A DNA stretch of 64,000 nucleotides from the NCBI GenBank assembly GCA_030765065.1, contig CM060989.1:36571501-36635500 (forward strand), in the 5' to 3' direction. Under the pieces are notes generated by a model. The model did not search any database. It saw only the letters and a list, made by a program, of their open reading frames with translations, and was not told where the DNA came from. This document shows, piece by piece, positions 1 to 64,000 of this stretch. The translations under genes were made by a program, and so were the position numbers. Each line of letters begins with the position of its first letter. The first letter of the stretch is position 1. The stretch is from Deroplatys truncata. Taxonomy: Eukaryota; Arthropoda; Insecta; Mantodea; Mantidae.

Positions 1-640
1 CACTTTTGCCCGAGGATTGTGATTAATGCAAGTAAAATGTTCATTGCTGCATACTTATAAAATCGATTGTTACCTCAGGTTGCATTTTGAACTATGATTC
101 TCACGCAGGGCGGCTGTTTATAGATTAAATAGTGTTCAACAAGCACGTGGGAAGGGAACAAGCAGCCATTATGGGCGGGGATTGCGAACTACTTTCACGC
201 GGATAATACAAAGAGTTTGTTTTCAGTGAAAGGCACTCTGGTTTGGAATGGACAGTAGGGGTAGATGAAGTATTACATTCTACCCGGTGTAAGTATGTTT
301 TGGGCTTCGGTTGCTTTATTTCTCCTCTCGAGTTTCTATTACGAAGAATTGCATAGAGAAACTCAGTAAAATAAATGATAAAATCATAATTGAAATATAA
401 TCTAGGCTGGGAGCATGTACAAAATTTAGCAGTACCTGGTACCTATATGCCTTGTGGCATGCCAATATAAACTATAAAAAGTAATTTTATTATATAGATG
501 GTATAACTTGATAACAAAATCTAAACACAATATTTATGATTTTGTATACATACATTAAAATTTCCTAACATACAATTTTAAAATCCATTTAATTACAAAT
601 ACAATATAACCATCATATTTAAAGTCACACTGCACTTTTG
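1..640. other. 3' flank of the ICAD-like gene, no feature recognised
   Basis: AT-rich unique-looking sequence with no coding exon, transposase or tRNA-like motif that I can support. A somewhat GC-richer patch lies at about 165-345 with no recognisable function. Confidence 0.5.
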
Positions 641-1285
641 TGCTGTGCATTATCTACTGAGATATCCATTATTAATGGTTTGATTTGTTTAATACTTTGT
701 CATTCTCTTTAAGTCCCAGCTTTTCTAAAACTTTTTTTTTTAAACATTCTACCCAAAAATTTGATACTGAGATTTCACCAGAGGGGGAGAAGCATTTTTG
801 CATTTTTAGAAAAAAGGTATCTGTGTGTATGTGTGTGCATGCATGTGTATGCGTCAACATCATAACTCAAAATAAAAAAAACAGATAAATACCAAATCTG
901 ATATTTACGTTCAGTATCTTCCAAAGATACAACACAAAGATTTTCAACAAAATCCACCCACCTCAAACAACCCTGTACATGGAAAAAATTTTGATATTTA
1001 AATTTTCTCAAAAATGGCTCCATTTTTATTAAAGTATCATATATTTATGTTACTTACATGACAAATAAAATATATATCTTGAATTTTCCGGAAATAGCCT
1101 GTGAAATTTTCTTCATTCAGAAGGAATTTTGTATACGGGGTAAACCATAAGAGATAGACGAAAACATAGTGCACAAAAAATGTAGGTCTATTTAAAACAC
1201 AGAATTTATTAGATATAACTTTTTTGTGGTATCAGCGAGAAATCCATTATTACTGATTTGAATTTTTCTAAGTGCTGTTGCATAT
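640..1285 (+). repeat. Helentron-like 0.9-kb repeat family, copy 1 (5'-truncated)
   Basis: Shares with copies at 8.5, 33.5, 34.3, 49.0 and 56.9 kb the ordered blocks 'GATTTCACC', a GT-rich tract, 'CATAACTCA', 'TTCAGTATCTTCCA', 'CTCAAAAATGGCTC', 'CATGACAAATAAAAT' and 'GGTAAACCATAAGAGATAGA'. The 5' terminal hairpin is missing here. The tail of an earlier copy (ATATCCATTATTAATGG) lies immediately upstream at about 655-715. The open frames in it are low-complexity and not genes. Confidence 0.8.
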
Positions 1286-2108
1286 GTACAGCATATCATA
1301 TTTTACTGTAATCGAGTGAAGGGCTGGGATGATTAATTTACTGAAAAAAAAAAAAAAAATGAGAAATACCATAAAAGAGCTGCAATTAGGGATTGCTCAA
1401 CTGATTGCTATACTGAACTTGGACAATTCCTATACAACTTTAAAAGTAAATGGATACGGACACTTAATAAAAACAGGGAAGAAGTGAGCGTAATGCCTGG
1501 AGCAATTGCTCAAAGTAACATTTGAAATGAGTGGTATTATAAATGATGTAGCACATGCCTAGAATTTCAAATGTGTCAAGTATTGGAAAAAAGTAAATTA
1601 AATTGACTTAAAACTTGGCGTTGCTTTATTCTGAATAAAGGTGTTCCTATAAAGCCTCAATGTTCACATTTGCTGGAAACAAAGAGAGAAGAACCAAGAT
1701 GCTGGCTATGTTCAGAGAACTGTGGTCATATGAGACGTATAATACAAACTTATTTGGATTCCCAGTTTTAATTTTTTAACGTCTTTTATTCTTGTTTTTT
1801 CTTCCCCTCCAACTCCTTGTTGTAAATGATGAATCGAGATTTTGCTGTATTAATGTGTGAAAACCTTTGCCAATCTTTTAGCACTACATTACATACTATT
1901 TGATGCTACATTTTTCAACCTCATAGGATTTCCATTAAGGATAGTGCCAACAGCAACCTTTTTTTTTTTTTAATCTGCCAGCTTAAGAAATATACAATAA
2001 ACTACTTTTTTTCCCGATATGTAATAATTATGGACAATCACAACTAAATATAATTTTGTTTCACATTATGCACACTTAGCACAGAAATAAATTGCTATTG
2101 AGCATTCA
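1286..2108. other. no feature recognised
   Basis: Homopolymer runs and AT-rich sequence only. No exon with splice sites or mobile-element motif seen on either strand. Confidence 0.4.
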
Positions 2109-2111
2109 ACA

Positions 2112-2117
2112 TTTATT
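2112..2117 (-). promoter_or_regulatory. candidate poly(A) signal of the ICAD-like gene
   Basis: AATAAA on the minus strand, about 510 bases downstream of the stop codon at 2625. It is one of several possible sites in AT-rich sequence; chosen only by position. Confidence 0.25.
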
Positions 2118-2624
2118 GAAAGGAATTTAGGATAAAAATCACAAGCAATGAGATGAATGTAAATGTACTCTGTGTGAACAAATGAAGTGTGTTGCGTTTC
2201 CTTAATTTAATAAAAATGGCTCAATGCACATTGTTTCACTATTTTAAAATGTTAAGACAATCATATCTCAATTACTTTCCGTTAATTTTTATCCTCTTTC
2301 CTTAAGAAGCAGAAAAATGCTGTATGGAAATTGAGACAAAAAGCAGGTTAACGCTTGTTAAAATTTACACAAGCATATACTTGCAAAGGGGCTAATTATT
2401 GGTGTTACATTCCTCGTATTCACTTATCAACTAAATCAAATTCAAAGTTCACGTGCCAAAGGCATTTCTTTGTGGTTTAGTACCTGAGTAATAAAAGAAA
2501 CCTTATATAGTACAGCTATGAGTAGTGTGTTTGAGCAATACACGTTTGTCATTTGTTTCAAATCAAAGCAGGAGGTTGGAATGAGAGGAAATACAAGTGA
2601 GACAGAGACACTCACCCAGGCTCT

Positions 2625-2733
2625 CTATTGTGAGCCGTGGTACATTTTGAGCAACTCCATTGCTTCTTGAGCCTGACGTTTTTCTGACAGGAATCTGCCA
2701 CTGGCTTCCTTCAGCTGCTCCAGGAAGGTTCTG
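2625..2733 (-). CDS. ICAD-like gene, terminal coding exon 4
   Basis: Acceptor TACCTGTTCCAG; its first base completes an Asn codon with exon 3 (phase 2). Encodes NRTFLEQLKEASGRFLSEKR, then QAQEAMELLKMYHGSQ and TAG at 2627-2625. The helical, charged end fits the last helix of the second DFF45 domain. A good donor-like sequence (TGG/GTGAGT) lies 10 bases past the stop, so the 3' UTR might be spliced. A longer frame through this exon (down to 2563) is an off-frame shadow. Confidence 0.82.
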
Positions 2734-5700
2734 CTGGAACAGGTAACATCTTACTGCAACTAGAGCATCATCCATGTATCTAATGCCCTGCAAAATGAGA
2801 ACCAGGTTGCACCTCCACTGCATGCAAAAAGCAGCGAAAATGGATTCCCGTATCCTGTGGTTACAGACATGCATGCAGTTTTCTGTAGTGCCTATCTCCA
2901 ATCTTCAAACATAAAACTAAACATTTAAATGAAAAACTGCATCAGCTTGTTTCAGTTCCATAAATTACTCAGGGAATGGTTTACATCAGGGGCTCTCAAC
3001 CTTTTCCAGTGACATACCATTATACAATCCACAAATTTTGATGGTGAATTTGTTGCAATACAACGAGCATTAAAACAGATATCACGCATTGTTGGAACTT
3101 GAAGTAGTTTTATCCTCAGAAGTGAACCAAGGAGACTCTAGTGATAAATATACAGAACAGGTATGACTTACTGTATAATTCATGTGTAAATCAGGAAATT
3201 CGAAAAACATAAAGTTCACCTCTGAACAAAAAGTTGTGACAACTGGAGTACCACAAGGATCTGTTCTGGGGCCACCACTATACCTAACATAAGTAAATAA
3301 TTTGCCAGATTATACAACCGACACTGTTATATCTTATGCAGATGACACATCTATGATTTGTTTTGATAAATCCCATAATCAATTGAGGCAGTATTTTATA
3401 TCACAACACTGTAAATGCCAGAGTGATTGTAGTGTAAATTAGCATTATTGTATGACAATCATTTGAGATGTTTGTTAATTATAAGCATTGTTAGGAAGTA
3501 AGTTTACACGGCCTCACTGAAACTGACAATAGGAGCGGATAACAATGAGCGAGGGGGTAAGTTGTTTATCAATTAGAAGAGACAAACAAATGACGTCAGA
3601 GTAACGCGCTTTTCTATAGAAATGGAGGGAATATCTTCCCTAGAGCATATGTGTTTGTAATTTTGATTGGATATAAAAATAGACGCTAATGTTGGCGCAC
3701 TTTATTAACCAATAGCAGCTCTGTTATAATGTTTAGGCATATTGGGGTGAGGGAGTATAAATTCTAAAGCCAGAGACAAGTATTGTTCAGTTTAAGAGAA
3801 TCATTCGCGCGTTACACATCGCACAGTTCAACAGAATCATTCACGGGTTACACGTCACGCAGTTCAACAGAATCATTCACGAAGTACACGTTACGTAATC
3901 CTACAGAATCTCTCGCGTCGTAAAGTTAGTTACAAAAATGTGAAATACTCGAATTAATAATGTGCGGCAAATAAGTGGTTATAGTTACATTCGAAAATAT
4001 AAAAGTTTCAGTCGGGCGTGTATCAAGAGTAAATATGTGAAATCAATAAAATGTGACGGCAATAAAAGTATAAAAACAAATTCTTTTATCAGTGTTATCT
4101 TTAGTAACAACTCCTTTCCGTTTACACACCCTGTTCAAGAGATTTGCTCGACTGAGTAATAATAGCTAGCCGGAGGACAAAGAACCCAAAAATTCAAAAA
4201 TAGTAATATCAGGCGCTCAACAAATAAGATAACACGAAAGTTACCGTGACACAATTAGAAGCAACAATGTCCCACTTCATAAAGCAGTTGTCAAACTACC
4301 TAAAAAACATTAATCTAAAAATAAACTCTAAGAAAAGTAAACTGATCCTATTTGAACATCGCCAAGTGAATAAAGAAGCTAATCTTGCTGTATTTTTAAA
4401 TAATAATAAAATTGAAAAAGTCTACAATCACAAATTCCTAGGTATACACATAGATAATAAACTAACTTGGGAAGTTCATATTGACTACATATGTAATAAA
4501 ATCAGCTCCAATATATACGCAATAAGACAACTATCATTGTACCTAGATAAAAAAATGCTACAAATTTTATACTTTGGAATCATTTACCCCTATATCTCCT
4601 ATGGTATAGAATTATGGGGAAGCGCCAGTATTTCTAACATGAATAGGGTTTTAGTATTACAGAAAAAATGTTTACGATGTATATATGGTCTAACTAACAC
4701 AGACTCATGTAGAAATGTTTTCAGAGAAAATAAACTTCTTATTGTGGTAGGATTATATCTGTATAAGGTAATAGTTATTGCAATAGAGAAAGAAAATAAT
4801 GGGTTATGTAACAGCATGCTTTATAGCCATAATACTAGAGGTAAGGACAATTACCTCAGAGAGCAAGTTAACCTCAAATCTACGTGTAAGGATCCGTTAA
4901 TCAAAGGACTGATTTTATACAATAAACTATCAATGACTGTTAAATTACACAAAGGAAAGAGATTTAAAAGCGAACTTAAAACATACCTAACACATAAATG
5001 TTTATATAGGTTAGACGAACTTTAGCTTATTATAGTAAATAGAAATCTATTGTAAAGAAATGTGAAAATGTAAATACTATAGTACTATACAATAGGTGAA
5101 AATCGTAAATGTAGATTCCTTGACATGTCTGAGACTTGTATAAGTCTATGGACAATAAAATAATCGCTTGTTTATATACTACAGGACTAATATAAAAGAA
5201 AATAAAGTAGTTGTTCTCACAGACTCAGTTTCTGCCACTCAAGCAATAGAACAATATGAATCTTATAATATTAAGGATGTGAGCTCTTATTATACATTAC
5301 TCCAAACAAAATTTCAACAGATAATATTACAGCGGATTCCAGCACATGTGGGAGTGAATGGTACTGAGACAGCAAAAAAGGATGCAGTGTTATAAAGTCT
5401 TGTGGACTAGATATGAAACTAAAAAACGTCAACATTAATATAGAACAAACATATCAATATAATACTCAAAAGGAAATTACTAACAAAACTTACTCCAACA
5501 TAAAAGAAACAGTACAAAAAATTAAAAAATGTCCCAAGGAAAGAAGCCATTGCTCACCTCAGATTAGCCACTAGACGTGACTGTCCGGCGGAACATCTAC
5601 ATATATTTGGTTTTATGAATGACAAAGCATGTAAGATTTGCAATGCTGACAAGATTTCAAATGGAGAACACCTACTGGAATGCTCAGAATTGAGGAAAGC

Positions 5701-8700
5701 TGTACCAGATGAGAAGATACACAATTTATATTGGCTAGCAAGGGAAAAATTGATGGATCAAAATCCTGCACATTATACCCCCGCCGCTATAACGTTGCAC
5801 TTGACAGCTAGCGTTTAAGTTGGTACACTCGCGAAAAAACAGATGAAAAGCTTCAACCGTTTGACTTCCTAAGCCAATCATAAGACAGCATTCCGGATGG
5901 TCGATGACAAAGCGGAACCGGATCTAGAATCGGCTCTGTTGCCGGATGTAACTATTCCCAACCACGTGCTTCAGTTTGTGAATCTCTAGCAGAGCGTCGA
6001 TTTGTTCTTTACAAGCTACATATTGTTCATTGTTATTTGTTATTTAGATTTGTGGTTATTGTTTGATAGTTTTGTTATTGTTCGTTTATACATTTATTTA
6101 TTTATATTTATCTATTTTATAAATATTTCATTCATATTATTTATTTAAACAAAACTTAAGTGCGACAATGTCGGAAAAACGACGCCGATCGCCGACTGAT
6201 GATTCACAAAGTGAAAATCCTTTGCGCTGAGGTGTACCACTTAATAGTCAGGCATTGGAACTATTAAGGAGAACCCGGGAGTTCTTTGAACAGGAAAAGG
6301 AGTACGTGAAGCTTCACGGAAATCCCTCTATTCCTGCTGATAAAGCCGTACAACGAACTGCAGCAGCTCTTAGTTTAAGCACGAGAACTGTTGTTCACAA
6401 AGGAGTGAAACTACAAGAGAAAGAGGACAAAATTCCTGAACCATCTGGAACACAACAGGTATTTCTATCAACTCCAGGGAAGAAAAAAAAGAAGCCTCGT
6501 CCAGTCACAAATATTGATGCTTTCCAATTAGATGCCATACGTAGACACATTTATGCCTATTATCATAGAAAGGAGTATCCGACCATACCAAAGCTGCTTA
6601 TATCGCTTATTTTCAATTAACAATAATAATACGAAATAGTTATTATTCAGTGTCGTTCACTACTTACGTACACTTTTTGTATGCGGCTTAGACACGATAG
6701 AAATGAGAACAATCAGCTGTTGTTGTTTACTAGCCACTCTGGCAACGTCGCAACCACGATGTAGCCAACCTTACGCGAAGCCACACGAACTGTCAAGTGC
6801 AACGTTATAGCGGCGGGGGTATAGATCAACAACACCATTACATTCAGGATATTATTTATTTATTTTTTAAGTGCTATGTTCATACATGGTTATGGACTGA
6901 GCTTAACCCTATACCTTTTTCACTATAACTCGAAAGGAGAAGTAAACAAAACTTAAATGTATCACTCCGCAGAGCACATGGCAGCACCACGTGGAGAATG
7001 ACAGGAACTAAGTAACCGAGAGAAGAAATTGCTTCAGACAGAATGCAAATACAGTACATTGCGCAGTTTGGGATCATTAGTTTTTAAACATTGCATGTCT
7101 TATTCCTATATTTTGCCTTACATCCTCAACTTCTAACACACAATGCTAAGGTTAGACAAATAAAAGTTGTACCTGAACAGTTCTGCATCTGTGGTTAAAG
7201 GTGCTGGATTAAACAGATCTTAACTTCAGGCTTTAGAAATCATTCATTTTATGGCTAACATCAGTATACCACTTTTGCTTTAACCTTTTATGAGCCAACA
7301 ACTTAAGAAAATGATTAGCACTATAGGTTACAAAACCACAGAAAACAAATGCGACCCAAGCAATAATTCTACATCACTAACAAAGAAGATCAATTATTGG
7401 TAAATAATGTCCAACAATATACATTGTCAATTAAAGGTGGGTACGTTCCACAGACTTTGTTAAAAGCATTTAACACAATTGTCTTCTTTCCATTTCTCGC
7501 GTTTATGTTTTCTACAGTGGCAGAGGATTCTCAGCCATGACACTCATTTTCTCAACACGTTACAAACGTACACTGGCGGCTTATCCGAAAACCGGAAATG
7601 AACTGCAGCGCCTGCACATAGCCTCTTAGACCCTCTGTTATAACGATTCATTTAGTTATATGTGAATCTGAAGAAACACATTTTATTTCATAAATTGAAT
7701 GTTACAAGAATAACCACAAAATGTTACAATCTGAACCGAACTGTTTTATGTAGAGGAAGAGACGACATGCTAAGGCGGAAAAGTTGTAGTTTGCCCACCA
7801 GCCAATGAGGTGCTCTCGTCACATGGTTTTGTTTACAACTCCTTTAAATTTAAAGTGAAACCACTTTAGTTATTTGGCCAGCCATAACTATTTCAGTGTA
7901 CAAATACAAAAGTTAACATATTACTTAGATGTTCTTTGTCAACTAAACATTTATCTAAATTTGCATGTTTTTCAACTGACCATTTTCAGTTCATCTTCAC
8001 TTTCCATAAAAACTCCCCTAGTTTGAGAATCTGCTTCTGGTCTTCTAAAATGTTTGTAGGTGCAATTTCTTTGATTCTCAGTAACCAATTCCTTCCAACA
8101 CGAAAAGCTTCAACGATTTTCCATCGATTTAGTATCATTCCTAACCTTCCTTCCAAAATTTCTCTCACTTCCTGGATTGGCCACACTCCTCTTCTTTCTT
8201 CTACTCCAGGTATTAGCAGATTGAATTTCCAGTATCTTTCTTCCAAGGATCCCACTCTCCTTTTAATGGTTTGAACTTCCGTTTTCATATCCTGTATTTC
8301 AATTTTAACTTGTTCTTTAATTTCTCTACCCCATATCGTTCATTCTCTTCCCTAGCCTTTTTTCCATTCCCTGTAATCTGTTCAGAATTTCTTCACCAAG
8401 CCCTTCATCACCCTTAGGTCCAGGATTCATCTCCGCTCTTCAATAATTAATAACATGCCAATTGCATACACTGCAACATAGAGATAAATAGTTTCTCCCT
8501 GCTGTACTTTTTTACTTTCTCTACTACATATAGTAAGTAGGGGAAGTATTGTATTCCACGCAAAAATTCGATACCGAGATTTCACCGGAAATACATGTTT
8601 TGAGATCCCTGAATCCAAAAAAAAGCATTTTTGGAAACATGTCCGTGTGTGTCTGTGAACAGCATAACTCAGAAACGAACAGTCGGATAAACACCAAACT

Positions 8701-11700
8701 TGGTATTTAGGTTCAGTATTTTCCAGAGATGCGATACAAAGGTTTTCAAGAAAATCCCCCCACCCCAGAGTACCCTTTACATGAAACATTTTTCGAAAAT
8801 TTTAATTTTCTCAAAAATGGCTCTAACGATTTTGATTAAAATATCATATGTTTAAGATATTTTCATGACAAATAAAATGTATATCTTGAATTTTCTGGGA
8901 ATGTCTCTAAAAGTATTCTTCATTGTGAATGACTTTTGGTAAACTGGTAAACCATAAGAGATAAACAAAATTTTACTACACAAAAGATGTAGATCGCGTT
9001 AATTTACACAATTTATGTCATATATATTTTTGTTGTTCAGTGAACCATTTTCGAGATATTGCTTGTTATTCCCTTAAATGTTTCAATACTTATTTTCTCA
9101 AATGGGAATTCGTTATTCATTTTTTTGTCTTGGATATGCAAAGAGCATTAATCTGTGGCAAAGAGAATCATTCTGCACCTAGCAACCAGCTATTAAGAGA
9201 TATGTATGTGCTTAAAGGCTACTGTATTTCGATACTGCCCTTGTAAATATATATTTCCCTTGTATCTACAAGAAAATTAGCAATAAGATAGAGTCTGCAA
9301 ATGTTTATCTCGATTAACATGAAATAGATGGAGAATAAGCATTTGTAAAAATAGTTTGTACAAGAGTAGAGAAAGTCATGTGAGTGTAACACATCAGATT
9401 TTTTTTTTAACAGATTCTACTTCATTCTACTGTACAGACCAATTCTTGCTCTGTAGATTTCTATACCAATTCCCATATTTTGTTACTCATGACACTTTCT
9501 CCCCTTCTTTCTGCAGCTCTTAACAAACACAACCTCTCTCCTCCACTGCCAGCTTAGCATCCCTTCAAGATATTAGATGTACCAGTAAGCAAAGGGAATT
9601 GCTGATTTTGTGGTGCAAGGGTCAAAATAAGCATTCCTCTACATTTATAACAATACTAGTGATTTTAATTTTTAATTTTAAGGCTTCCTTTATTAAAGGC
9701 TGCCTCTCGGATAAAACATAACAAATATAAAATTACCAATAAACACATAAATGGTGAATAGGGCAATAAGACCAGAACAAAGTCATACAATGAAACAATT
9801 TTAAAAGGAAGCAGCAATGTTACGATTAGAAAACATTTAACTTAAATGAAATTTTAAAGCTTTTACAAATATGCATGGTGAAGAGATTGAAAGATGAACT
9901 GTGGGTCGTTTTGAAAATCCACAACGATCTGGGGGAAGCCAGTAGAAGAACATGGAATGCATCACTGTGGATAACAAGGGCTATAAAGATGATTTCTTAA
10001 GATGGCTACTGATCCTTTTAAAGCAGATGTTCCAAATGATTTGATGTCTATGGTGGGTAAGCCCAACATCTTGCAGGTGTCAGCGAAGAGCTTTGGAATT
10101 GTTCCACAGGCTCCTATTAAGCCCAATCACCACAATATTTTTCTTTATAGTATGGAACTATTGGCAGGTAGATATTCTTTTTCTCATCATCAACCTCCTT
10201 GGCTTGGGTAGGAACTCGTTTCAATTCATAATTTGAGTCTAATATGTAACTGATATATGAGCCAGGTTTAAAGGCAATTATATCAATATGTCATGTACTC
10301 CCTTGTGTAGCTATTCTGAAGATCTCTTCATGAGCCACATATACAATCTTCTGGAGAGAATTAGCTAATATATGCTGAATTGTGTGGCGACGAATATTCC
10401 TGAGTGCTTGGCCATAGGGACAAAAGCCAAGGACATGTCAAAGAGTATTACATATTTATTGGAGAAAAAAACTGTTCAATCTATTCCCATTTAAGGGATT
10501 GTTCTGTGAAATTCTTACAAGTTAATTCTGTTAGTATTAAAATATAATGAATTAATCTGTAAACTTCGACAGACATATTTCTGATACTGGTACTCCAGTA
10601 TTCCGAGTTACAAACATTAAAAGCTATTAATTTTACAAATTTAACAATTCTGATGCACACTTTTGTTTCAGGCGTAGGTTATTCTTGATTAGCTAAACAC
10701 ATTCTCTAATGTTTGGTTTCAATTGATTTAATTTTACTCATAAATTGGGATTCAGATTCACTTATTTCTGTATTTATTTTTTTTATATAAATAACAGAAG
10801 AAACTCCACATTCACATTCACATTCACAAAGGTAGTAGTCACAAACACCAAAAAAGCTTTTACAATTTTTTCTGACATCAATAAATACATATTTGTTTTT
10901 TCTTGCCAGCCAGAAGTCTGTTAAATCTGCCTTCTTGAGCATTTACCTGAGACTTCCATTACACTGTGTCACTGTACTTATGTACTGCTTGTGTACAGGA
11001 CTTTTCATTGTTTTCTTGTGCAAAGATGGCCTCTGTTGTATGCCTAGCATTAGAAGTATGGCTTCTGGCACAGTGAAATTATTTACCTCCCCTTTGAGCT
11101 TTTCATGCATAGATCCTTAATTAAACGTTTATCCACGTTCTAGTTTACTTTTTGTGAATCTTGCATAAGCTACGTATAAAAGTGACGATTTATCAAATAA
11201 AATTACAGTGCAGTACAATTAAAGTACAGTATCACACAAAAGTTTTTATAATGTCTCGTCATTTCTAACACTCCCGATATACCTATTACCTTCCGGGGAT
11301 ATTTCATTCCACGCAATGACTGGACCCATTTCTGAGGTGGAGGTACACAGCGGGTGGAATCTATTGCCTCCGATGGTATGCTGATGGTGATGAGAGGACC
11401 TACAGCTTTTACCATGGACTCTGAACCACGGGCCTTGGGGATACGTCACATGAGCAAGTCAGAGGTGAAGGTGTGGATAGAGCTGATTTAAAATCATAAC
11501 CCCAAAGTTGGGTATCAAATGCCGGACCCTCAGAACGGGAACCAGAAACAAAACCACTGCGCTACCCCAGTGCCCCCCTTTATGATGATGTAAAATCTAT
11601 TGTTTCTGTGTTGTTGTATACAGCTGTCAAATATTTGTTTGTAAAACAAATTAATTTAGCTTATTTGCTAAACTGTTTATGTATTAAATGGCACTAACAT

Positions 11701-14700
11701 ATCCACCGTAGGTTGAGAACTCCTGATTATACTGGTAACATAAAGCACACTAACAACCAATAGATAATGGTGCCAAAAACATTAGCATAACACACCTGTA
11801 CACATAAACAAAACCACTTAACACAATACAGTTCACTGTCTGAAATATAGTAAAATTAAAAGGGACCTAAGAAATCCTGCAACATGTTGCTGGGAGTATT
11901 TTTCCAGTACAGCAAAAAGCTTACACACATGGGTGAAATTATGATTTTTGTAATTTAATATATCCTATATTGCTTTGCATAACAGCTCATAAGGACCAAG
12001 AACTACTGCAAAGGCCCTGCTTCCATCCACACAAAACATCAGGGCAGAAGTCAGTACTGGAGGTGGCATGAGGCCAGCATGCCAAGACCACAGAGGCATT
12101 GAAGCACAGACTCTACAGTAAGAACTTCTAATTTTCAATCAAGCAGCTCCTCAACAGATTCATGGGCTGACTGCATGCTGCACAAAACCACCCAGCATGA
12201 GCAAAATTCTATGTCATCAAACCGAGATCCCCTTGCACCACAAGCAGCATTCCACAGCATGATATGGAAGATCTTTAACATCCGTTAGTCTGAATTTTAA
12301 GCTATGCTTATCATTACTCAAGAATTACAAGGCCCCATTCACAATGAAAATAAGCATTAGCATAACAAACTTGAAAGCTAGATGATATGTATTGTAATGG
12401 AACTGTTCACAATGATTTGCATAAATATAAAAATAAACATTGAATCAAATGTAAATTGAGAACCTTAGATGTCCAAGCTTTCAAAGTCTATGTCAAACAT
12501 AAGCAGCCAGCCAATCAGAGAGCAATTCTCATCAAGTGGTTATTCTGCCATCTCGCATCAGATTTTGTCGCCATGTGTGGACTCGCTAACTGCCTTTCTG
12601 TGTAAGCCGTGGCCAAGAATCACTGTATATCTATAAAAATCACTGCAAAACAAACTGTAATGATGCTTTTTTATGAGTTTAACCTTCTTTAAGCAGGTAG
12701 TTAGCTCTTGTTCATTTTTATACATGTACATAACCTCTTTTGTCATATGCAATGTTGATGGCCACTTCGCAGAGCACCATATTAGTTTAGCTGTTTCATG
12801 CTCTATTGCAACTGACTGCTGTTTGTTTCCATTTGTCATTGTGAATGGCAACATATCAAATTAAGTTTGTGCTCAAGTTTTACTGTCTTAATGCTTAATT
12901 TTCATTTGAATGGTGCCTAAGAAATTATACTTCAGCTTAAACATTGCAATGAAAACATGACAAGTCCCTCGTGTTAAACTCTATAATGTCCCAAGCCAAA
13001 GAATTTTTTAAAACGTCTTTTTATATTGCTTTATTGCTTGACATTCTTGAGAGAGAGATTTCTTACATGTACAGTCTAAGACAAAATCAATGAGTAACAG
13101 CCAGAGAGGGAGTTCAATTTGGAAAACAGTGGAAGCATTCATTGAAGTTGCATTCACAATACACGAATTAATACCACCCTGTGATCATTTCAAAACTATG
13201 TGATAAGCAGGAAGGTGCCTTTCAGTTGGATTGTATTCATGGTAGCTAAGCACATATGTGAAGCATGTCTCATAATTGAAACAACCTAGCTTCAAATCCT
13301 TGGTTTGTATGTTCTTTTTATTATTTAAATTTAATCTGTTAAATATATGGCAAAGCCATATGTTTTTCATGCATAAGGTATCTTAATTTTAAGACATTCA
13401 TGCATAAAAACACAAATAAATTACTATTTTTGTTTTCAAAATAATTGTAATGTTAATAAGAATTCTATAGTAAAAAACTAAACCAAATATTTGACTTAAT
13501 ATAGGATGCGCAAAAACTCTGTCTTATTCTTCAATTACGAATGGCACTGGCCTGATCATGTGCATGCATCTCATAGCCTTGGATTTTTGCTTGATATTTT
13601 AGCAGTCATATTGACTTTTGCTATGGCTGAGCGCACACATAAAGACAAAGCTACAAGGAGATCACTCCTTTCATTAGTAAATGTTACTGGATTATCTGAT
13701 ACTCTGCAAGAGCACTTGAAGTCCCTATATCTACAACTGTGAGGTAGGTGCAGTTATCCAGGGAAGGGATTGTTCATCGTCGACCTGATTTGTCCACTTC
13801 TCAACAGGACAATGCACTTCTAAAAGAGGCAGACAGCAATCCCTTCCAGCATGTGTCTACAATTAGCAGTAATTCTAATTTCCCTGGGTCAAATCCCACA
13901 GCCTTGCGTCGTCTGACTATAGCATGGCCCTTTGCTCAATGAGCAGCTAAGAAGCAGTGTCCTATAAATTTACAGATTATGTTGCCTCACATTTGTAGAA
14001 GAAAATGCCAACCATAACTGAAATAGAGTTATATTTACAGACAAGGTGATATTTTCATCTACAAATGGGGTGAAAATAATTGTCTACCGCCCCAGAGGAA
14101 AACGTTATGATACAAAATACATGGCACAAATGGATCACGAAGGTCGCGTATCTGTGTCGTGTTGGGGTTGGATGACATGAGATGGTCTAGGTGTGTTGTG
14201 GCAACTTGACAGCTCACTAAATAGCCACCAGTATAAAGACATTCTCAAAAATATTATGGTCCCTTCTGTAAGGACCATATATCCCAATGGAATGACTGAA
14301 TTACAGCAGGATAACCATACTGTCCTCACAAGTCAGCAGGTTTCAAACTGGCTCTTGCAAAGGCAAGATATCACAGTGATTAATTGGCCTTCTTGCTCAC
14401 CAGATTTGAATCCTATTGAAAATGTGTGGGCAGAGGTGAAGAAAGTAGGTTTTGTGGGATCAAATACAGGATGCTTGGGAGAAGTATCCTCTCATGAAAA
14501 CTTGACTGGTCATTTGATTTCATCCACGGCCCATAGAATGTGGGCAGTAATAGAAGCAGAGGGTTTACACACCCGATACTAAGTTAATTTATATTTTTAT
14601 TTGCTTTACTTATTTCATGTTTAGTTTGAAAATGAAAAGGAGTGTGTTTCAGTTTTTATGCGAGCATATGCCTTGAAATCAAAGTCTTAGCAATTGGGAA

Positions 14701-17700
14701 TTATATTACAATATGCGTAATAAGCATTGCGTTGAACAATGCTTGCAAAAAAAAAGTATAAAATATGCTCGGTACACGAACCTCAATAGGCCTCATTACT
14801 ACATACCTGCTTATAACCACTCGTCTGTCAGCACATATTCAGCAGCTGGGACTCAACATGAAAGGTGACAATAGAATGAAGCTAAAAGGGATGCATTTCC
14901 GAGATACCATTGTGAACCGGCTGTGGAAACGATTTGGACTTTGACAAATACACACTTCAAGTCTGCTTATTTTTTTTGTCTTAGGGTGTACATCTCTCTA
15001 TGCAACTCATAAAAACAACTTTCACAAAATGTTAATGCTGATGTACAATATGTAAACATGTAAAAAATGAAATGCTGACCATTATGCAAGAATAAACATT
15101 AAAAGTACAGCATTGCAACTTTTCTTTTTACTCTCCCATATAACTGCAAAAGCCTACCTTGTGGTGGCCCTTAAGGGTAAGTTGGCAGGATAAGGTTTTT
15201 TTCTGGAGTTTTCTCTTAACCTCAAAGATGAACAATTCATTCATCACCCGATATGACCTAATCAGTTAAAGCAATGTATGCCTGATGATAGATATCAGTG
15301 CTTCTGATGGTGTACCTGAAATCTTTTGTTCGACTTTAAATCTTACTAGCAGAAATACCTGTTTTTGATGTTTTACATCTGTTTATTTACACTTATAACA
15401 ATTAAAGCCAATTGCAACACTGCTGCCATTCAATTCTTATAATTTGAATTGAATTGAGTTTTTTTATTTATGGACGCTCTTTAACTACTATGGTCCTTAG
15501 CATCCTATTCTAAAGAACCGGTAATTTTGCTTCTTTATCAGGCTTGAGGTTCTTTTCTGTGCTGTAAATCTATGACACAGGACCACTGGCTTTACTTCCC
15601 TTCCAAAGGTAGCCATGCTAAGGATTTTTACACCCAAAAAAATCCATCGCCCTCTGCAGGGTTTGAACCCGCGACCTCGGGAACTAGAGGCTAGCATGGT
15701 AACCACTACACCACGGAGGACACTTTATAATTTGATCACCTCAGCTTCATTGTATCAAATTTCTCATTCATCCTAAATTCTGAGACTCCTCCAAATTGCC
15801 TCCCATCCAACACTTCACCACTTCCCTCATTACAGGTGGTTTTTTGCATTAATGACCCTAAAAGAATGAAGAGAACAATATTTATCCTTTTATTATTGAG
15901 AAAATAGGACCATTTGTGCTAAATATCCTCAAAACCCCCTGTCAAATATTTTCCATCCCTTTCCTGTTGGGAGTTGATTTTTCCTATACCACCCCTGAAA
16001 GAATGAAAAGAACATTATTTATATTTTTATTTCGCAAAAATATTGAGAAAACATGCCTCCCATTAATGTTGGCATTTTGCATTACTGCCCCTAAAAGAAT
16101 TAAGGGAGCAATATTTATCTTTTATTCTGCAACAGCATTGTTAAAAAAAACAAAAAAAAAAACAGGCGCATTTGTACTGAGGATGCTCAAAATTGCCTCC
16201 TGCCAAACATTTTCCACCCTCTCTTTCATTAGGGGTGTTTTTTATACCACCCCCACAGTACTTTTACCCTTGTCCTAAAGAATGTGTGCAACCAAATTTC
16301 GTTGAAATCAAATCGGTGTAAGGGTGTAGAAGCATCTAAGGAACACACACAACATGCATACATTGACTTTTATATGTATGTAGATTTTAAAATCTGTTAT
16401 TGATCAAGGACAACTGAAATTGAAGTGCCGTACATGCATGCCCATTCACACTTCTGAATAAGACATTAAACTGCACGTTATGATCATGGCACTGAGCATT
16501 CTGATTCAAAAATCTAAAATAAAAGAGGAAAATATCTCAATTATGTTAAGAATGAAAACAACTCAAAAACCAGGCTAGCAGAACGACTAAAAGATATGGC
16601 ATGCCTAAAATTCTTTTCAGATGAATGTGTTTCCTGCCTAAAGAAACCAACTTATGTAAAATATAATAACTTAAATAAATAATTAATCGAGAGAATACAG
16701 ATTTTGGTAGAAGAAGAAGAAGAAGAAGAAGAAGAAGAAGAAGAAGAAGAAGAAGAAGAAGAAGAAGAAGAAGAAGAAGAAGAAGAAGAAGAAATGTTGG
16801 ATACACATCAACTTCACATTTAATAAGTCTAGCACCTTTCAAGATTTCAAACAAAAGATTTTCCCAAAATATTCCTACCCCAAACAACCCTTTACTGAAG
16901 AAAGTTTATATTTAAAAAAAATGGCTTTGATGACTTTGATTAAAATGTATGTTTATCATGAACAAAGTGTTTATCTTGAATTTTCTGTGAATAGCCTGTA
17001 AAAATCCTCTTTATCCTCACTGAATTTTATATAACTGGAAAACTGTAAAAAATAAACAAAAGCTTACTATAAAACCTTGTAGAACTTATTAAAATAAGCA
17101 ATGTGAATCAAATAATTTTTGGTAGCCAAATGTTCACTGCTGTATGTTTAAGTGTGAAAATGTGTTTTTTCCTTTGCTTGAGTTCACTGCTAAAAAATGA
17201 TGCGATAAAAATAGTCTCAAGAGCTGACTTTGCATATTACGTATAGCTGAAGTCCATGCTGCTTAATCTGAAATCATTTCTACACAAGTATTTTTGGAAC
17301 ATAACACATGGATAGAATATATTTTTTATATCAGCAGTAAATTATGAGGTGTGACAATAAACAATCGGACTCATCTTTAACACTTTATTAGGGAGGGGGG
17401 AATACAATGTTAACCCCTTCAATATAGCCCCCTTTCCCAGTTCCTCCATACAAATTTTCCATTGTTAAAAGCAGTGCTGCCCATCATGTTGTGTTATACT
17501 GTTCAACAACTGCGTCGCTTTGGCTTTCACTGATTCCTGGACTCGAACCTGGTTCGTTTGAGTGCAGACTTGACTTTTGAAAAGAGCAAAAAGTCACATG
17601 GTGCTAGGTTCAGCAAATATGTGGATGTTCCATCACTGGAATGTTGTTCTTTTAGCAAATAACCCTTCACATATGGTACGTTGTGGACTTGGGCACTGAC

Positions 17701-20700
17701 CTTGTGGAGGATCCATAAAGCATTCTTCTACAAGTCTGATCTCCTTCATTGCACATATTCAAAACATTTTTATAACAAGCCCGATTGACAGTCTGACATG
17801 CAGCAGCCAATCAATGTAGTGAACCACTTGGATATAATAAAAAAAATCATTGCTTTGAATTTTTACATCTCATATGTGCTTTCTTCTTTCTGGGGGATTG
17901 TGGGCTCTTACGATGCATGGACTATTGCTTAGTTTCTGCATCATACTAGAAAATCCAAGTTTTGTCACGTGTATTTACATTTTTTAAGAAATCAGAACCA
18001 TTTTCAATGTTTTGAATGTCAACACAGCGTGGGTGTAAAGGACTTTCGGCACCATTTTAGCACACATCTTTTTCATGCCCAGATCGTGTAAAATCTGTCT
18101 AACAACATTATTTACTGAAAGTGGTGAAAGCTCAGAAATTGCTCAAATCTTCAATCAGAGGTCTCTTTGAATAATTTTAGTGAATTTCTTCACATTTTCT
18201 TCAGTTTTCACAGTGGAAGGATGGCCTGATTCTGGATCATCCCCAATGTCTTCTCTACCCTCCTTAAATTTATTAAACCACTCAAAACTTGCATACAAGA
18301 TACACAATGATCACCATAAACTTCTGTCAACAATTTTTAAGTTTCTGTGTAGATTTTCCAGTTTAGTGGGAAATTTGATGTTAACATGTTGTTCTACTTT
18401 ATTCCTCAGCATTATTCCAATGGAGCTCAGATGCACAATCCGCTTCTAACACTGGTCACGGCCAGACTAACCTCTGCACATAAGTGAAACTTCGTGTGAT
18501 GGTAGAGGGTAGTCCACAGGTCAATGCCTTACACCCCTTTTTGTCATCAAAGAGGCAGGAAATAAGTAAAAATATTAGATCCGGATTCATTATTACCACA
18601 CTTCATATATAAGGGAAGTATGTGAATCTGTAACTAGTCATGTGATTGTTATGCATTGAATTTTCTCTTCTTAAGCTCTGATGCTCATTTACATAAACAA
18701 GTAAAAACAAACGTTGACATCAAAATATCTGAAAATTAAAGACTTTTCAAATAAAGAAATGAATCCGTCCTCTTCATTGTTCAGAATTAGGTTGATATTC
18801 AAGGTATAAAAACAGGAAATTAATTTTGGAGAGAGCATTATTGTTTCCAAAGCCACATCACATTTTTAAGAAAAATAGTTAAGAACCTTTCTGTATTATT
18901 TGAATTTTATTATGCATTTAAGATACTGTTATTGCTTTTATTACAAAAAAGATTAATAGCTTCATTTAGTGAAAATGGAAATGTACCTTTATGAGGAAGT
19001 ATTCAGAATCCCAGAAGATAGCTGCTGGTAAATGCACGATAAAGGTTTGAGATGTAGCCGAGAATTCAACAACAATTTATCCAAAATTCTAGAATGGCTC
19101 ACTAAATTTGATGTACCTGGCTATACCAGTCATTGGTATTTTGAAATAATAAAGTACAAGAACAAACATTTGAGCATATTTGAACCAACTAAAAATAAAA
19201 AATAAAAAACAAAACAAAAAAAACAGGAATGGATTCTGAAAACTTGTTGCACACACCGTCAATCAGATAAGGTGAATTGCTGAATGGTATGTGTTCAATG
19301 GATTTTGGATAAAGTACCAAACAACTAAAGATGCAGAAGGCTAAGAAGAATTGGATTGTTATATTCTCATTCTACATACCCATAAGCAGCAGCAGAATAG
19401 TGGAATTTACCACCGATTTCATTACCAACCAATAAATCTACCAATGCTGTCATCCTTTCGGACTCAAAGGCTGATACATCATCTATGAACAGCTTCACTA
19501 CTTCTGTGGAAATGAAATGTAGCTGAAACTAAGCTGGTAATTTTATAATGGATTCCAGGACACTGCCAAATCTATGGCACTGAAAAAGCTGACACCTTAG
19601 CTAAAAGGGTCTCTAAGACAAACCAATCACATGCAAAGAGACATCATCATACAACAATGCAAACGAGTACATCCGAAAAACTATTAATGAAAATAACTGT
19701 CAGAAGAATGCAGAAAGAACATCTGAAAAGCAGTGAACAACACTCACTGAATGACTAGAAGGAATGCAGTGGATCGCTTTCACTTAATTCTTGAAATTGA
19801 TCATCTAGCTCTGTATCTGCATCACTTTCTGCAATCATCCATTCTCTGTAATCAGCATCGAGGAGGAAAATCAACTGGCATTATCTACTAAACTGTCCTC
19901 ATCTATCTAGGCTTGCAGCATAAAAATGTCAAAGAAAACCAGTAAAACAGACAATGAAGAACTTACACTGCAGGTCAAAAGTTTCCAAACATCCTGTAAA
20001 AATTACACTATTTGAATGACTGTACTAGTTATTTATGGTGCTAAGGCAGGCATATTATACATGGAGACACAAAAAAACTACGAACCGGCCATGCAGCATT
20101 TTCCTGTCCATGTCCACGGCGCTCGTTGCCATCTGCCGCTATCATAGAAAAGCACAGATGAAACATACAACATTTTTAAAATTACTTTTAAAGACTTTAC
20201 TTACAACATTATGAAAGAAGATGCTGAAACTGGCCACCGGCCAATTTTTTTCAAGTCAACAGTTGACGCCCTTACATATGTGAACACAATTTTGCCCCCT
20301 TTTTTAGAGAATTAACAGACAGGGATCGTGATTTTGCCTTTTGTCAACAAGACTCTGCAACACTTATACAGCCAATATTTCAATGAGAGCAATTGAAAAT
20401 GCGTTTGAGGACAGAATTACTAGTAAAGATTTGTGGTCCCCTTGGTCCCCCGACCGATTTCTATTTCTGGGGTAACTTAAAACAAAGTATACAAGACAAA
20501 CCCACACACCCTGGAAGAATTAAAACAAAATATCCGACAGGAAATTGCCAGCATTTCTCAACATGAACTGCGGCGAGTGATGGATAGTTTCCTAAAGAGG
20601 TACAGACAACGACAGTGGCCAGTTTCAGCATCTCCTTTCATAAAGTTGGTACGTAAAGCCTTTAAGAGTAGTTTTAAAAATGTTGTATGGTTTCATCTGC

Positions 20701-21951
20701 ATCTTTCTATGATAGCGGAGATGGCAACAAGCGCCAAGGATGTGGACAGGAAAAACACAGCGCAACCGGTTCGTAGTTTTTTGATTCTCTCTGTATTATA
20801 AGGCATACACACGTATCAGCAATGTAAACAAACATTTCAACTCCAGCTCCTTGCTGTTTATGATGCAAAGATTAGTCATGCATAGAGTGATGCGGTAACA
20901 TACAGTAAAGCATAAAAGGGAACTGCTTCTCATTCAGTAGGGTTGGTGAAATGCACCACATTAAAGGGACACTTGACAAAAATGGGTATCTTAGCATATC
21001 ACAATTATACATAGGTTAGAACTTTAATAGTGGCAACTATTTATTAATTACTACTACAAGAATAATACATGTTTGAAACTACTACAGTCCTTCAATGTAA
21101 TCACCAGCATCGTCAATAACCCATTGCCAGCGATGTGGAAGTCTTAAGATCAGGCAATCTAATGCCTGTAGAATTTCAAGAACAGTCCAGAATCGAATTC
21201 CATGAAGTGGTTCCTTCATCTTCAGGATTAGGCCATAATCATAGGGACTTACACCCCCGCCATTGAATCTTTGCACTTGATAGTTTGTGTGACTTTGTGT
21301 AATGTTGGCTATATTGTGGTTGCGACATTGCCAAAGTGACTGTGAACAACAACTGCAGATTGTTCTCCTTTCTATCATGTCTAAGCCGCATACAGTGTAC
21401 ATAAGTAGCAAACGTCAATCCATAATAACTATTTCATATTATTATTGTTAATTGAAAATAACTCAGCATAAACACTGCAACGTATGTAGAATAAATTATG
21501 CACTTTTGACAATATAGAAACAAAATAATGCAAACTTGCCTGCTACAATGAGGAGAAATAAAACAAATTATAAGCATGCGACAACAAAGTTATTTTCACT
21601 CGCCAATTTAAAACAGCAATGGCTCAATTCTATCCAAATCTCTGTTGTCATCATCATCATCCTCCTCTTGGAGTTTCATTCCCTTATAAATAACAGTTCT
21701 CATGCTTAGTCCAAGAGCTGCTGCAGTTCGTTGTATGGCTTTATAAGCAGCAACAGAGGGATGCCCATGAATCTTCACGTACACCTTCTACTGTCCAAAT
21801 AATTCCTGGGTCCTTCTTAACAGTTCCAATGCCTGATTGTTAAGTGGCACGCCTCGACGCAAGGGATTTTCACTCCGTGAATCATCACTGCATGATCGGC
21901 ATGGTTTTTGAGACATTGTCGCACTTCAAATCTTGTATGAATAATATGAAT

Positions 21952-22006
<55 letters not shown>

Positions 22007-25000
22007 AAACGAATAACAATAATAACAAAATTATCAAACAATAACCACAAGTATAAATGACAATGAATAATATTAGCTTGCAAAGAACAACTCGACGCAC
22101 ATGCTAGAGATTCACAAACTGAAGCACGAGTTTAGAAGTAGCTACATCCGGCAAAAGAGCCACTTCCAGTTCCGTTTCCACTTTGCCATCGACCACCTGG
22201 AATGCTGTCTTGTGATTGATTTAGGAAGTCTAATGGTTAAAGCTTTTGATCTTTCTTTTGTGAGTGTACCAACTTACGCTAGCTGTCAAGTGCAACGTTT
22301 CAATGGCAGGGGCATAGGTCCAGTGAATATGGTGGATGGAAAATCACTTCCCAACCCAGAGACAGCCCAAACATTATCCTGCAAAATGTGTCACAGCTTT
22401 CTTCGCAATACTGGTCTGAGATGATGCCCCAAAAATGACAAAAATAGTGTGCACCAAATTATGATGGCATGGTATATGTTAGGATAATGTCATCACAGTT
22501 TTACACAAAAAGTATCATAACTTTCATATTTGTGAGGGTTTGATGGATTTTTGTTTCACGCAGTGACCCATAATGATGCCACTTGGATTGGCGCTTAAGT
22601 TGAGATCCATGCGAACTAACCCATGTCTCAAACGCAATTATTTAGCATAAGAAAGCATCTCCATCGTGACTATAATGCTCCAAATGAGCTTGAATGGACT
22701 GTGTTGTATCCATCGCTGTGTTTTGTCAAATTGTAAGGAACCCAAAATGATGCAATTTTCTCATTTATAAGCGATTCTTTAGAATATGCAACACAGTCGT
22801 ATGCGATAAGCCTATCTCTTGGCCTAACTCATGTAGGTCTGACACCAATTGGTGTCTAACAGCGAGGCAACAGTCTGTATTTGCTCTTCACTTACATTTG
22901 TGTGACCTAGTCAAGCCATATCTGTTATGCTTTCATGTCCACCATTGAAAGCTCTACCCACCTCACTACTGTTCTATATGATAACACAGTTTCCCCACAT
23001 TCTCAACAAGACCTGTATGGCATTATCTTGCTGTACAACCACAGGTACATTCAATCTTTAACCAACTTCACTATTCCTGTTTAGTGAAAGTGGAAAAAAC
23101 ACAACACACAATAGTTTAGATTGGTAGCTCACGCAGGTCTATCTTCCAATCACCACAACACATATACTTTAAGTCGGAAGTGAGAGCCCATTCATTTGAT
23201 TACTTCCTTTTTGTTTCACTTCCACAGCAGGGTTGCTACTATTAAAGTTCCAACACACATATTAATACCTCCTTTTCTCATATTAGAACTGTTTTATAGA
23301 CACTATATTAAAAGCTTTAAACATATTGTATATTTTCCTAGTATTCTACATCCTATGGGCATTAAAATAATTGACTAATTTTGAAGATTTAGAAGCTAGT
23401 AACAGTGGTGTGTCACATTTAAGATAAAGAGAGCTCAGGGTTGTTACACTACATCACTAAAATATTCTTACTTGAACGCGCAACGTCAGCATGTTGAGAA
23501 CATGCTGACGATGGGAACAAGCCGTCTCCCGAAACGCGTTCAAGTAAGAATATTTTAGTGATGTAGTGTAACAACCCTCAACTCTCTTTATCTTAAAAAT
23601 TAAAATGATCATTTGATCCCATAATTATTGTACAAGTTATGCCTCTTACTGGCATTCTTCTATAAATGTAGGTGAGAACCAACAGGACACCCACTCTGAA
23701 TTTCCAAAAAGCCAACAAAAGTCATAAAGTCATGTCAACATTCTACAGAACTGCGGACTTGTCATCAAATGCAAATGCGACACATAACCAGTTGCACAGA
23801 AAGCATTCAGTATAGAGCAAACAAGGTCTGCAATTGCAAGCTACGTTAAACATATAGTAGTGAAAGGGTTAAATAGCTAAAACATACTTGAAAACATTCC
23901 TGAAAAGTTTTTAAAAGCATCACAAGTGTTTACTAGTCTGAATGTTTCCAAAACTCAAGTTCTACAGTATATGGCGCACTTTAACCTAGTGTATGCTAGA
24001 TTAATTGACCTAGATTTATGTAGGATTCACAACAGCACAATATGCAAAGCAAACTCATAAACTAAGCACAATCACAAAGTAACATTATTGCAATATAAAC
24101 AGTGATGAAAAACAGAACACAGTCTTACTCGAAAATGCAATAGAAGACAACATATAAGCAAAATTCCTTAGCAGTGGAGGCATAGCACTTAAGGAAACTT
24201 TACCAGTTTTAATACCTGTAGTGTCCTAAATTATATATTTATGGGTGATTATTCCATGAATGAAAATACTTAAGTAGAACATGTCTAAAAACTGTTAGAA
24301 TTATTCTGACTCAACCTTTACCTGGTATAAAATTATAAAACTTAAGTAATGGCATTTAAGCATAGTAAAATAGATGTACATAAGAACCTCATTTATCTGG
24401 ATTAGGTGGGAATGGAAATAATCCGGATTGACAAAAACCAGAAACAATCTATGAAATGAATATAATCTACTGATCTATACAAACATTTTAAGAAAAATGC
24501 ACTGGCACAAACTAAGTATTGTACTCACTTTTATTTTCTGAAATAGCATGCAAGTTTCTTTTGTCCACTTCAGTGGTATGGGGGTAGCATGTCTGTCTTA
24601 TATGCAAGAGGTCCTGAGTTTGGATCTTGGTTAGGGTGAATTACCCGTTTCTTTTTCCTGGGCTTTTCCTTATCCTGAGAAGACTAATGTTGGTAACTTT
24701 AAGCTCTGTGGATCCCAGGCTCATTTGAGCATCATTTCACTCATTTCAGTTATTCATTGTCCAATATAACCTACAGGTTAAAGAACGTTAAACTTAAAAA
24801 CAAAAAAAGTTTCTTTTGTTTCAAATTTGTGTTGCGTTTGAGAAACAAGAAACCAAAAAACTCAATCCGCATAAATTGGAACTCTGCATTAATGAGGGCT
24901 GGATAAACAAGGTTCTTGTGTAAATAGTTATTTTATTGACATGACTTTCTGTTCAAAGTGAAGATTATTCTACAAACTTACAGAATGATAACGAATTTAA

Positions 25001-28000
25001 CCTACAGCAACTCACCTAAATGCTTCCGTTATCCAGTGTATATTATTTTGCTAGCTTTCATATAGTTTGCGAAGGGAAAAATGAGCGATTTGTATAATCT
25101 TTTATCAGCCACAAAAAATTTAAATTGTCAGTAACTCACTCACTTGTCGGGCATAATATCCGCCAGACTTTCCGGGTCCATGTCACTCAGAAGTTCTAAA
25201 TCCTTGCCACCCAACATAGATATATGTGTGAGGTCACCCTGAAGTCTATCAACAAGTCCTCCAAGATCTCGTTTCGTATGTGAGCCACTTGAGTCAGGTT
25301 CATCTACTATTATCTGATACCTGAAACATGTAATGTATAGTAAGCATAGCTGCATACTCAACTTCCTGAAATTGCAACCCATAGAAGCTTTCCTAGTCCA
25401 GCAAAGTGTAGTACTTTTGTGAAATGGTCTCTCCTCCTGTACATTTTATGGGGAAATCATAGAAGTTGGCAAGTATGGACTTGGTAAAGCATGTGTACCA
25501 AATGAATAACATATTACATACAAGCTTTCCAAAATCCCATTTCGTAAATGAGCTACTTGTATCAGACTCCTCTCTTATTGGTATTATAAAAATGCAATGT
25601 TTAAAGCAGAAGTAAACAAACCGTAAGGTATCACTGTGCTGAGCATTTGGCAGCAGCACCACATAGAGATTTGGGAAAAACTAAGTACCACCACAAAGAA
25701 ATGGTTGCAAACAGCGTGCAAATAAGATCTGTTTAAAACTTTTGTATCTGAGCTGCTTTAATCAGGCTTATTTATTATCTGAAAAATGCAATAATCTGTA
25801 GAATGGGGGTTTATAATGTTATATGAATTCTGTAACATTTGCAAAGAACTGTGTCTCAGTGATGACATTTACAAGGGTTCACTAGATATGTATTGAGACA
25901 GCAAAATATGAATATTCACAGAAACGTTTATCCCAGTTTCCCAAAGTATTCTCCCGGCACTGTATGCAGTGTTCCATCCTCCAGAACCACTTCTGGAAGC
26001 ATCCATGCCACTCAGTTTCTCACACTGCAGATAACTCCTCTTTATATGCAGAAACTGCTTCTTCAGGGTTAGAAAATCGGTGACCTCAAAGTCGGTTCTT
26101 CACCATAGGGAACAGAAAGAAATCACATGGTGCCAGATCGGGACTATAGGGTGATGAGTCAATAGTTTTGCTTCAGCTATTTGCAGAAACTTGAGGCAGT
26201 ATTTGTAACACTTAAATGATATCAGTCTAATTGTATAACAAAAAAATAACAGCCTGCCTTAAAGCAATATGTGTATAATATAATATATAAAATGTATGTA
26301 ACAGTCATTGTATTATGTTTATATTATTGTGTACATGTATAATAATGTTATGTGAATGTATTACGTAATTTAATAATGTAGGAGCTGTGAGAATAGAGGC
26401 CAAAGGTTGCTAACAATGAGGTAACAATGAGGTAACCTTGAGGCAATAATGAAAGTTATAGCCAATCAATACTAGGAAAGCTGAAAGTTAACTAAAAGTA
26501 TTCTATTGGAGTAAAATTAGCCAATCAGAGATGTGAAATATAAAAATTTACAAATTTAAGCAGTAAACACCAGTTGCTAGAAGGCAACGTACCTGAGCAG
26601 TTCGTTTGCTCGGTAAGTATTCAGTGTGAGACACACAAAATTCATTACAGCGAGAATATTATAAAGTTTACATGTTAAAAAGTGCAAGTAATTAATAAAT
26701 AATCTCACAGCTCTCTATATCAGTGAAGTGTTATTTAATCATGTGAAGGATTAATAAAAGGAGTGAAGTAAAAATTATAATTTGTGTGTGCCTACATTCT
26801 TTAGCCGCATCACCTCCTGCCAAGAGATACATGTTTCTACAAATTAATACTGATGCAGCCAAGGCAAACATAAATATATATAATATTTAAAGAAACATAA
26901 AAATACAAAGTTGATTCCTGAACGTTGGGGCGTAGGCCACCAGAAACTTTGTACCATACGTAGGGGCAGTTATTTCATCAAGTTTTGGCTCTCCAACAGT
27001 AGAACTACAATACAACCTACTCCAAATTGACACCCAAAGCTTGGTGCAAACAACGTAATAATCCTACTTCTTCAAACTCCACTGTGACATTAGCAGTGTG
27101 AGCTGATGCATTGTCATGATGCAGAAATGTGCCCCTTAGGCCTGTCTTTGGATGCTTTTCTTGGATTCCTTGAAACACTTTCGGAAGATAAACTTCTGTG
27201 TACCATTTTGCAGTAACAGTTTTCTGATTTTCGAGCACAACTGTTGCCAAGTGATCACTTGTGGAGAAGAAAGAAGCAACCATTTTCTTTCCAGCACTCC
27301 TTGCTCTCTTGATTTTGATGGGTGGTTGGACATCTGGGAACACTCAAATAGAGGACTGGCATTTTGTTTCAGGGTCAAACTGATAGATTCATGTTTCGTC
27401 ACCCATAACAATATATGAAAGACGGCGAGACTGTCCACAGTTAAATCTTTTCAGCATTTCTTTGCACCATTCCACCCTATGGAACTTCTGAGCTTCAGAT
27501 AAATTATGCGGCACCCACCTAATTTTTTTTTACATAAAGGTGTTCATGAAGGATGGCTGAAACACTTGGCGAACTAATTCCTAATGCCAACTCAATGTTC
27601 CTGTAGGTTAGTCTTGGATCTTCGCTAATCATTGTTTCCACAGTGGTGATGTTTTTGTCAGTCACTACTGTTGCTGGTCTGCCACTATTCTCTTCATCTT
27701 TAAGAGATTGCCGCCCGCTCTTAAATTCTGCAAACCAGCGGAACACAGTGGCATGTGATGGAGAATAGTCAGGTACATAGATCCTGTTCTTATCCATGCA
27801 AACGCTTCTTTTTCAGCTCTATTACAATAATCCACATACCCTTCTCTTCCCCATTTCCTTTTTACTAACCTATAGAACCCTAGTAATTTTTTATTCTCTA
27901 AGCTTTCCCCCATGTCTTCTACTCTGTTTCTTACTATTATCCAGAAGCCATTGATATTTCTTTCTCCTGCTCTCCAAATATCTCCCATTCCTATCTTCTC

Positions 28001-30541
28001 CATAATTTTTTCTAACCCTGTCCACCAGCATTTTCTACTTTTCATACCCTTTTGTTGTTCCATACATATCCTTAAAATTTTCCCTTCATGTTTTTTTAAG
28101 CCTCTAAACCAAAATTTCAATATCCTTTCCAGTATCACTCCCTTTCTTCTTGTTCTTCCTAATTCCACTAATGCTACTTCCCCCAGTGCTGATCTTGGTA
28201 ACCCTAATAGTTTTATGATATAGTAAGACATGCATATTTCAAATGAGTTATTTAATGCTTTAAAATAAACAATTACATACTTTTCTTTCTTAATCAGTGG
28301 GATGATGTGAGCACTGAAAGGAAGAAAGTGATGCTACACAGATAATTAGTTTAATAATACTTAAAACACACATTTTCTAAACTGTACTGTTCACAAAAAC
28401 AAAACGTAAGAACTAAAAAAATGCATAGAAAATATGAGATTCAAATCTAAAAACAATGCAAGATTTGAACTTGCATATTATCCATCACATTTCAATAGTG
28501 TCACTTTCGCCATTCAGCCACAACTGCAGTCTACCTGAAAGACTGCTGTAGGGAGCACTAATATATTATTGAAAATTAGGAATGGGACCTCGATAGTCGG
28601 TGGTATCAAAGTAAAGGGTCTTTCAACAAGTGTCCTATCTTTAACATGTGATAGCTGCCGTTGTTATTGAGTTACAGCAGTCATTTTTTTTTTCATGTGG
28701 TTACAGTTGTTATTGACAAATAGCCATGGAACGTTACAGCATTCAGCAACACGCAGAAATTGTGAAAGTTTATTATCAAAATGGATCATCTGTTCGCCAA
28801 ACCTTCCGTGTATTGCATGAAGTTTACGGTGTGCATAATCATTCCTGCGAGAGAACGATTCAGCATTTGATTGATAAATTTGAAAGAAGTGGTTCTGTCA
28901 GCGATCAAAGAACACCTGTACGTAATCAACGTAGGCGCCGTTTGTGAGAGTGTATGCGAGAATGGGAACAAATCAATTGCTCGCCAAGCTCAAGAACTGG
29001 GGCCACAACTTGGCGAATTCTGCATCTGGACTTGAAGTTTCACGCTTACAAAATGGTGTTAACTCAAGAACTAAAGCCCAACAACCATAGGTTGCGCCAT
29101 GTATTCACTGACTGGGCTATGGAGCAACTGGAAGCTGACCTGGATTTTTATCAAAAAATCATCTTCAGCAACAAAGCCCACTTTTGGATGGATGGTTGTG
29201 TTAACAACAAAATTGCCACTATTGGAGCAATCACAATCCAATGCAGATTCAAGAACGACCACTTCATCCACAAAAGGTTACTGTGTGGTGTGGATTTTGG
29301 TATTGGTCCATATTTTTTTCCAAGATGAAGATGGAGAAACTCTTAACTGTCAATGGAGAAAGATACCGGGCTCTTATAAGGGACTATTTTTGGCCAATTG
29401 GATGGTATGGATCTCAGAAACATCTGGTTCCAGCAAGATGGTGCCACATGTCATACTGCTCTCGAAACAATTGATCTTTTGAAGGAGAAGTTCAGAGGTT
29501 TCATCATTTCCCATGGTGGTTATGTTAACTGGCCCCCGAGGTCATGTGATTTAACGCTGTTGGATTACTTCTTGTGAGGTTATGTTAAATTTTGAGTTTA
29601 TGTCAACAAGCCAGAAACAGTAAATGACCTTATGAATAACATTAAAAATCCACCAAATATTTCAGTGATAACTTATGCAGATGACACCACAGCTGTATGC
29701 TGGAATAAAACAGTAGAAGGATTAAATACTACCATAAACAATACCACCTTCTCTTTGCTGAATTACTTCAAATCGATAAATCTACACTGCAACATGCAAA
29801 AAACTAAAGTGATGCAATTCAATAAAAATGATGATGAAATATCACTAAAAGTCGATAATAATAATATTCTGGATGTAAAATCACATAAATTTTTAGGTCT
29901 TATTGTTGATAACAAGCTAACATGGGCTGAGCATATTGAACATATATGTGCTAAAATTAGTAAAACAGTGTATCTACTCAGATATTTCAACAATCATAGT
30001 GATGGTAACATATTGAAACTAATATACTATGGATGTTTTTATCCACACATACTCTATGGGATTGAAATCTGGGGTGCTGCTGCAAAAATGCATATGGATA
30101 AATTACTTATATATCAAAAGAAATGCATCAGAATCATGTTTAACCTAAAACAAAGGGAATCGTGTAGGGAAACCTTTGTTAACAATAAATTGATTACTAT
30201 TTACTCTCTCTATGCATATAGAACAATAATGTATGTAATAGATAAGTACAAACCAATTAAAAACAACCAAATCCATGAACATAATACAAGAGGAAATTTG
30301 GACTACTTTAGGCATAGTGTAAAAAAAAATATCTTTAAAGGATTTATATATTTCTGGAATCACGCTATTTAATAAATTACCACTGGAAATCAAATCTGTA
30401 GTTGATGTTTCTAAACAGCAATTCAAAAGGAAATTGAGGGTGTATCTAATAAACAAATGTCTGTATGATTTAAAGGATTTGTAAAGATGTATTTGTTTTG
30501 ACATGTCCAAAATCAGATGTATGATAAACTGGATGATATAA

Positions 30542-30639
<98 letters not shown>

Positions 30640-33600
30640 GCATGTTATTCGTGAAGTTGGAGCTAATTTACATTCTTCTGTCATTGAAAATTGGGTCAAC
30701 TGTATATGTGCAATCTGACGAAGTCGTGGCGGTCACTTAACTGATGTTCTCTTCCACCTGTAATAACAATTGGTAAAAATTAAAATTAAATTGAGTTTTA
30801 TTTATGGACGCTCTTTAACTGCTGTGGTCCTTAGCATCCCATTCTATACTGGGCATGAAAGACCATAAATTTTGCTCAGAGCTCTCTTTATCAGGCTTGA
30901 GTTCTTTTACGTGCCATAAATCTACAATGCGGGACCACCAGCTTTGCTTCCCTTTTGAAGGAAGTCATGCTAAGGAATTTTACACCCGAAAAAAATCTAT
31001 TGTACTACGCCGGATTTGAATCCACGAACTCAGGACTAGAGACTAGCATGGTAGAGTATGTGTATCAAATGTACACATTATATACAAAAGCTATCAAAAA
31101 CTGTTTTGTGAGTTAGTTTGCACTGAGGTAGAAATGAGCTCTTCCAACCTACCTGGGTAGCTTTCCCGGAGGCAGCCATTTCTGGTCATTAATCAAGATC
31201 ATCAAAGTTGTATTTTTCTCCATTGTACTGAAATACTCGTCATCATCCACTTCTGTGCCATCTAGTTCTAGCACAATTTTTACTGGAGTATCTGATGAAA
31301 TGCCCAATTTGTCTCGTGCTGAAAAAGTCAAAATTTTGAAACAAAATTAATTTATACTATAAAACCAGGATTAGATCTTATTAAGCTACATTTAAATATC
31401 TTAAATCTTTGGCTGAAGCTGGCCTGTGAACCAAATATGTGAACTTGGACTCCATAGGCAAAACCATATTACCTAGTCTTACCATAAATACTGTCCCAAA
31501 GTTTTAGGTAAATTGACAAAAGATGGTTACAGATATTTTAATGTCCTAATAATATGAATTATGTGGATGCATTATGAATCAAAATCAAAAATAATTATTC
31601 AAAATGGCCACCATTAGCATGCACACAGTCCCTAAATCTTTGTGACCACTCATCAATTGAATTACACAACACATCACGTGGAAAATCTGCAGCTGCCTTC
31701 CGAAGAGACCACTTTAAACTTTCAATATTGAGATGTCTCTTTTTGCAAGCCATCTCCTGAAGCTTGGACCACTATTTTTAGTCCAAAGGGTTTAAATCTG
31801 GACTTGCAGAAGGCCAATCGGAAGTGGAAATGAAGTCTGGAACATTTGCCTCCAGCCACTGCTGGGTTATCCGTGCCTTGTGTGCTGGAAACTCCAGTTC
31901 TGTCCATGGAAGAGGGTGTTGTTGAGATTCTTGACTAGACCCTCAAGCACTGTCTCTTGGTATACTTTGGCTGAAGTTTTGACCCCCTTTTCACAAAAAT
32001 GGAGCTCTGTTGTGCCCTCATAGCTCACACCCCATCACACCATGACTGATGCAGGATGATGATCCCTCTGGACCCTTGGAGCTTTTTCACTAGCTTCCCT
32101 AGAGGATTTGGCATATATCCTGTCATTTTGGGCATTGAAAGCCTCAACACTGAAAATCTTTTCATCAGTGAAAAGGATTCGATGGTGCCCATTTGCTGCG
32201 TAACACTTAAGTAAAAGCTTTGATTTTAGGAGCATCTGGCGCTTCAGTTCATTTGTCAGGAGGTGTCCTTTACATCATTTGTAAGCATGGAGTCACAGCT
32301 CACTGCTTAATGTGTGAGACAGACATTTTCACATTTTCGATACCTTTAGCTCATGAGCCATAACTGACTTCTCCTTACTGGATTTCGTAGCACACGTGCT
32401 GCCACTGCTTTCACAAGCCCTGATGTTCATACTGTGCATGGTCTTCCTTGGCGCCGACAATCTTTCAGAGTTCCAGTCTCAACAAAGCGGTAAACAAATT
32501 TCTTGCTGATTTTGAGCTTCTGGAGGGTTTTGAAAACCTCCACCATTGATTTGCCTACCTTGTACAACGCTATCATGGCCACACAATTTTCATAGTCCCC
32601 GCCATTCCATCTTGAAAACCTAAAACTGACAACTTTACACTTCTCCAGCTCATCCAATAATGACTGACGCTTCACCAAACCGCTGTTGCAGTTGCAACCT
32701 TGTAAGGGCGGAAGTACACACACCCTCAAAAGTTGGGACAGTATTTATGGTAAGACTAGGTATAAGCTGGCGCATCTGCATGAGAATTCACAATAAAACA
32801 GGTTCCTCTGCAACCCCAATTTTTGCTGACAGATGCGCTCAGCATCTCCCTAAACTTCTAGTAGACATCTATAACAACAATGAAGTCTTAGTGCCTTATT
32901 TAAAATATTGTTTATATATTTATTGTTCAAGATGCTATATAGCACTCGGATCAGAAGTGTTGATAACTTAAGGTTTACTAACCTTGCTCTTCACTACAAA
33001 ACACTAATGAAATTTATATAAAAATGAAATCTTACCAAAAGTACTAAATTTGATATGAGAAGACAGACTTTATTCCTTAAGTTCTAGTCACTCTCATGAA
33101 GAAGAAACTCTAAAATAAAGATGAACTGAATTATTCCATCTTAATTCAATACCATATTCGATGACCCACTTGAGTACTCACATAACTTGATATGGTTAAG
33201 AAGACCATACATCTCTGGTGTTTCACACAATTTAAATATTTGAACTTGCCTGAGAGACAGCAGTGACATAGAATGTGCAATTCCAAATAAAATTTGAATA
33301 TTGTTAATTCTATAACTTGAAGCAATAATATTTAATAAACAATAAATTTACAATCTTGATGTGTAAGCACATAGCAACAGTTTTAATTATATCACCTGAG
33401 ATTTCACAGTGTTACAATCAGAATTTCATTTGCATAAAATGCTGAATTTGCAATATGATGCCCTTTTTTTACTTTCTCTACCACATACACAGTAGGTAGA
33501 GGATTAGATTCTACCCGAAAATTCAATATAGAGATTTACAAGAAATACATGTTTTGAGGCCCCTGAATCTGAAAAAAACATTTTTAGAAAAAGGTCTGTG

Positions 33601-36600
33601 TGCATGTCTGTAAATAGCGTAATTCAAAAATGAAAAGTTTAATTAAATACCTAACTTGGTATTTAAGTTCAGTATCTTCCAAGGATGCGACACAAAGATT
33701 TTCAAGAAAATTCCTCCACCTCCAACTACCCTTTACATGGAACATTTTTCGAAAATTTTGATTTCCTAAAAACTCAAAATTAATTTTGATTAAAATACCA
33801 CATATTAAAAATATTTACATGACATATAAAATGCATATTTTGAATTTTCTGGGAATAGCCTGCGAAGTCCTCTTTATTCAGTAAGAATTTTGTATAAGTG
33901 GTAAATGTTAAGCAATAGGCAAAAACGTACTTCACAAAAATGTAGATCTCTTCAAAACACACAATTTATTTGAAATAAATTTTTTTTGTAGCATAAGCCA
34001 TTTCTTAGATATCCGTTATTAATTGTTCAAACTGTTCATTACTTGTTCATTCTTTTAAAGTCCTATCAACATTCAGCTGTTTCTCGTGGTATCATGGAAA
34101 GAGCATAGAATTTTAAAGCCAGCATATAGCATCCAGTTCTTAAACATTTGACTATCCCTATTCCCTTCATATCTATAATAAAATGTATAATGTAGGTATT
34201 TATGGAAAGGTTTATCTGGATTAAAATGAAATACATAGGAAAATAAACTTATGTAAGAATAATTTGTGTACCCACTAATAAACAATAGAGGGTAGAGAAA
34301 GTTATGTGAATGTAACACATCAGATTTTTTTATTTCTTTTTTACTTTCTCTACTACTTACCTAAAGTAAGTAGAAGAAGTATTGTATTCCACCCAAAACT
34401 TTGTACTGACATTTTCCTGGAAATACATGTTATGAGACTCCCTGAAGCCAAAAAAAGAAGCATTTTTAGAAGAAGTGGTATTTAACTTCAGCATCCTTTA
34501 AAGATGCGACAAAAATATTTTCAAGAAAATCTTCCCACCCCAAACTACCCTTTACATGGAAAAGTTTTAATTACTTTTGATATTCTCAAAAATGGCTCTA
34601 ACAATTTTGATTATAACAGATATGTTTACAATATTTGCATGACAAATAAAATTATATCTTGACATTCCTAGAAATAACCTGTGAAGCCCTCTTCTTTCTA
34701 TATAACTGGTAAACCATAAGAGAAAGATAAAATCTTACTAAACAAAAAATTTAAAACTTGTTTAAATACTTATGTCGAATACAAATTCTTGCGGTGTTAA
34801 TTTCCGAGATATTCTTTGTTATTGTTATTATTTTCAAATACTTTTTTTTTTCAAGTGGTAAATGGGATCCAGTAGTTAAAAATCTGACTATCCCTTTAGT
34901 CAACTGTATTCTTATGCCAAAAACAAAATGTGTAAATGTTTAATGAAAGTTCATCTCTATTAAGGGGACCAATCTGTAAATTTCCCAAAACCCAAAGTAT
35001 TCTATTGAGTATTTTGAATTTTTTACATCTTATGTCTGCATAAAAAAGAGTGTCATTTCAAAGTTTGGTGCAGATATGTTAAGTAGTTTTAAAACACAAA
35101 TTTAACCACTTTATAAACACATGCTCCTTACAATGCAATTTTCATAATTTTTAAACAACTTTTCAGATTTATGGTCCTTATTGAGCGAGAAAATAACTTT
35201 GCTATGAAATATGCTTTTAAAATAAAATATGTTCAATTGTGAGTTTTGGCTTTTGCAATAAACATATACTTATAACCTTGGATGAGATTGGTGGTATTAA
35301 TACATTTGCCTTATTATAATAATAACCACTACAACTTTAACTATCATATATTGGAGAAAATATTTCCGAAGTTTCACTCTGATATCTTTAAAATTACATC
35401 AAAAGCAGTAATATGACTGCTGAAAAATCTCTAAAATATTACAGCCAAGAAAAACACACCAGAAAACTTACTCATAAACACTGGTCTGAAATACAAGCCT
35501 CCCACATTTTAATTAATCATTGTTAACAAAGTAAGCAAAATTATGAAATGAGTGTGGTACTTAAAGAAAGATTATCCATCATTATTTCTTATACTATTTA
35601 CAAGAGCTCCTCTGTGTGGCAATCTTATTCACTATATGTAGGGTCTTTCAACAAGAGTGTCCTATCTTTGAACTTAAATAAAACATGTTCTATAAATGAT
35701 AGAGGTTTATTCCTTTTTTTATTTTGGAACATAATTAATGTTATTATGTGTGGAAGAGAACCTCAGTTAAGTGACTGCTGCGACTTCATTGGGGTTGCAC
35801 GTATACGGTTGACCCAATTTTCAATGACAGAAGAACGTAAGTTAGGTCCAACTTCACGAATAACACGCGTGATGTTATTCATAAGATCATTTACTGTTTC
35901 TGGCTTGTTGACATAAACTCGAGATTTAACATAACCCCACAAGAAGTAATCCAACGGCGTTAAATCACATGACCTCGGGGGCCCGTTAACATCATCACCA
36001 CGGAAATGATGAAACCTTTGAACTTCTCCTTCAAAAGATCAATTGTTTCGAGAGCAGTAAGACATGTGGCACCATCTTGCTGGAACCAGATGTTTCTGAG
36101 ATCCATACCATCCAATGGAGGCCAAAAATAGTCCCTTATAAGGGCCCGGTATCTTTCTCCATTGACAGTTAGACCTTCTCCATCTTCATCTTGGAAAAAA
36201 TATGGATCAATGATTCCACTATACCAAAATCCACACCACAAGGTAACCTTTTGGGGATGAAGTGGTCATTCTTAAATCTGCATTGGATTGTGATTGCTCC
36301 AATAGCGGCAATTTTGTTTGTTAACACAACCATCCATCCAAAAGTGGCCTTCATCGCTGAAGATGATTTTTCAACAAAAATCAGCTTCCAATTGCTCCAT
36401 AGCCCAGTCGGCGAATACACAGTGCAAGTTATGGTCATTGGGCTTTAGTTCTTGAGTTAACACCATTTTGTAAGCGTGAAACTTCAAGTCCAGATGCAGA
36501 ATTCGCCAAGTTGTGGTCAGCGAAAGCCCCAATTCTTGCGCTCAGCTAGTAATTGATTTGTTTCCGTTCTCGCGTACACTCTCACGAACGGCGACTATGT

Positions 36601-39600
36601 TTTCGTTGGAGCGCTTATGTCAATTATGCACAGGCGTTCTTTGATTGCTGACAGAACCACTCCTTTCAAATTTATTGATCAAACGTTGAATCGTTCTCTC
36701 GCAGGAACAATTATGCACACTGTAAACTTCACGCAATACACGGAAAGTTTGTCGAACAGAGGATCCATTTTGATAATAAATTTTCACCATTTCCACGCGT
36801 TGCTGAATGCCATAATGTTCCATGGCTATTTGTCAAGAACAACTGTAACCACATGAAAAAAATGACTGCTGTAACTCAATAACAACAGCAGCTATCACAT
36901 GTTAAAGATAGGATACTCTTGTTGAAAGAACCAGAATTAGATAGAAGGATAAGCTTTCATAAGAATAGTTAGTGGAAGAGTGAGTAAACAAAGCCATGTG
37001 AATGCAACACATCAGAGTTTTTAAAATGCTGTCTTTATTCAGTTGTTTTTTGCAATGTCCTAGAAAGAATATGGAATTTCAAAGTCCATATATAGCAAGG
37101 CACTTTTAAACTTTCCACTTTTCTTCTATCCCCCTTGTACCTTCAACGAAATTTGTAATGAAACTATTTCTGCAAAGATTTATCTCAATAACATGAAGTA
37201 AATAAAAAAATAAGCTTTTGTAAGAACAGTTTGTGAAAAATTTATTAAAATAAATGATAGTGGGTGAGAACACATAGGAGGCAGTTGAACACATCACATT
37301 TTTTAAGTTTATCTTTAGATCAGGCAAAATCACACAGTGGATGAACTAAAATTAAATTAAAATTCAGTTTTATCTATGGACACTCTTTTAACTACTATGG
37401 TCCTAGCGTCCCATTCTATATTGGGCATGAAAGACCAGAAATTTTGCTCAGAACTCTTTATCAGGCTTGAGGTTCTTTTATGTGACTTAAATCTCACACA
37501 GAACCACGGCTTTACTTTCCTTCCGAAGGAAGCCATGCCAAGCATTTTTATGCCTGAAAAAAATCTATCGCCCTCTGCCAGGTTTGAACCCAAGACCTCA
37601 GGAACTAGAGGCCTTGATGAAATAAACATGTGAAATAAGCTCAGGGACAAAAAATGCAAAGGATATGTGATAACCGTCCTACAGCCTGAGGAAAATATCA
37701 AAAGTGAAGTTTATTCTGAATGAATTTTATATAATTGGTAAACCATAAGAAACAGACAAAAGCTTACTACATAAAACATGCAGATCTGGTTAAAACATAA
37801 CATTATTGTAAATAATTATGAAGTATTTTATACCGCAGAGCATGTTGTTTTATAAAATCTTGAAATGAGCCGAAATATTTAAACACAATGAACTCTATAT
37901 TATTTAAATAAAATTCTAGTGGCAACACACTGTAACTTCACTCTTTCAAGATAATTACCTTGAACGCGTTTCGAAGACACCTTGTCTTCATCATCAGCTA
38001 AGAGCCAAGGTCAAAAAATGAGACCAATAATAAACACTATAAACTCATCCACATACAATATATCAACATGGTTAGTTAAAGAATTTCAGAAACTACCACA
38101 GTTCCACAGCCTAAGTATTAAGAATACATTTGATCTGATAGAAAGCATCCAAAACCTAGAACTCACAGACAATGACCTTCTGGTGTCGTATGATGTCATT
38201 TCTTTGTTTCCTAGCATACCAAGAGAAAAACTCCTTACATATACCAGGCAGTGGTTAAAGTCAAAAGACATGGGTAATGAAAAAATAGAGGAATATCTTG
38301 CTCTGATAAAGTTATGTATCAATGAGAACTATTTTACATTTAGAGATGAGTACTATTGCCAAATAAATGGACTAGCGATGGGAAATCCATTGTCCCCATT
38401 TCTAGTCAATTTGTACATGAACTTTCTGGAGACCACACAACAAATGCATTCCCATTTTTATTTAAACGATGGTTCAGATATGTTAACGACATCTTCGCAG
38501 TATTTAACAAGAAACTTGCCGAAGTTACCTTGAAGTTATTTAATTTGATAGACAGCTCGGTAAAATTCACAATGGAAATAGAATCAGACAACAAACTCCC
38601 TCTCTTGGATATAATAGTCATCAAAACTAAGAATAAAGAGTGGCTCTAAGCTGATCATGAAGACAAGGTGTCTTCGAAACGTGTTCAAGGTAATTATCTT
38701 GAAAGAGTGAGTTAGTGTTGCCACTAGAATTTTATTTAAATGATGTTTTAACTACTTCACTGTGTTTCCCATTAATTGTTATGTTAAAACAATGAACTCT
38801 ACTTACATTTTGTAATCATAAGACCGGTTTCAGGGATTTATTTATCACATACTCTCTGTTTTCACTTTTAATAAATGCCTATTTTCTGTGTTTTAAGAGC
38901 TCTTTGCCTGCCTATTTTAACAAAATTAAATGCCTGAACTTCCAAGCTGTACTTATAAATTATATTAAGAAATTTACTCAAGCATCAAATTTCATTACAT
39001 AAAAAGTAATTCACAAAATTCTCATGCTAGACTTCGAAAAAAAATATCAATCATACTGAACTTGCAAAAAATCTTGAATACATGTTGGAAAGTTGAGCCC
39101 TATTATTAACTGCAATTTAAAATTATTTTTAATTGAAAGAGAAGCATTTAACTTCCATTACAAACAATTTTAGGTAACAGTTCCATAAATACTTTCTGAA
39201 TTAAATGCTGAACAGGATTTAACGAACAAAAATGCATAATTACAGAGTTTAAGAGGAGATGTGAACACTTGAAAAGCCTGTAATCAAACCCCATCTGTTT
39301 ATAAGATACTTTCTTATATACAAAATTTATTGCTAAGTGTCAATCCGCAAAAATGGTGATTTTGCAGTTGTTCTTAAAACACTCGTTACCAATTTATCTC
39401 TGTGCATCATCAAGAAGCCTAAGATTTAAGCAACATACAGCTCATTCTCGCCTCCTTTACTGCGCAAATTCTAATATCATACCCATTATTTTAACACATG
39501 CACACACACTAATATTAACCTAACCTTGAAACCAGAGGACCCTGTTGATTTACACAAGCTCGCTAGCAGTAAATCTTGATGGCCTCCGCTCGCCACATAC

Positions 39601-40511
39601 TCATTTTTTCTTTTCTATTTTTATTCTTTTGTTTAATGACACTGTTGAATATTAATTATATTCATTCAGTGACTTCAATTTCTCACAGTATTTTTCGCTC
39701 AGATGTTGACAGCTCTTCCATATGACCAGCACAGCCACAAAGTACCAGCTACCAGCCAAAGTTAACTAATTAGGGAAGGTAGACTTGGAACAAAGCCCAT
39801 ATTTTGGAAGATGGATTAGGTTTGACATTTCAGAGAAATCTATATGTATGTTTCTCACTTTAAGTGTAAGTTGATAAAACGTTCAGTGATGTACATTTTC
39901 AAAGCAAAAATGTATTTTTTTTTTCTTTATAATAAACATATTTTTATGCTTTAATGTTTCATTTTCCTCTATCAATACATATGGGGTATGTTAATTATTT
40001 CAATCTAAAATATAATTTAAGAAAGCTTTTGCCATAAAAGTGCCTTGTAAATGTCAAGTCAGTCACAAATGGAATTGAAAAAATTTTAGATAGACAATAT
40101 TATTCTCTTGGAAGAGGTTTACTTGAACTAAATTTTGTTGCAAATTTTAAATTAAAAATAGAGGGAGAGGGAAGGGAGGGAGAGAGAGAGAGAGAAAAGG
40201 AATGAAAAAAGCATGTGTATATGCTTATCTCTAAACAGACATGACTACCAAACTATATTTTTTCAATAGTGACCAGCCATCAAATTCTAGGTTTTGAAGC
40301 AACAGAAATTACTGCTCAATAAAATCATGGTATTCATGTATTATCATTCACAAAATATTTGCATTGTACAAAATAAAATGCTTCACTTACCTCGAATAAT
40401 AAGGTCATGCAAACAAGTTGCAACAATGCCTTTTCTTTTCTCTCGTGTTAGGTCAACAACTTTGAAAGGCATACCATTTCCAGTTGGGGAATCATCACTA
40501 TCTTGTTCCAT
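2625..40511 (-). CDS. DFF45/ICAD-family protein (CIDE-N domain), complete gene, 4 coding exons
   Basis: Join of 40511-40391, 31318-31153, 25320-25144 and 2733-2625 on the minus strand: 121+166+177+109 = 573 nt, 190 residues plus stop. Residues about 14-90 form a CIDE-N domain (MPFKVVDLTREKRKGIVA, then ARDKLG, LELDGTEVDDDEYF and TTLMILINDQKW). Residues about 97-185 match the family's second domain: DEPDSSG, then LVDRLQGDLTHISMLGGKDL, then a helical FLEQLKEASGRFLSEKR and AQEAMELLKMYH. In animals this family (DFFA/ICAD, insect Drep proteins) chaperones and inhibits the apoptotic DNase CAD through CIDE-CIDE pairing. At 190 residues it is shorter than the roughly 300-residue long ICAD form and lacks its C-terminal tail, so it resembles a short form or a Drep paralogue. 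No caspase-type DxxD site is obvious in the joined protein. Introns are 9,072, 5,832 and 22,410 bp. The family call is firm; which Drep/ICAD paralogue is uncertain. Confidence 0.9.
2987..3090 (+). mobile_element. hAT-type terminal inverted repeat remnant
   Basis: Begins CAGGGGCTCTCAACCTTTTC, close to the classic hAT transposon end (CAGNGGTTCTCAACCTT) seen in many animal hAT elements. No transposase seen nearby. A similar end in the opposite orientation is at 11705-11725, but the flanking 8-mers do not match, so they are probably separate relics. Confidence 0.45.
3236..3415 (+). pseudogene. Jockey-like non-LTR reverse transcriptase fragment (palm, YADD)
   Basis: Translates to VTTGVPQGSVLGPPLY, then a stop, then DTVISYADDTSMICFDK: RT motifs B' (PQGSVLGP) and C (YADD). 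A TAA interrupts the spacer between them. The fragment ends near QLRQYFISQH. A related sequence resumes at 4246 in an equivalent position, so this is either one element split by the 3.42-4.25 kb insert or two truncated copies. Confidence 0.75.
3421..4245 (+). mobile_element. possible solo LTR inserted in a non-LTR element
   Basis: About 820 bases separating two parts of RT sequence. It holds a TATA-like GAGTATAAATTC at about 3752, a block of 36-bp tandem repeats, and an AATAAA at about 4062, the order expected of U3-R-U5. It begins TGTAAATGCC; the end is uncertain (near TTACCGTG, with ACAC on both sides). No second LTR or gag/pol is seen. An inferred LTR, not a proven one. Confidence 0.3.
3797..3920 (+). 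repeat. 36-bp tandem repeat, about 3.4 units
   Basis: Three head-to-tail 36-bp units at 3797, 3833 and 3869, each starting AGAATCATTC, plus a partial fourth (AGAATCTCTCGCGTCG). The unit carries CpG-bearing ACG/CGCG cores, GC-richer than the surroundings. Confidence 0.9.
4246..5165 (+). pseudogene. Jockey-like non-LTR retrotransposon 3' end (RT thumb and tail)
   Basis: A 259-residue open frame to 5025 covers the end of a non-LTR RT: LKINSKKSKLILF, the HKFLGIHIDNKLTW block, YGIELWGSAS, QKKCLRCIYG and HNTRGKDNY, ending THKCLYRLDEL and TAA. Residue pattern and order are those of Jockey-type elements. The 3' UTR contains GACATGTCTGAGACTTGTAT and ends near AATAAAATAA at about 5162. The element at 29.6-30.6 kb is a cousin with the same layout. 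5' truncated; no endonuclease domain. Confidence 0.85.
5774..6824 (+). mobile_element. TIR DNA transposon, family T, copy 1 (internally deleted)
   Basis: Termini are mirror images: CCCCCGCCGCTATAACGTTG continuing CACTTGACAG at the left, and its exact reverse complement at the right, flanked by TATA on both sides. Sits inside the RNase H pseudogene. Carries only the start of a transposase. Copies 2 (58980-60045) and 3 (21254-22312) share ends and interior. The interior has an AT-rich leader where the other copies carry (TA)n. Confidence 0.92.
6168..6620 (+). pseudogene. truncated transposase N-terminus of family T
   Basis: Starts MSEKRRRSPTDDSQSENPLR, then an in-frame TGA at 6228 (CGA in copy 2, so a CpG decay). 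Continues LELLRRTREFFEQEKEYVKL, PADKAVQRTAAALSLSTRTV, STPGKKKKKPRP and DAIRRHIYAYYHRKEYPT, ending TIPKLLISLIFN and stop. This resembles the N-terminal DNA-binding region of insect Tc1/IS630-type transposases by general look. The catalytic DDE part is absent. Copy 2 ends at the same PTIPKLLISLIFN junction, so both descend from one deletion derivative. Confidence 0.8.
6871..7920. other. ICAD intron 3, dispersed repeat at about 6940-7080, otherwise nothing recognised
   Basis: About 6943-7060 (GTAAACAAA, TGTATCACTCCGCAGAGCA, GGCAGCACCACGTGGAGA, AACTAAGTA) aligns with 25612-25720. It is therefore a dispersed repeat of unknown class. The rest gives no supported feature. Confidence 0.5.
7986..8410 (-). 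pseudogene. non-LTR ORF1-like coiled-coil fragment
   Basis: The minus strand encodes VQTIKRRVGSLEERYWKFNL, LIPGVEERRG, VREILEGRLGMILNRW and AFRVGRNWLLRIKE. The order of a heptad-like coiled coil, then an 'N(I/L)..G' strand, then a charged domain is typical of ORF1 of several animal LINEs. No RT is attached. Class assignment is tentative. Confidence 0.4.
8508..9405 (+). repeat. Helentron-like 0.9-kb repeat family, copy 2 (near full length)
   Basis: Begins after a T-run with ACTTTCTCTACTACATATAG, an imperfect palindrome with TAGTAAGTAGGGGAAGTA. Ends ...GTAGAGAAAGTCATGTGAGT, then AACACATCAGATTTTTTTTT. The 11-mer ACTTTCTCTAC recurs inverted (GTAGAGAAAGT, 9366-9376), offset about 24 bases from the 3' end. 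No conserved coding potential; open frames on both strands are chance. Confidence 0.85.
9406..11265. other. ICAD intron 3, nothing recognised
   Basis: No supported gene or element. The 69-codon frame at 10002 lacks splice sites or family resemblance. CACATTCACATTCACATTCA at about 10808 is a short simple repeat. Confidence 0.4.
11268..11576 (-). mobile_element. tRNA-derived SINE-like element (family S2)
   Basis: On the minus strand the head reads GGGGTAGCGCAGTGGTTT, a good pol III A box (TAGCGCAGTGG). A weaker B-box-like GGCATTTGATACCC follows about 45 bases later, then about 230 bases of body. Single copy in the window, so boundaries are approximate. Confidence 0.5.
11705..11725 (-). mobile_element. 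hAT-type terminal inverted repeat remnant
   Basis: The minus strand begins CAGGAGTTCTCAACCTACGG, matching hAT termini and the end at 2987. No matching partner or 8-bp duplication found. Confidence 0.4.
11726..13500. other. ICAD intron 3, nothing recognised
   Basis: No transposase, RT or exon supported. Short open frames at 12558, 12673 and 13185 are AT-driven. Confidence 0.4.
13745..14583 (+). pseudogene. Tc1-like transposase remnant, DD35E spacing
   Basis: Frame-shifted reading recovers the catalytic core: NRVIFTDKVIFSSTNGVK (first Asp), RVSVSCWGWM, ELQQDNHTVLTS (second Asp), and NWPSCSPDLNPIENVWAEVK with the catalytic Glu. Thirty-five residues separate the second Asp from the Glu, against 34 in classic Tc1. 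The N-terminal HTH half is scrambled by stops and indels, and a TGA interrupts the CWGWMT block. No clear TIR pair found. Dead copy in ICAD intron 3. Confidence 0.85.
14590..15435. other. ICAD intron 3, nothing recognised
   Basis: AT-rich, no supported feature. Confidence 0.4.
15440..15721 (-). mobile_element. tRNA-derived SINE, family S1, copy a
   Basis: The minus strand starts GTCCTCCGTGGTGTAGTGGT (A box) and has GAGGTCGCGGGTTCAAACCC (B box GGTTCAAACCC). Then come a conserved body with ATCCTTAGCATGGCTACCTT and GGGAAGTAAAGCC, and a 3' end AATAAAAAAACTCAATTCA. It is the best preserved of five copies; all share this order. Confidence 0.9.
15770..16385 (+). repeat. about 130-bp degenerate tandem repeat ending in an RTE-like tail
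   Basis: Three to four imperfect units repeat the motif 'GCATTA(A/C)TG-CCCCTAAAAGAAT-AA-AACAATATTTATC' and 'AAAATTGCCTCC...CAAACATTTTCCACCCT' (e.g. 15845, 15975, 16075, 16195). The array ends ACCAAATTTCGTTGAAATCA, AATCGGTG and TTTTATATGTATGTAGAT, the kind of 3' end seen in RTE-type LINEs. It may be a repeated 3' UTR. Confidence 0.6.
16710..16793 (+). repeat. (GAA)28 microsatellite
   Basis: Uninterrupted GAA/AGA triplets. On the minus strand it reads as a poly-Leu frame, which is not a gene. Confidence 0.98.
16800..17120 (+). repeat. Helentron-like repeat family, copy 3 (internal fragment)
   Basis: Matches the middle of the family (TTTCAAGATTTCA, CCCCAAACAACCCTTTAC, AAATGGCTTTGATGACTTTG, TATCTTGAATTTTCTGTGAA, GTAAAAAATAAACAAAAGC). 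Both termini missing; the 5' side abuts the GAA microsatellite. Confidence 0.7.
17121..17340. other. no feature recognised
   Basis: Short spacer between repeat copy 3 and the mariner relic. Confidence 0.4.
17345..18530 (-). pseudogene. mariner-type transposase relic
   Basis: Minus-strand fragments in order: FEWFNKFKEGREDIGDDPES and GHPSTVKTEENVKK (second HTH and linker), HDLGMKKMCAKMVPKVL (the mariner W/MVP linker region), then near the other end VKAKATQLLNSITQHDGQHC and FQWKICMEE (C-terminus). Many stops; the catalytic Asp residues cannot be placed with confidence. The ends carry only weakly similar inverted sequences. Confidence 0.7.
18960..19960 (+). pseudogene. non-LTR retrotransposon RNase H/C-terminal relic
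   Basis: Recoverable segments are AVILSDSKA (RNase H strand with catalytic Asp) at about 19450, WIPGHCQIYGTEKADTLAKR at about 19550, and a degraded RL.TG/HD..L..HLH C-terminal block at about 19765-19870. Frame changes between blocks. The 5' part (about 19020-19200) resembles a decayed RT end but is not firmly assignable. Confidence 0.6.
20062..20802 (+). mobile_element. long-TIR (about 180 bp) DNA transposon relic
   Basis: 20062-20242 and 20615-20802 are inverted copies of each other: AAAAAACTACGAACCGG, TTTTCCTGTCCA, CCGCTATCATAGAAA, CATACAACATTTTTAAAA and GATGCTGAAACTGGCCAC appear in one arm and their reverse complements in the other. The centre encodes a mariner/IS630-like transposase C-terminus (DFYFWGNLK, then ELKQNIR-like and ELRRVMDSFLKRYRQ). 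Confidence 0.85.
20803..21079. other. no feature recognised
   Basis: Spacer between two DNA transposon relics. Confidence 0.4.
21254..22312 (-). mobile_element. TIR DNA transposon, family T, copy 3
   Basis: Ends CCCCCGCCATTGAATCTTTG and, inverted, CCCCTGCCATTGAAACGTTG, degenerate versions of the family TIR. The minus strand encodes the same N-terminal protein (LNNQALELLRRTQELFGQ, AIQRTAAALGLSMRTV), which breaks down after KLQEEDDDDD. More diverged than copies 1 and 2, with a different internal deletion. Inserted in the mariner relic around it. Confidence 0.88.
21954..21998. repeat. (TA)n microsatellite inside family T copy 3
   Basis: About 22 TA dinucleotides followed by GTGTGTGT. The equivalent place in copy 2 also holds (TA)n, and copy 1 holds an AT-rich leader, so the tract is inherited with the element. 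Confidence 0.97.
22980..23415. other. mariner 5' remnant and unassigned sequence
   Basis: 22980-23050 may hold more decayed mariner sequence. Beyond that, no recognised feature. Confidence 0.3.
23421..23594 (+). mobile_element. Penelope-like element terminal-repeat palindrome (no RT)
   Basis: 60-bp arms at 23421-23480 and 23535-23594 are near-perfect inverted copies (AAGATAAAGAGAG...ACTTGAACGCG and its complement). Between them lies a second hairpin, GTCAGCATGTT-GAGA-ACATGCTGAC. The CTTGAACGCG/CGCGTTCAAG end and hammerhead core match the repeats around the Penelope RT at 37.9-38.7 kb. It looks like head-to-head terminal repeats with the RT deleted. Confidence 0.65.
23505..23550 (+). ncRNA. 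hammerhead ribozyme core in a Penelope repeat
   Basis: CTGACGA (23505-23511), a short stem GGGA...TCCC, then GAAAC (23531) and GCGTTCAAGTA. This fits the CUGANGA - stem II - GAA-A...U-H core with a two-base stem III (AC/GU), as described for Penelope-like retroelements. Stem I pairing is not evident from the single copy, so activity would depend on a dimeric form. Motif-level call only. Confidence 0.5.
23600..24550. other. ICAD intron 3, nothing recognised
   Basis: No supported gene, RT or transposase. Confidence 0.4.
24565..24806 (+). mobile_element. tRNA-derived SINE (family S3) with a perfect 13-bp target-site duplication
   Basis: Head CAGTGGTATGGGGGTAGCAT and GTCCTGAGTTTGGATCTTGG resemble a tRNA A box and B box. 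The body is followed by an A-rich end (AACTTAAAAACAAAAAAA). AAGTTTCTTTTGT flanks it exactly on both sides (24552-24564 and 24807-24819), the hallmark of LINE-machinery insertion. The intact duplication suggests a fairly recent insertion. Confidence 0.9.
25144..25320 (-). CDS. ICAD-like gene, coding exon 3 (start of second domain)
   Basis: Acceptor ATGTTTCAG, donor GTGAGT; phases 2 in and 2 out. Encodes YQIIVDEPDSSGSHTKRDLG, then DRLQGDLTHISMLGGKDLEL and SDMDPESLADIMPD. The DEPDS and LxxDL spacing match the domain that follows CIDE-N in DFF45. Two decayed copies of its first part lie upstream at about 25.5 and 25.75 kb. Confidence 0.9.
25490..25595 (-). pseudogene. decayed duplicate of ICAD exon 3 (copy 1)
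   Basis: Upstream of exon 3 in the transcript. Minus-strand IIPIREESDTSSSFTKWDFG parallels exon 3 QIIVDEPDSSGSHTKRDLG residue for residue. The nucleotides align without gaps for about 60 bases at roughly 70-75% by eye. The acceptor AG is lost (GCATTTTTATAATACC) and similarity stops after GKLV, so it should not be spliced in. Confidence 0.75.
25735..25795 (-). pseudogene. decayed duplicate of ICAD exon 3 (copy 2)
   Basis: The minus strand has TTTTTCAG, ATAATAAATAAGCCTGATTA, then AGCAGCTCAGATACAAAAG, aligning with exon 3 (ATAATAGTAGATGAACCTGA, then CAAGTGGCTCACATACGAAA). It keeps an acceptor-like TTTTTCAG but carries a stop (PD then TGA/TAA region). Shorter and more decayed than copy 1. Confidence 0.6.
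25915..26165 (-). pseudogene. mariner-type transposase C-terminal fragment
   Basis: The minus strand reads HHPIVPIWHHVISFCSLW (decayed HHPYSPDLAP...), then RTDFEVTDFLT and, in another frame, EEAVSAYKEELSAV-like sequence to FGKLG. It is the C-terminal third of a mariner with the third catalytic Asp region degraded. No ends visible. Confidence 0.65.
26200..27005. other. ICAD intron 2, possible LTR-like segment, uncertain
   Basis: Contains AACAATGAGGT direct repeats (about 26415-26440), a TATA-like GAAATATAAAAATT at about 26538 and AATAAATAATCTC at about 26694. The layout loosely resembles that of 3.42-4.25 kb, but no ends or target duplication could be fixed. Nothing else recognised. Confidence 0.25.
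27010..27797 (-). pseudogene. mariner-type transposase, irritans-like, frame-shifted
   Basis: The minus strand begins MDKNRIYVPDYSPSHATVFR (about 20 residues of the N-terminus missing), then EFKSGRQSLKDEENSGRPAT, YRNIELALGISSPSVSAILH, a VTKHESISLTLKQNASPLF block (from DETWIYxYDPETKQQS; catalytic Asp lost), RSAGKKMVASFF, and LHHDNASAHTANVTVEF (second Asp kept). It breaks off at LLRCLHQALGVNLE before an intact third Asp motif. Two frameshifts. Abuts a LINE C-terminus on its 5' side. Confidence 0.85.
27798..28231 (-). pseudogene. non-LTR retrotransposon ORF2 C-terminal region
   Basis: The minus-strand frame includes LLGLPRSALGEVALVELGRT, KGVILERILKFWFRGLK, WWTGLEKIMEKIGMGDIW and WGREGYVDYCNRAEKEAFAW. 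The 'GLPR(S)...E.GR..R' pattern is common downstream of the RT domain in insect LINEs. It runs straight into the mariner at about 27798, so the apparent 188-residue frame is a chimera of two elements. Clade not determined. Confidence 0.6.
28232..28615. other. no feature recognised
   Basis: AT-rich spacer in ICAD intron 2. Confidence 0.4.
29641..30638 (+). mobile_element. Jockey-like non-LTR retrotransposon, 5'-truncated, nested in family U
   Basis: Starts abruptly at the RT YADD motif (VITYADDTTAVCWNKTVEG), then MQKTKVMQFN, SHKFLGLIVDNKLTWAEHIE, YGIEIWGAAAK, QKKCIRIMFNLK and HEHNTRGNLDYF. A one-base slip in the A-run near 30325 separates the last 50 residues, which end KCLYDLKDL and TAA at 30484. 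The 3' UTR (GACATGTCC as in the 4.2-kb cousin) is followed by an (ATT)n tail. The (ATT)n at the junction to transposon sequence marks the 3' end of the insertion. Confidence 0.88.
30541..30638 (+). repeat. (ATT)n microsatellite tail
   Basis: About 32 ATT units at the 3' end of the nested retrotransposon. It is the likely grown-out tail of the element. The poly-Ile frame on the minus strand is an artefact. Confidence 0.97.
30783..31053 (-). mobile_element. tRNA-derived SINE, family S1, copy b (5'-truncated)
   Basis: Same body as 15440-15721 (reads on minus: ACATGCTAGTCTCTAGTCCT, GATTCAAATCC B-box, GCATGACTTCCTTC, GGGACGCTCC-like end). The tRNA A-box end is missing. It abuts the broken 3' side of family U copy 1. 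Confidence 0.85.
31153..31318 (-). CDS. ICAD-like gene, coding exon 2 (rest of CIDE-N)
   Basis: Acceptor TTTTTCAG, donor AG/GTAGGT. The first two bases complete an Ala codon with exon 1 to give IIRARDKLGISSDTPV, the conserved helix after the CIDE-N beta strands. Then come the acidic DGTEVDDDEYF patch, important for CIDE-CIDE contacts in the family, and ILINDQKW. Ends in phase 2. Confidence 0.92.
31319..31469 (-). other. ICAD intron 1, 3' end including splice acceptor
   Basis: Ends TTGACTTTTTCAG before exon 2. Nothing else recognised. Confidence 0.7.
31472..32760 (-). mobile_element. maT-type (DD37D-like) Tc1/mariner transposon with perfect TIR and TA duplication
   Basis: A 28-bp TIR beginning CCTAGTCTTACCATAAATAC is identical at both ends, flanked by TA (31470-31471 and 32761-32762). 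The minus strand carries YKVGKSMVEVFKTLQKLKIS and KKFVYRFVETGTLKDCRRQG (HTH), ATVRVLRNPVRR-like, HHRILFTDEKIFSVE (first Asp), RIYAKSSREASEKAPRVQRD, PASVMVWWG-type, and WPSASPDLNPLD with a third Asp. The FQQDS second-Asp motif is missing: TGGAGTTT joins directly to CCAGCACACAAGGC. Multiple stops. The TIR is far better preserved than the coding part. Confidence 0.92.
32763..33465. other. ICAD intron 1, nothing recognised
   Basis: No supported feature. Confidence 0.4.
33468..34328 (+). repeat. Helentron-like repeat family, copy 4 (full length)
   Basis: Starts T-run then ACTTTCTCTACCACATACAC, ends GTAGAGAAAGTTATGTGAAT then GTAACACATCAGATTTTTTT. All internal family blocks are present in order. 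Followed within 20 bases by the start of copy 5, a head-to-tail pair. Confidence 0.88.
34345..34965 (+). repeat. Helentron-like repeat family, copy 5 (3' shortened)
   Basis: Starts TTTTTACTTTCTCTACTACT with the palindrome partner AGTAAGTAGAAGAAGT. Carries the block series through GGTAAACCATAAGAGAAAGA and then decays near 34960 without the 3' end. Confidence 0.85.
34966..35640. other. ICAD intron 1, nothing recognised
   Basis: No supported feature. The frame at 35548 partly overlaps the end of family U copy 2. Confidence 0.4.
35641..36932 (-). mobile_element. IS630/mariner-type transposon (family U), copy 2, both ends present
   Basis: GGGTCTTTCAACAAGAGTGT at 35641 and its inverted counterpart GGTTCTTTCAACAAGAGTAT at 36932 form about 28-bp TIRs. 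The minus-strand transposase, in shifted frames, includes MEHYGIQQRVEMVKIYYQNG, CERTIQRLINKFERSGSVSN, a LTQELKPNDHN-like block, IIFSDEGHFWMDG (first Asp kept), GLTVNGERYRALIRDYFWPP, NIWFQQDGATC (second Asp), and CDLTPLDYFLWGYVKSRVYV (third Asp), ending WVNRIRATPMKSQQSLN. At least three frameshifts. It is the better template for family U. Confidence 0.9.
36935..37345 (+). repeat. 3' fragments of the Helentron-like repeat family
   Basis: 36960-37015 carries a family 3' end (AAGCCATGTGAATGCAACAC, ATCAGAG). 37025-37345 carries a second 3' region (AATATGGAATTTCAAAG, CAATAACATGAAGTAAATAA, GTTGAACACATCACATTTTT). It shows at least two stacked insertions. Confidence 0.65.
37350..37613 (-). mobile_element. 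tRNA-derived SINE, family S1, copy c (5'-truncated)
   Basis: The minus strand reads GGCCTCTAGTTCCTGAGGTC, TTGGGTTCAAACCTGG (B box), GGCATGGCTTCCTTCGGAAG and a CATAGTAGTTAAAAGAGTGT end. Truncated within the tRNA-like head. Confidence 0.87.
37640..37820 (+). repeat. Helentron-like repeat family, short internal fragment
   Basis: TTGGTAAACCATAAGAAACA, GACAAAAGCTTACTAC and AACATGCAGATCTGGTTAAA match the segment just 3' of the middle of the full copies. Confidence 0.65.
37902..38741 (+). mobile_element. Penelope-like element: RT fragment between inverted terminal repeats
   Basis: Roughly 100-bp inverted arms (37902-38006 and 38642-38741) enclose 38007-38641, which encodes a Penelope-type RT on the plus strand: MRPIINTINSSTYNISTWLV, NDLLVSYDVISLFPSIPREK (motif A), ENYFTFRDEYYCQINGLAMG then NPLSPFLVNLYM (motif B), then after a frameshift near 38435 RWFRYVNDIFAVF (motif C, YVDD changed to YVND) and DNKLPLLDIIVIKT. 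The GIY-YIG endonuclease is absent. The YVND change and frameshift make it dead. Confidence 0.88.
37955..37997 (-). ncRNA. hammerhead ribozyme core in the left Penelope repeat
   Basis: Minus strand: CTGATGA (37997-37991), stem GAAGACA-AGG-TGTCTTC (7 bp, triloop), GAAAC (37972), then GCGTTCAAGGTA. The core has intact CUGAUGA and GAAA boxes and a short stem III (AC/GU). Stem I pairing is not clear. The right, plus-strand repeat has CTGATCA instead of CTGATGA (38651), a broken core. Confidence 0.6.
38742..40380. other. ICAD intron 1, 5' part, nothing recognised apart from a short (GA)n at about 40170-40195
   Basis: No exon, RT or transposase supported. The donor of exon 1 (GTAAGTG) begins at 40390. 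Confidence 0.4.
40391..40511 (-). CDS. ICAD-like gene, coding exon 1 (N-terminus of CIDE-N)
   Basis: Starts at an ATG (40511-40509) directly preceded in frame by TAG, giving MEQDSDDSPTGNG followed by the CIDE-N start MPFKVVDLTREKRKG. It ends with ATTCGAG before the donor GTAAGTG (phase 1). A second ATG at MPFKVV is an alternative start. A possible 5'-UTR splice acceptor (CCATTGCAG, exon base 40538) lies just upstream, so the promoter may be further away. Confidence 0.9.
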
Positions 40512-42400
40512 CTATGTTGCTCCAAGATCTGGACAAACCTGCAATGGACAATTGCAGGTGTACAATATTTTTGTAACCATAAGCATTTACAGCATGCTCT
40601 AAAACAAACTGAAGAAGTTATATCAAAGTTAACATAATTGTTCAAAAACCTTTCCATAAATTACAGAAGAAATCATTTCACAGTGAATGTACAAGTCCCT
40701 AACTCCCACCCCAAAACAGAAAAATTCTAAAAGAATTTAAATATACTTTATTACACTGTCTCTATTATGCAATACTTGGTTTCCAGAAAAATTAGAAAAC
40801 TTTGTTTCATGATTAAAACAACTTCTTCAAAGCAAAAGCAAACAATATTTGAAGCAGTAGTTTCAAAATAAAGTTTATTACCTATCACCTTTTGAAACCT
40901 AATACTCATTGTTTAATTTCAATTAAAATCTGGTATTAGAAATTGACACAGGACATGCAAAATACATAAAAAATATTTAGCAGACGCAAATATTTATTGG
41001 GAAAGGTAGTGGTGAGGGTACATCTTAAAAAAAAGTAAAACTAGATAGATGAAAACATGCTGCAAAGAATTTAAATGCATTTTTTTCACTTTCTTGATCA
41101 GTGTCTATTATCAGACATTTTTAAAGTATTAAAACTTTGGGTTTAATGCTTATCCAAAGCGAGAAACAACAATTAAATGCTGATATAAAACTACCAATCA
41201 TCTTATGCAATCTATTAAATACAAATTTAAACTACATATTTCAATATCCGGTACTATGTAGAAACTGACACTGATCATGCAACTATATTATGTAAAATGT
41301 TTACCAGACCCAATGTGCGTTTCCTACGTCAAAATATTTGTTGGGGTAGGTTCTGGTGCCGGCACAGCTTTCCCAAACTGCAACGCTAGATAAATGAACT
41401 GAAATCTGAATGACGGAACCGGTCCCAAGATCCTTTTGGGTAGGTCAGGGAGGGATAGGTCATTGCCCTCCCACTCTCTATGATCAATACCTACCGCTAA
41501 GGCGTTGACCTATGTTTTCGGTCAAATCCCTACGAACCCTTCAAAACCTGAGCTTTATTAAACACTAGCTATCATTAATGTACGACCACATATTATTTTA
41601 TGACAACTAAGCGCCTTACAGTAGAAGACGACTAATACAGGAAAAGAAAATGTTAAATAAGCTGCTTTATTTAATTATTTTATTGCAATAAATGTTTGCA
41701 CACCTTTTAATTTCCACCGTGAAATGTCACCAAATAAGCAGAGAATGATTAAATTCTGACACGCCTTCTTCCTCCCAATTAAGCTAGAGAATAGTGTCAT
41801 ACAATCGAAAACATTTAGCAGAATTGCAAACCTAAACACTAGAAAGAAAATTTACCTTCACCATGTGAGTAAGAACAATCAATTGTATTGTATCAATTCA
41901 ACAATATCCTGATGCATGATAACGGCTTTTAGGAAACAAATGAATAAGGGTTTCTGAAGGTGAAAATACTAGATATATTTTACTTTAGAACACAGAGGAG
42001 GTTATACAGATATCTGCACACCACGATCAACTACAGCAGAACCCAATACGAAACCTCATTATTAATCGTTAGGGACCAAGGCCAATTAATCAGAAACTTT
42101 GCAAAAAGTACCATCGGACTTAATCATTTAAGACCTGCACTGTACATTTGGCATAACATAAATTACCCCAAAGATAAATCTCAGATAATAGGTAATGGTG
42201 TGAATTAGAAATAATGAACGTTTAACGAAAAGGAACAGCGCATAAATCTTAAGGTTTTAATTTATTCCTTACAACGCTGATATAATATTTTATCGTGTAA
42301 TTCACATTTCACAATAGTCAATATCTTTTTCTGCCTTTATTTTCATGCATTTATTTCTATTAAGTTTATTTGCATGATATTAAACACCACTAAGTTAGCG
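40512..42400. other. upstream of ICAD coding start; possible 5' UTR, otherwise unassigned
   Basis: 40512-40538 may be 5' UTR if the CCATTGCAG acceptor is used. A GC-richer stretch at 41340-41540 includes GGTCAAATCCC, faintly tRNA-like, but no SINE could be defined. The 82-codon frame at 41960 has no recognised relatives. Confidence 0.35.
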
Positions 42401-42454
42401 GCATTAAATTAGTTCAGGAAGAAGGGGACCTTCTCTACTAGAGAGCATCAAACT

Positions 42455-42515
42455 CTCCGTTTAAACTACAGTGACTGTATTAGAGTTTATGCTCTGATAC
42501 AGTCACTACACGCTT
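42455..42515. repeat. imperfect palindrome / hairpin
   Basis: CTACAGTGACTGTATTAGAG is followed within 12 bases by CTCTGATACAGTCACTACAC. Outer AGAGCATCAAACTCT (42441) also pairs with AGAGTTTATGCTCT. It could be a foldback element end or a SINE-internal hairpin. Confidence 0.6.
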
Positions 42516-42654
42516 ATACCGGTAGCACTAGACCGATAGCTATCGCAAAGCAGTGTCCCCGGGCAAGATGACATATCTCGAGAGCATTTTAGTAGTGTTT
42601 AACACCCGGTCTTCTTCCTACGGCACCACAACCGGTGACACTAGTGATGCATGG

Positions 42655-42860
42655 AATGAAATGATAATTTGGAAAGGAAATGTTCCAGATCCAAGTTTAG
42701 GGTACCTCCCCGGCATTTTCTAGTTATGAGGGCTGAGAAAAACCTGGGAAAGAAATCTCTGTGAGGACGGTTCTGGCAGGATTTGAACCACAGATCTACC
42801 ATTCACGAGTCCGTGCCTTAATGACCTCGGGTAATCGTGTGGTCATTCGAGAGATTCTTC
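42655..42860 (-). mobile_element. tRNA-derived SINE-like element (family S4)
   Basis: The minus strand has CGAGGTCATTAAGGCACGGA, GTAGATCTGTGGTTCAAATC (B box GGTTCAAATCC), then CTCACAGAGATTTCTTTCCC and CCTTTCCAAATTATCATTTC. A fragment of the same 3' part occurs at about 54995-55065, supporting a repeat family. Confidence 0.6.
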
Positions 42861-42969
42861 CAATCTCTTCTTCTCTCAAATAGACACTGGCTTTATAATC
42901 TCTCATTACGTGTGTGTTTATCATTAAATCACAGGAATCGCATGATCTCCAGAAAGTTGCTCTTGAGTC

Positions 42970-43260
42970 GTCCTCCGTGATCTAGGGGTACCATGTTAGC
43001 CTCTAGTTCTCGAGATTACAGGTTCAAACCCGGCGGAGAGCGATGCATTTTTTGGGCATAAAAATCCTTAGCATGGCTTGCTTCGGAAGGGAAGTAAAGC
43101 TGGTGGTCCCGTGTCGTAGATTTACGATACGTAAAAGAACCTCAAGTCTGATATAGAGGCCTCTGAGCAAAATTTCCGATTTTTCACACCAAATATAAAA
43201 TGGGACGCTAAGAACCACAGCAGTCAAAGAAGTTCCATAAATAAAACTGAATTTAATTTT
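42970..43260 (+). mobile_element. tRNA-derived SINE, family S1, copy d (full length)
   Basis: GTCCTCCGTGATCTAGGGGT, CTCGAGATTACAGGTTCAAA (B box), ATCCTTAGCATGGCTTGCTT, CGGAAGGGAAGTAAAGCTGG, and 3' end ATAAATAAAACTGAATTTAA. The A box is mutated relative to copy a. Confidence 0.9.
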
Positions 43261-43479
43261 TCCCGCCAGAGAAAAGGCTTGTAGCCCGCAACTGTGATCA
43301 CCGAAGTTTCAGGGGGAAATGTTTTTTTCCCATAAATCCATGGCCATATAGAATAGCTTCTTCAGGTTGTCATGTTTGCAGAATAAAGAGGAGATTTCCT
43401 GAGGATTTTCAAGGGCACTCATTTTTGAGCAGTGTTTTATATTCTTAAGAATATGAGTGTCCATCAACATTCGCCATAA

Positions 43480-44580
43480 GCTGGATAATTATCATTTACT
43501 ATGTACTTCACTGGTTACAACAAAGCGTTTGATTGCGTAGACATAGTAGAATGCGGAACACGCTGAGGATTGTGGAAGTACAGATTGCACAGATTGGATT
43601 GAGATAGCAAAAGGGTTTATACTGTAGCCCTTCTCATTCAATTGCTACGTAGAAAACTTATGATAAAAGCTCAGATGAAGAAAGTCCAGGAATAAGAATG
43701 GAGCGCAGAAATATAAGTAGTTTAAGATATGCAAATGACACTACAATACTAACATAAAATGAACATGATATGAAAATATTGCTAAAGAATCTAAAAGAAG
43801 AAAGCGAAAAGGCTGACCTGATGCTCCACTTGAAAAATTCCAAGCTAATGGCCACAGCAGACATTAATAAATTTCAATTAGTCTGAGTTAAGATAAAAAA
43901 TACAAATAGTTATATATTTCTGGGCTCTGTAATTACGAAAGGTGAGTATAGTCAAAATAAAATTAAGAGGAAGGACAGCTATGAACAACATTGGAGAAAA
44001 TCATGAAAGACAGAGATATTAGGACGCGAACTAAAACAAAAATGGTGGAAACACTGATATTTCCTACAGTCACATATGACAGTGAACGTTGCACCACAAG
44101 TAAAAGAGACAAAAGAAGAACCTACACTTTTAAACTATGGATATGGAGGAGACTCCATTGTGAGGACGAAGACTCACAGGAACAAAATGTCAAGCTAGGA
44201 CTGGTATAGGGATCAAGAAACCTGCTCGCTCGCTAGCAGCCACAGTGATGAAGAGGAAGCTGAAGTATTTTGGATGTATAATGAGGACGAAGGCTCACTG
44301 GAACAAGATGTCATACTAGGGTTAGTATAGAGATCAATAAAGCAAGGGAAATCAAGAACACGCTGGCTCGATAAAGTGATACAAGTCGCCGGCTCAAATG
44401 GTCAGAATTGAAAGAAACAGTGCAGGATATGGAGGAATTGTTGAGTATATTATTCGTGAGAAATCCAGAAGAGACCGAACTTTTACACTAAATCACAGAA
44501 TAAGGCAATGGAAAACCTCTCCTCAAGAGTCCATGGCTAGAAAATTAGAATTGGATCACCAGGAGTCTGCTTGACTCGAA
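43480..44580 (+). pseudogene. RTE/CR1-like non-LTR retrotransposon remnant
   Basis: Recoverable pieces: YNKAFDCVD (RT motif A), RYANDTTIL-like (motif C, degraded), LRGRTAMNNI and TKTKMVETLIFPTVTYDSER (thumb), RRLHCEDEDSQEQN, LKYFGCIMRTKAHWNKM, RWLDKVIQVAGS, NCKKQCRIWRNC. The LKYFGH..R / RWLD.V pattern is the usual C-terminus of these LINEs. An internal GAGGACGAAGACTCACAGGA / GAGGACGAAGGCTCACTGGA duplication (44161 and 44281) is seen. Full of stops. Confidence 0.7.
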
Positions 44581-46855
44581 GGACTACTTTCCGTATGATA
44601 TGTAGGACCTGGGTTATCCGTTAGCAATTTATAATATCCTCTCTCCCAGATGTATTTCTTGATGCGATTTTATTCTTGTCCACGCCGTACTTTCACATTT
44701 CCTAAGGCAGAAAAGATTGATTTCTGCGAAGCATGAGTCCTTTTTGTCGTTTGAGACCACCTCCATTAAAATGACCTACTGTGCCAGTGGTGCCAAGTCG
44801 AACACACTCTGTATATCACTCTGCATAGTAGTTGATACTTTTGCATGTTCTGTGCACTGCAAAATGAAATAAGCCAAAATGGAAAAGAAAGCAGTGGTAG
44901 AGAGCGGGGCTTTGTGCTGCTAGGGTTGCAAAGGAATTCTCTCCCCGAATAGAAAGAAACAGATACGAATAAATGCCGCTGCTACATATCTCTTGACATA
45001 TAGCAACACTATTACCACAAGACTATTTTCTCAACGTTGGTCGCACCACATAAGAAAATGCAAATACCGCAGCAAAATTTTATTGAGCACGTGAGCTCTC
45101 AACTGAACTAAACATAATGCAGAAATAATAAATAGAAAATCCTCTTCTAAGAATAAATTAAAGATAGAGTCATTCTAGAAACGCATTTTATGAAGCTGAG
45201 TAAACATCGTAGTAATAACCTTCGAACATGTATTCGAAGGTAATAACCTAACTAAATGATGAAAGGCGGTGTCATTTCCGTTTCCGGCGACCGACGCGCT
45301 TCCCAAGAGTTCTTATACGGCAGACGTAGCAACTGATTACGGTCAACGCCCTGGCCACCCACTCTCCAGGTATTACCCCACTTTACGGTTTCGGCTAGCT
45401 TCTCTCGAGTTTACAACCAGATCAGAAATCTTGCGAAGGGCTCTATGATGCTTCTCGAGAAATCTATCCACCGCTACCAAGTTTCTCCTTGGCTTCAGTC
45501 TCTAAAAGACTTCATTTTCCGCTGATATTTCAAGGTTCACTTATAATCTTTGGCTTATATGTCATGCAAGGACATAAAAAGAATTTATACCATTGTTTAA
45601 ATTAACAAAATCACTTAATAAGCAACAAGAGTAAGGAAAATATACAAACCAGTACATAAAGTCCACTGCTTACAGCATCAAAAAAGGTGTATGAACTGTT
45701 TAAAAACAAAATAATAACACCCAGTACAAGGAACCTATCACGGTTGTTTATACCTGTACATGCCTTTGTATTAGCAAAATAAAGTTAAAGTTATTTAGCA
45801 TCATGAATCAGACGCTCAACTATTTCATCTAAACTGTGGAAGTTTATAATATCTTTAAATTTTCTTTGGTAAATTCTGTGTTTATGTAGAGGACTTGGCC
45901 ATTTCTAGGATGTATATACATTTTTCAAAAGATTACGATGTGAAATTTGGACCTGTTATTAACAGCGTTTAAGAAGTACAAAATAACAAATATGTGAACC
46001 ACGTTCACTTTATAAACCACACGCATCTTGATATTTATTTTACTGGAACGTTTGGAATAATTACAATGCTGCAACTACAATGTATTTTAACATGCATAAT
46101 ACATTATTATGCATAATCGTGAAATACATGAAAAGCGAAATGAAATCTCAATATTCGAAGCTAGTTTTATTATTACTCTTGTTGAGTATGTAGCACTTAT
46201 TTTTCACTGTTAAATATAAGAATGCAATACTCATAACTGAAACTAAAAACAGTACGCAAGTATATTGTACTTCATACACATAACAAATAATGATTACAGT
46301 AAAGCATAAGGGCATGGAGCGGTATGCAATCGGTACTGAGTGAATGTAGCTAATAATATTAGCAATTTCACTTTAATATTTATGAATTTATACTAATTAC
46401 ATATTTATCGTGCGACAGTTATTCCCTAATTACACTCTTTTGCAGAGAAAAATGAAATAATTGTCCATAAATTTGCACATGTTTATTAATTTACTTATTT
46501 GTGAATCTGACCCAAAATGAGTTTGCCGTATAGACCTAAAATAATAGACAAAGGTTCTTAACAGAATGGATAAATTAAACTATGCCGAAAAAGCAGAATA
46601 TAAATGGCATGCAAGGCTTTTTTCTTCTTGAAATAAGTTATAAATTTAATATGAAAGCTGATGCAGTAAATAGGAGTAGACTTAAACTCTAATACTATAC
46701 AAATAATTTTGAAATTGCAACTAAATGCTTTATAATGCAGATTACAATGTTAGTCTGTAATTGCTTATCCATTTGTAGGAGTCTCTGTAATTAAGAGCAA
46801 TTTGAAAGGATATCAAATGATCCGAACGAAAGCCAGCCGCTTTATTTTATATTTT
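44581..46855. other. intergenic; GC-richer CpG-bearing patch at about 45250-45480, otherwise nothing recognised
   Basis: 45280-45480 is notably richer in CG dinucleotides (GCGACCGACGCGCTTCC, TACGGCAGACGTAGC) than surrounding DNA. It could be a promoter or upstream exon of the minus-strand ICAD gene about 4.8 kb away, or an old element. No TATA or exon assigned. Confidence 0.3.
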
Positions 46856-46859
46856 GAAT

Positions 46860-48980
46860 CCTATAGTTGGATCAATAATTTCAACTTGAGCTTTTGACCC
46901 GTTAATCCAGGTGATATCAATTCCACAACTCCTGCCGTTGTCAGCAAGGCAGTGAACCTCTTCACGAACCTCCAGATTTTCAGCATCGAGTATTGGCCAG
47001 CATCGTGCGTACGTTGCTGTGTGTATTCATTCTGAGTAGCTATCGTAGGATAACTTCCCAACATATGTGGAAGGTTTTCATACTTATTTCACCACTGCCA
47101 TGACTGTAGTAATTCGTGCCGTTGGAGCGACCGGGGAGGGATCGTAATGGATCGACCATAGCATTCATCTTTAACATATCTCTCCATCCAATTCCTGACA
47201 GACCTTCTTTGTCGTACCCAAGAGTTTGCGGATGTTACTTCACGAAAAAGTTCTACTCCTTTATTTCCGTGAGGGTAGGTGCACCATGAAATTAATTCTG
47301 TTCTCGAAGAATCTTTCTCAACTGCGGAACATTTTTCATTGCTTCAGATGGACTGGTGTTTAGTTCCGTTAAACGGTGACTGTGGATATAGTGATAGTTT
47401 CTTAAAACATTCACATGGGGCGGACTAACGTTTTGAAGCGTGTTGCTTATATTTATCTGTTGTAAGAAAGCCTCTCAAGAAGTTCGAAGGATTGGTATTC
47501 CTTGATATTTGTGACTGGCGTAAAGCACACTATTTGGAGTGCCATTAGGCGGTTGTAGAATTTATTTGAGCGAGCTTCTAATTATATCATCTACTATATT
47601 TAGAAACTGTATGAGAATTGTGTCTATATTGAACTGTTTGGAAAGTATATATTAGCACTGGTACAATAAATAAGCTTAAGATTACAAGTTTCTGATGAGA
47701 TAGAATATGTATTGTTGTGATAGATTCTAAGTATTCATGTAATTTTTATTAAAATAGTTTTGGCACTGAATGTCAGTGTTTCGTTACATGTGGCACCTAA
47801 GTATTTGATTTCATCATCTGACAAAATAGTGGCAATTGAATCAACAATCTCTATCACACCAGGTTTCAGTTCCTCATTATAAATTTTGATTGTATTGGAC
47901 CTTTGGGGATTGATGTTAAGTTGATTTCATGAAGAAGATTAATCGCCATTAAACCCATGGGTTAGTAGCTTCAAGGTTTTCTTCTACTACAACAATCTCA
48001 TCGGTAAAGCCTGTACTGTAACAAGTTCAATACCATTCGATAGCTGAAAACCATATCAGTTAACGGTGTTTCTTTGAGGCTGTTAGTTTATTATATGATT
48101 TAAGTATAGCTGAAAACCATATCAGTTAACGGTGTTTCTTTGAGGCTGTTAGTTAATAATATGATTTAAGTTTAAATTAAACAAAAAACGTCAGAGTGGA
48201 TCACTTTCCATGACTTCCCTCTTTATTCTTTAAGGGTGAGTCTGAGTGCCTTTAAGTTGATTCTAATAATGTTTTTGTGATGTGATTGGTTAATAATCGT
48301 TTAACAATATAAGGTATAACCGAATTTTCAATAATGGTTGTAAGATTGTCATACCCTGCGCTGTCAAACTCCTTGCTAATAAGGTTAATATAAGGTATGT
48401 TGAAACTTTCTTTAGATTAGCAGCTCTTAGAATTCCATTAATTATATTCATGTTCATGAATGTTCCTGGAGACATAATGAAGCTATCTCACAAAGATTTA
48501 AGTTAATAAGCATTCTCAGGTTTTGCTATGATACGTCTCATGGTTGAAGAGATAGCTATTGGCAATCGGTTACCAAGATGCTCATCGCCCCTTTGACATA
48601 AGAACCGTTCTAATTGTAGTTAACGTTTTGGGTATAATCCGGTTTGTAACATCTTGTTGGCAACTGGAGTAAGGATTTTAATCAGAATGGGGGTTATAGC
48701 ACCCTCATGAGCACTTTATCGGGACAAGGACTGGAATCGATTGGAATTTGATTATGGAAGAAGCAATCTAGTATTAATATCAATTAATTCTAACGCTCCG
48801 AAATTGATGATTGATAATAATCGTCTGTTACGGGAGAATTTTATTTTCAAAATGTTACGCGAATGAGTTTCTATAACATTTTTACCAGTACTTAACAGAG
48901 AGCTGGCTCTGTTTAGATTTCTTTTTGATGGCTTTTCAACGTCGGTGGTAATGTTGCTATTATGCTTGTTGATAGTCATA
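46860..48980 (-). pseudogene. degenerate non-LTR retrotransposon, R2-like C-terminal organisation
   Basis: Minus-strand pieces in order from 48980: a linker, then AHEGAITPILIKILTPVANK, RLPIAISSTMRRIIAK, a decayed RT palm, GTPNSVLYASHKYQGIPILR, NVLRNYHYIHSHRLTELNTS, SWVRQRRSVWNWMERYVKD-like text, and a degraded Cys/His finger near LPHMLGSYP (47060), followed by WRFVKRFTALLTTAGVVELI. The WRPIT...STxRR and tail pattern suggests an R2-type element rather than Jockey. Clade is an inference. Heavily broken. Confidence 0.5.
48041..48172 (-). repeat. 66-bp tandem duplication
   Basis: TAGCTGAAAACCATATCAGT through ATGATTTAAGTA (48041-48106) repeats almost exactly at 48107-48172 (differences TTTATT/TTAATA only). 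Near identity shows a recent local duplication inside the dead LINE. Confidence 0.95.
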
Positions 48981-48989
48981 ATCGTTTAT

Positions 48990-49855
48990 TTTTACTTTCT
49001 CTACTACGTATAGTAAGTAGAGGAAGTATTGTATTCCACCCAAAAATTCGATACCAAGATTTCACCGGAAATATATGTTTTGAGGCCCCCTGAATCCAAA
49101 AAACCAATTTTGGAAACATGTCCGTGTGTGCGTCTGTGTGTGTGTCTGTGAACAGCATAACTCAGAAACGAACAGTCGGATAAACACCAAACTTGGTATT
49201 TAGGTTCAGTATCTTCCAGAGATGCGACACGAAGGTTTTCAACAAAATCCCCCCACTCCAGATTACCCTTTACATGGAAAACTTTTCGAAAATTTTAATT
49301 TTCTCAGAAATGGCTCTAACGATTTTGATTACAATATCATATATTTAAGATACTTTCATGACAAATAAAATGTATAGCTTGAATTTTCTGGGAATGTCTC
49401 CAAAAGTATTCTCCATTGTGAACGACTTTTGCATAACTGGTAAACCATAAGAGATAGACAAAGGTTTACTACACAAAAAATGTAGATCGCGTTAAAATAC
49501 ACAATTTATGTCATATACATTTTTAATTGAGTGAACCATTTTCGAGATATTGCTTATTATTCCCTTAAATTTTTCAGTACTTATACTTTTTCTCAAATGG
49601 GAATTCGTTATTCATATTTTATGTCCTGGACATGCAAAGAGAATGGATTGCGCCACATAGCAACCAGCTCTTAAAAGATTTGACTATCGCTTAAAGCCTA
49701 CCATATTCCCCTTGCACCTACAAGAAAATTAGCAATCAGATTAACATCTGGATTAACATCTAGATTAACATGAAGCATATGGAGAATAAGTGTTTGTAAA
49801 AAGAGTTTGTATAAGAGTAGAGAAAGTCATGTGAGTGTTACACATCAGATTTGTT
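48990..49855 (+). repeat. Helentron-like repeat family, copy 6 (full length)
   Basis: Starts TTTTTACTTTCTCTACTACG with palindrome TATAGTAAGTAGAGGAAGTA. Ends GTAGAGAAAGTCATGTGAGT then GTTACACATCAGATTTG. Inserted immediately after the 5' end of the R2-like remnant. Best copy for the family consensus along with 8508-9405. Confidence 0.9.
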
Positions 49856-50095
49856 TAAGTTTGCTGTGGGTACTAGTATGTTTACATTGTGGATTATTAT
49901 CATGTAAAATACCACATTTGCGTACAGTAAATGACTGAAGCATATGGAGAATAAGCGTTTGTAAAAATAGTTTGTACAAGAATAGAGAAAGTCATGTGAG
50001 TGTAACATAGCAGATTTGTTTAAGTTCGCTGTGGGTACTAGTATGTTTATATTGTGGAGTATTATCATGTAAAATACCACCTTTGCGTACAGACT
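49750..50095 (+). repeat. about 180-bp tandem duplication of the repeat 3' end and flank
   Basis: GAAGCATATGGAGAATAAG...AGAGAAAGTCATGTGAGTG plus flank GCTGTGGGTACTAGTATGTT...AAAATACCAC(A/C)TTTGCGTACAG occurs twice (about 49770 and 49938). It is a local duplication including non-repeat flank. Confidence 0.92.
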
Positions 50096-50275
50096 AGGAA
50101 AGTCTGGACTCTGAAGTCCTCAGCATGTGATAGAAAATCCGCAAACACAATGATAGTTGTATTAAACATGTTATTATTAGTAATAAGCTGAAATTTAATT
50201 ATCCATTATTAAGCCTCTGCTGGTATTGCTAAGTCGCATGGTTGACCTATTCCGAAGCAGCGGATGTGGGCGGTG

Positions 50276-50640
50276 TTTGCTTGGTATTTAAGTTCAGCGT
50301 CTTCCAACGATGCGACACGAAGGTTTTTAAGAAAATCTCCTAACTCAAACCAATCTTTACATGGAAAATGTTTGTATTTTTTATTTTCTCAAAAACGCCT
50401 CTAACAATTTTGATTAAAATACCACATTTTTAATATATTTGCTTGAAAAATAAAAGATATATCTTCAGTTTTCTGCGAATAGCCTGTGAAGACCTCTTCA
50501 TTCTAAATTATTTTTGTATAATTAGTTCACCGTAAGAAATACACAAACTCTTACATCACAAAACAAATTAGATCTAGGTAAATCACACAAATTATATTGA
50601 ATAAAGTCGTTTGTGACGTTAATCACTTCCAAGGTATTGT
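50276..50640 (+). repeat. Helentron-like repeat family, copy 7 (internal fragment)
   Basis: TTTAAGTTCAGCGTCTTCCA, GATGCGACACGAAGGTTTTT, CATTTTTAATATATTTGCTT and AATAGCCTGTGAAGACCTCT correspond to the middle of the family. Confidence 0.75.
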
Positions 50641-50839
50641 AATTTGTTTATGTAAAAGGTTATCAGGTAATCATTTTAAATGGAATATGGCGTATGTTTT
50701 TACTTTTCTTTGTTGTGTTTATGTACCCTATTTTCCCACGGAAGTATTTATTTATGTTTTGACAGGTGCATTGCCCGATTCTAATAAATTGGCTGTATTT
50801 ATCGAAAGATACGGGTGGCGCTTCGAAGAAAATTAACCG

Positions 50840-51408
50840 CATAAATTCTCAAAGTAATTCGAAATGCAATGGCACATCACTTAGAACATCATTGCGTCAG
50901 CTGAGGAGGTTAACGGATTTATCCCTCGGCTGTTTTCACACAACTATGAGAGATGCTTGAAGCCGTTCCCATGCAAGGTCAGAGCGCTTAAACTAAAAGA
51001 GCCTGACCTGCCTCTATACGTAAATGTTTGTACACATTTTTGAGCCTGATGTGAAGCTGGATATGCTATTTACATCCGTCGAATACTGGTTCCAGCTCAA
51101 TTCATCTCAACACCCAAAACTGTCGGATATGATGTTCAGATCCACCTAAGGAACTGATAGAAGTTGATCTCTTTGCTGAATATTGGGGTATGGGCTGCTT
51201 TATCCGGGTGCCGGCAAAGAGTAATAGTCCAATGATTTCCAGTGGAAGGTAAAATGTTCCTTGTTATCAGAATTAAATTTTATCCGATTTCATTGATCAA
51301 TTAGATGACGTGTAAAAGCACAATGCATGGTTTTGGCGCGACGGTGCTCCTGTTGACACCGCCCATATAAAATAACATTTCTTGAGGCACTTCCCAGGCA
51401 GTTAAGAA

Positions 51409-51456
<48 letters not shown>

Positions 51457-51790
51457 CATCCCTTACACTGTCATCAGTGATCGTTGATGGCCACCAAGAT
51501 CGCCAGCTCTAACTCCCCTAGATTCTTTTTTCTGGGTATATCTCAAAGATCATGCCTTTGCTAGATGCCCTGGGGACATGAATGAACAAACAGTTCATGC
51601 TTGAGGCAATGGCAACTGTAACACTCGCAATATTGAGTGCGACCTACCATAATAAGACTGAAAGGACGAGGAAGTGTTTTTGAGCTTAATGGTACACACG
51701 TAGAAGCAATGCGAAGCTGCTTTATTTTCCTAACAGGAGTCTGAACATACCGTTCACGAGTTTTCTTTTACTCTTGTAGAAGTAAGTATA
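50840..51790 (+). pseudogene. IS630/mariner-type transposase remnant with an internal (AAT)n expansion
   Basis: Pieces: WWRDGAPVDTAHIK (second Asp region), HFLRHFPGS, then the AAT tract, then a degraded WPPRSPDLTP-type block (about 51490), DHAFARCPGDMNE, EAMATVT.AIL, and RTERTRKCFELNGTHVEAM-like C-terminus at about 51660-51745. The N-terminal part at 50880-51300 is barely recognisable. Related in style to, but distinct from, family U. Confidence 0.55.
51411..51457 (+). repeat. (AAT)n microsatellite
   Basis: About 15 AAT units inside the transposase remnant, from TTAATAATAAT to AATAATCATC. Confidence 0.97.
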
Positions 51791-51904
51791 TACCTATTTA
51801 TTTTAGTTTCGAGGATTCAACCTGATAGACGTATCTGTATCTCAATAATTGATTGTTGGATTTAGTTGTCCCTTGTTTACACAAAATACGTATGTTTTTT
51901 TGCT

Positions 51905-53010
51905 TTTCCCTTATTAGGCAGAGTGTTTCACATCAATCATAAAACGTAGACCAAATAGCGTGCCTCCAATGTCACACGTAAAAACGTAAAATAAAATAAG
52001 CAATCGCGTTAATCTTTCTTGCACAACCCAATACGCCACCTTTATGATTTTTAGACGTCTGCAAACTATGAGGTTATTTCTGCCATGATGTGTCCACTGG
52101 ACGTAAATTACTTGCCAGCGAGACAATTTTTCAGGTTTGCGAAAAGGAAGAAGTCGATCGGAGCCAAACCTGGAGAATATGGTGGGTGAGGTAGCAGTTC
52201 GTAGCCCAATTCCATACATTTTGCGATGGCAATGTATGACTTGTGTGCGAGTGCATCATCCTGGTGAAGGTAAACCCTTTTCTTCACCAAATGGGATCGT
52301 TTCTTTCATAATTCTTTGTTAAACTGATCCAGCATTGCGGCATAATATGAACCCGCGATCGTTTTATCCTTTTCCATGTAGTGGATGTCTATCACCCCCT
52401 GTGAATCCCAAAAGACAGCTGCCATGATTTTCCTGCCGACGGAATGGTTTTCGCTTTCTTTGGAGTAGATTCGCCGAAGGAAATCCACTGCTTTGATTGT
52501 TGTTTGGTTTCAGGTTGATAGTAATGGATCCAAGTTTCATCAACCATGATATAACGCCGCAAAACTCATTTGGGTTGCGCCGAAACATGTTCAAACATCC
52601 CTGTGAAATGGTCACACGATTCCGCTTGTTCTCCACTGTGAACAGTCGCAGCACCCATCTTGCTGACAGCTTTTTCATACCCAAACATTTGTGCAGAACG
52701 TTATACAAACGTTCACTCAAGATGTTTAAGGTCTTGGCTATCTCACGGATTTTCACTCGGCGATCTTCCAACACAATATCGTAAACTTTGTTCAACATTT
52801 CTTCTGTTATGACCTCAACCGGCCATCCTGTGGGCACGGCATCTCTTGTGCTCGAACTGCCACATCGAAATTCTATGAAACCAAACCACTTGTGAACCAT
52901 ACCATGTGATGGAGCAGAGCCACTTGTTCAGCTTTACTTCCGTTTCCTTCACTATTTTACCACGCAAAAAGTAGTGCTTTATCAGAATACGAATCTCACT
53001 TTCCTCCATT
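51905..53010 (-). pseudogene. mariner-type transposase, frame-shifted
   Basis: Minus strand: MEESEIRILIKHYFLRGKIV start at 53009, GMVHKWFGFIEFRCGSSSTR, GWPVEVITEEMLNKVYDIVL, KIREIAKTLNILSERLYNVL, CLGMKKLSARWVLRLFTVEN, a VDETWIHYYQPETKQQSKQW block (first Asp kept), GRKIMAAVFWDSQGVIDIHY, YLHQDDALAH (second Asp kept, HQDN changed to HQDD), HPPYSPGLAPIDFFLFANLK (third Asp kept). The C-terminus is decayed below 52100. At least two frameshifts; recognisable ends not found. Confidence 0.9.
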
Positions 53011-53554
53011 TTCTACGAAGCAACACACATCTGCTTATTTTAGATGCTCTCAACAACGTTCTAAGAAACAAATGTCGACGAATTTCTGCGATTATACCCA
53101 GAATAGATGTAAGACTTGGGTGCAAACAAGAAACCTGCGATTAGAACGCTATCTCTCGTCAAAGTTATGGACTTAACAATCCGCCCACGAAGTTCGGTCG
53201 CGATTCTACGCTCGTGTCTTTTCTACCTTCACTACGCATATTACAGCATTAACACACTGGAATTTTTTCTTTGTCAAATACGTAAAATTCTCCAGATGAA
53301 ATTGCTTTTTCTCGGTCAAATAGTGTAACCACCACCTTACTATAAACTGCGGCACCAAAAAGGTCACAATGCATAAAAGCACCAATAAACAAATATTCGC
53401 CAACCTCTGTCCTCAACATATGTTAATGAAGCGGAAGTGAAAAAAAATTACCAAGTTTGCAACACGATACGACGATATAACCGATATACTAAAATAGGTT
53501 ATATATAGTTAAATCGTATCCATTGTGATTTTCTATCGGCACAGATCGAGGCTA

Positions 53555-54822
53555 CGAGGGTGATCTGAAAAGTTTCCGACCTAATAAAGATACCTACAAG
53601 ACATTTTTTCAGATTTGTTTTTCAACATAGTCTCCTTGTAACTGTACACACTTCTCCCAGAGATGCTCCCATCTCTGTAACCCGTCCAAATAGTACTCGG
53701 CGTTTTTCCTTGCAAAATAATTGTTCACGAGGGTGATTGCCTCTTCATTTGACGAAAATCTCTGTCCTCCGAGCGCAATTTTCAGATGAGGGAACAAAAA
53801 GAAGTCGCTTGGGGCTAGATCTGGTGAGTGAGGCGGACGGTCAAACAGTTCAAACCATAATTCGTGGATTTTCGCCATTGCAACCGCTGAGGTGTGAGAC
53901 GGAGCGTTGTCTTGGTGAAACAGGATTTTCTTTTTCTGCAAATGTGGCCGTTTTTCCGCAAGTTCTGCCTTCAGCTTGTGAAATAATGATGCGTAGTATG
54001 CTCCTGTAATGGTTTCTCCTTTTTGAAGATAATCGATTAAAATAACTCCATGACTATCCCAAAAAACAGTCGCCATCAGTTTCCCAGCAGTTTTTTTGTG
54101 CCGGTTCCCCCTTTGCAGTCCACTGTTTGGACTGTATTTTTGTTTCGGGCGTATAATGGCATATCCAAGTTTCATCTACAGTAATTAATTGGCGTCAAAA
54201 CTCGGATTTATTGCGCCTAAACTGCGCCAACAGAGCGTTGGGAATGTTCATTCCAATACGTTTTTGGTCAAACGTGAGCAAACGCGGCATCCAACGCGCG
54301 AACAGCTTTCTCATGTCTAAATGCTGATTTAATATGTGACAAATACGTTCTTTTGACATGTTCATAGCCTCTGCTATCTCTCTCACTTTAATTCGCGGTC
54401 GTCTAGCACCATTTGGTGACTTTGGCAATGTTTTCGTCGGTAGTTGCAATTTTGGACGTCCCGAACGTTCATCGTCTCCCAAGCTCTTACGGCCACGTTT
54501 AAATTCAGCTGCCCAAAATTTCACTGTGGTAAATGATGGTGCAGAGTCCCCATACACAGAATCCAACTCATCTTTGATTTGCGTAGGCGTATTGCCTTTC
54601 AAATACAAATATTTAATAACAGGTCGATACTCGAATTTGTACATTTTCATAAAAACACTTACATCACCTCACTCAAACGACTGTTACATAACAACCTAGC
54701 GTCCAAAATGGCTGAAACTTTGGTGAGTAACTGTCAACAGATGAACAACGAAATTCACTAGCTTTTATTTACGACTGCTGCCATCTTCATGTCGAGGTCG
54801 GAAACTTTTCAGACCACCCTCG
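53555..54822 (-). mobile_element. mariner element, near-complete, with TIRs and TA target duplication
   Basis: A 28-bp TIR beginning CGAGGGTGATCTGAAAAGTT / CGAGGGTGGTCTGAAAAGTT (one mismatch) is flanked by TA at 53553 and 54823. The length of 1,268 bp is normal for mariner. The transposase starts MKMYKFEYRPVIKYLYLKGN at 54650 and shows an HTH (NTPTQIKDELDSVYG), RARWMP-type linker (LFARWMPRLLTFDQK), TVDETWICHYTPETK, LFHQDNAPSHTSAVAM and PPHSPDLAPSDFFLF, with 34 residues between the second and third Asp, ending LQGDYVEKQI at 53609. Only two lesions seen: a TGA just before the DETW block (about 54193) and a one-base slip in an A-run near 54092. Confidence 0.95.
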
Positions 54823-54989
54823 TAATTACTGTGGCTAATTTCAAATGCAGTAATTTTTACTATTCCGTCAATTATTTCGGGATTTTAGTTAATTTCATGT
54901 TGGTTTTTTCCTTCCTTTATTTATTTACTAGATTTATAAAATTTTGCAACATTTTCACGATTTCACTCCTTTTTCTAAAGTCCATTCTT

Positions 54990-55070
54990 ATTAAATATGT
55001 TACCACAGGCGGTGAACACTAATGATACATTCAATGAAATTGTATTTGGGAAAGGAATATTCGCTCTTTG
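54990..55070 (+). repeat. SINE S4 3' fragment
   Basis: GGCGGTGAACACTAATGATA, CATTCAATGAAATTGTATTT and GGGAAAGGAATATTC align with 42635-42700 (GGTGACACTAGTGATGCATG, GAATGAAATGATAATTTGG, AAAGGAAATGTTCC). Confidence 0.45.
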
Positions 55071-56490
55071 TGAAAAAACAGGTGACTCTGTATTATGAAA
55101 TCATAATGGGTATATGGAATTGTGTGTATATACCATATCAGAGATTTACAGCATTCTGCAGCTGTAAGAAACTGTTTTGGATGTAGTTTCGGAAGCAATA
55201 AATGCTATACGTTTTATCTCAGTTCTTTTTAATTTAGTCTTCTTAGTCCTTCTTAGTGCAATAATCAATATTTCTCTCAGAGGTTTTAAAATAACATAAG
55301 CTGTAAAGCTAAAATGCAGCTAATACTCATGAGTTCTCTCCCCCATAAAAAGTCTATTACAAAATGGCTGCCATTATGAAATACAGGTATCAAAATGAAA
55401 CTTTCATTTGTACCAACCTAATTACAGAAAACAATAAAATCCAGTCTCCCTAAAAAAAAAAATCTGTATCAATAGGGAGAGCCGTATTACAAAGAACTTC
55501 TGAGTGTCAATAATTTTATTCAATTTATTACACAAATGCATTCAGATGGCAGTGCTTATTTTGAATAAAGAAACTTCTTAATACTGCAGTGCTTATATAC
55601 ATTGTTGCTTTTAAATACATAGTATTTTTATTCAACCAAGGAAGAAGTTAATTTTCAGTCGACCTGAAATATTAAAATGGGTGGAAATGATGCTTACATT
55701 CATATGCACATTAGAGGTGATTATAAATAGTGAAAATTTTAACAATAATTGAATAATTGTGAGTGGGTTGGTGGAATATTGAGCATACAATAATTAATTA
55801 AGAAATATTTAAAGACATAAAGAGAAAGAATATAGTATAGTAACTTAGGATTTTTCTCATGTTTAGCTTGAACATATACAAGAGTATGTATTGATTACTT
55901 GTGCTGCTATCGTACAGTTGTATTTTGGTACAGTCCTGCGATAAATACTTTACAAGGTTTGTTTAAAACCTGAATACATATCTTAAAAGTATGAAAAGTA
56001 CCTATGTTCTAAACCTACTTAAATCAGAGCTCTTATGATCTTAGATTTGTGTTTAAGCAGTTTAAATTTTCATAAAATGAAATTCAAATTAGAGTTGCTG
56101 TGCTTTTACACCATAACAGTTATAAATATGGTTGATTCTAGAGCAGAGCTTAATGCAAATTAATGTTCATTCTTCTATGTATAATTAGCTGAAAAACTAA
56201 AATGTAAGACTAGATGTTTGAGAGAAACTAAATTTATTTTGACTTTTTAAAATATAACAAAATGTCAGAAAATTTAAGTACCTTTCAAAATGTTTAATTT
56301 ATTTGGTGTAAATACAATTCTTAGTCCTGATTTAATCTTTGGTAGCAATTGTCAGCTAGGACTGTTGCAGCAGAATGACTAATAGGTGCTCATTTTCACA
56401 TTTTAATTTGTTTTACAGATTCAGAAGCTGTTTGTTCTGTGATGTCTTAAAGTCTAGCATTTGCTGCTTCACATTTTGTGATTTAATTTC
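55071..56490. other. 3' flank of the SDR gene, candidate poly(A) signals, nothing else recognised
   Basis: Minus-strand AATAAA at 56298-56303 and 56233-56238 lie about 190-260 bases past the SDR stop and are plausible poly(A) signals. No other feature supported. Confidence 0.4.
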
Positions 56491-56493
56491 TGT

Positions 56494-56649
56494 TCATGTG
56501 TAGAGGATGTCATACACAGAGCGTGGAAGGTGATCTGCCACAAATGCCTGCAATTTCTCAGCACGTGTGACAGGAGTATACCGTGAAATGGGAAACGTGC
56601 GGCACACAGCATCGGAAAGCGAGCGCAGAACAGGGGTCAAATCTGTTTC
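56494..56649 (-). CDS. SDR gene, terminal exon
   Basis: Acceptor CTTTTCTTTTCAG (strong pyrimidine tract), phase 0. Encodes ETDLTPVLRSLSDAVCRTFP, ISRYTPVTRAEKLQAFVADH, LPRSVYDILYT and TGA. The YTPVTR and LPRSVYD blocks match the C-terminus of BDH1-like proteins. Confidence 0.92.
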   Translation of the reverse strand, partial: ETDLTPVLRSLSDAVCRTFPISRYTPVTRAEKLQAFVADHLPRSVYDILYT

Positions 56650-59600
56650 CTGAAAAGAAAAGGAAAAAATAACAAATGGCATAACTGTTTCTATTTTAGG
56701 AGAATAGTATCCAATAAATCTATGTACTGGAGATAAAATGCACAATGCAAATTTTTTATTAAATAAAGATTTTGATATGGAGTTTCCATATTTTCTGGGT
56801 TGCTAAGTAACACCCTTTATTGTAATAAGAGTATACAAAGCATTTAAATAATGACATTTGAAATAAGCACAGAAGAATTTTTACTTTATCTACTACGTAC
56901 TTACAGTAAGTAGAGAAAGTATTGTATTCCACCCAAAAATTTAATGTCAAGATTTCACCAGAAATGTTTTGAGGCCCCATGACCCCAAAAAAGTATTTTT
57001 AGAAAAAATATCCAAGTGTGTATGTGTGTGTGTATGCGCCCGTCTGTTCGTCCGCCCACCCGTGAACAGCATAACTCAAAAACAAAAGATCTGATAAATA
57101 ATTAAACTAGGCATTTAAGCTCAGTATCTTCCAAAGGTGCAACACAAAGATTTTCAAGAAAATCTTCCTATGCCAAACTACTCTTCACATGGGAACATTT
57201 TTATTTGCTCAAAAATAGCTGTAACAATTTTGATTATAATACTTCAGATATTTCAGACATTTACATAAAAAATAAAATGTATATCTTGAATTTTCTGGGA
57301 ATAGCCTATAAAGACCTCTTCATTTTGAAGGAATTTTGAGTAATGTTGTATAACTGGTAAACAATAATAGACAAAAACTTTCTACATGAAAAATGTAGAC
57401 CTCTTTAAACACGCAATTTATTTAAATAACTTTTTCTGTGACATCAGCCATTTCCAAGATATCCATTATTATTGATTTCAGTTTTTCAATACTTATTTTC
57501 TTAAAGTGCTGTAGCTATTCAGTACTTTGTAATGTAATGGAAAGGGTATGGAATTTGAAAGCCAATATTTACTGACTAAGCTCTAAAACATCTACTAATT
57601 TGGTTTCCTTTATCCCCCTTTGTATACACAACGAAGTGTGAAATTAAATTATTTTTGGAAACAATAACATGAAGTAGATAAAAAATAAGATTTCGTAATA
57701 AGAAGCTATATAAAAATAGAGATCTCTGATAAAACTCCATATTTGTAATAATGTACATATACCTTAATTGTACAGAACTATTAATGGAGATACCTTTTTT
57801 GGATACTAAGCGCTACAGAATTATATATACTGAGAGATTAAAATCAACTTTATAAAATTTTATCTTAGAATATTTAAACGCTTTTATACAAGATATAGTT
57901 GGATAACTACAGGGTAAAGAGAACAGGTCATACATATATTCAATTTGCTGGACAACAAAATAACCAAAGTAATTATAGCACCAAAAATAAATATCCATGT
58001 TTTAAGTTCAAACTTTGCTACCTAATTTTACAAGAAACACGAGATGTGTTTTATCTTTAACAACCACAATTTTAAGGGCCTAAGTCACTTATTTCCTTAT
58101 GTTCAAGGATTGACACATACCATGTAATCTTGAAGCCATCCAGTTAAACATAAACTTTGCAAAATGTCAGAATAGTAATTAATGATTTAAAATGTATGAG
58201 TATAGGCAAACAAAGTAAATTAGGTCATCATTTTTCTATGAGCTTCCATATCTTGTGGCTTTTATTCAAACATCCACAAATATGTATATCAACTCTCCAG
58301 AATTATATTCTGCAGGCAAATAGGACACAAAAACATTTTAAAATACTTATTTTGTGTTACAGCTCCCATTTGATATTCATAAAAGGCTAACCAATCAGAA
58401 GGTATACTACATGCTTCCACCTGGCACTGTAATGCAGATGGTTACTTGGTTTGAGTATACTAAGGCAATTTGCCCCTCCTCTTTTACTGCTTTACAGTCT
58501 TTCCCTAACCTTGTTGAGCTTGCCAGCTTGAAGAATGGAAAGCTCTAAACTGAGTCAGCCACTTCACTAAGCCTGAATCTAAACATTGACAGTAAGCTGG
58601 AAAATGTTTGAGTCAGAGTATAATGGGATTTGTATTCATGCTGCCTTAAAAGCTCTTACGGCAGTTAAAATCACATCCAAATTGGTCTGGTAATGCCAAA
58701 GGATGTTGGATAGACTGTGTGCCAGTGGTCTGGTCACCCTTGTTTGGGTCCCTGGGCATGCAGGCATTAGAGGCAATGAGATGGCAGACATGCTCGTGTC
58801 TTAATTTCATAGGACCTGAGCTCTTCTGTAGTGTATCTCCCAGAAGTATCAAGTATGAAATAACCCAAATAACAAGTAGGGCTCATTTTGAATATTAGAG
58901 TAAACAAACTACTGTCAGGCAAGCCCATGAATTAATTTGGGTCCAGCGTTAAGCAGAGTAAAATTCTTTTGAATTTAACTATACCCCCGCCGCTGTGTCT
59001 TTGCACTTGACAGTTCGTGTGGCTTCACGTAAGGTTGGCTACATTGCGGTTGCGATGTTGCCAGAGTGGCTAGTAAACAACAACAGCTGATTTTTCTCCT
59101 TTCTATCGTGTCTAAGCCGCATACAAAAAGTGTACGCAAGTAGCGAACGTCAATGAATAATAACTATTTCGTATTATTATTGTTAATTGAAAATAAGCGA
59201 TATAAGCAGCTTTGGTATGGTCGGATACTCCTTTCTATGATAATAGGCATAAATGTGTCTACGTATGACGTCTAATTGGAAAACATCAAGATTTGTGACT
59301 GGACGAGGCTGCTTTCTTTTCTTCCCTGGAGTTGATAGAAATACCTGTTGCGTTCCAGATGGTTCAGGAATTTTGTCCTCTTTCTCTTGGAGTTTCACTC
59401 CCTTGTGTATAGGTAACAGTTCTCGTGCTTACCCAAGAGCTGCTGCAGTTCGTTGTACGGCTTTATCAGCAGGAATAGAGGGATTGCCATGAAGTTTTAC
59501 GTACTCCTTTTCCTGTTCAAAGAATTCCCGGGTTCTACTTAAAAAGTTCCAATGCCTGACTATTAAGTGGCAGACCTCGGCGCAAAGGATTTTCACTTCA

Positions 59601-59675
59601 TGAATCACTCGGCGATCGGCGTCGTTTTTCAGATATTGTCGCACTTAATTTTTGTTTAAATAAATAATATGAATG

Positions 59676-59723
<48 letters not shown>

Positions 59724-62700
59724 GATAAATATATGTGTATAAACGAACAATAACAAAACTATTAAACAATAACCACAAATATAAATAACAACGAATATGT
59801 AGCTTGCAAAGAACAACTCGACGCTCGTGCTAAAGATTCACAAACTGAAGCACGTGCTTGGGAATAGTTACATCCGGCAACAGAGCCGATTCTAGGTCCG
59901 GTTCCGCTTTGTCATCGGCCATCCGGAATGCTGCCTTGTGATTGGCTTAGGAAGTCAAACGGTTGAAGCTTTTCATCTGTTTTTTTGCGAGTGTACCAAC
60001 TTAAACGCTAGCTGTCAAGTGCAACGTTACAGCGGCGGGGGTATAGACCTAAACTCAGAGGTGTTGTTGGCTATCTTATGGACCATAACACATTGCATAG
60101 ACATTTGCACATAATGAAGGAAATGTGAAGGGAATAATGAAACCTTCTAACATATACAATGTGAATGCGAAGGTTTTGCTTTGCATAGATTACATCTTTT
60201 TTCTTGGAACCTGAAGGTATAAAGAGGGCAAACATCAAGGATATGGTCTGTTTTATTGGGACATACATCTGGTTGAAAACCCAGATTAAGAGACACAAAT
60301 GACTCAGTGAGTCTACATGCAGGCTTCTAAAAAGAGGCCACTTGTTTTTCCACCACCACCAGCACCGCCACCACCACCACCACCATGGGATTTGTGCCTT
60401 GTGACTGCTCAAAATTTTGTGATTATCACTCAAGGACTGTTAGATTACAATTTATTTCATATTTATGTATAAAATCTGTCCATTAAGTATGATACTGAAG
60501 AGTTAGTAGACAAATCTGTGGACATCCTGTGTATTTTCTGGTGAAAATGTATGAACAATAATGCACAGGCAAGTTAAGAAAGAAAATTATCAATACATAT
60601 TCTTACATTATATAGAAAGTAGAATGAGCGTACAACTTGAGTCACTGATTTAAAAATAGCCGGCATGCTTGCACATTTTGTTTTCAGCAACAGTGTTTGA
60701 TAGCTAATAAACTGAACTGAAGTGAACTGTATAAGATTAAAGCATTATTGTTGACCATCTCTCTGAATAAGAATATTTGACACTTTTCTGTGTATATTCA
60801 ACATGATACCAATAAAGAAAATACTGTTCTGTTTAGAAAAAATATGTTGGTACAAAAGTATCAGACCAAAAGAGGAGAATTATTTTTATTATCATATGAA
60901 TCAATCTCCTGTATCTCCTTATGAGGAGCATAGGGCATTCACAAAGTATTTCCATCGGACTCTATTTCTTACCAACTTTTTTGCTTTTTGTTTCCTAGCC
61001 TTCCTCTTCCTCTGCTACCCTGGGGATTCCAATCCAAAGCCATTCTTTCCTCTGCTTTATCTTCTTTTTTTAGTGTGTGTCCTATTCACTTCCAATTTTT
61101 ATTTTTTAGTTCTGTTGTTTTTTCTTTTTGATTTGTTATTTTCTGTAATTCTAAACTGAAATTGTATCTGGCCATCTTATTCTTATAATTCTTCTTAAAC
61201 ATCTATTCATAAAGTTTGTAATTTGCTTTGAATGATCTTACTTGTTTTCCAATTCCACAGCCATATAATAAAACTGATTTTACATTACTATTGAAAATGT
61301 TAATTTCAGTATGTCTTGATATAACATTAGATTTCCAGATTGGATATAATAGGACAAAAGCACCATCGCTTTCTTTATTCTATTCTTAACATCTTCAAGG
61401 GCTCCACCATCCTTATCAATTATACTACCTAGATATTTGAATTTATGAACAGTATCAATATTTGTATTCTCTGTTATAATTTTGTTTGTTTTCTTACTAT
61501 TTAGTTTCATATCTTTAGTTTTCTTTATATTAATTTTTATATGAGACTTCTTTATTATTTCTAATAGATTAGGTATTCACTTTACTTTGCATATCATCAA
61601 TATTATGAGTTGACCTCTGTGGTGTAGTGATTACTATGCTAGCCTCTAGTTCCCGAGGTCGCGGATTCAAATCCAGCAGAGGTGATGGATTTTTTCGAGC
61701 ATAAAAATCCTTAGCATGGCTTCTTTCGGAAGGGAAGTAAAGTCAGTGGTCCCATGTCATAGATTTATGGCACGTAAAAGAACTTCAAGCCTGATAAAGA
61801 GGTCTCTGAGCTAAATGAACCAGTCTTTCATGGCCAATATAGAATGGGACGCTAATGACCACAGCGGTTAAAGAGCGTCCCTAAATAAAGCTCAATTTAA
61901 TTTTATCATATTACGGGAGAGCAGGCAAATATCATCTGCTAGGTCTAAGTCTTCCAGGGTATCATTTAGTCCCTATCTTATGCCTCTTCTAACACAGCCT
62001 ACTGACATTTCCATAATATCATTCATAATAATCCAAAATATAATTGGAGAGAGAATACAACCATGCTTCACCCCTATGTAGTTGCAATATTTTTTGTCAA
62101 TGTACATTGGAATGTACATTTCCTTGTACATAACATTACAAGCAAAATTCTCATACATAAGTTTAATTAGTCTACAGATTTTCTCTGGTATGCCAAATTT
62201 TGTTGTTGTTCCCCATATATAAGCTTGATTTAGCAAATCAAATGCTTTTTCAAAATTGATAAACAAAAATATGAAGTGTTCCTCCATTCATTGCTCTGTT
62301 CACAGATTATTCTTAGAGTACGCACTTATTTGATCTACACATAACCTATTTGTTCAGTTTTCCCTTGTTCTTTCCTTATCAGTTTATTTACTTCTTACAC
62401 AGTTCTATTATATAGGTATTATCATATAGCTCTGTATTTTATGTTAAGAAAAGTAAAAGCTCACCTCTCCCTTTGTGTACCTTTCTAAACTCCTCACTTT
62501 TTCTTCAAAGTATATCTCACCATAATCAGCCTTGGCGTCTTCAGTCATTGACTTCCACATGAGCCTTGCCTGAGCCACCAGTTCATCATTTGTAAACCAA
62601 ATGTTACCTGGCAACAAACAGTTTAAATGTATTCATTTTTAAATGTTGTTTTTGTAAAAAAAGTAAAATAGGTTAATGGATTCCTTTAAAATTCCATATA

Positions 62701-64000
62701 TTCACAAATGAGATGCTGTCATAAATAACCTTTTTGCCAGGAAGTTTAATGCACAAAAAAAGCTTAGAGATTTATCATTAATAAAGTGACGTTTTAGTCA
62801 CCATTGAATACTAGTGTAATACACTTCTTGCAAAATTTCGAAAAGGTACAAATGATTCCCACTTGAAAGAAATAAGCAAGTGAACACGGCTCTTATTCTT
62901 CTCTAATGACCTGATAGCTTGAGGAGGGTTGCACCTGTATGTGCCAATGATCTTGTAGCCTTGGGGGAGTCCCTGGTCACATGCCTACATTGCCAAACTT
63001 TTTTGTTCAACTTGGCTTCACAGAACTTGAATACACTTTATGCTGTATTTACTGTGGTTTCTGAATGCTTAGATGCACATACCAAGTGTTCTGTTGGAAA
63101 CTGGATAAATTAGAAACACAACAATGTTTATAAGAAAAAGTAAGGGAGGGAAAGAGACACAGAAAAGTTTTGTAGAAACAAACATGTAGCTACAAATCCC
63201 TCAGTTAATTTTGACTGCAGGGCCCATGCAGTGCAACAAAAACACTTGGCTTGTTGAAAGTTTGCATTTATGATCTGTTAAAAAGAAGCAGCATATCGTT
63301 TATATCTTTTGTGAATTTTGCATGAAGTATACTATACTCATAAGATGAGGTTAGCCCTTTATTGCATGAACTAGGTATTTTGTTATATATGCCTTCTAAC
63401 TCTAATTCCTTAACTGGTTTTTTTTTATTCCTGTCATAGGCACATCAATGGTAGTGATTTGAATAGCCATGATCATTAAGGCAAAGTGAAATGGTTTGGC
63501 CAGCCAAAGCCAAACATTGAAAGTTTGAATCCGTGACTGCAGTTAAATATGCCTGTGGTAAAGGATGGGGAGATCCCACACAAAATAACCGGTGTGATGG
63601 CATGTGTGGATAATGACAGGCTTACATTTGCCTGCAACTGCATGGATTTTGCTTTTTCTTCTAATAATAGTACTGAAATAAATTAATATATTTGTGATAT
63701 AAATAGCTACAAATACTTGTATTTTATTGCTACAGATCAATATAATATGAAAATAACAAAAAATACTGTTAAGATATTCTAAAAATAACCTCTTAATAGT
63801 CGCTTTGCATATTTTCAAAGTAGCGCATTGAGGAGTAAAGGCTTTTAAGTATTTGAAGCAAAACTGACACACAAAACCAGTAGATCTACATACACACCAA
63901 ACACAGATTACTGCTAACCCTAGAGCCACTTGAAACAATAATAACATTACCAGTAGTGTAATCCCCAGGTTCCACCACAATGATATCTACTCCCCATCGT
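56494..64000 (-). CDS. short-chain dehydrogenase/reductase, BDH1/17-beta-HSD (SDR9C-like), C-terminal three exons, 5' part outside window
   Basis: Join of (64000)-63951, 62607-62465 and 56649-56494 on the minus strand, phases 1 and 0. The product contains the SDR beta-strand RWGVDIIVVEPGDYTTGNIW with the post-catalytic PG motif, then a helical substrate-side segment (LVAQARLMWKSMTEDAKADY, YFEEKVRSLERYTKGE). It closes with DLTPVLRSLSDAVC, FPISRYTPVTRAEK and ADHLPRSVYDILYT, stop. This C-terminal layout (KDYG..YF.EK, D.(S/T)PV...A, RY.P, LP..(I/V)YD) is that of 3-hydroxybutyrate dehydrogenase type 1 and 17-beta-HSD type 2 proteins, which oxidise or reduce hydroxy/keto groups with NAD(P). The Gly-rich cofactor motif and catalytic Ser-Tyr-Lys must lie upstream, beyond base 64000. 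Substrate cannot be told from this part. Confidence 0.9.
56883..57720 (+). repeat. Helentron-like repeat family, copy 8 (long)
   Basis: Starts TTTACTTTATCTACTACGTA with a 38-bp near-palindrome including CTTACAGTAAGTAGAGAAAG, the clearest terminal hairpin of the family. Internal blocks in order to about 57550 (GGAATTTGAAAGCC), then the 3' part decays. In the last SDR intron, antisense to the gene. Confidence 0.87.
57721..58600. other. SDR intron, nothing firmly recognised
   Basis: A plus-strand frame at 58354-58548 could belong to the retrotransposon at 58.6 kb but lacks diagnostic motifs. Confidence 0.35.
58980..60045 (-). mobile_element. TIR DNA transposon, family T, copy 2 (internally deleted)
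   Basis: TATA-flanked TIRs: CCCCCGCCGCTGTGTCTTTG and, inverted, CCCCCGCCGCTGTAACGTTG continuing CACTTGACAG. The minus strand encodes the truncated transposase at 59183-59644 (FEQEKEYVKLHGNPSIPADK, GKKRKQPRPVTNLDVFQLDV, ending YPTIPKLLISLIFN), the same deletion end point as copy 1. Confidence 0.92.
59678..59718. repeat. (TA)n microsatellite inside family T copy 2
   Basis: About 20 TA units upstream of the element's transposase start, matching the position of the tract in copy 3. Confidence 0.97.
60349..60387 (+). repeat. (CCA)n simple repeat
   Basis: CCACCACCACCAGCACCGCC followed by five further CCA units. The poly-Trp frame on the minus strand is spurious. Confidence 0.95.
60390..61205. other. 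SDR intron, nothing recognised
   Basis: A 118-codon hydrophobic plus-strand frame (60803-61159) is T-rich, without splice sites, homology or plausible start context. Probably the reverse strand of AT-rich LINE 3' sequence. Confidence 0.35.
61210..62290 (-). pseudogene. non-LTR retrotransposon RT fragment, interrupted by a SINE
   Basis: Minus strand: FLFINFEKAFDLLNQAYIWG (motif A), KFGIPEKICRLIKLMYENFA, GVKHGCILSPIIFWIIMNDI (motif B), LEDLDLADDICLLSRN (motif C, here LADD), then the SINE at 61612-61905, then KTKDMKLNSKKTNKI and VHKFKYLGSIIDKDGGALED to about 61280. The HxCILSP and KYLGS(I/V)I..DGG patterns fit RTE/CR1-like insect LINEs. Lies in the last large SDR intron. Confidence 0.85.
61612..61905 (+). 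mobile_element. tRNA-derived SINE, family S1, copy e (full length)
   Basis: GACCTCTGTGGTGTAGTGAT (A box), CCCGAGGTCGCGGATTCAAA (B box), ATCCTTAGCATGGCTTCTTT, CGGAAGGGAAGTAAAGTCAG, and 3' end AAATAAAGCTCAATTTAATT. Inserted between RT motifs of the surrounding LINE. Confidence 0.92.
62291..62460 (-). other. SDR intron end region
   Basis: Intron sequence after the donor of the 62465-62607 exon. Nothing recognised. Confidence 0.5.
62465..62607 (-). CDS. SDR gene, penultimate exon
   Basis: Acceptor TTTGTTGCCAG, donor GAG/GTGAGC. Encodes NIWFTNDELVAQARLMWKSM, TEDAKADYGEIYFEEKVRS and LERYTKGE. Phase 1 in, 0 out. The helix-rich segment is the variable substrate-loop region of this SDR class. Confidence 0.9.
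62608..63950. other. SDR intron (1,343 bp), nothing recognised
   Basis: Bounded by GTAATG donor and TTGCCAG acceptor on the minus strand. No element or exon supported. The long minus frame at 63543-63980 is mostly intron and only its far end overlaps the true exon in another frame. Confidence 0.6.
63951..64000 (-). CDS. SDR gene, antepenultimate exon (partial, cut by window edge)
   Basis: Encodes RWGVDIIVVEPGDYTTG in frame from base 63999. Donor G/GTAATG at 63950. Phase 1, completed by GT of the next exon to give a Gly. The chance of this matching the SDR motif and joining in frame is low, so the call is solid despite the short length. Confidence 0.85.

Follow-up and report, generated by a model that had tools for sequence, protein, structure and literature searches.

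A probable HINE family and its candidate Helentron partner in the genome of the mantis Deroplatys truncata

Introduction

What is the 0.9-kb repeat that recurs, always in the same orientation, along a 64,000-nucleotide stretch of the Deroplatys truncata genome (the window), and what moves it? A first-pass annotation of this DNA had described about ten plus-strand copies with a hairpin at one end and an inverted 11-mer near the other, and had read them as a non-autonomous Helentron-like family. As checks it proposed a consensus from genome-wide copies, exact ends defined by empty sites, and a search for an autonomous element that has these termini and encodes Rep-helicase; evidence to the contrary would be target duplications of the TIR or LINE type, or a partner with reverse transcriptase or DDE transposase. 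Here we conclude, with a probability of about 0.93, that the repeat is a HINE, i.e., a non-autonomous rolling-circle transposon of the Helentron class. This reading is supported by Rep/helicase elements with the same ends in the same genome and by insertion at T-runs.

Results

A profile HMM was built from 30 copies, namely 28 full-length BLAST matches (two from the window) and two older window copies, all of which match it by construction. Searched against the window, the model gave 13 matches at E<0.01, every one on the plus strand, and zero matches in the reversed window used as control (Table 1). The count of about ten places in one orientation was thus reproduced; most of them, however, are not full copies. 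Both ends are present in three (8509, 33466 and 48989), and the remaining matches are partial apart from the near-complete copy at 56878. The right-hand T-run of the first full-length copy extends to 9408, and the copy at 34338 lies head-to-tail behind its neighbor at 33466, separated by the spacer TTTTTTTATTTCTTTTTT. No Rfam match was found anywhere in the window. The window also carries pieces of a mariner-type transposase (53612-54668) and RT-like fragments at 29596-30369 (under Pfam's cut-off) and 37964-38530.

Table 1 Copies of the repeat in the window and terminal features of the copy at 8509.
Feature	Position	Strand	Remarks
Full-length HINE copy	8509..9398	+	TTTTT + ACTTTCTCTAC ... CACATCAGA, ends as proposed; profile match 8509-9403
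5' subterminal inverted repeat ACTTTCTCTAC	8514..8524	+	
Inner inverted repeat GTAGGGGAAGT	8537..8547	+	second arm of 5' hairpin
3' subterminal inverted repeat GTAGAGAAAGT	9366..9376	+	
3' palindrome ATGTG...CACAT	9378..9394	+	5-bp stem
5'-part fragment of family, without hairpin	746..1268	+	profile match
Internal fragment	16789..17123	+	profile match
Older full-length copy, both ends	33466..34324	+	profile match 33466-34329
Copy with 5' end only	34338..34865	+	profile matches 34338-34472, 34476-34865
Two adjacent 3'-part fragments	36929..37303	+	profile matches 36929-37022, 37029-37303
Internal fragment	37699..37799	+	profile match
Full-length copy, both ends	48989..49849	+	profile match 48989-49854
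3' end of 48989..49849 repeated, with ~75 bp of flank	49935..50092	+	profile match 49935-50019
Internal fragment without either end	50280..50723	+	profile match
Copy with 5' end; final 3' positions of model unmatched	56878..57722	+	profile match

The near-palindrome described for one end held up, as the left hairpin formed by ACTTTCTCTAC and GTAGGGGAAGT beat 199 of 200 shuffles in folding (z -2.87). Likewise, the inverted 11-mer near the other end, GTAGAGAAAGT, is present 22 nt inside the right end (CAGA) and is followed by ACACATCAGATTT. The 5-bp stem of the 3' palindrome folded no better than shuffles (z -0.22 and -0.67). Published HINE convention and the sense of the partner gene described below both make the hairpin the 5' end; the opposite assignment, with the hairpin at the 3' end, was rejected on these grounds. 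Of the two 11-bp subTIRs, the 5' one is nearer its terminus, at 5 nt from the end proposed here, and the 3' one lies 22 nt inward of its own. The ends differ from the 5'-TC and 3'-CTRR rule given for canonical Helitrons (Helitron1) in PMC5148889, reading TTTTTACTTTC and CACATCAGA here.

Inverted 11-mers at both ends, as well as the mariner-type pieces in the window, would also suit a MITE that is moved by a cut-and-paste DDE transposase and has the 11-mers as terminal inverted repeats. However, the 3' repeat is not terminal, no non-T target duplication of fixed length was seen at the nested sites examined, and what is encoded between these ends is Rep/helicase, rendering a MITE highly improbable.

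With the copy at 8508 as query against the 4.29-Gb genome, all 40 scored places, taken from 3,102 first-look candidates and including the query itself, were 92-100% identical to most of the query. The genome contains 123,665 exact 34-nt 5' ends (strands 61,749:61,916) and 116,282 exact 35-nt 3' ends (57,907:58,375), against 0 of either in the reversed control. The family is dispersed on both strands with constant ends, and because both kinds of end split evenly between strands, the uniform orientation seen in the window is not a family rule; there, it is local chance plus self-insertion. Judging by a small random sample, the family and its remnants may account for a large share of the genome, which bears on how genomes grow.

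Strand agreement between neighbors was counted for 73 of 100 listed 3' ends on contig C1, leaving out 27 in a tandem array, and for 79 of 100 listed 5' ends, leaving out 21 beyond 15.2 Mb. Among these listed ends, same:opposite ratios at <1 kb, 1-5 kb, 5-20 kb, 20-100 kb and 100 kb-1 Mb were 6:0, 5:6, 7:6, 10:7 and 14:7 for 3' ends, and 9:0, 8:4, 6:8, 10:7 and 13:10 for 5' ends. The strand always agrees only for copies less than 1 kb apart, and the sums from 5 kb to 1 Mb are 31:20 (3' ends) and 29:25 (5' ends). Around 20 chosen loci, the flanks contained 35 copies on the same strand and 19 on the opposite one at distances of 500 bp or more, a mild excess that may stem from broken single copies. 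A long-range strand bias, with insertion tied to replication direction as the window's uniform orientation had suggested, was dropped as a rule.

T-runs at both ends and the RT-like fragments in the window could be taken as signs of a SINE or LINE tail inserted by target-primed reverse transcription, the T-runs then being poly-A tails of the opposite strand. Such an origin is very hard to reconcile with a constant 5' end, shared by all those exact 34-nt copies in place of variable truncation, or with the pairing of 48 of the 79 listed 5' ends with a listed same-strand 3' end within 3 kb (34 of the 48 at 833-924 bp). Furthermore, no non-T TSD was seen in nested sites, and Pfam hits of the protein with these ends include no RT domain.

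In the five nested sites examined, partner locus B among them, the insertion falls at a T-run and no non-T base is duplicated; T's alone may be duplicated. Copy B sits inside another family copy as ...AAAAATGC(T)6[element](T)6GGATTC...; at this place, uninterrupted family copies have a single run of 6-8 T's. Within the family, GTTATTCA-T(n)-ATGTCC is a putative internal T-run hot spot. All 36 distinct 5' ends examined have T at positions -1 and -2. In 80,803 copies the run before the 5' end is exactly five T's long, and in 26,754 it reaches at least six. Of these copies together, 24.9% have a T as sixth base, below the 31.7% T content of the window. Among 40 distinct 5' ends, TTATT stands before 5 and other -TATT forms before 3, and TTATT precedes the 5' end in none of the 57 head-to-tail junctions listed.

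These counts favor a possibly new assignment in which five T's at the 5' end are borne by the element, the 3' end lies at CAGA and the right-hand T-run is target. The alternative, in which the 3' end bears the five T's and the left-hand five are target, is less preferred because it needs a target cut after exactly five T's and T is not enriched at -6. At base level the model is weakened on two counts: no fewer than 16,108 of the 123,665 exact 5' ends show neither the five-T nor the six-or-more-T form, and the T's at the inner heads of partner copies A, B and C number four, four and six rather than five.

The genome contains 152 PF14214 matches, of several kinds and many with broken frames; 18 of those listed lie in open frames of at least 2,000 codons (counted by eye). 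Three of these 18 were read as Rep/helicase loci (A, B and C). The partner elements are ~10.4 kb long with a single frame (2,324 and 2,345 codons at A and B, 21 codons apart) encoding a VTD-type protease, DUF6570, a Helentron-type Rep, a PIF1 helicase and an AP-endonuclease, the last three with recognisable catalytic motifs. Pfam recognizes PF14214 (1.2e-27) and PF05970 (1.8e-28) in the protein; PF14529 is found with the C-terminal 274 residues alone (2.6e-6, 27.7 bits vs a cut-off of 27.4) and is absent from the whole-protein hits. Over the helicase region the protein matches Helraiser in PDB (E 1.3e-22). Rep motif 2 reads EFQMRGSPHEH at all three loci, in line with the Helentron signature ExQxRGSPHxH, with S after RG, described in PMC4067079. 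Pfam hits to the protein include neither a DDE transposase nor a reverse transcriptase domain; at E up to 0.01, those to the 2,288-aa protein include no OTU domain either. Loci A and B are 99.1% identical over 7 kb, from which we infer recent movement of the partner.

The 5' end is common to all three loci and the 3' end to both that were read that far (A and B). Copy 8508 is 84-90% identical to the 5' regions of A and B (HINE bases 1-616 and 3-741), 90-95% identical to that of locus C over shorter stretches, and 95% identical to the 3' ends of A and B over the final 39-40 bp only; HINE bases 742-858 have no match in locus A. Given this short 3' overlap and the unmatched segment, simple internal deletion of the partners read does not account for the HINE. 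The HINE might instead be mobilised mainly by another Helentron family, with the 10.4-kb element sharing its ends by recombination. Besides the short 3' overlap, the variety of PF14214 matches would allow for this, as would an identity to the partner of 84-95% by locus and stretch, mostly under the figure given for Culex pairs in PMC4067079 (more than 95%). Nonetheless, we regard it as unlikely, given a 5' end found at every locus read and a 3' end at both that were read through.

Discussion

The checks proposed at the outset thus yielded more than 100,000 exact ends of each kind, empty sites as paralogous sites only, and autonomous relatives sharing the 5' end at loci A, B and C. Neither TIR- or LINE-type duplications nor an RT or DDE partner appeared in the five nested sites and the Pfam hits. 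We propose that the partner protein moves the HINE. By family precedent, its Rep would nick at the HINE ends, the helicase would displace one strand, possibly through a circle with joined ends, and that strand would be placed at a T-run, probably with help of the endonuclease. From the counts, the mobile unit would be TTTTT-ACTTTC...CACATCAGA, entering beside the target T-run. As each copy brings new T-runs on its own strand, it would seed same-strand tandem and nested clusters. The model in full, which we put forward tentatively and at slightly less than even odds, is that this unit enters just before the target T-run with nothing duplicated, that its own five T's and the internal T-run are preferred next targets, that the element in this way builds same-strand tandem arrays and multi-headed forms, and that the autonomous lineage is two-headed.

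Together, the 18 listed long frames and the more than 100,000 exact ends offer a very large sample for studying how Helentrons choose start, end and target. Which T's are part of the element was a question that Thomas, Vadnagara and Pritham (2014) did not settle (PMC4067079); the counts here favor five on the 5' side.

As described for HINE/DINE-1 elements and Helentrons in PMC4067079, the repeat has a 5' subTIR near the terminus, an inner inverted repeat and a T-rich target, with no target modification seen. The 3' subTIR followed by a palindrome is likewise a HINE/DINE-1 arrangement, although the palindrome here is no better than shuffles, and a Rep/Hel/EN partner with the RGS motif, outnumbered by its HINE, recalls Helentrons. 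The mite HINE of the same account differs in spacing, with the 5' subTIR at 2-4 nt from the end (5 nt from the proposed end here) and the 3' subTIR 38-60 nt inside (22 nt here).

VTD-carrying Helentrons, reported from vertebrates, insects, cnidarians and molluscs (PMC9741609), share with the partner a herpes-tegument-like protease with Cys and Asp-x-His motif within the Rep/Hel protein, and a C-terminal AP-endonuclease. In contrast to those described there, the partner has no OTU among its Pfam hits and has a 21-residue tandem repeat between VTD and Rep.

Cg_HINE of the Pacific oyster, as presented in PMC7492417, resembles the repeat in its left subTIR, inner IR and microsatellite, its right subTIR and palindrome, and its oligo-T sites without TSD. 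Its central satellite array was not seen in the copies here. HINE families cannot always be linked to a partner, and according to that account none could be named in the oyster; here, the pair was found in one genome.

In the FoHeli elements of Fusarium, as described in PMC5148889, neither an endonuclease domain nor variation in T number was found, unlike in the elements studied here. Both have Helitron2-type ends and copies with several 5' termini, which in FoHeli arose by transposition, with joined ends seen by PCR.

Copies and termini of the repeat in the window

The window is a 64-kb part of contig C15 in a genome of 4.29 Gb (818 contigs). Searching it with a profile of the HINE family (the non-autonomous 0.9-kb Helentron-class repeat) built from 30 copies returned 13 matches. 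Every one lies on the plus strand, which bears out the uniform orientation reported by the first-pass annotation, and the reversed window gave no match. Apart from the four copies listed in the table, the matches are partial. At the left end a T-run is followed by ACTTTCTCTAC, a 12-nt spacer and GTAGGGGAAGT; this hairpin folds better than 199 of 200 shuffles, in agreement with the near-palindrome noted beside a T-run. The right end consists of GTAGAGAAAGT, C, ATGTG...CACAT, CAGA and a T-run, so that the proposed inverted 11-mer is indeed found inside this end.

Coordinates of the repeat, its partner and other features
Feature	Position	Strand	Remarks
HINE copies with both ends	window 8509, 33466, 48989	+	profile search
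HINE copy lacking only the last model positions	window 56878	+	profile search
~165-bp unit, HINE 3' end plus ~75 bp of flank	window 49771-50092		two in tandem
Separate ~1-kb repeat, inner AT microsatellite	window 5774-6829, 21389-22259, 58974-60045	both orientations	three copies
Reverse-transcriptase fragment (PF00078)	window 37938-38710		flanked by 70-bp inverted repeats
Mariner-type transposase pieces (Mos1 HTH, Transposase_1)	window 53612-54668	-	two open frames
Tandem array, unit ~3,409 bp	C1:20.5-119 kb		near contig start
Array stretch L035, 8 kb read	C1:19600-27600		one HINE per unit; adjacent units 99% identical
Partner locus A	L031 + L029		starts TTTTTTACTTTCTCTACTACGTATAGTAAGTAGGGGAAGT, ends GTAGAGAAAGTTATGTGAATGTAACACATCAGATTTTTTT; ends ~10.4 kb apart
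Partner locus B	L032/L030		both ends as in A
Partner locus C	L033		5' end as in A; 5' side read
Herpes_teg_N	residues 31-176, locus A protein		Pfam match
DUF6570	residues 680-807, locus A protein		Pfam match
Helitron_like_N	residues 923-1114, locus A protein		Pfam match
PIF1	residues 1578-1800, locus A protein		Pfam match

Genome-wide abundance and orientation

Used as query, copy 8508 aligned along most of its length, with 92-100% identity, to all 40 scored places out of 3,102 first-look candidates; one of the 40 is the copy itself. In the genome, exact matches to the 34-nt 5' end number 123,665 (61,749 forward, 61,916 reverse) and those to the 35-nt 3' end 116,282 (57,907 forward, 58,375 reverse); the reversed patterns, used as genome-wide controls, do not occur. 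A random sample of twenty 1-kb pieces, taken from 12 of the large contigs, contained 3,858 bases of family sequence among its 20,000, spread over six pieces. Family coverage was 9.3% in the window and 18.3% in the flanks of 20 chosen loci. All three values are approximate and take in decayed remains.

Among the ends listed, neighbours less than 1 kb apart agreed in strand in 6/6 pairs of 3' ends and 9/9 pairs of 5' ends, as did 21/21 successive two-headed junctions (doubled 5' ends) at that distance among those listed. One random piece and its neighbour (L037, L056) hold a 3-kb cluster of same-strand copies, end-to-end and nested. At 5 kb-1 Mb, same- and opposite-strand neighbours among the ends listed stood at 31:20 for 3' ends and 29:25 for 5' ends, and thus no clear long-range strand rule emerged.

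An autonomous partner with the same ends

PF14214 (Helitron_like_N) has 152 matches in the genome and, among the matches listed, 18 open frames of at least 2,000 codons carry it (counted by eye). Three of these were read with their flanks. The autonomous Rep-helicase relative that the first-pass annotation proposed to look for was found: the HINE 5' end is present in loci A, B and C, and the 3' end in A and B. Over HINE bases 1-616 and 3-741, identity to copy 8508 is 88.4% and 89.6% for locus A and 83.6% and 89.3% for B; in locus C, pieces of 146-610 bp are 90-95% identical. Loci A and B match copy 8508 at 95% across its final 39-40 bp. Bases 742-858 of that copy have no match in A. Loci A and B are themselves 99.1% identical over 7 kb.

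The locus A product has 2,288 residues. Its C-terminal 274 residues match the PF14529 endonuclease at 27.7 bits, barely above the curated cut-off of 27.4. RGSPHEH, YIIKYISK, GSAGVGKS, GDFNFD and SDHKP, together with the protease motifs TQCTSN and FDPHS, occur in A and B; the protease motifs and RGSPHEH also occur in the partly read locus C. Which of these residues are catalytic is taken from the cited papers and from general background on such enzymes. Among PDB sequences, the whole protein matched helicases of the PIF1 type and, at E 1.3e-22, the helicase region of Helraiser. Its N-terminal part gave two weak matches, at E 0.0029 to a large tegument protein deneddylase and at E 0.015 to the deubiquitinating enzyme 8adb. 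Partner protein P0001 contains, at about residues 270-600, tandem repeats of a 21-residue unit resembling KRNKEYMEQAREDEEYKKSER; a difference of 21 codons separates the frames of two partner copies.

In each of the three partner loci the HINE 5' end is doubled, the two heads standing 626-680 bp apart. Because these loci sit at three different places, we infer that two-headed forms transpose as units. Elsewhere in the genome, some heads among the junctions listed are tripled or more.

Target sites and the T's of the element

Flanks of 28 full-length HINE copies were compared all against all, giving seven candidate empty sites. Three (one each in L017, L022 and L025) were dropped as the family's own ends; in the other four, one family copy sits inside another. 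The L023 copy splits GATCTACA-T(5)-GTG, with five T's on the left, six on the right and five or six in relatives. The family copy that hosts locus B is split at AAAAATGC-T(n)-GGATTC, leaving six T's to either side; uninterrupted copies have 6-8. A nested L025 copy fits more poorly (five left, nine right; three to four in relatives), the other L025 site is too divergent to count and the L019 site has lost part of its flank. The suggested empty-site check was thus made on paralogous nested sites; none of the five, locus B included, shows a duplicated non-T stretch. The ends, the Rep/helicase partner and the T-run targets together identify the repeat as a HINE family paired with its Helentron.

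Exactly five T's precede 80,803 of the exact 5' ends and six or more precede 26,754. Where five or more are present, a T thus occupies the sixth position in 24.9% of copies, less than the T share of the window as a whole (31.7%). Neither form fits at least 16,108 of the 123,665 ends. Among 40 distinct local 5' ends (excluding L001-L008 and L035, which are duplicates or array), TTTTT precedes 26 and TTATT five. On the 3' side, six or more T's follow 106,460 copies, and the run after 45 distinct local ends varies broadly (0-11, peak 6-7). In the first 100 of 7,189 head-to-tail junctions, the CAGA-to-ACTTT spacer was five in 51 and never shorter. At the internal T-run, spacer lengths, irrespective of letters, were five bases in 82 of the first 100 of 19,053 two-headed junctions and seven in 59 of the first 100 of the 8,403 matching two-tailed ones (doubled 3' ends); by our reading of the counts, uninterrupted local copies have six to eight T's in 20/26. 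Adding the five-base and seven-base spacers and subtracting a run of seven T's leaves five for the element. The simplest reading is that the mobile unit would carry five T's at its 5' end and CAGA at its 3' end and would insert at the upstream boundary of a T-run. Caution is due with the sharp spacers, since junctions multiplied from a single founder would look sharp too. TTATT is absent before the 5' head in the 57 head-to-tail junctions whose letters were read, which counts against the five-T model, and the inner heads of partner copies A, B and C, with four, four and six T's, also call for caution.

Comparison with known elements

Helentrons carrying a Herpes-tegument-like protease are already described, insects included (PMC9741609), the RGS signature is a Helentron hallmark (PMC4067079), and helitrons form 7-20% of grasshopper repeatomes, helitron-rich large genomes being already known (PMC7486953). 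Added here are the HINE-Helentron pairing, its scale and the base-level account of the ends. For two-headed forms, FoHeli of Fusarium offers a precedent in elements with several 5' termini (PMC5148889).
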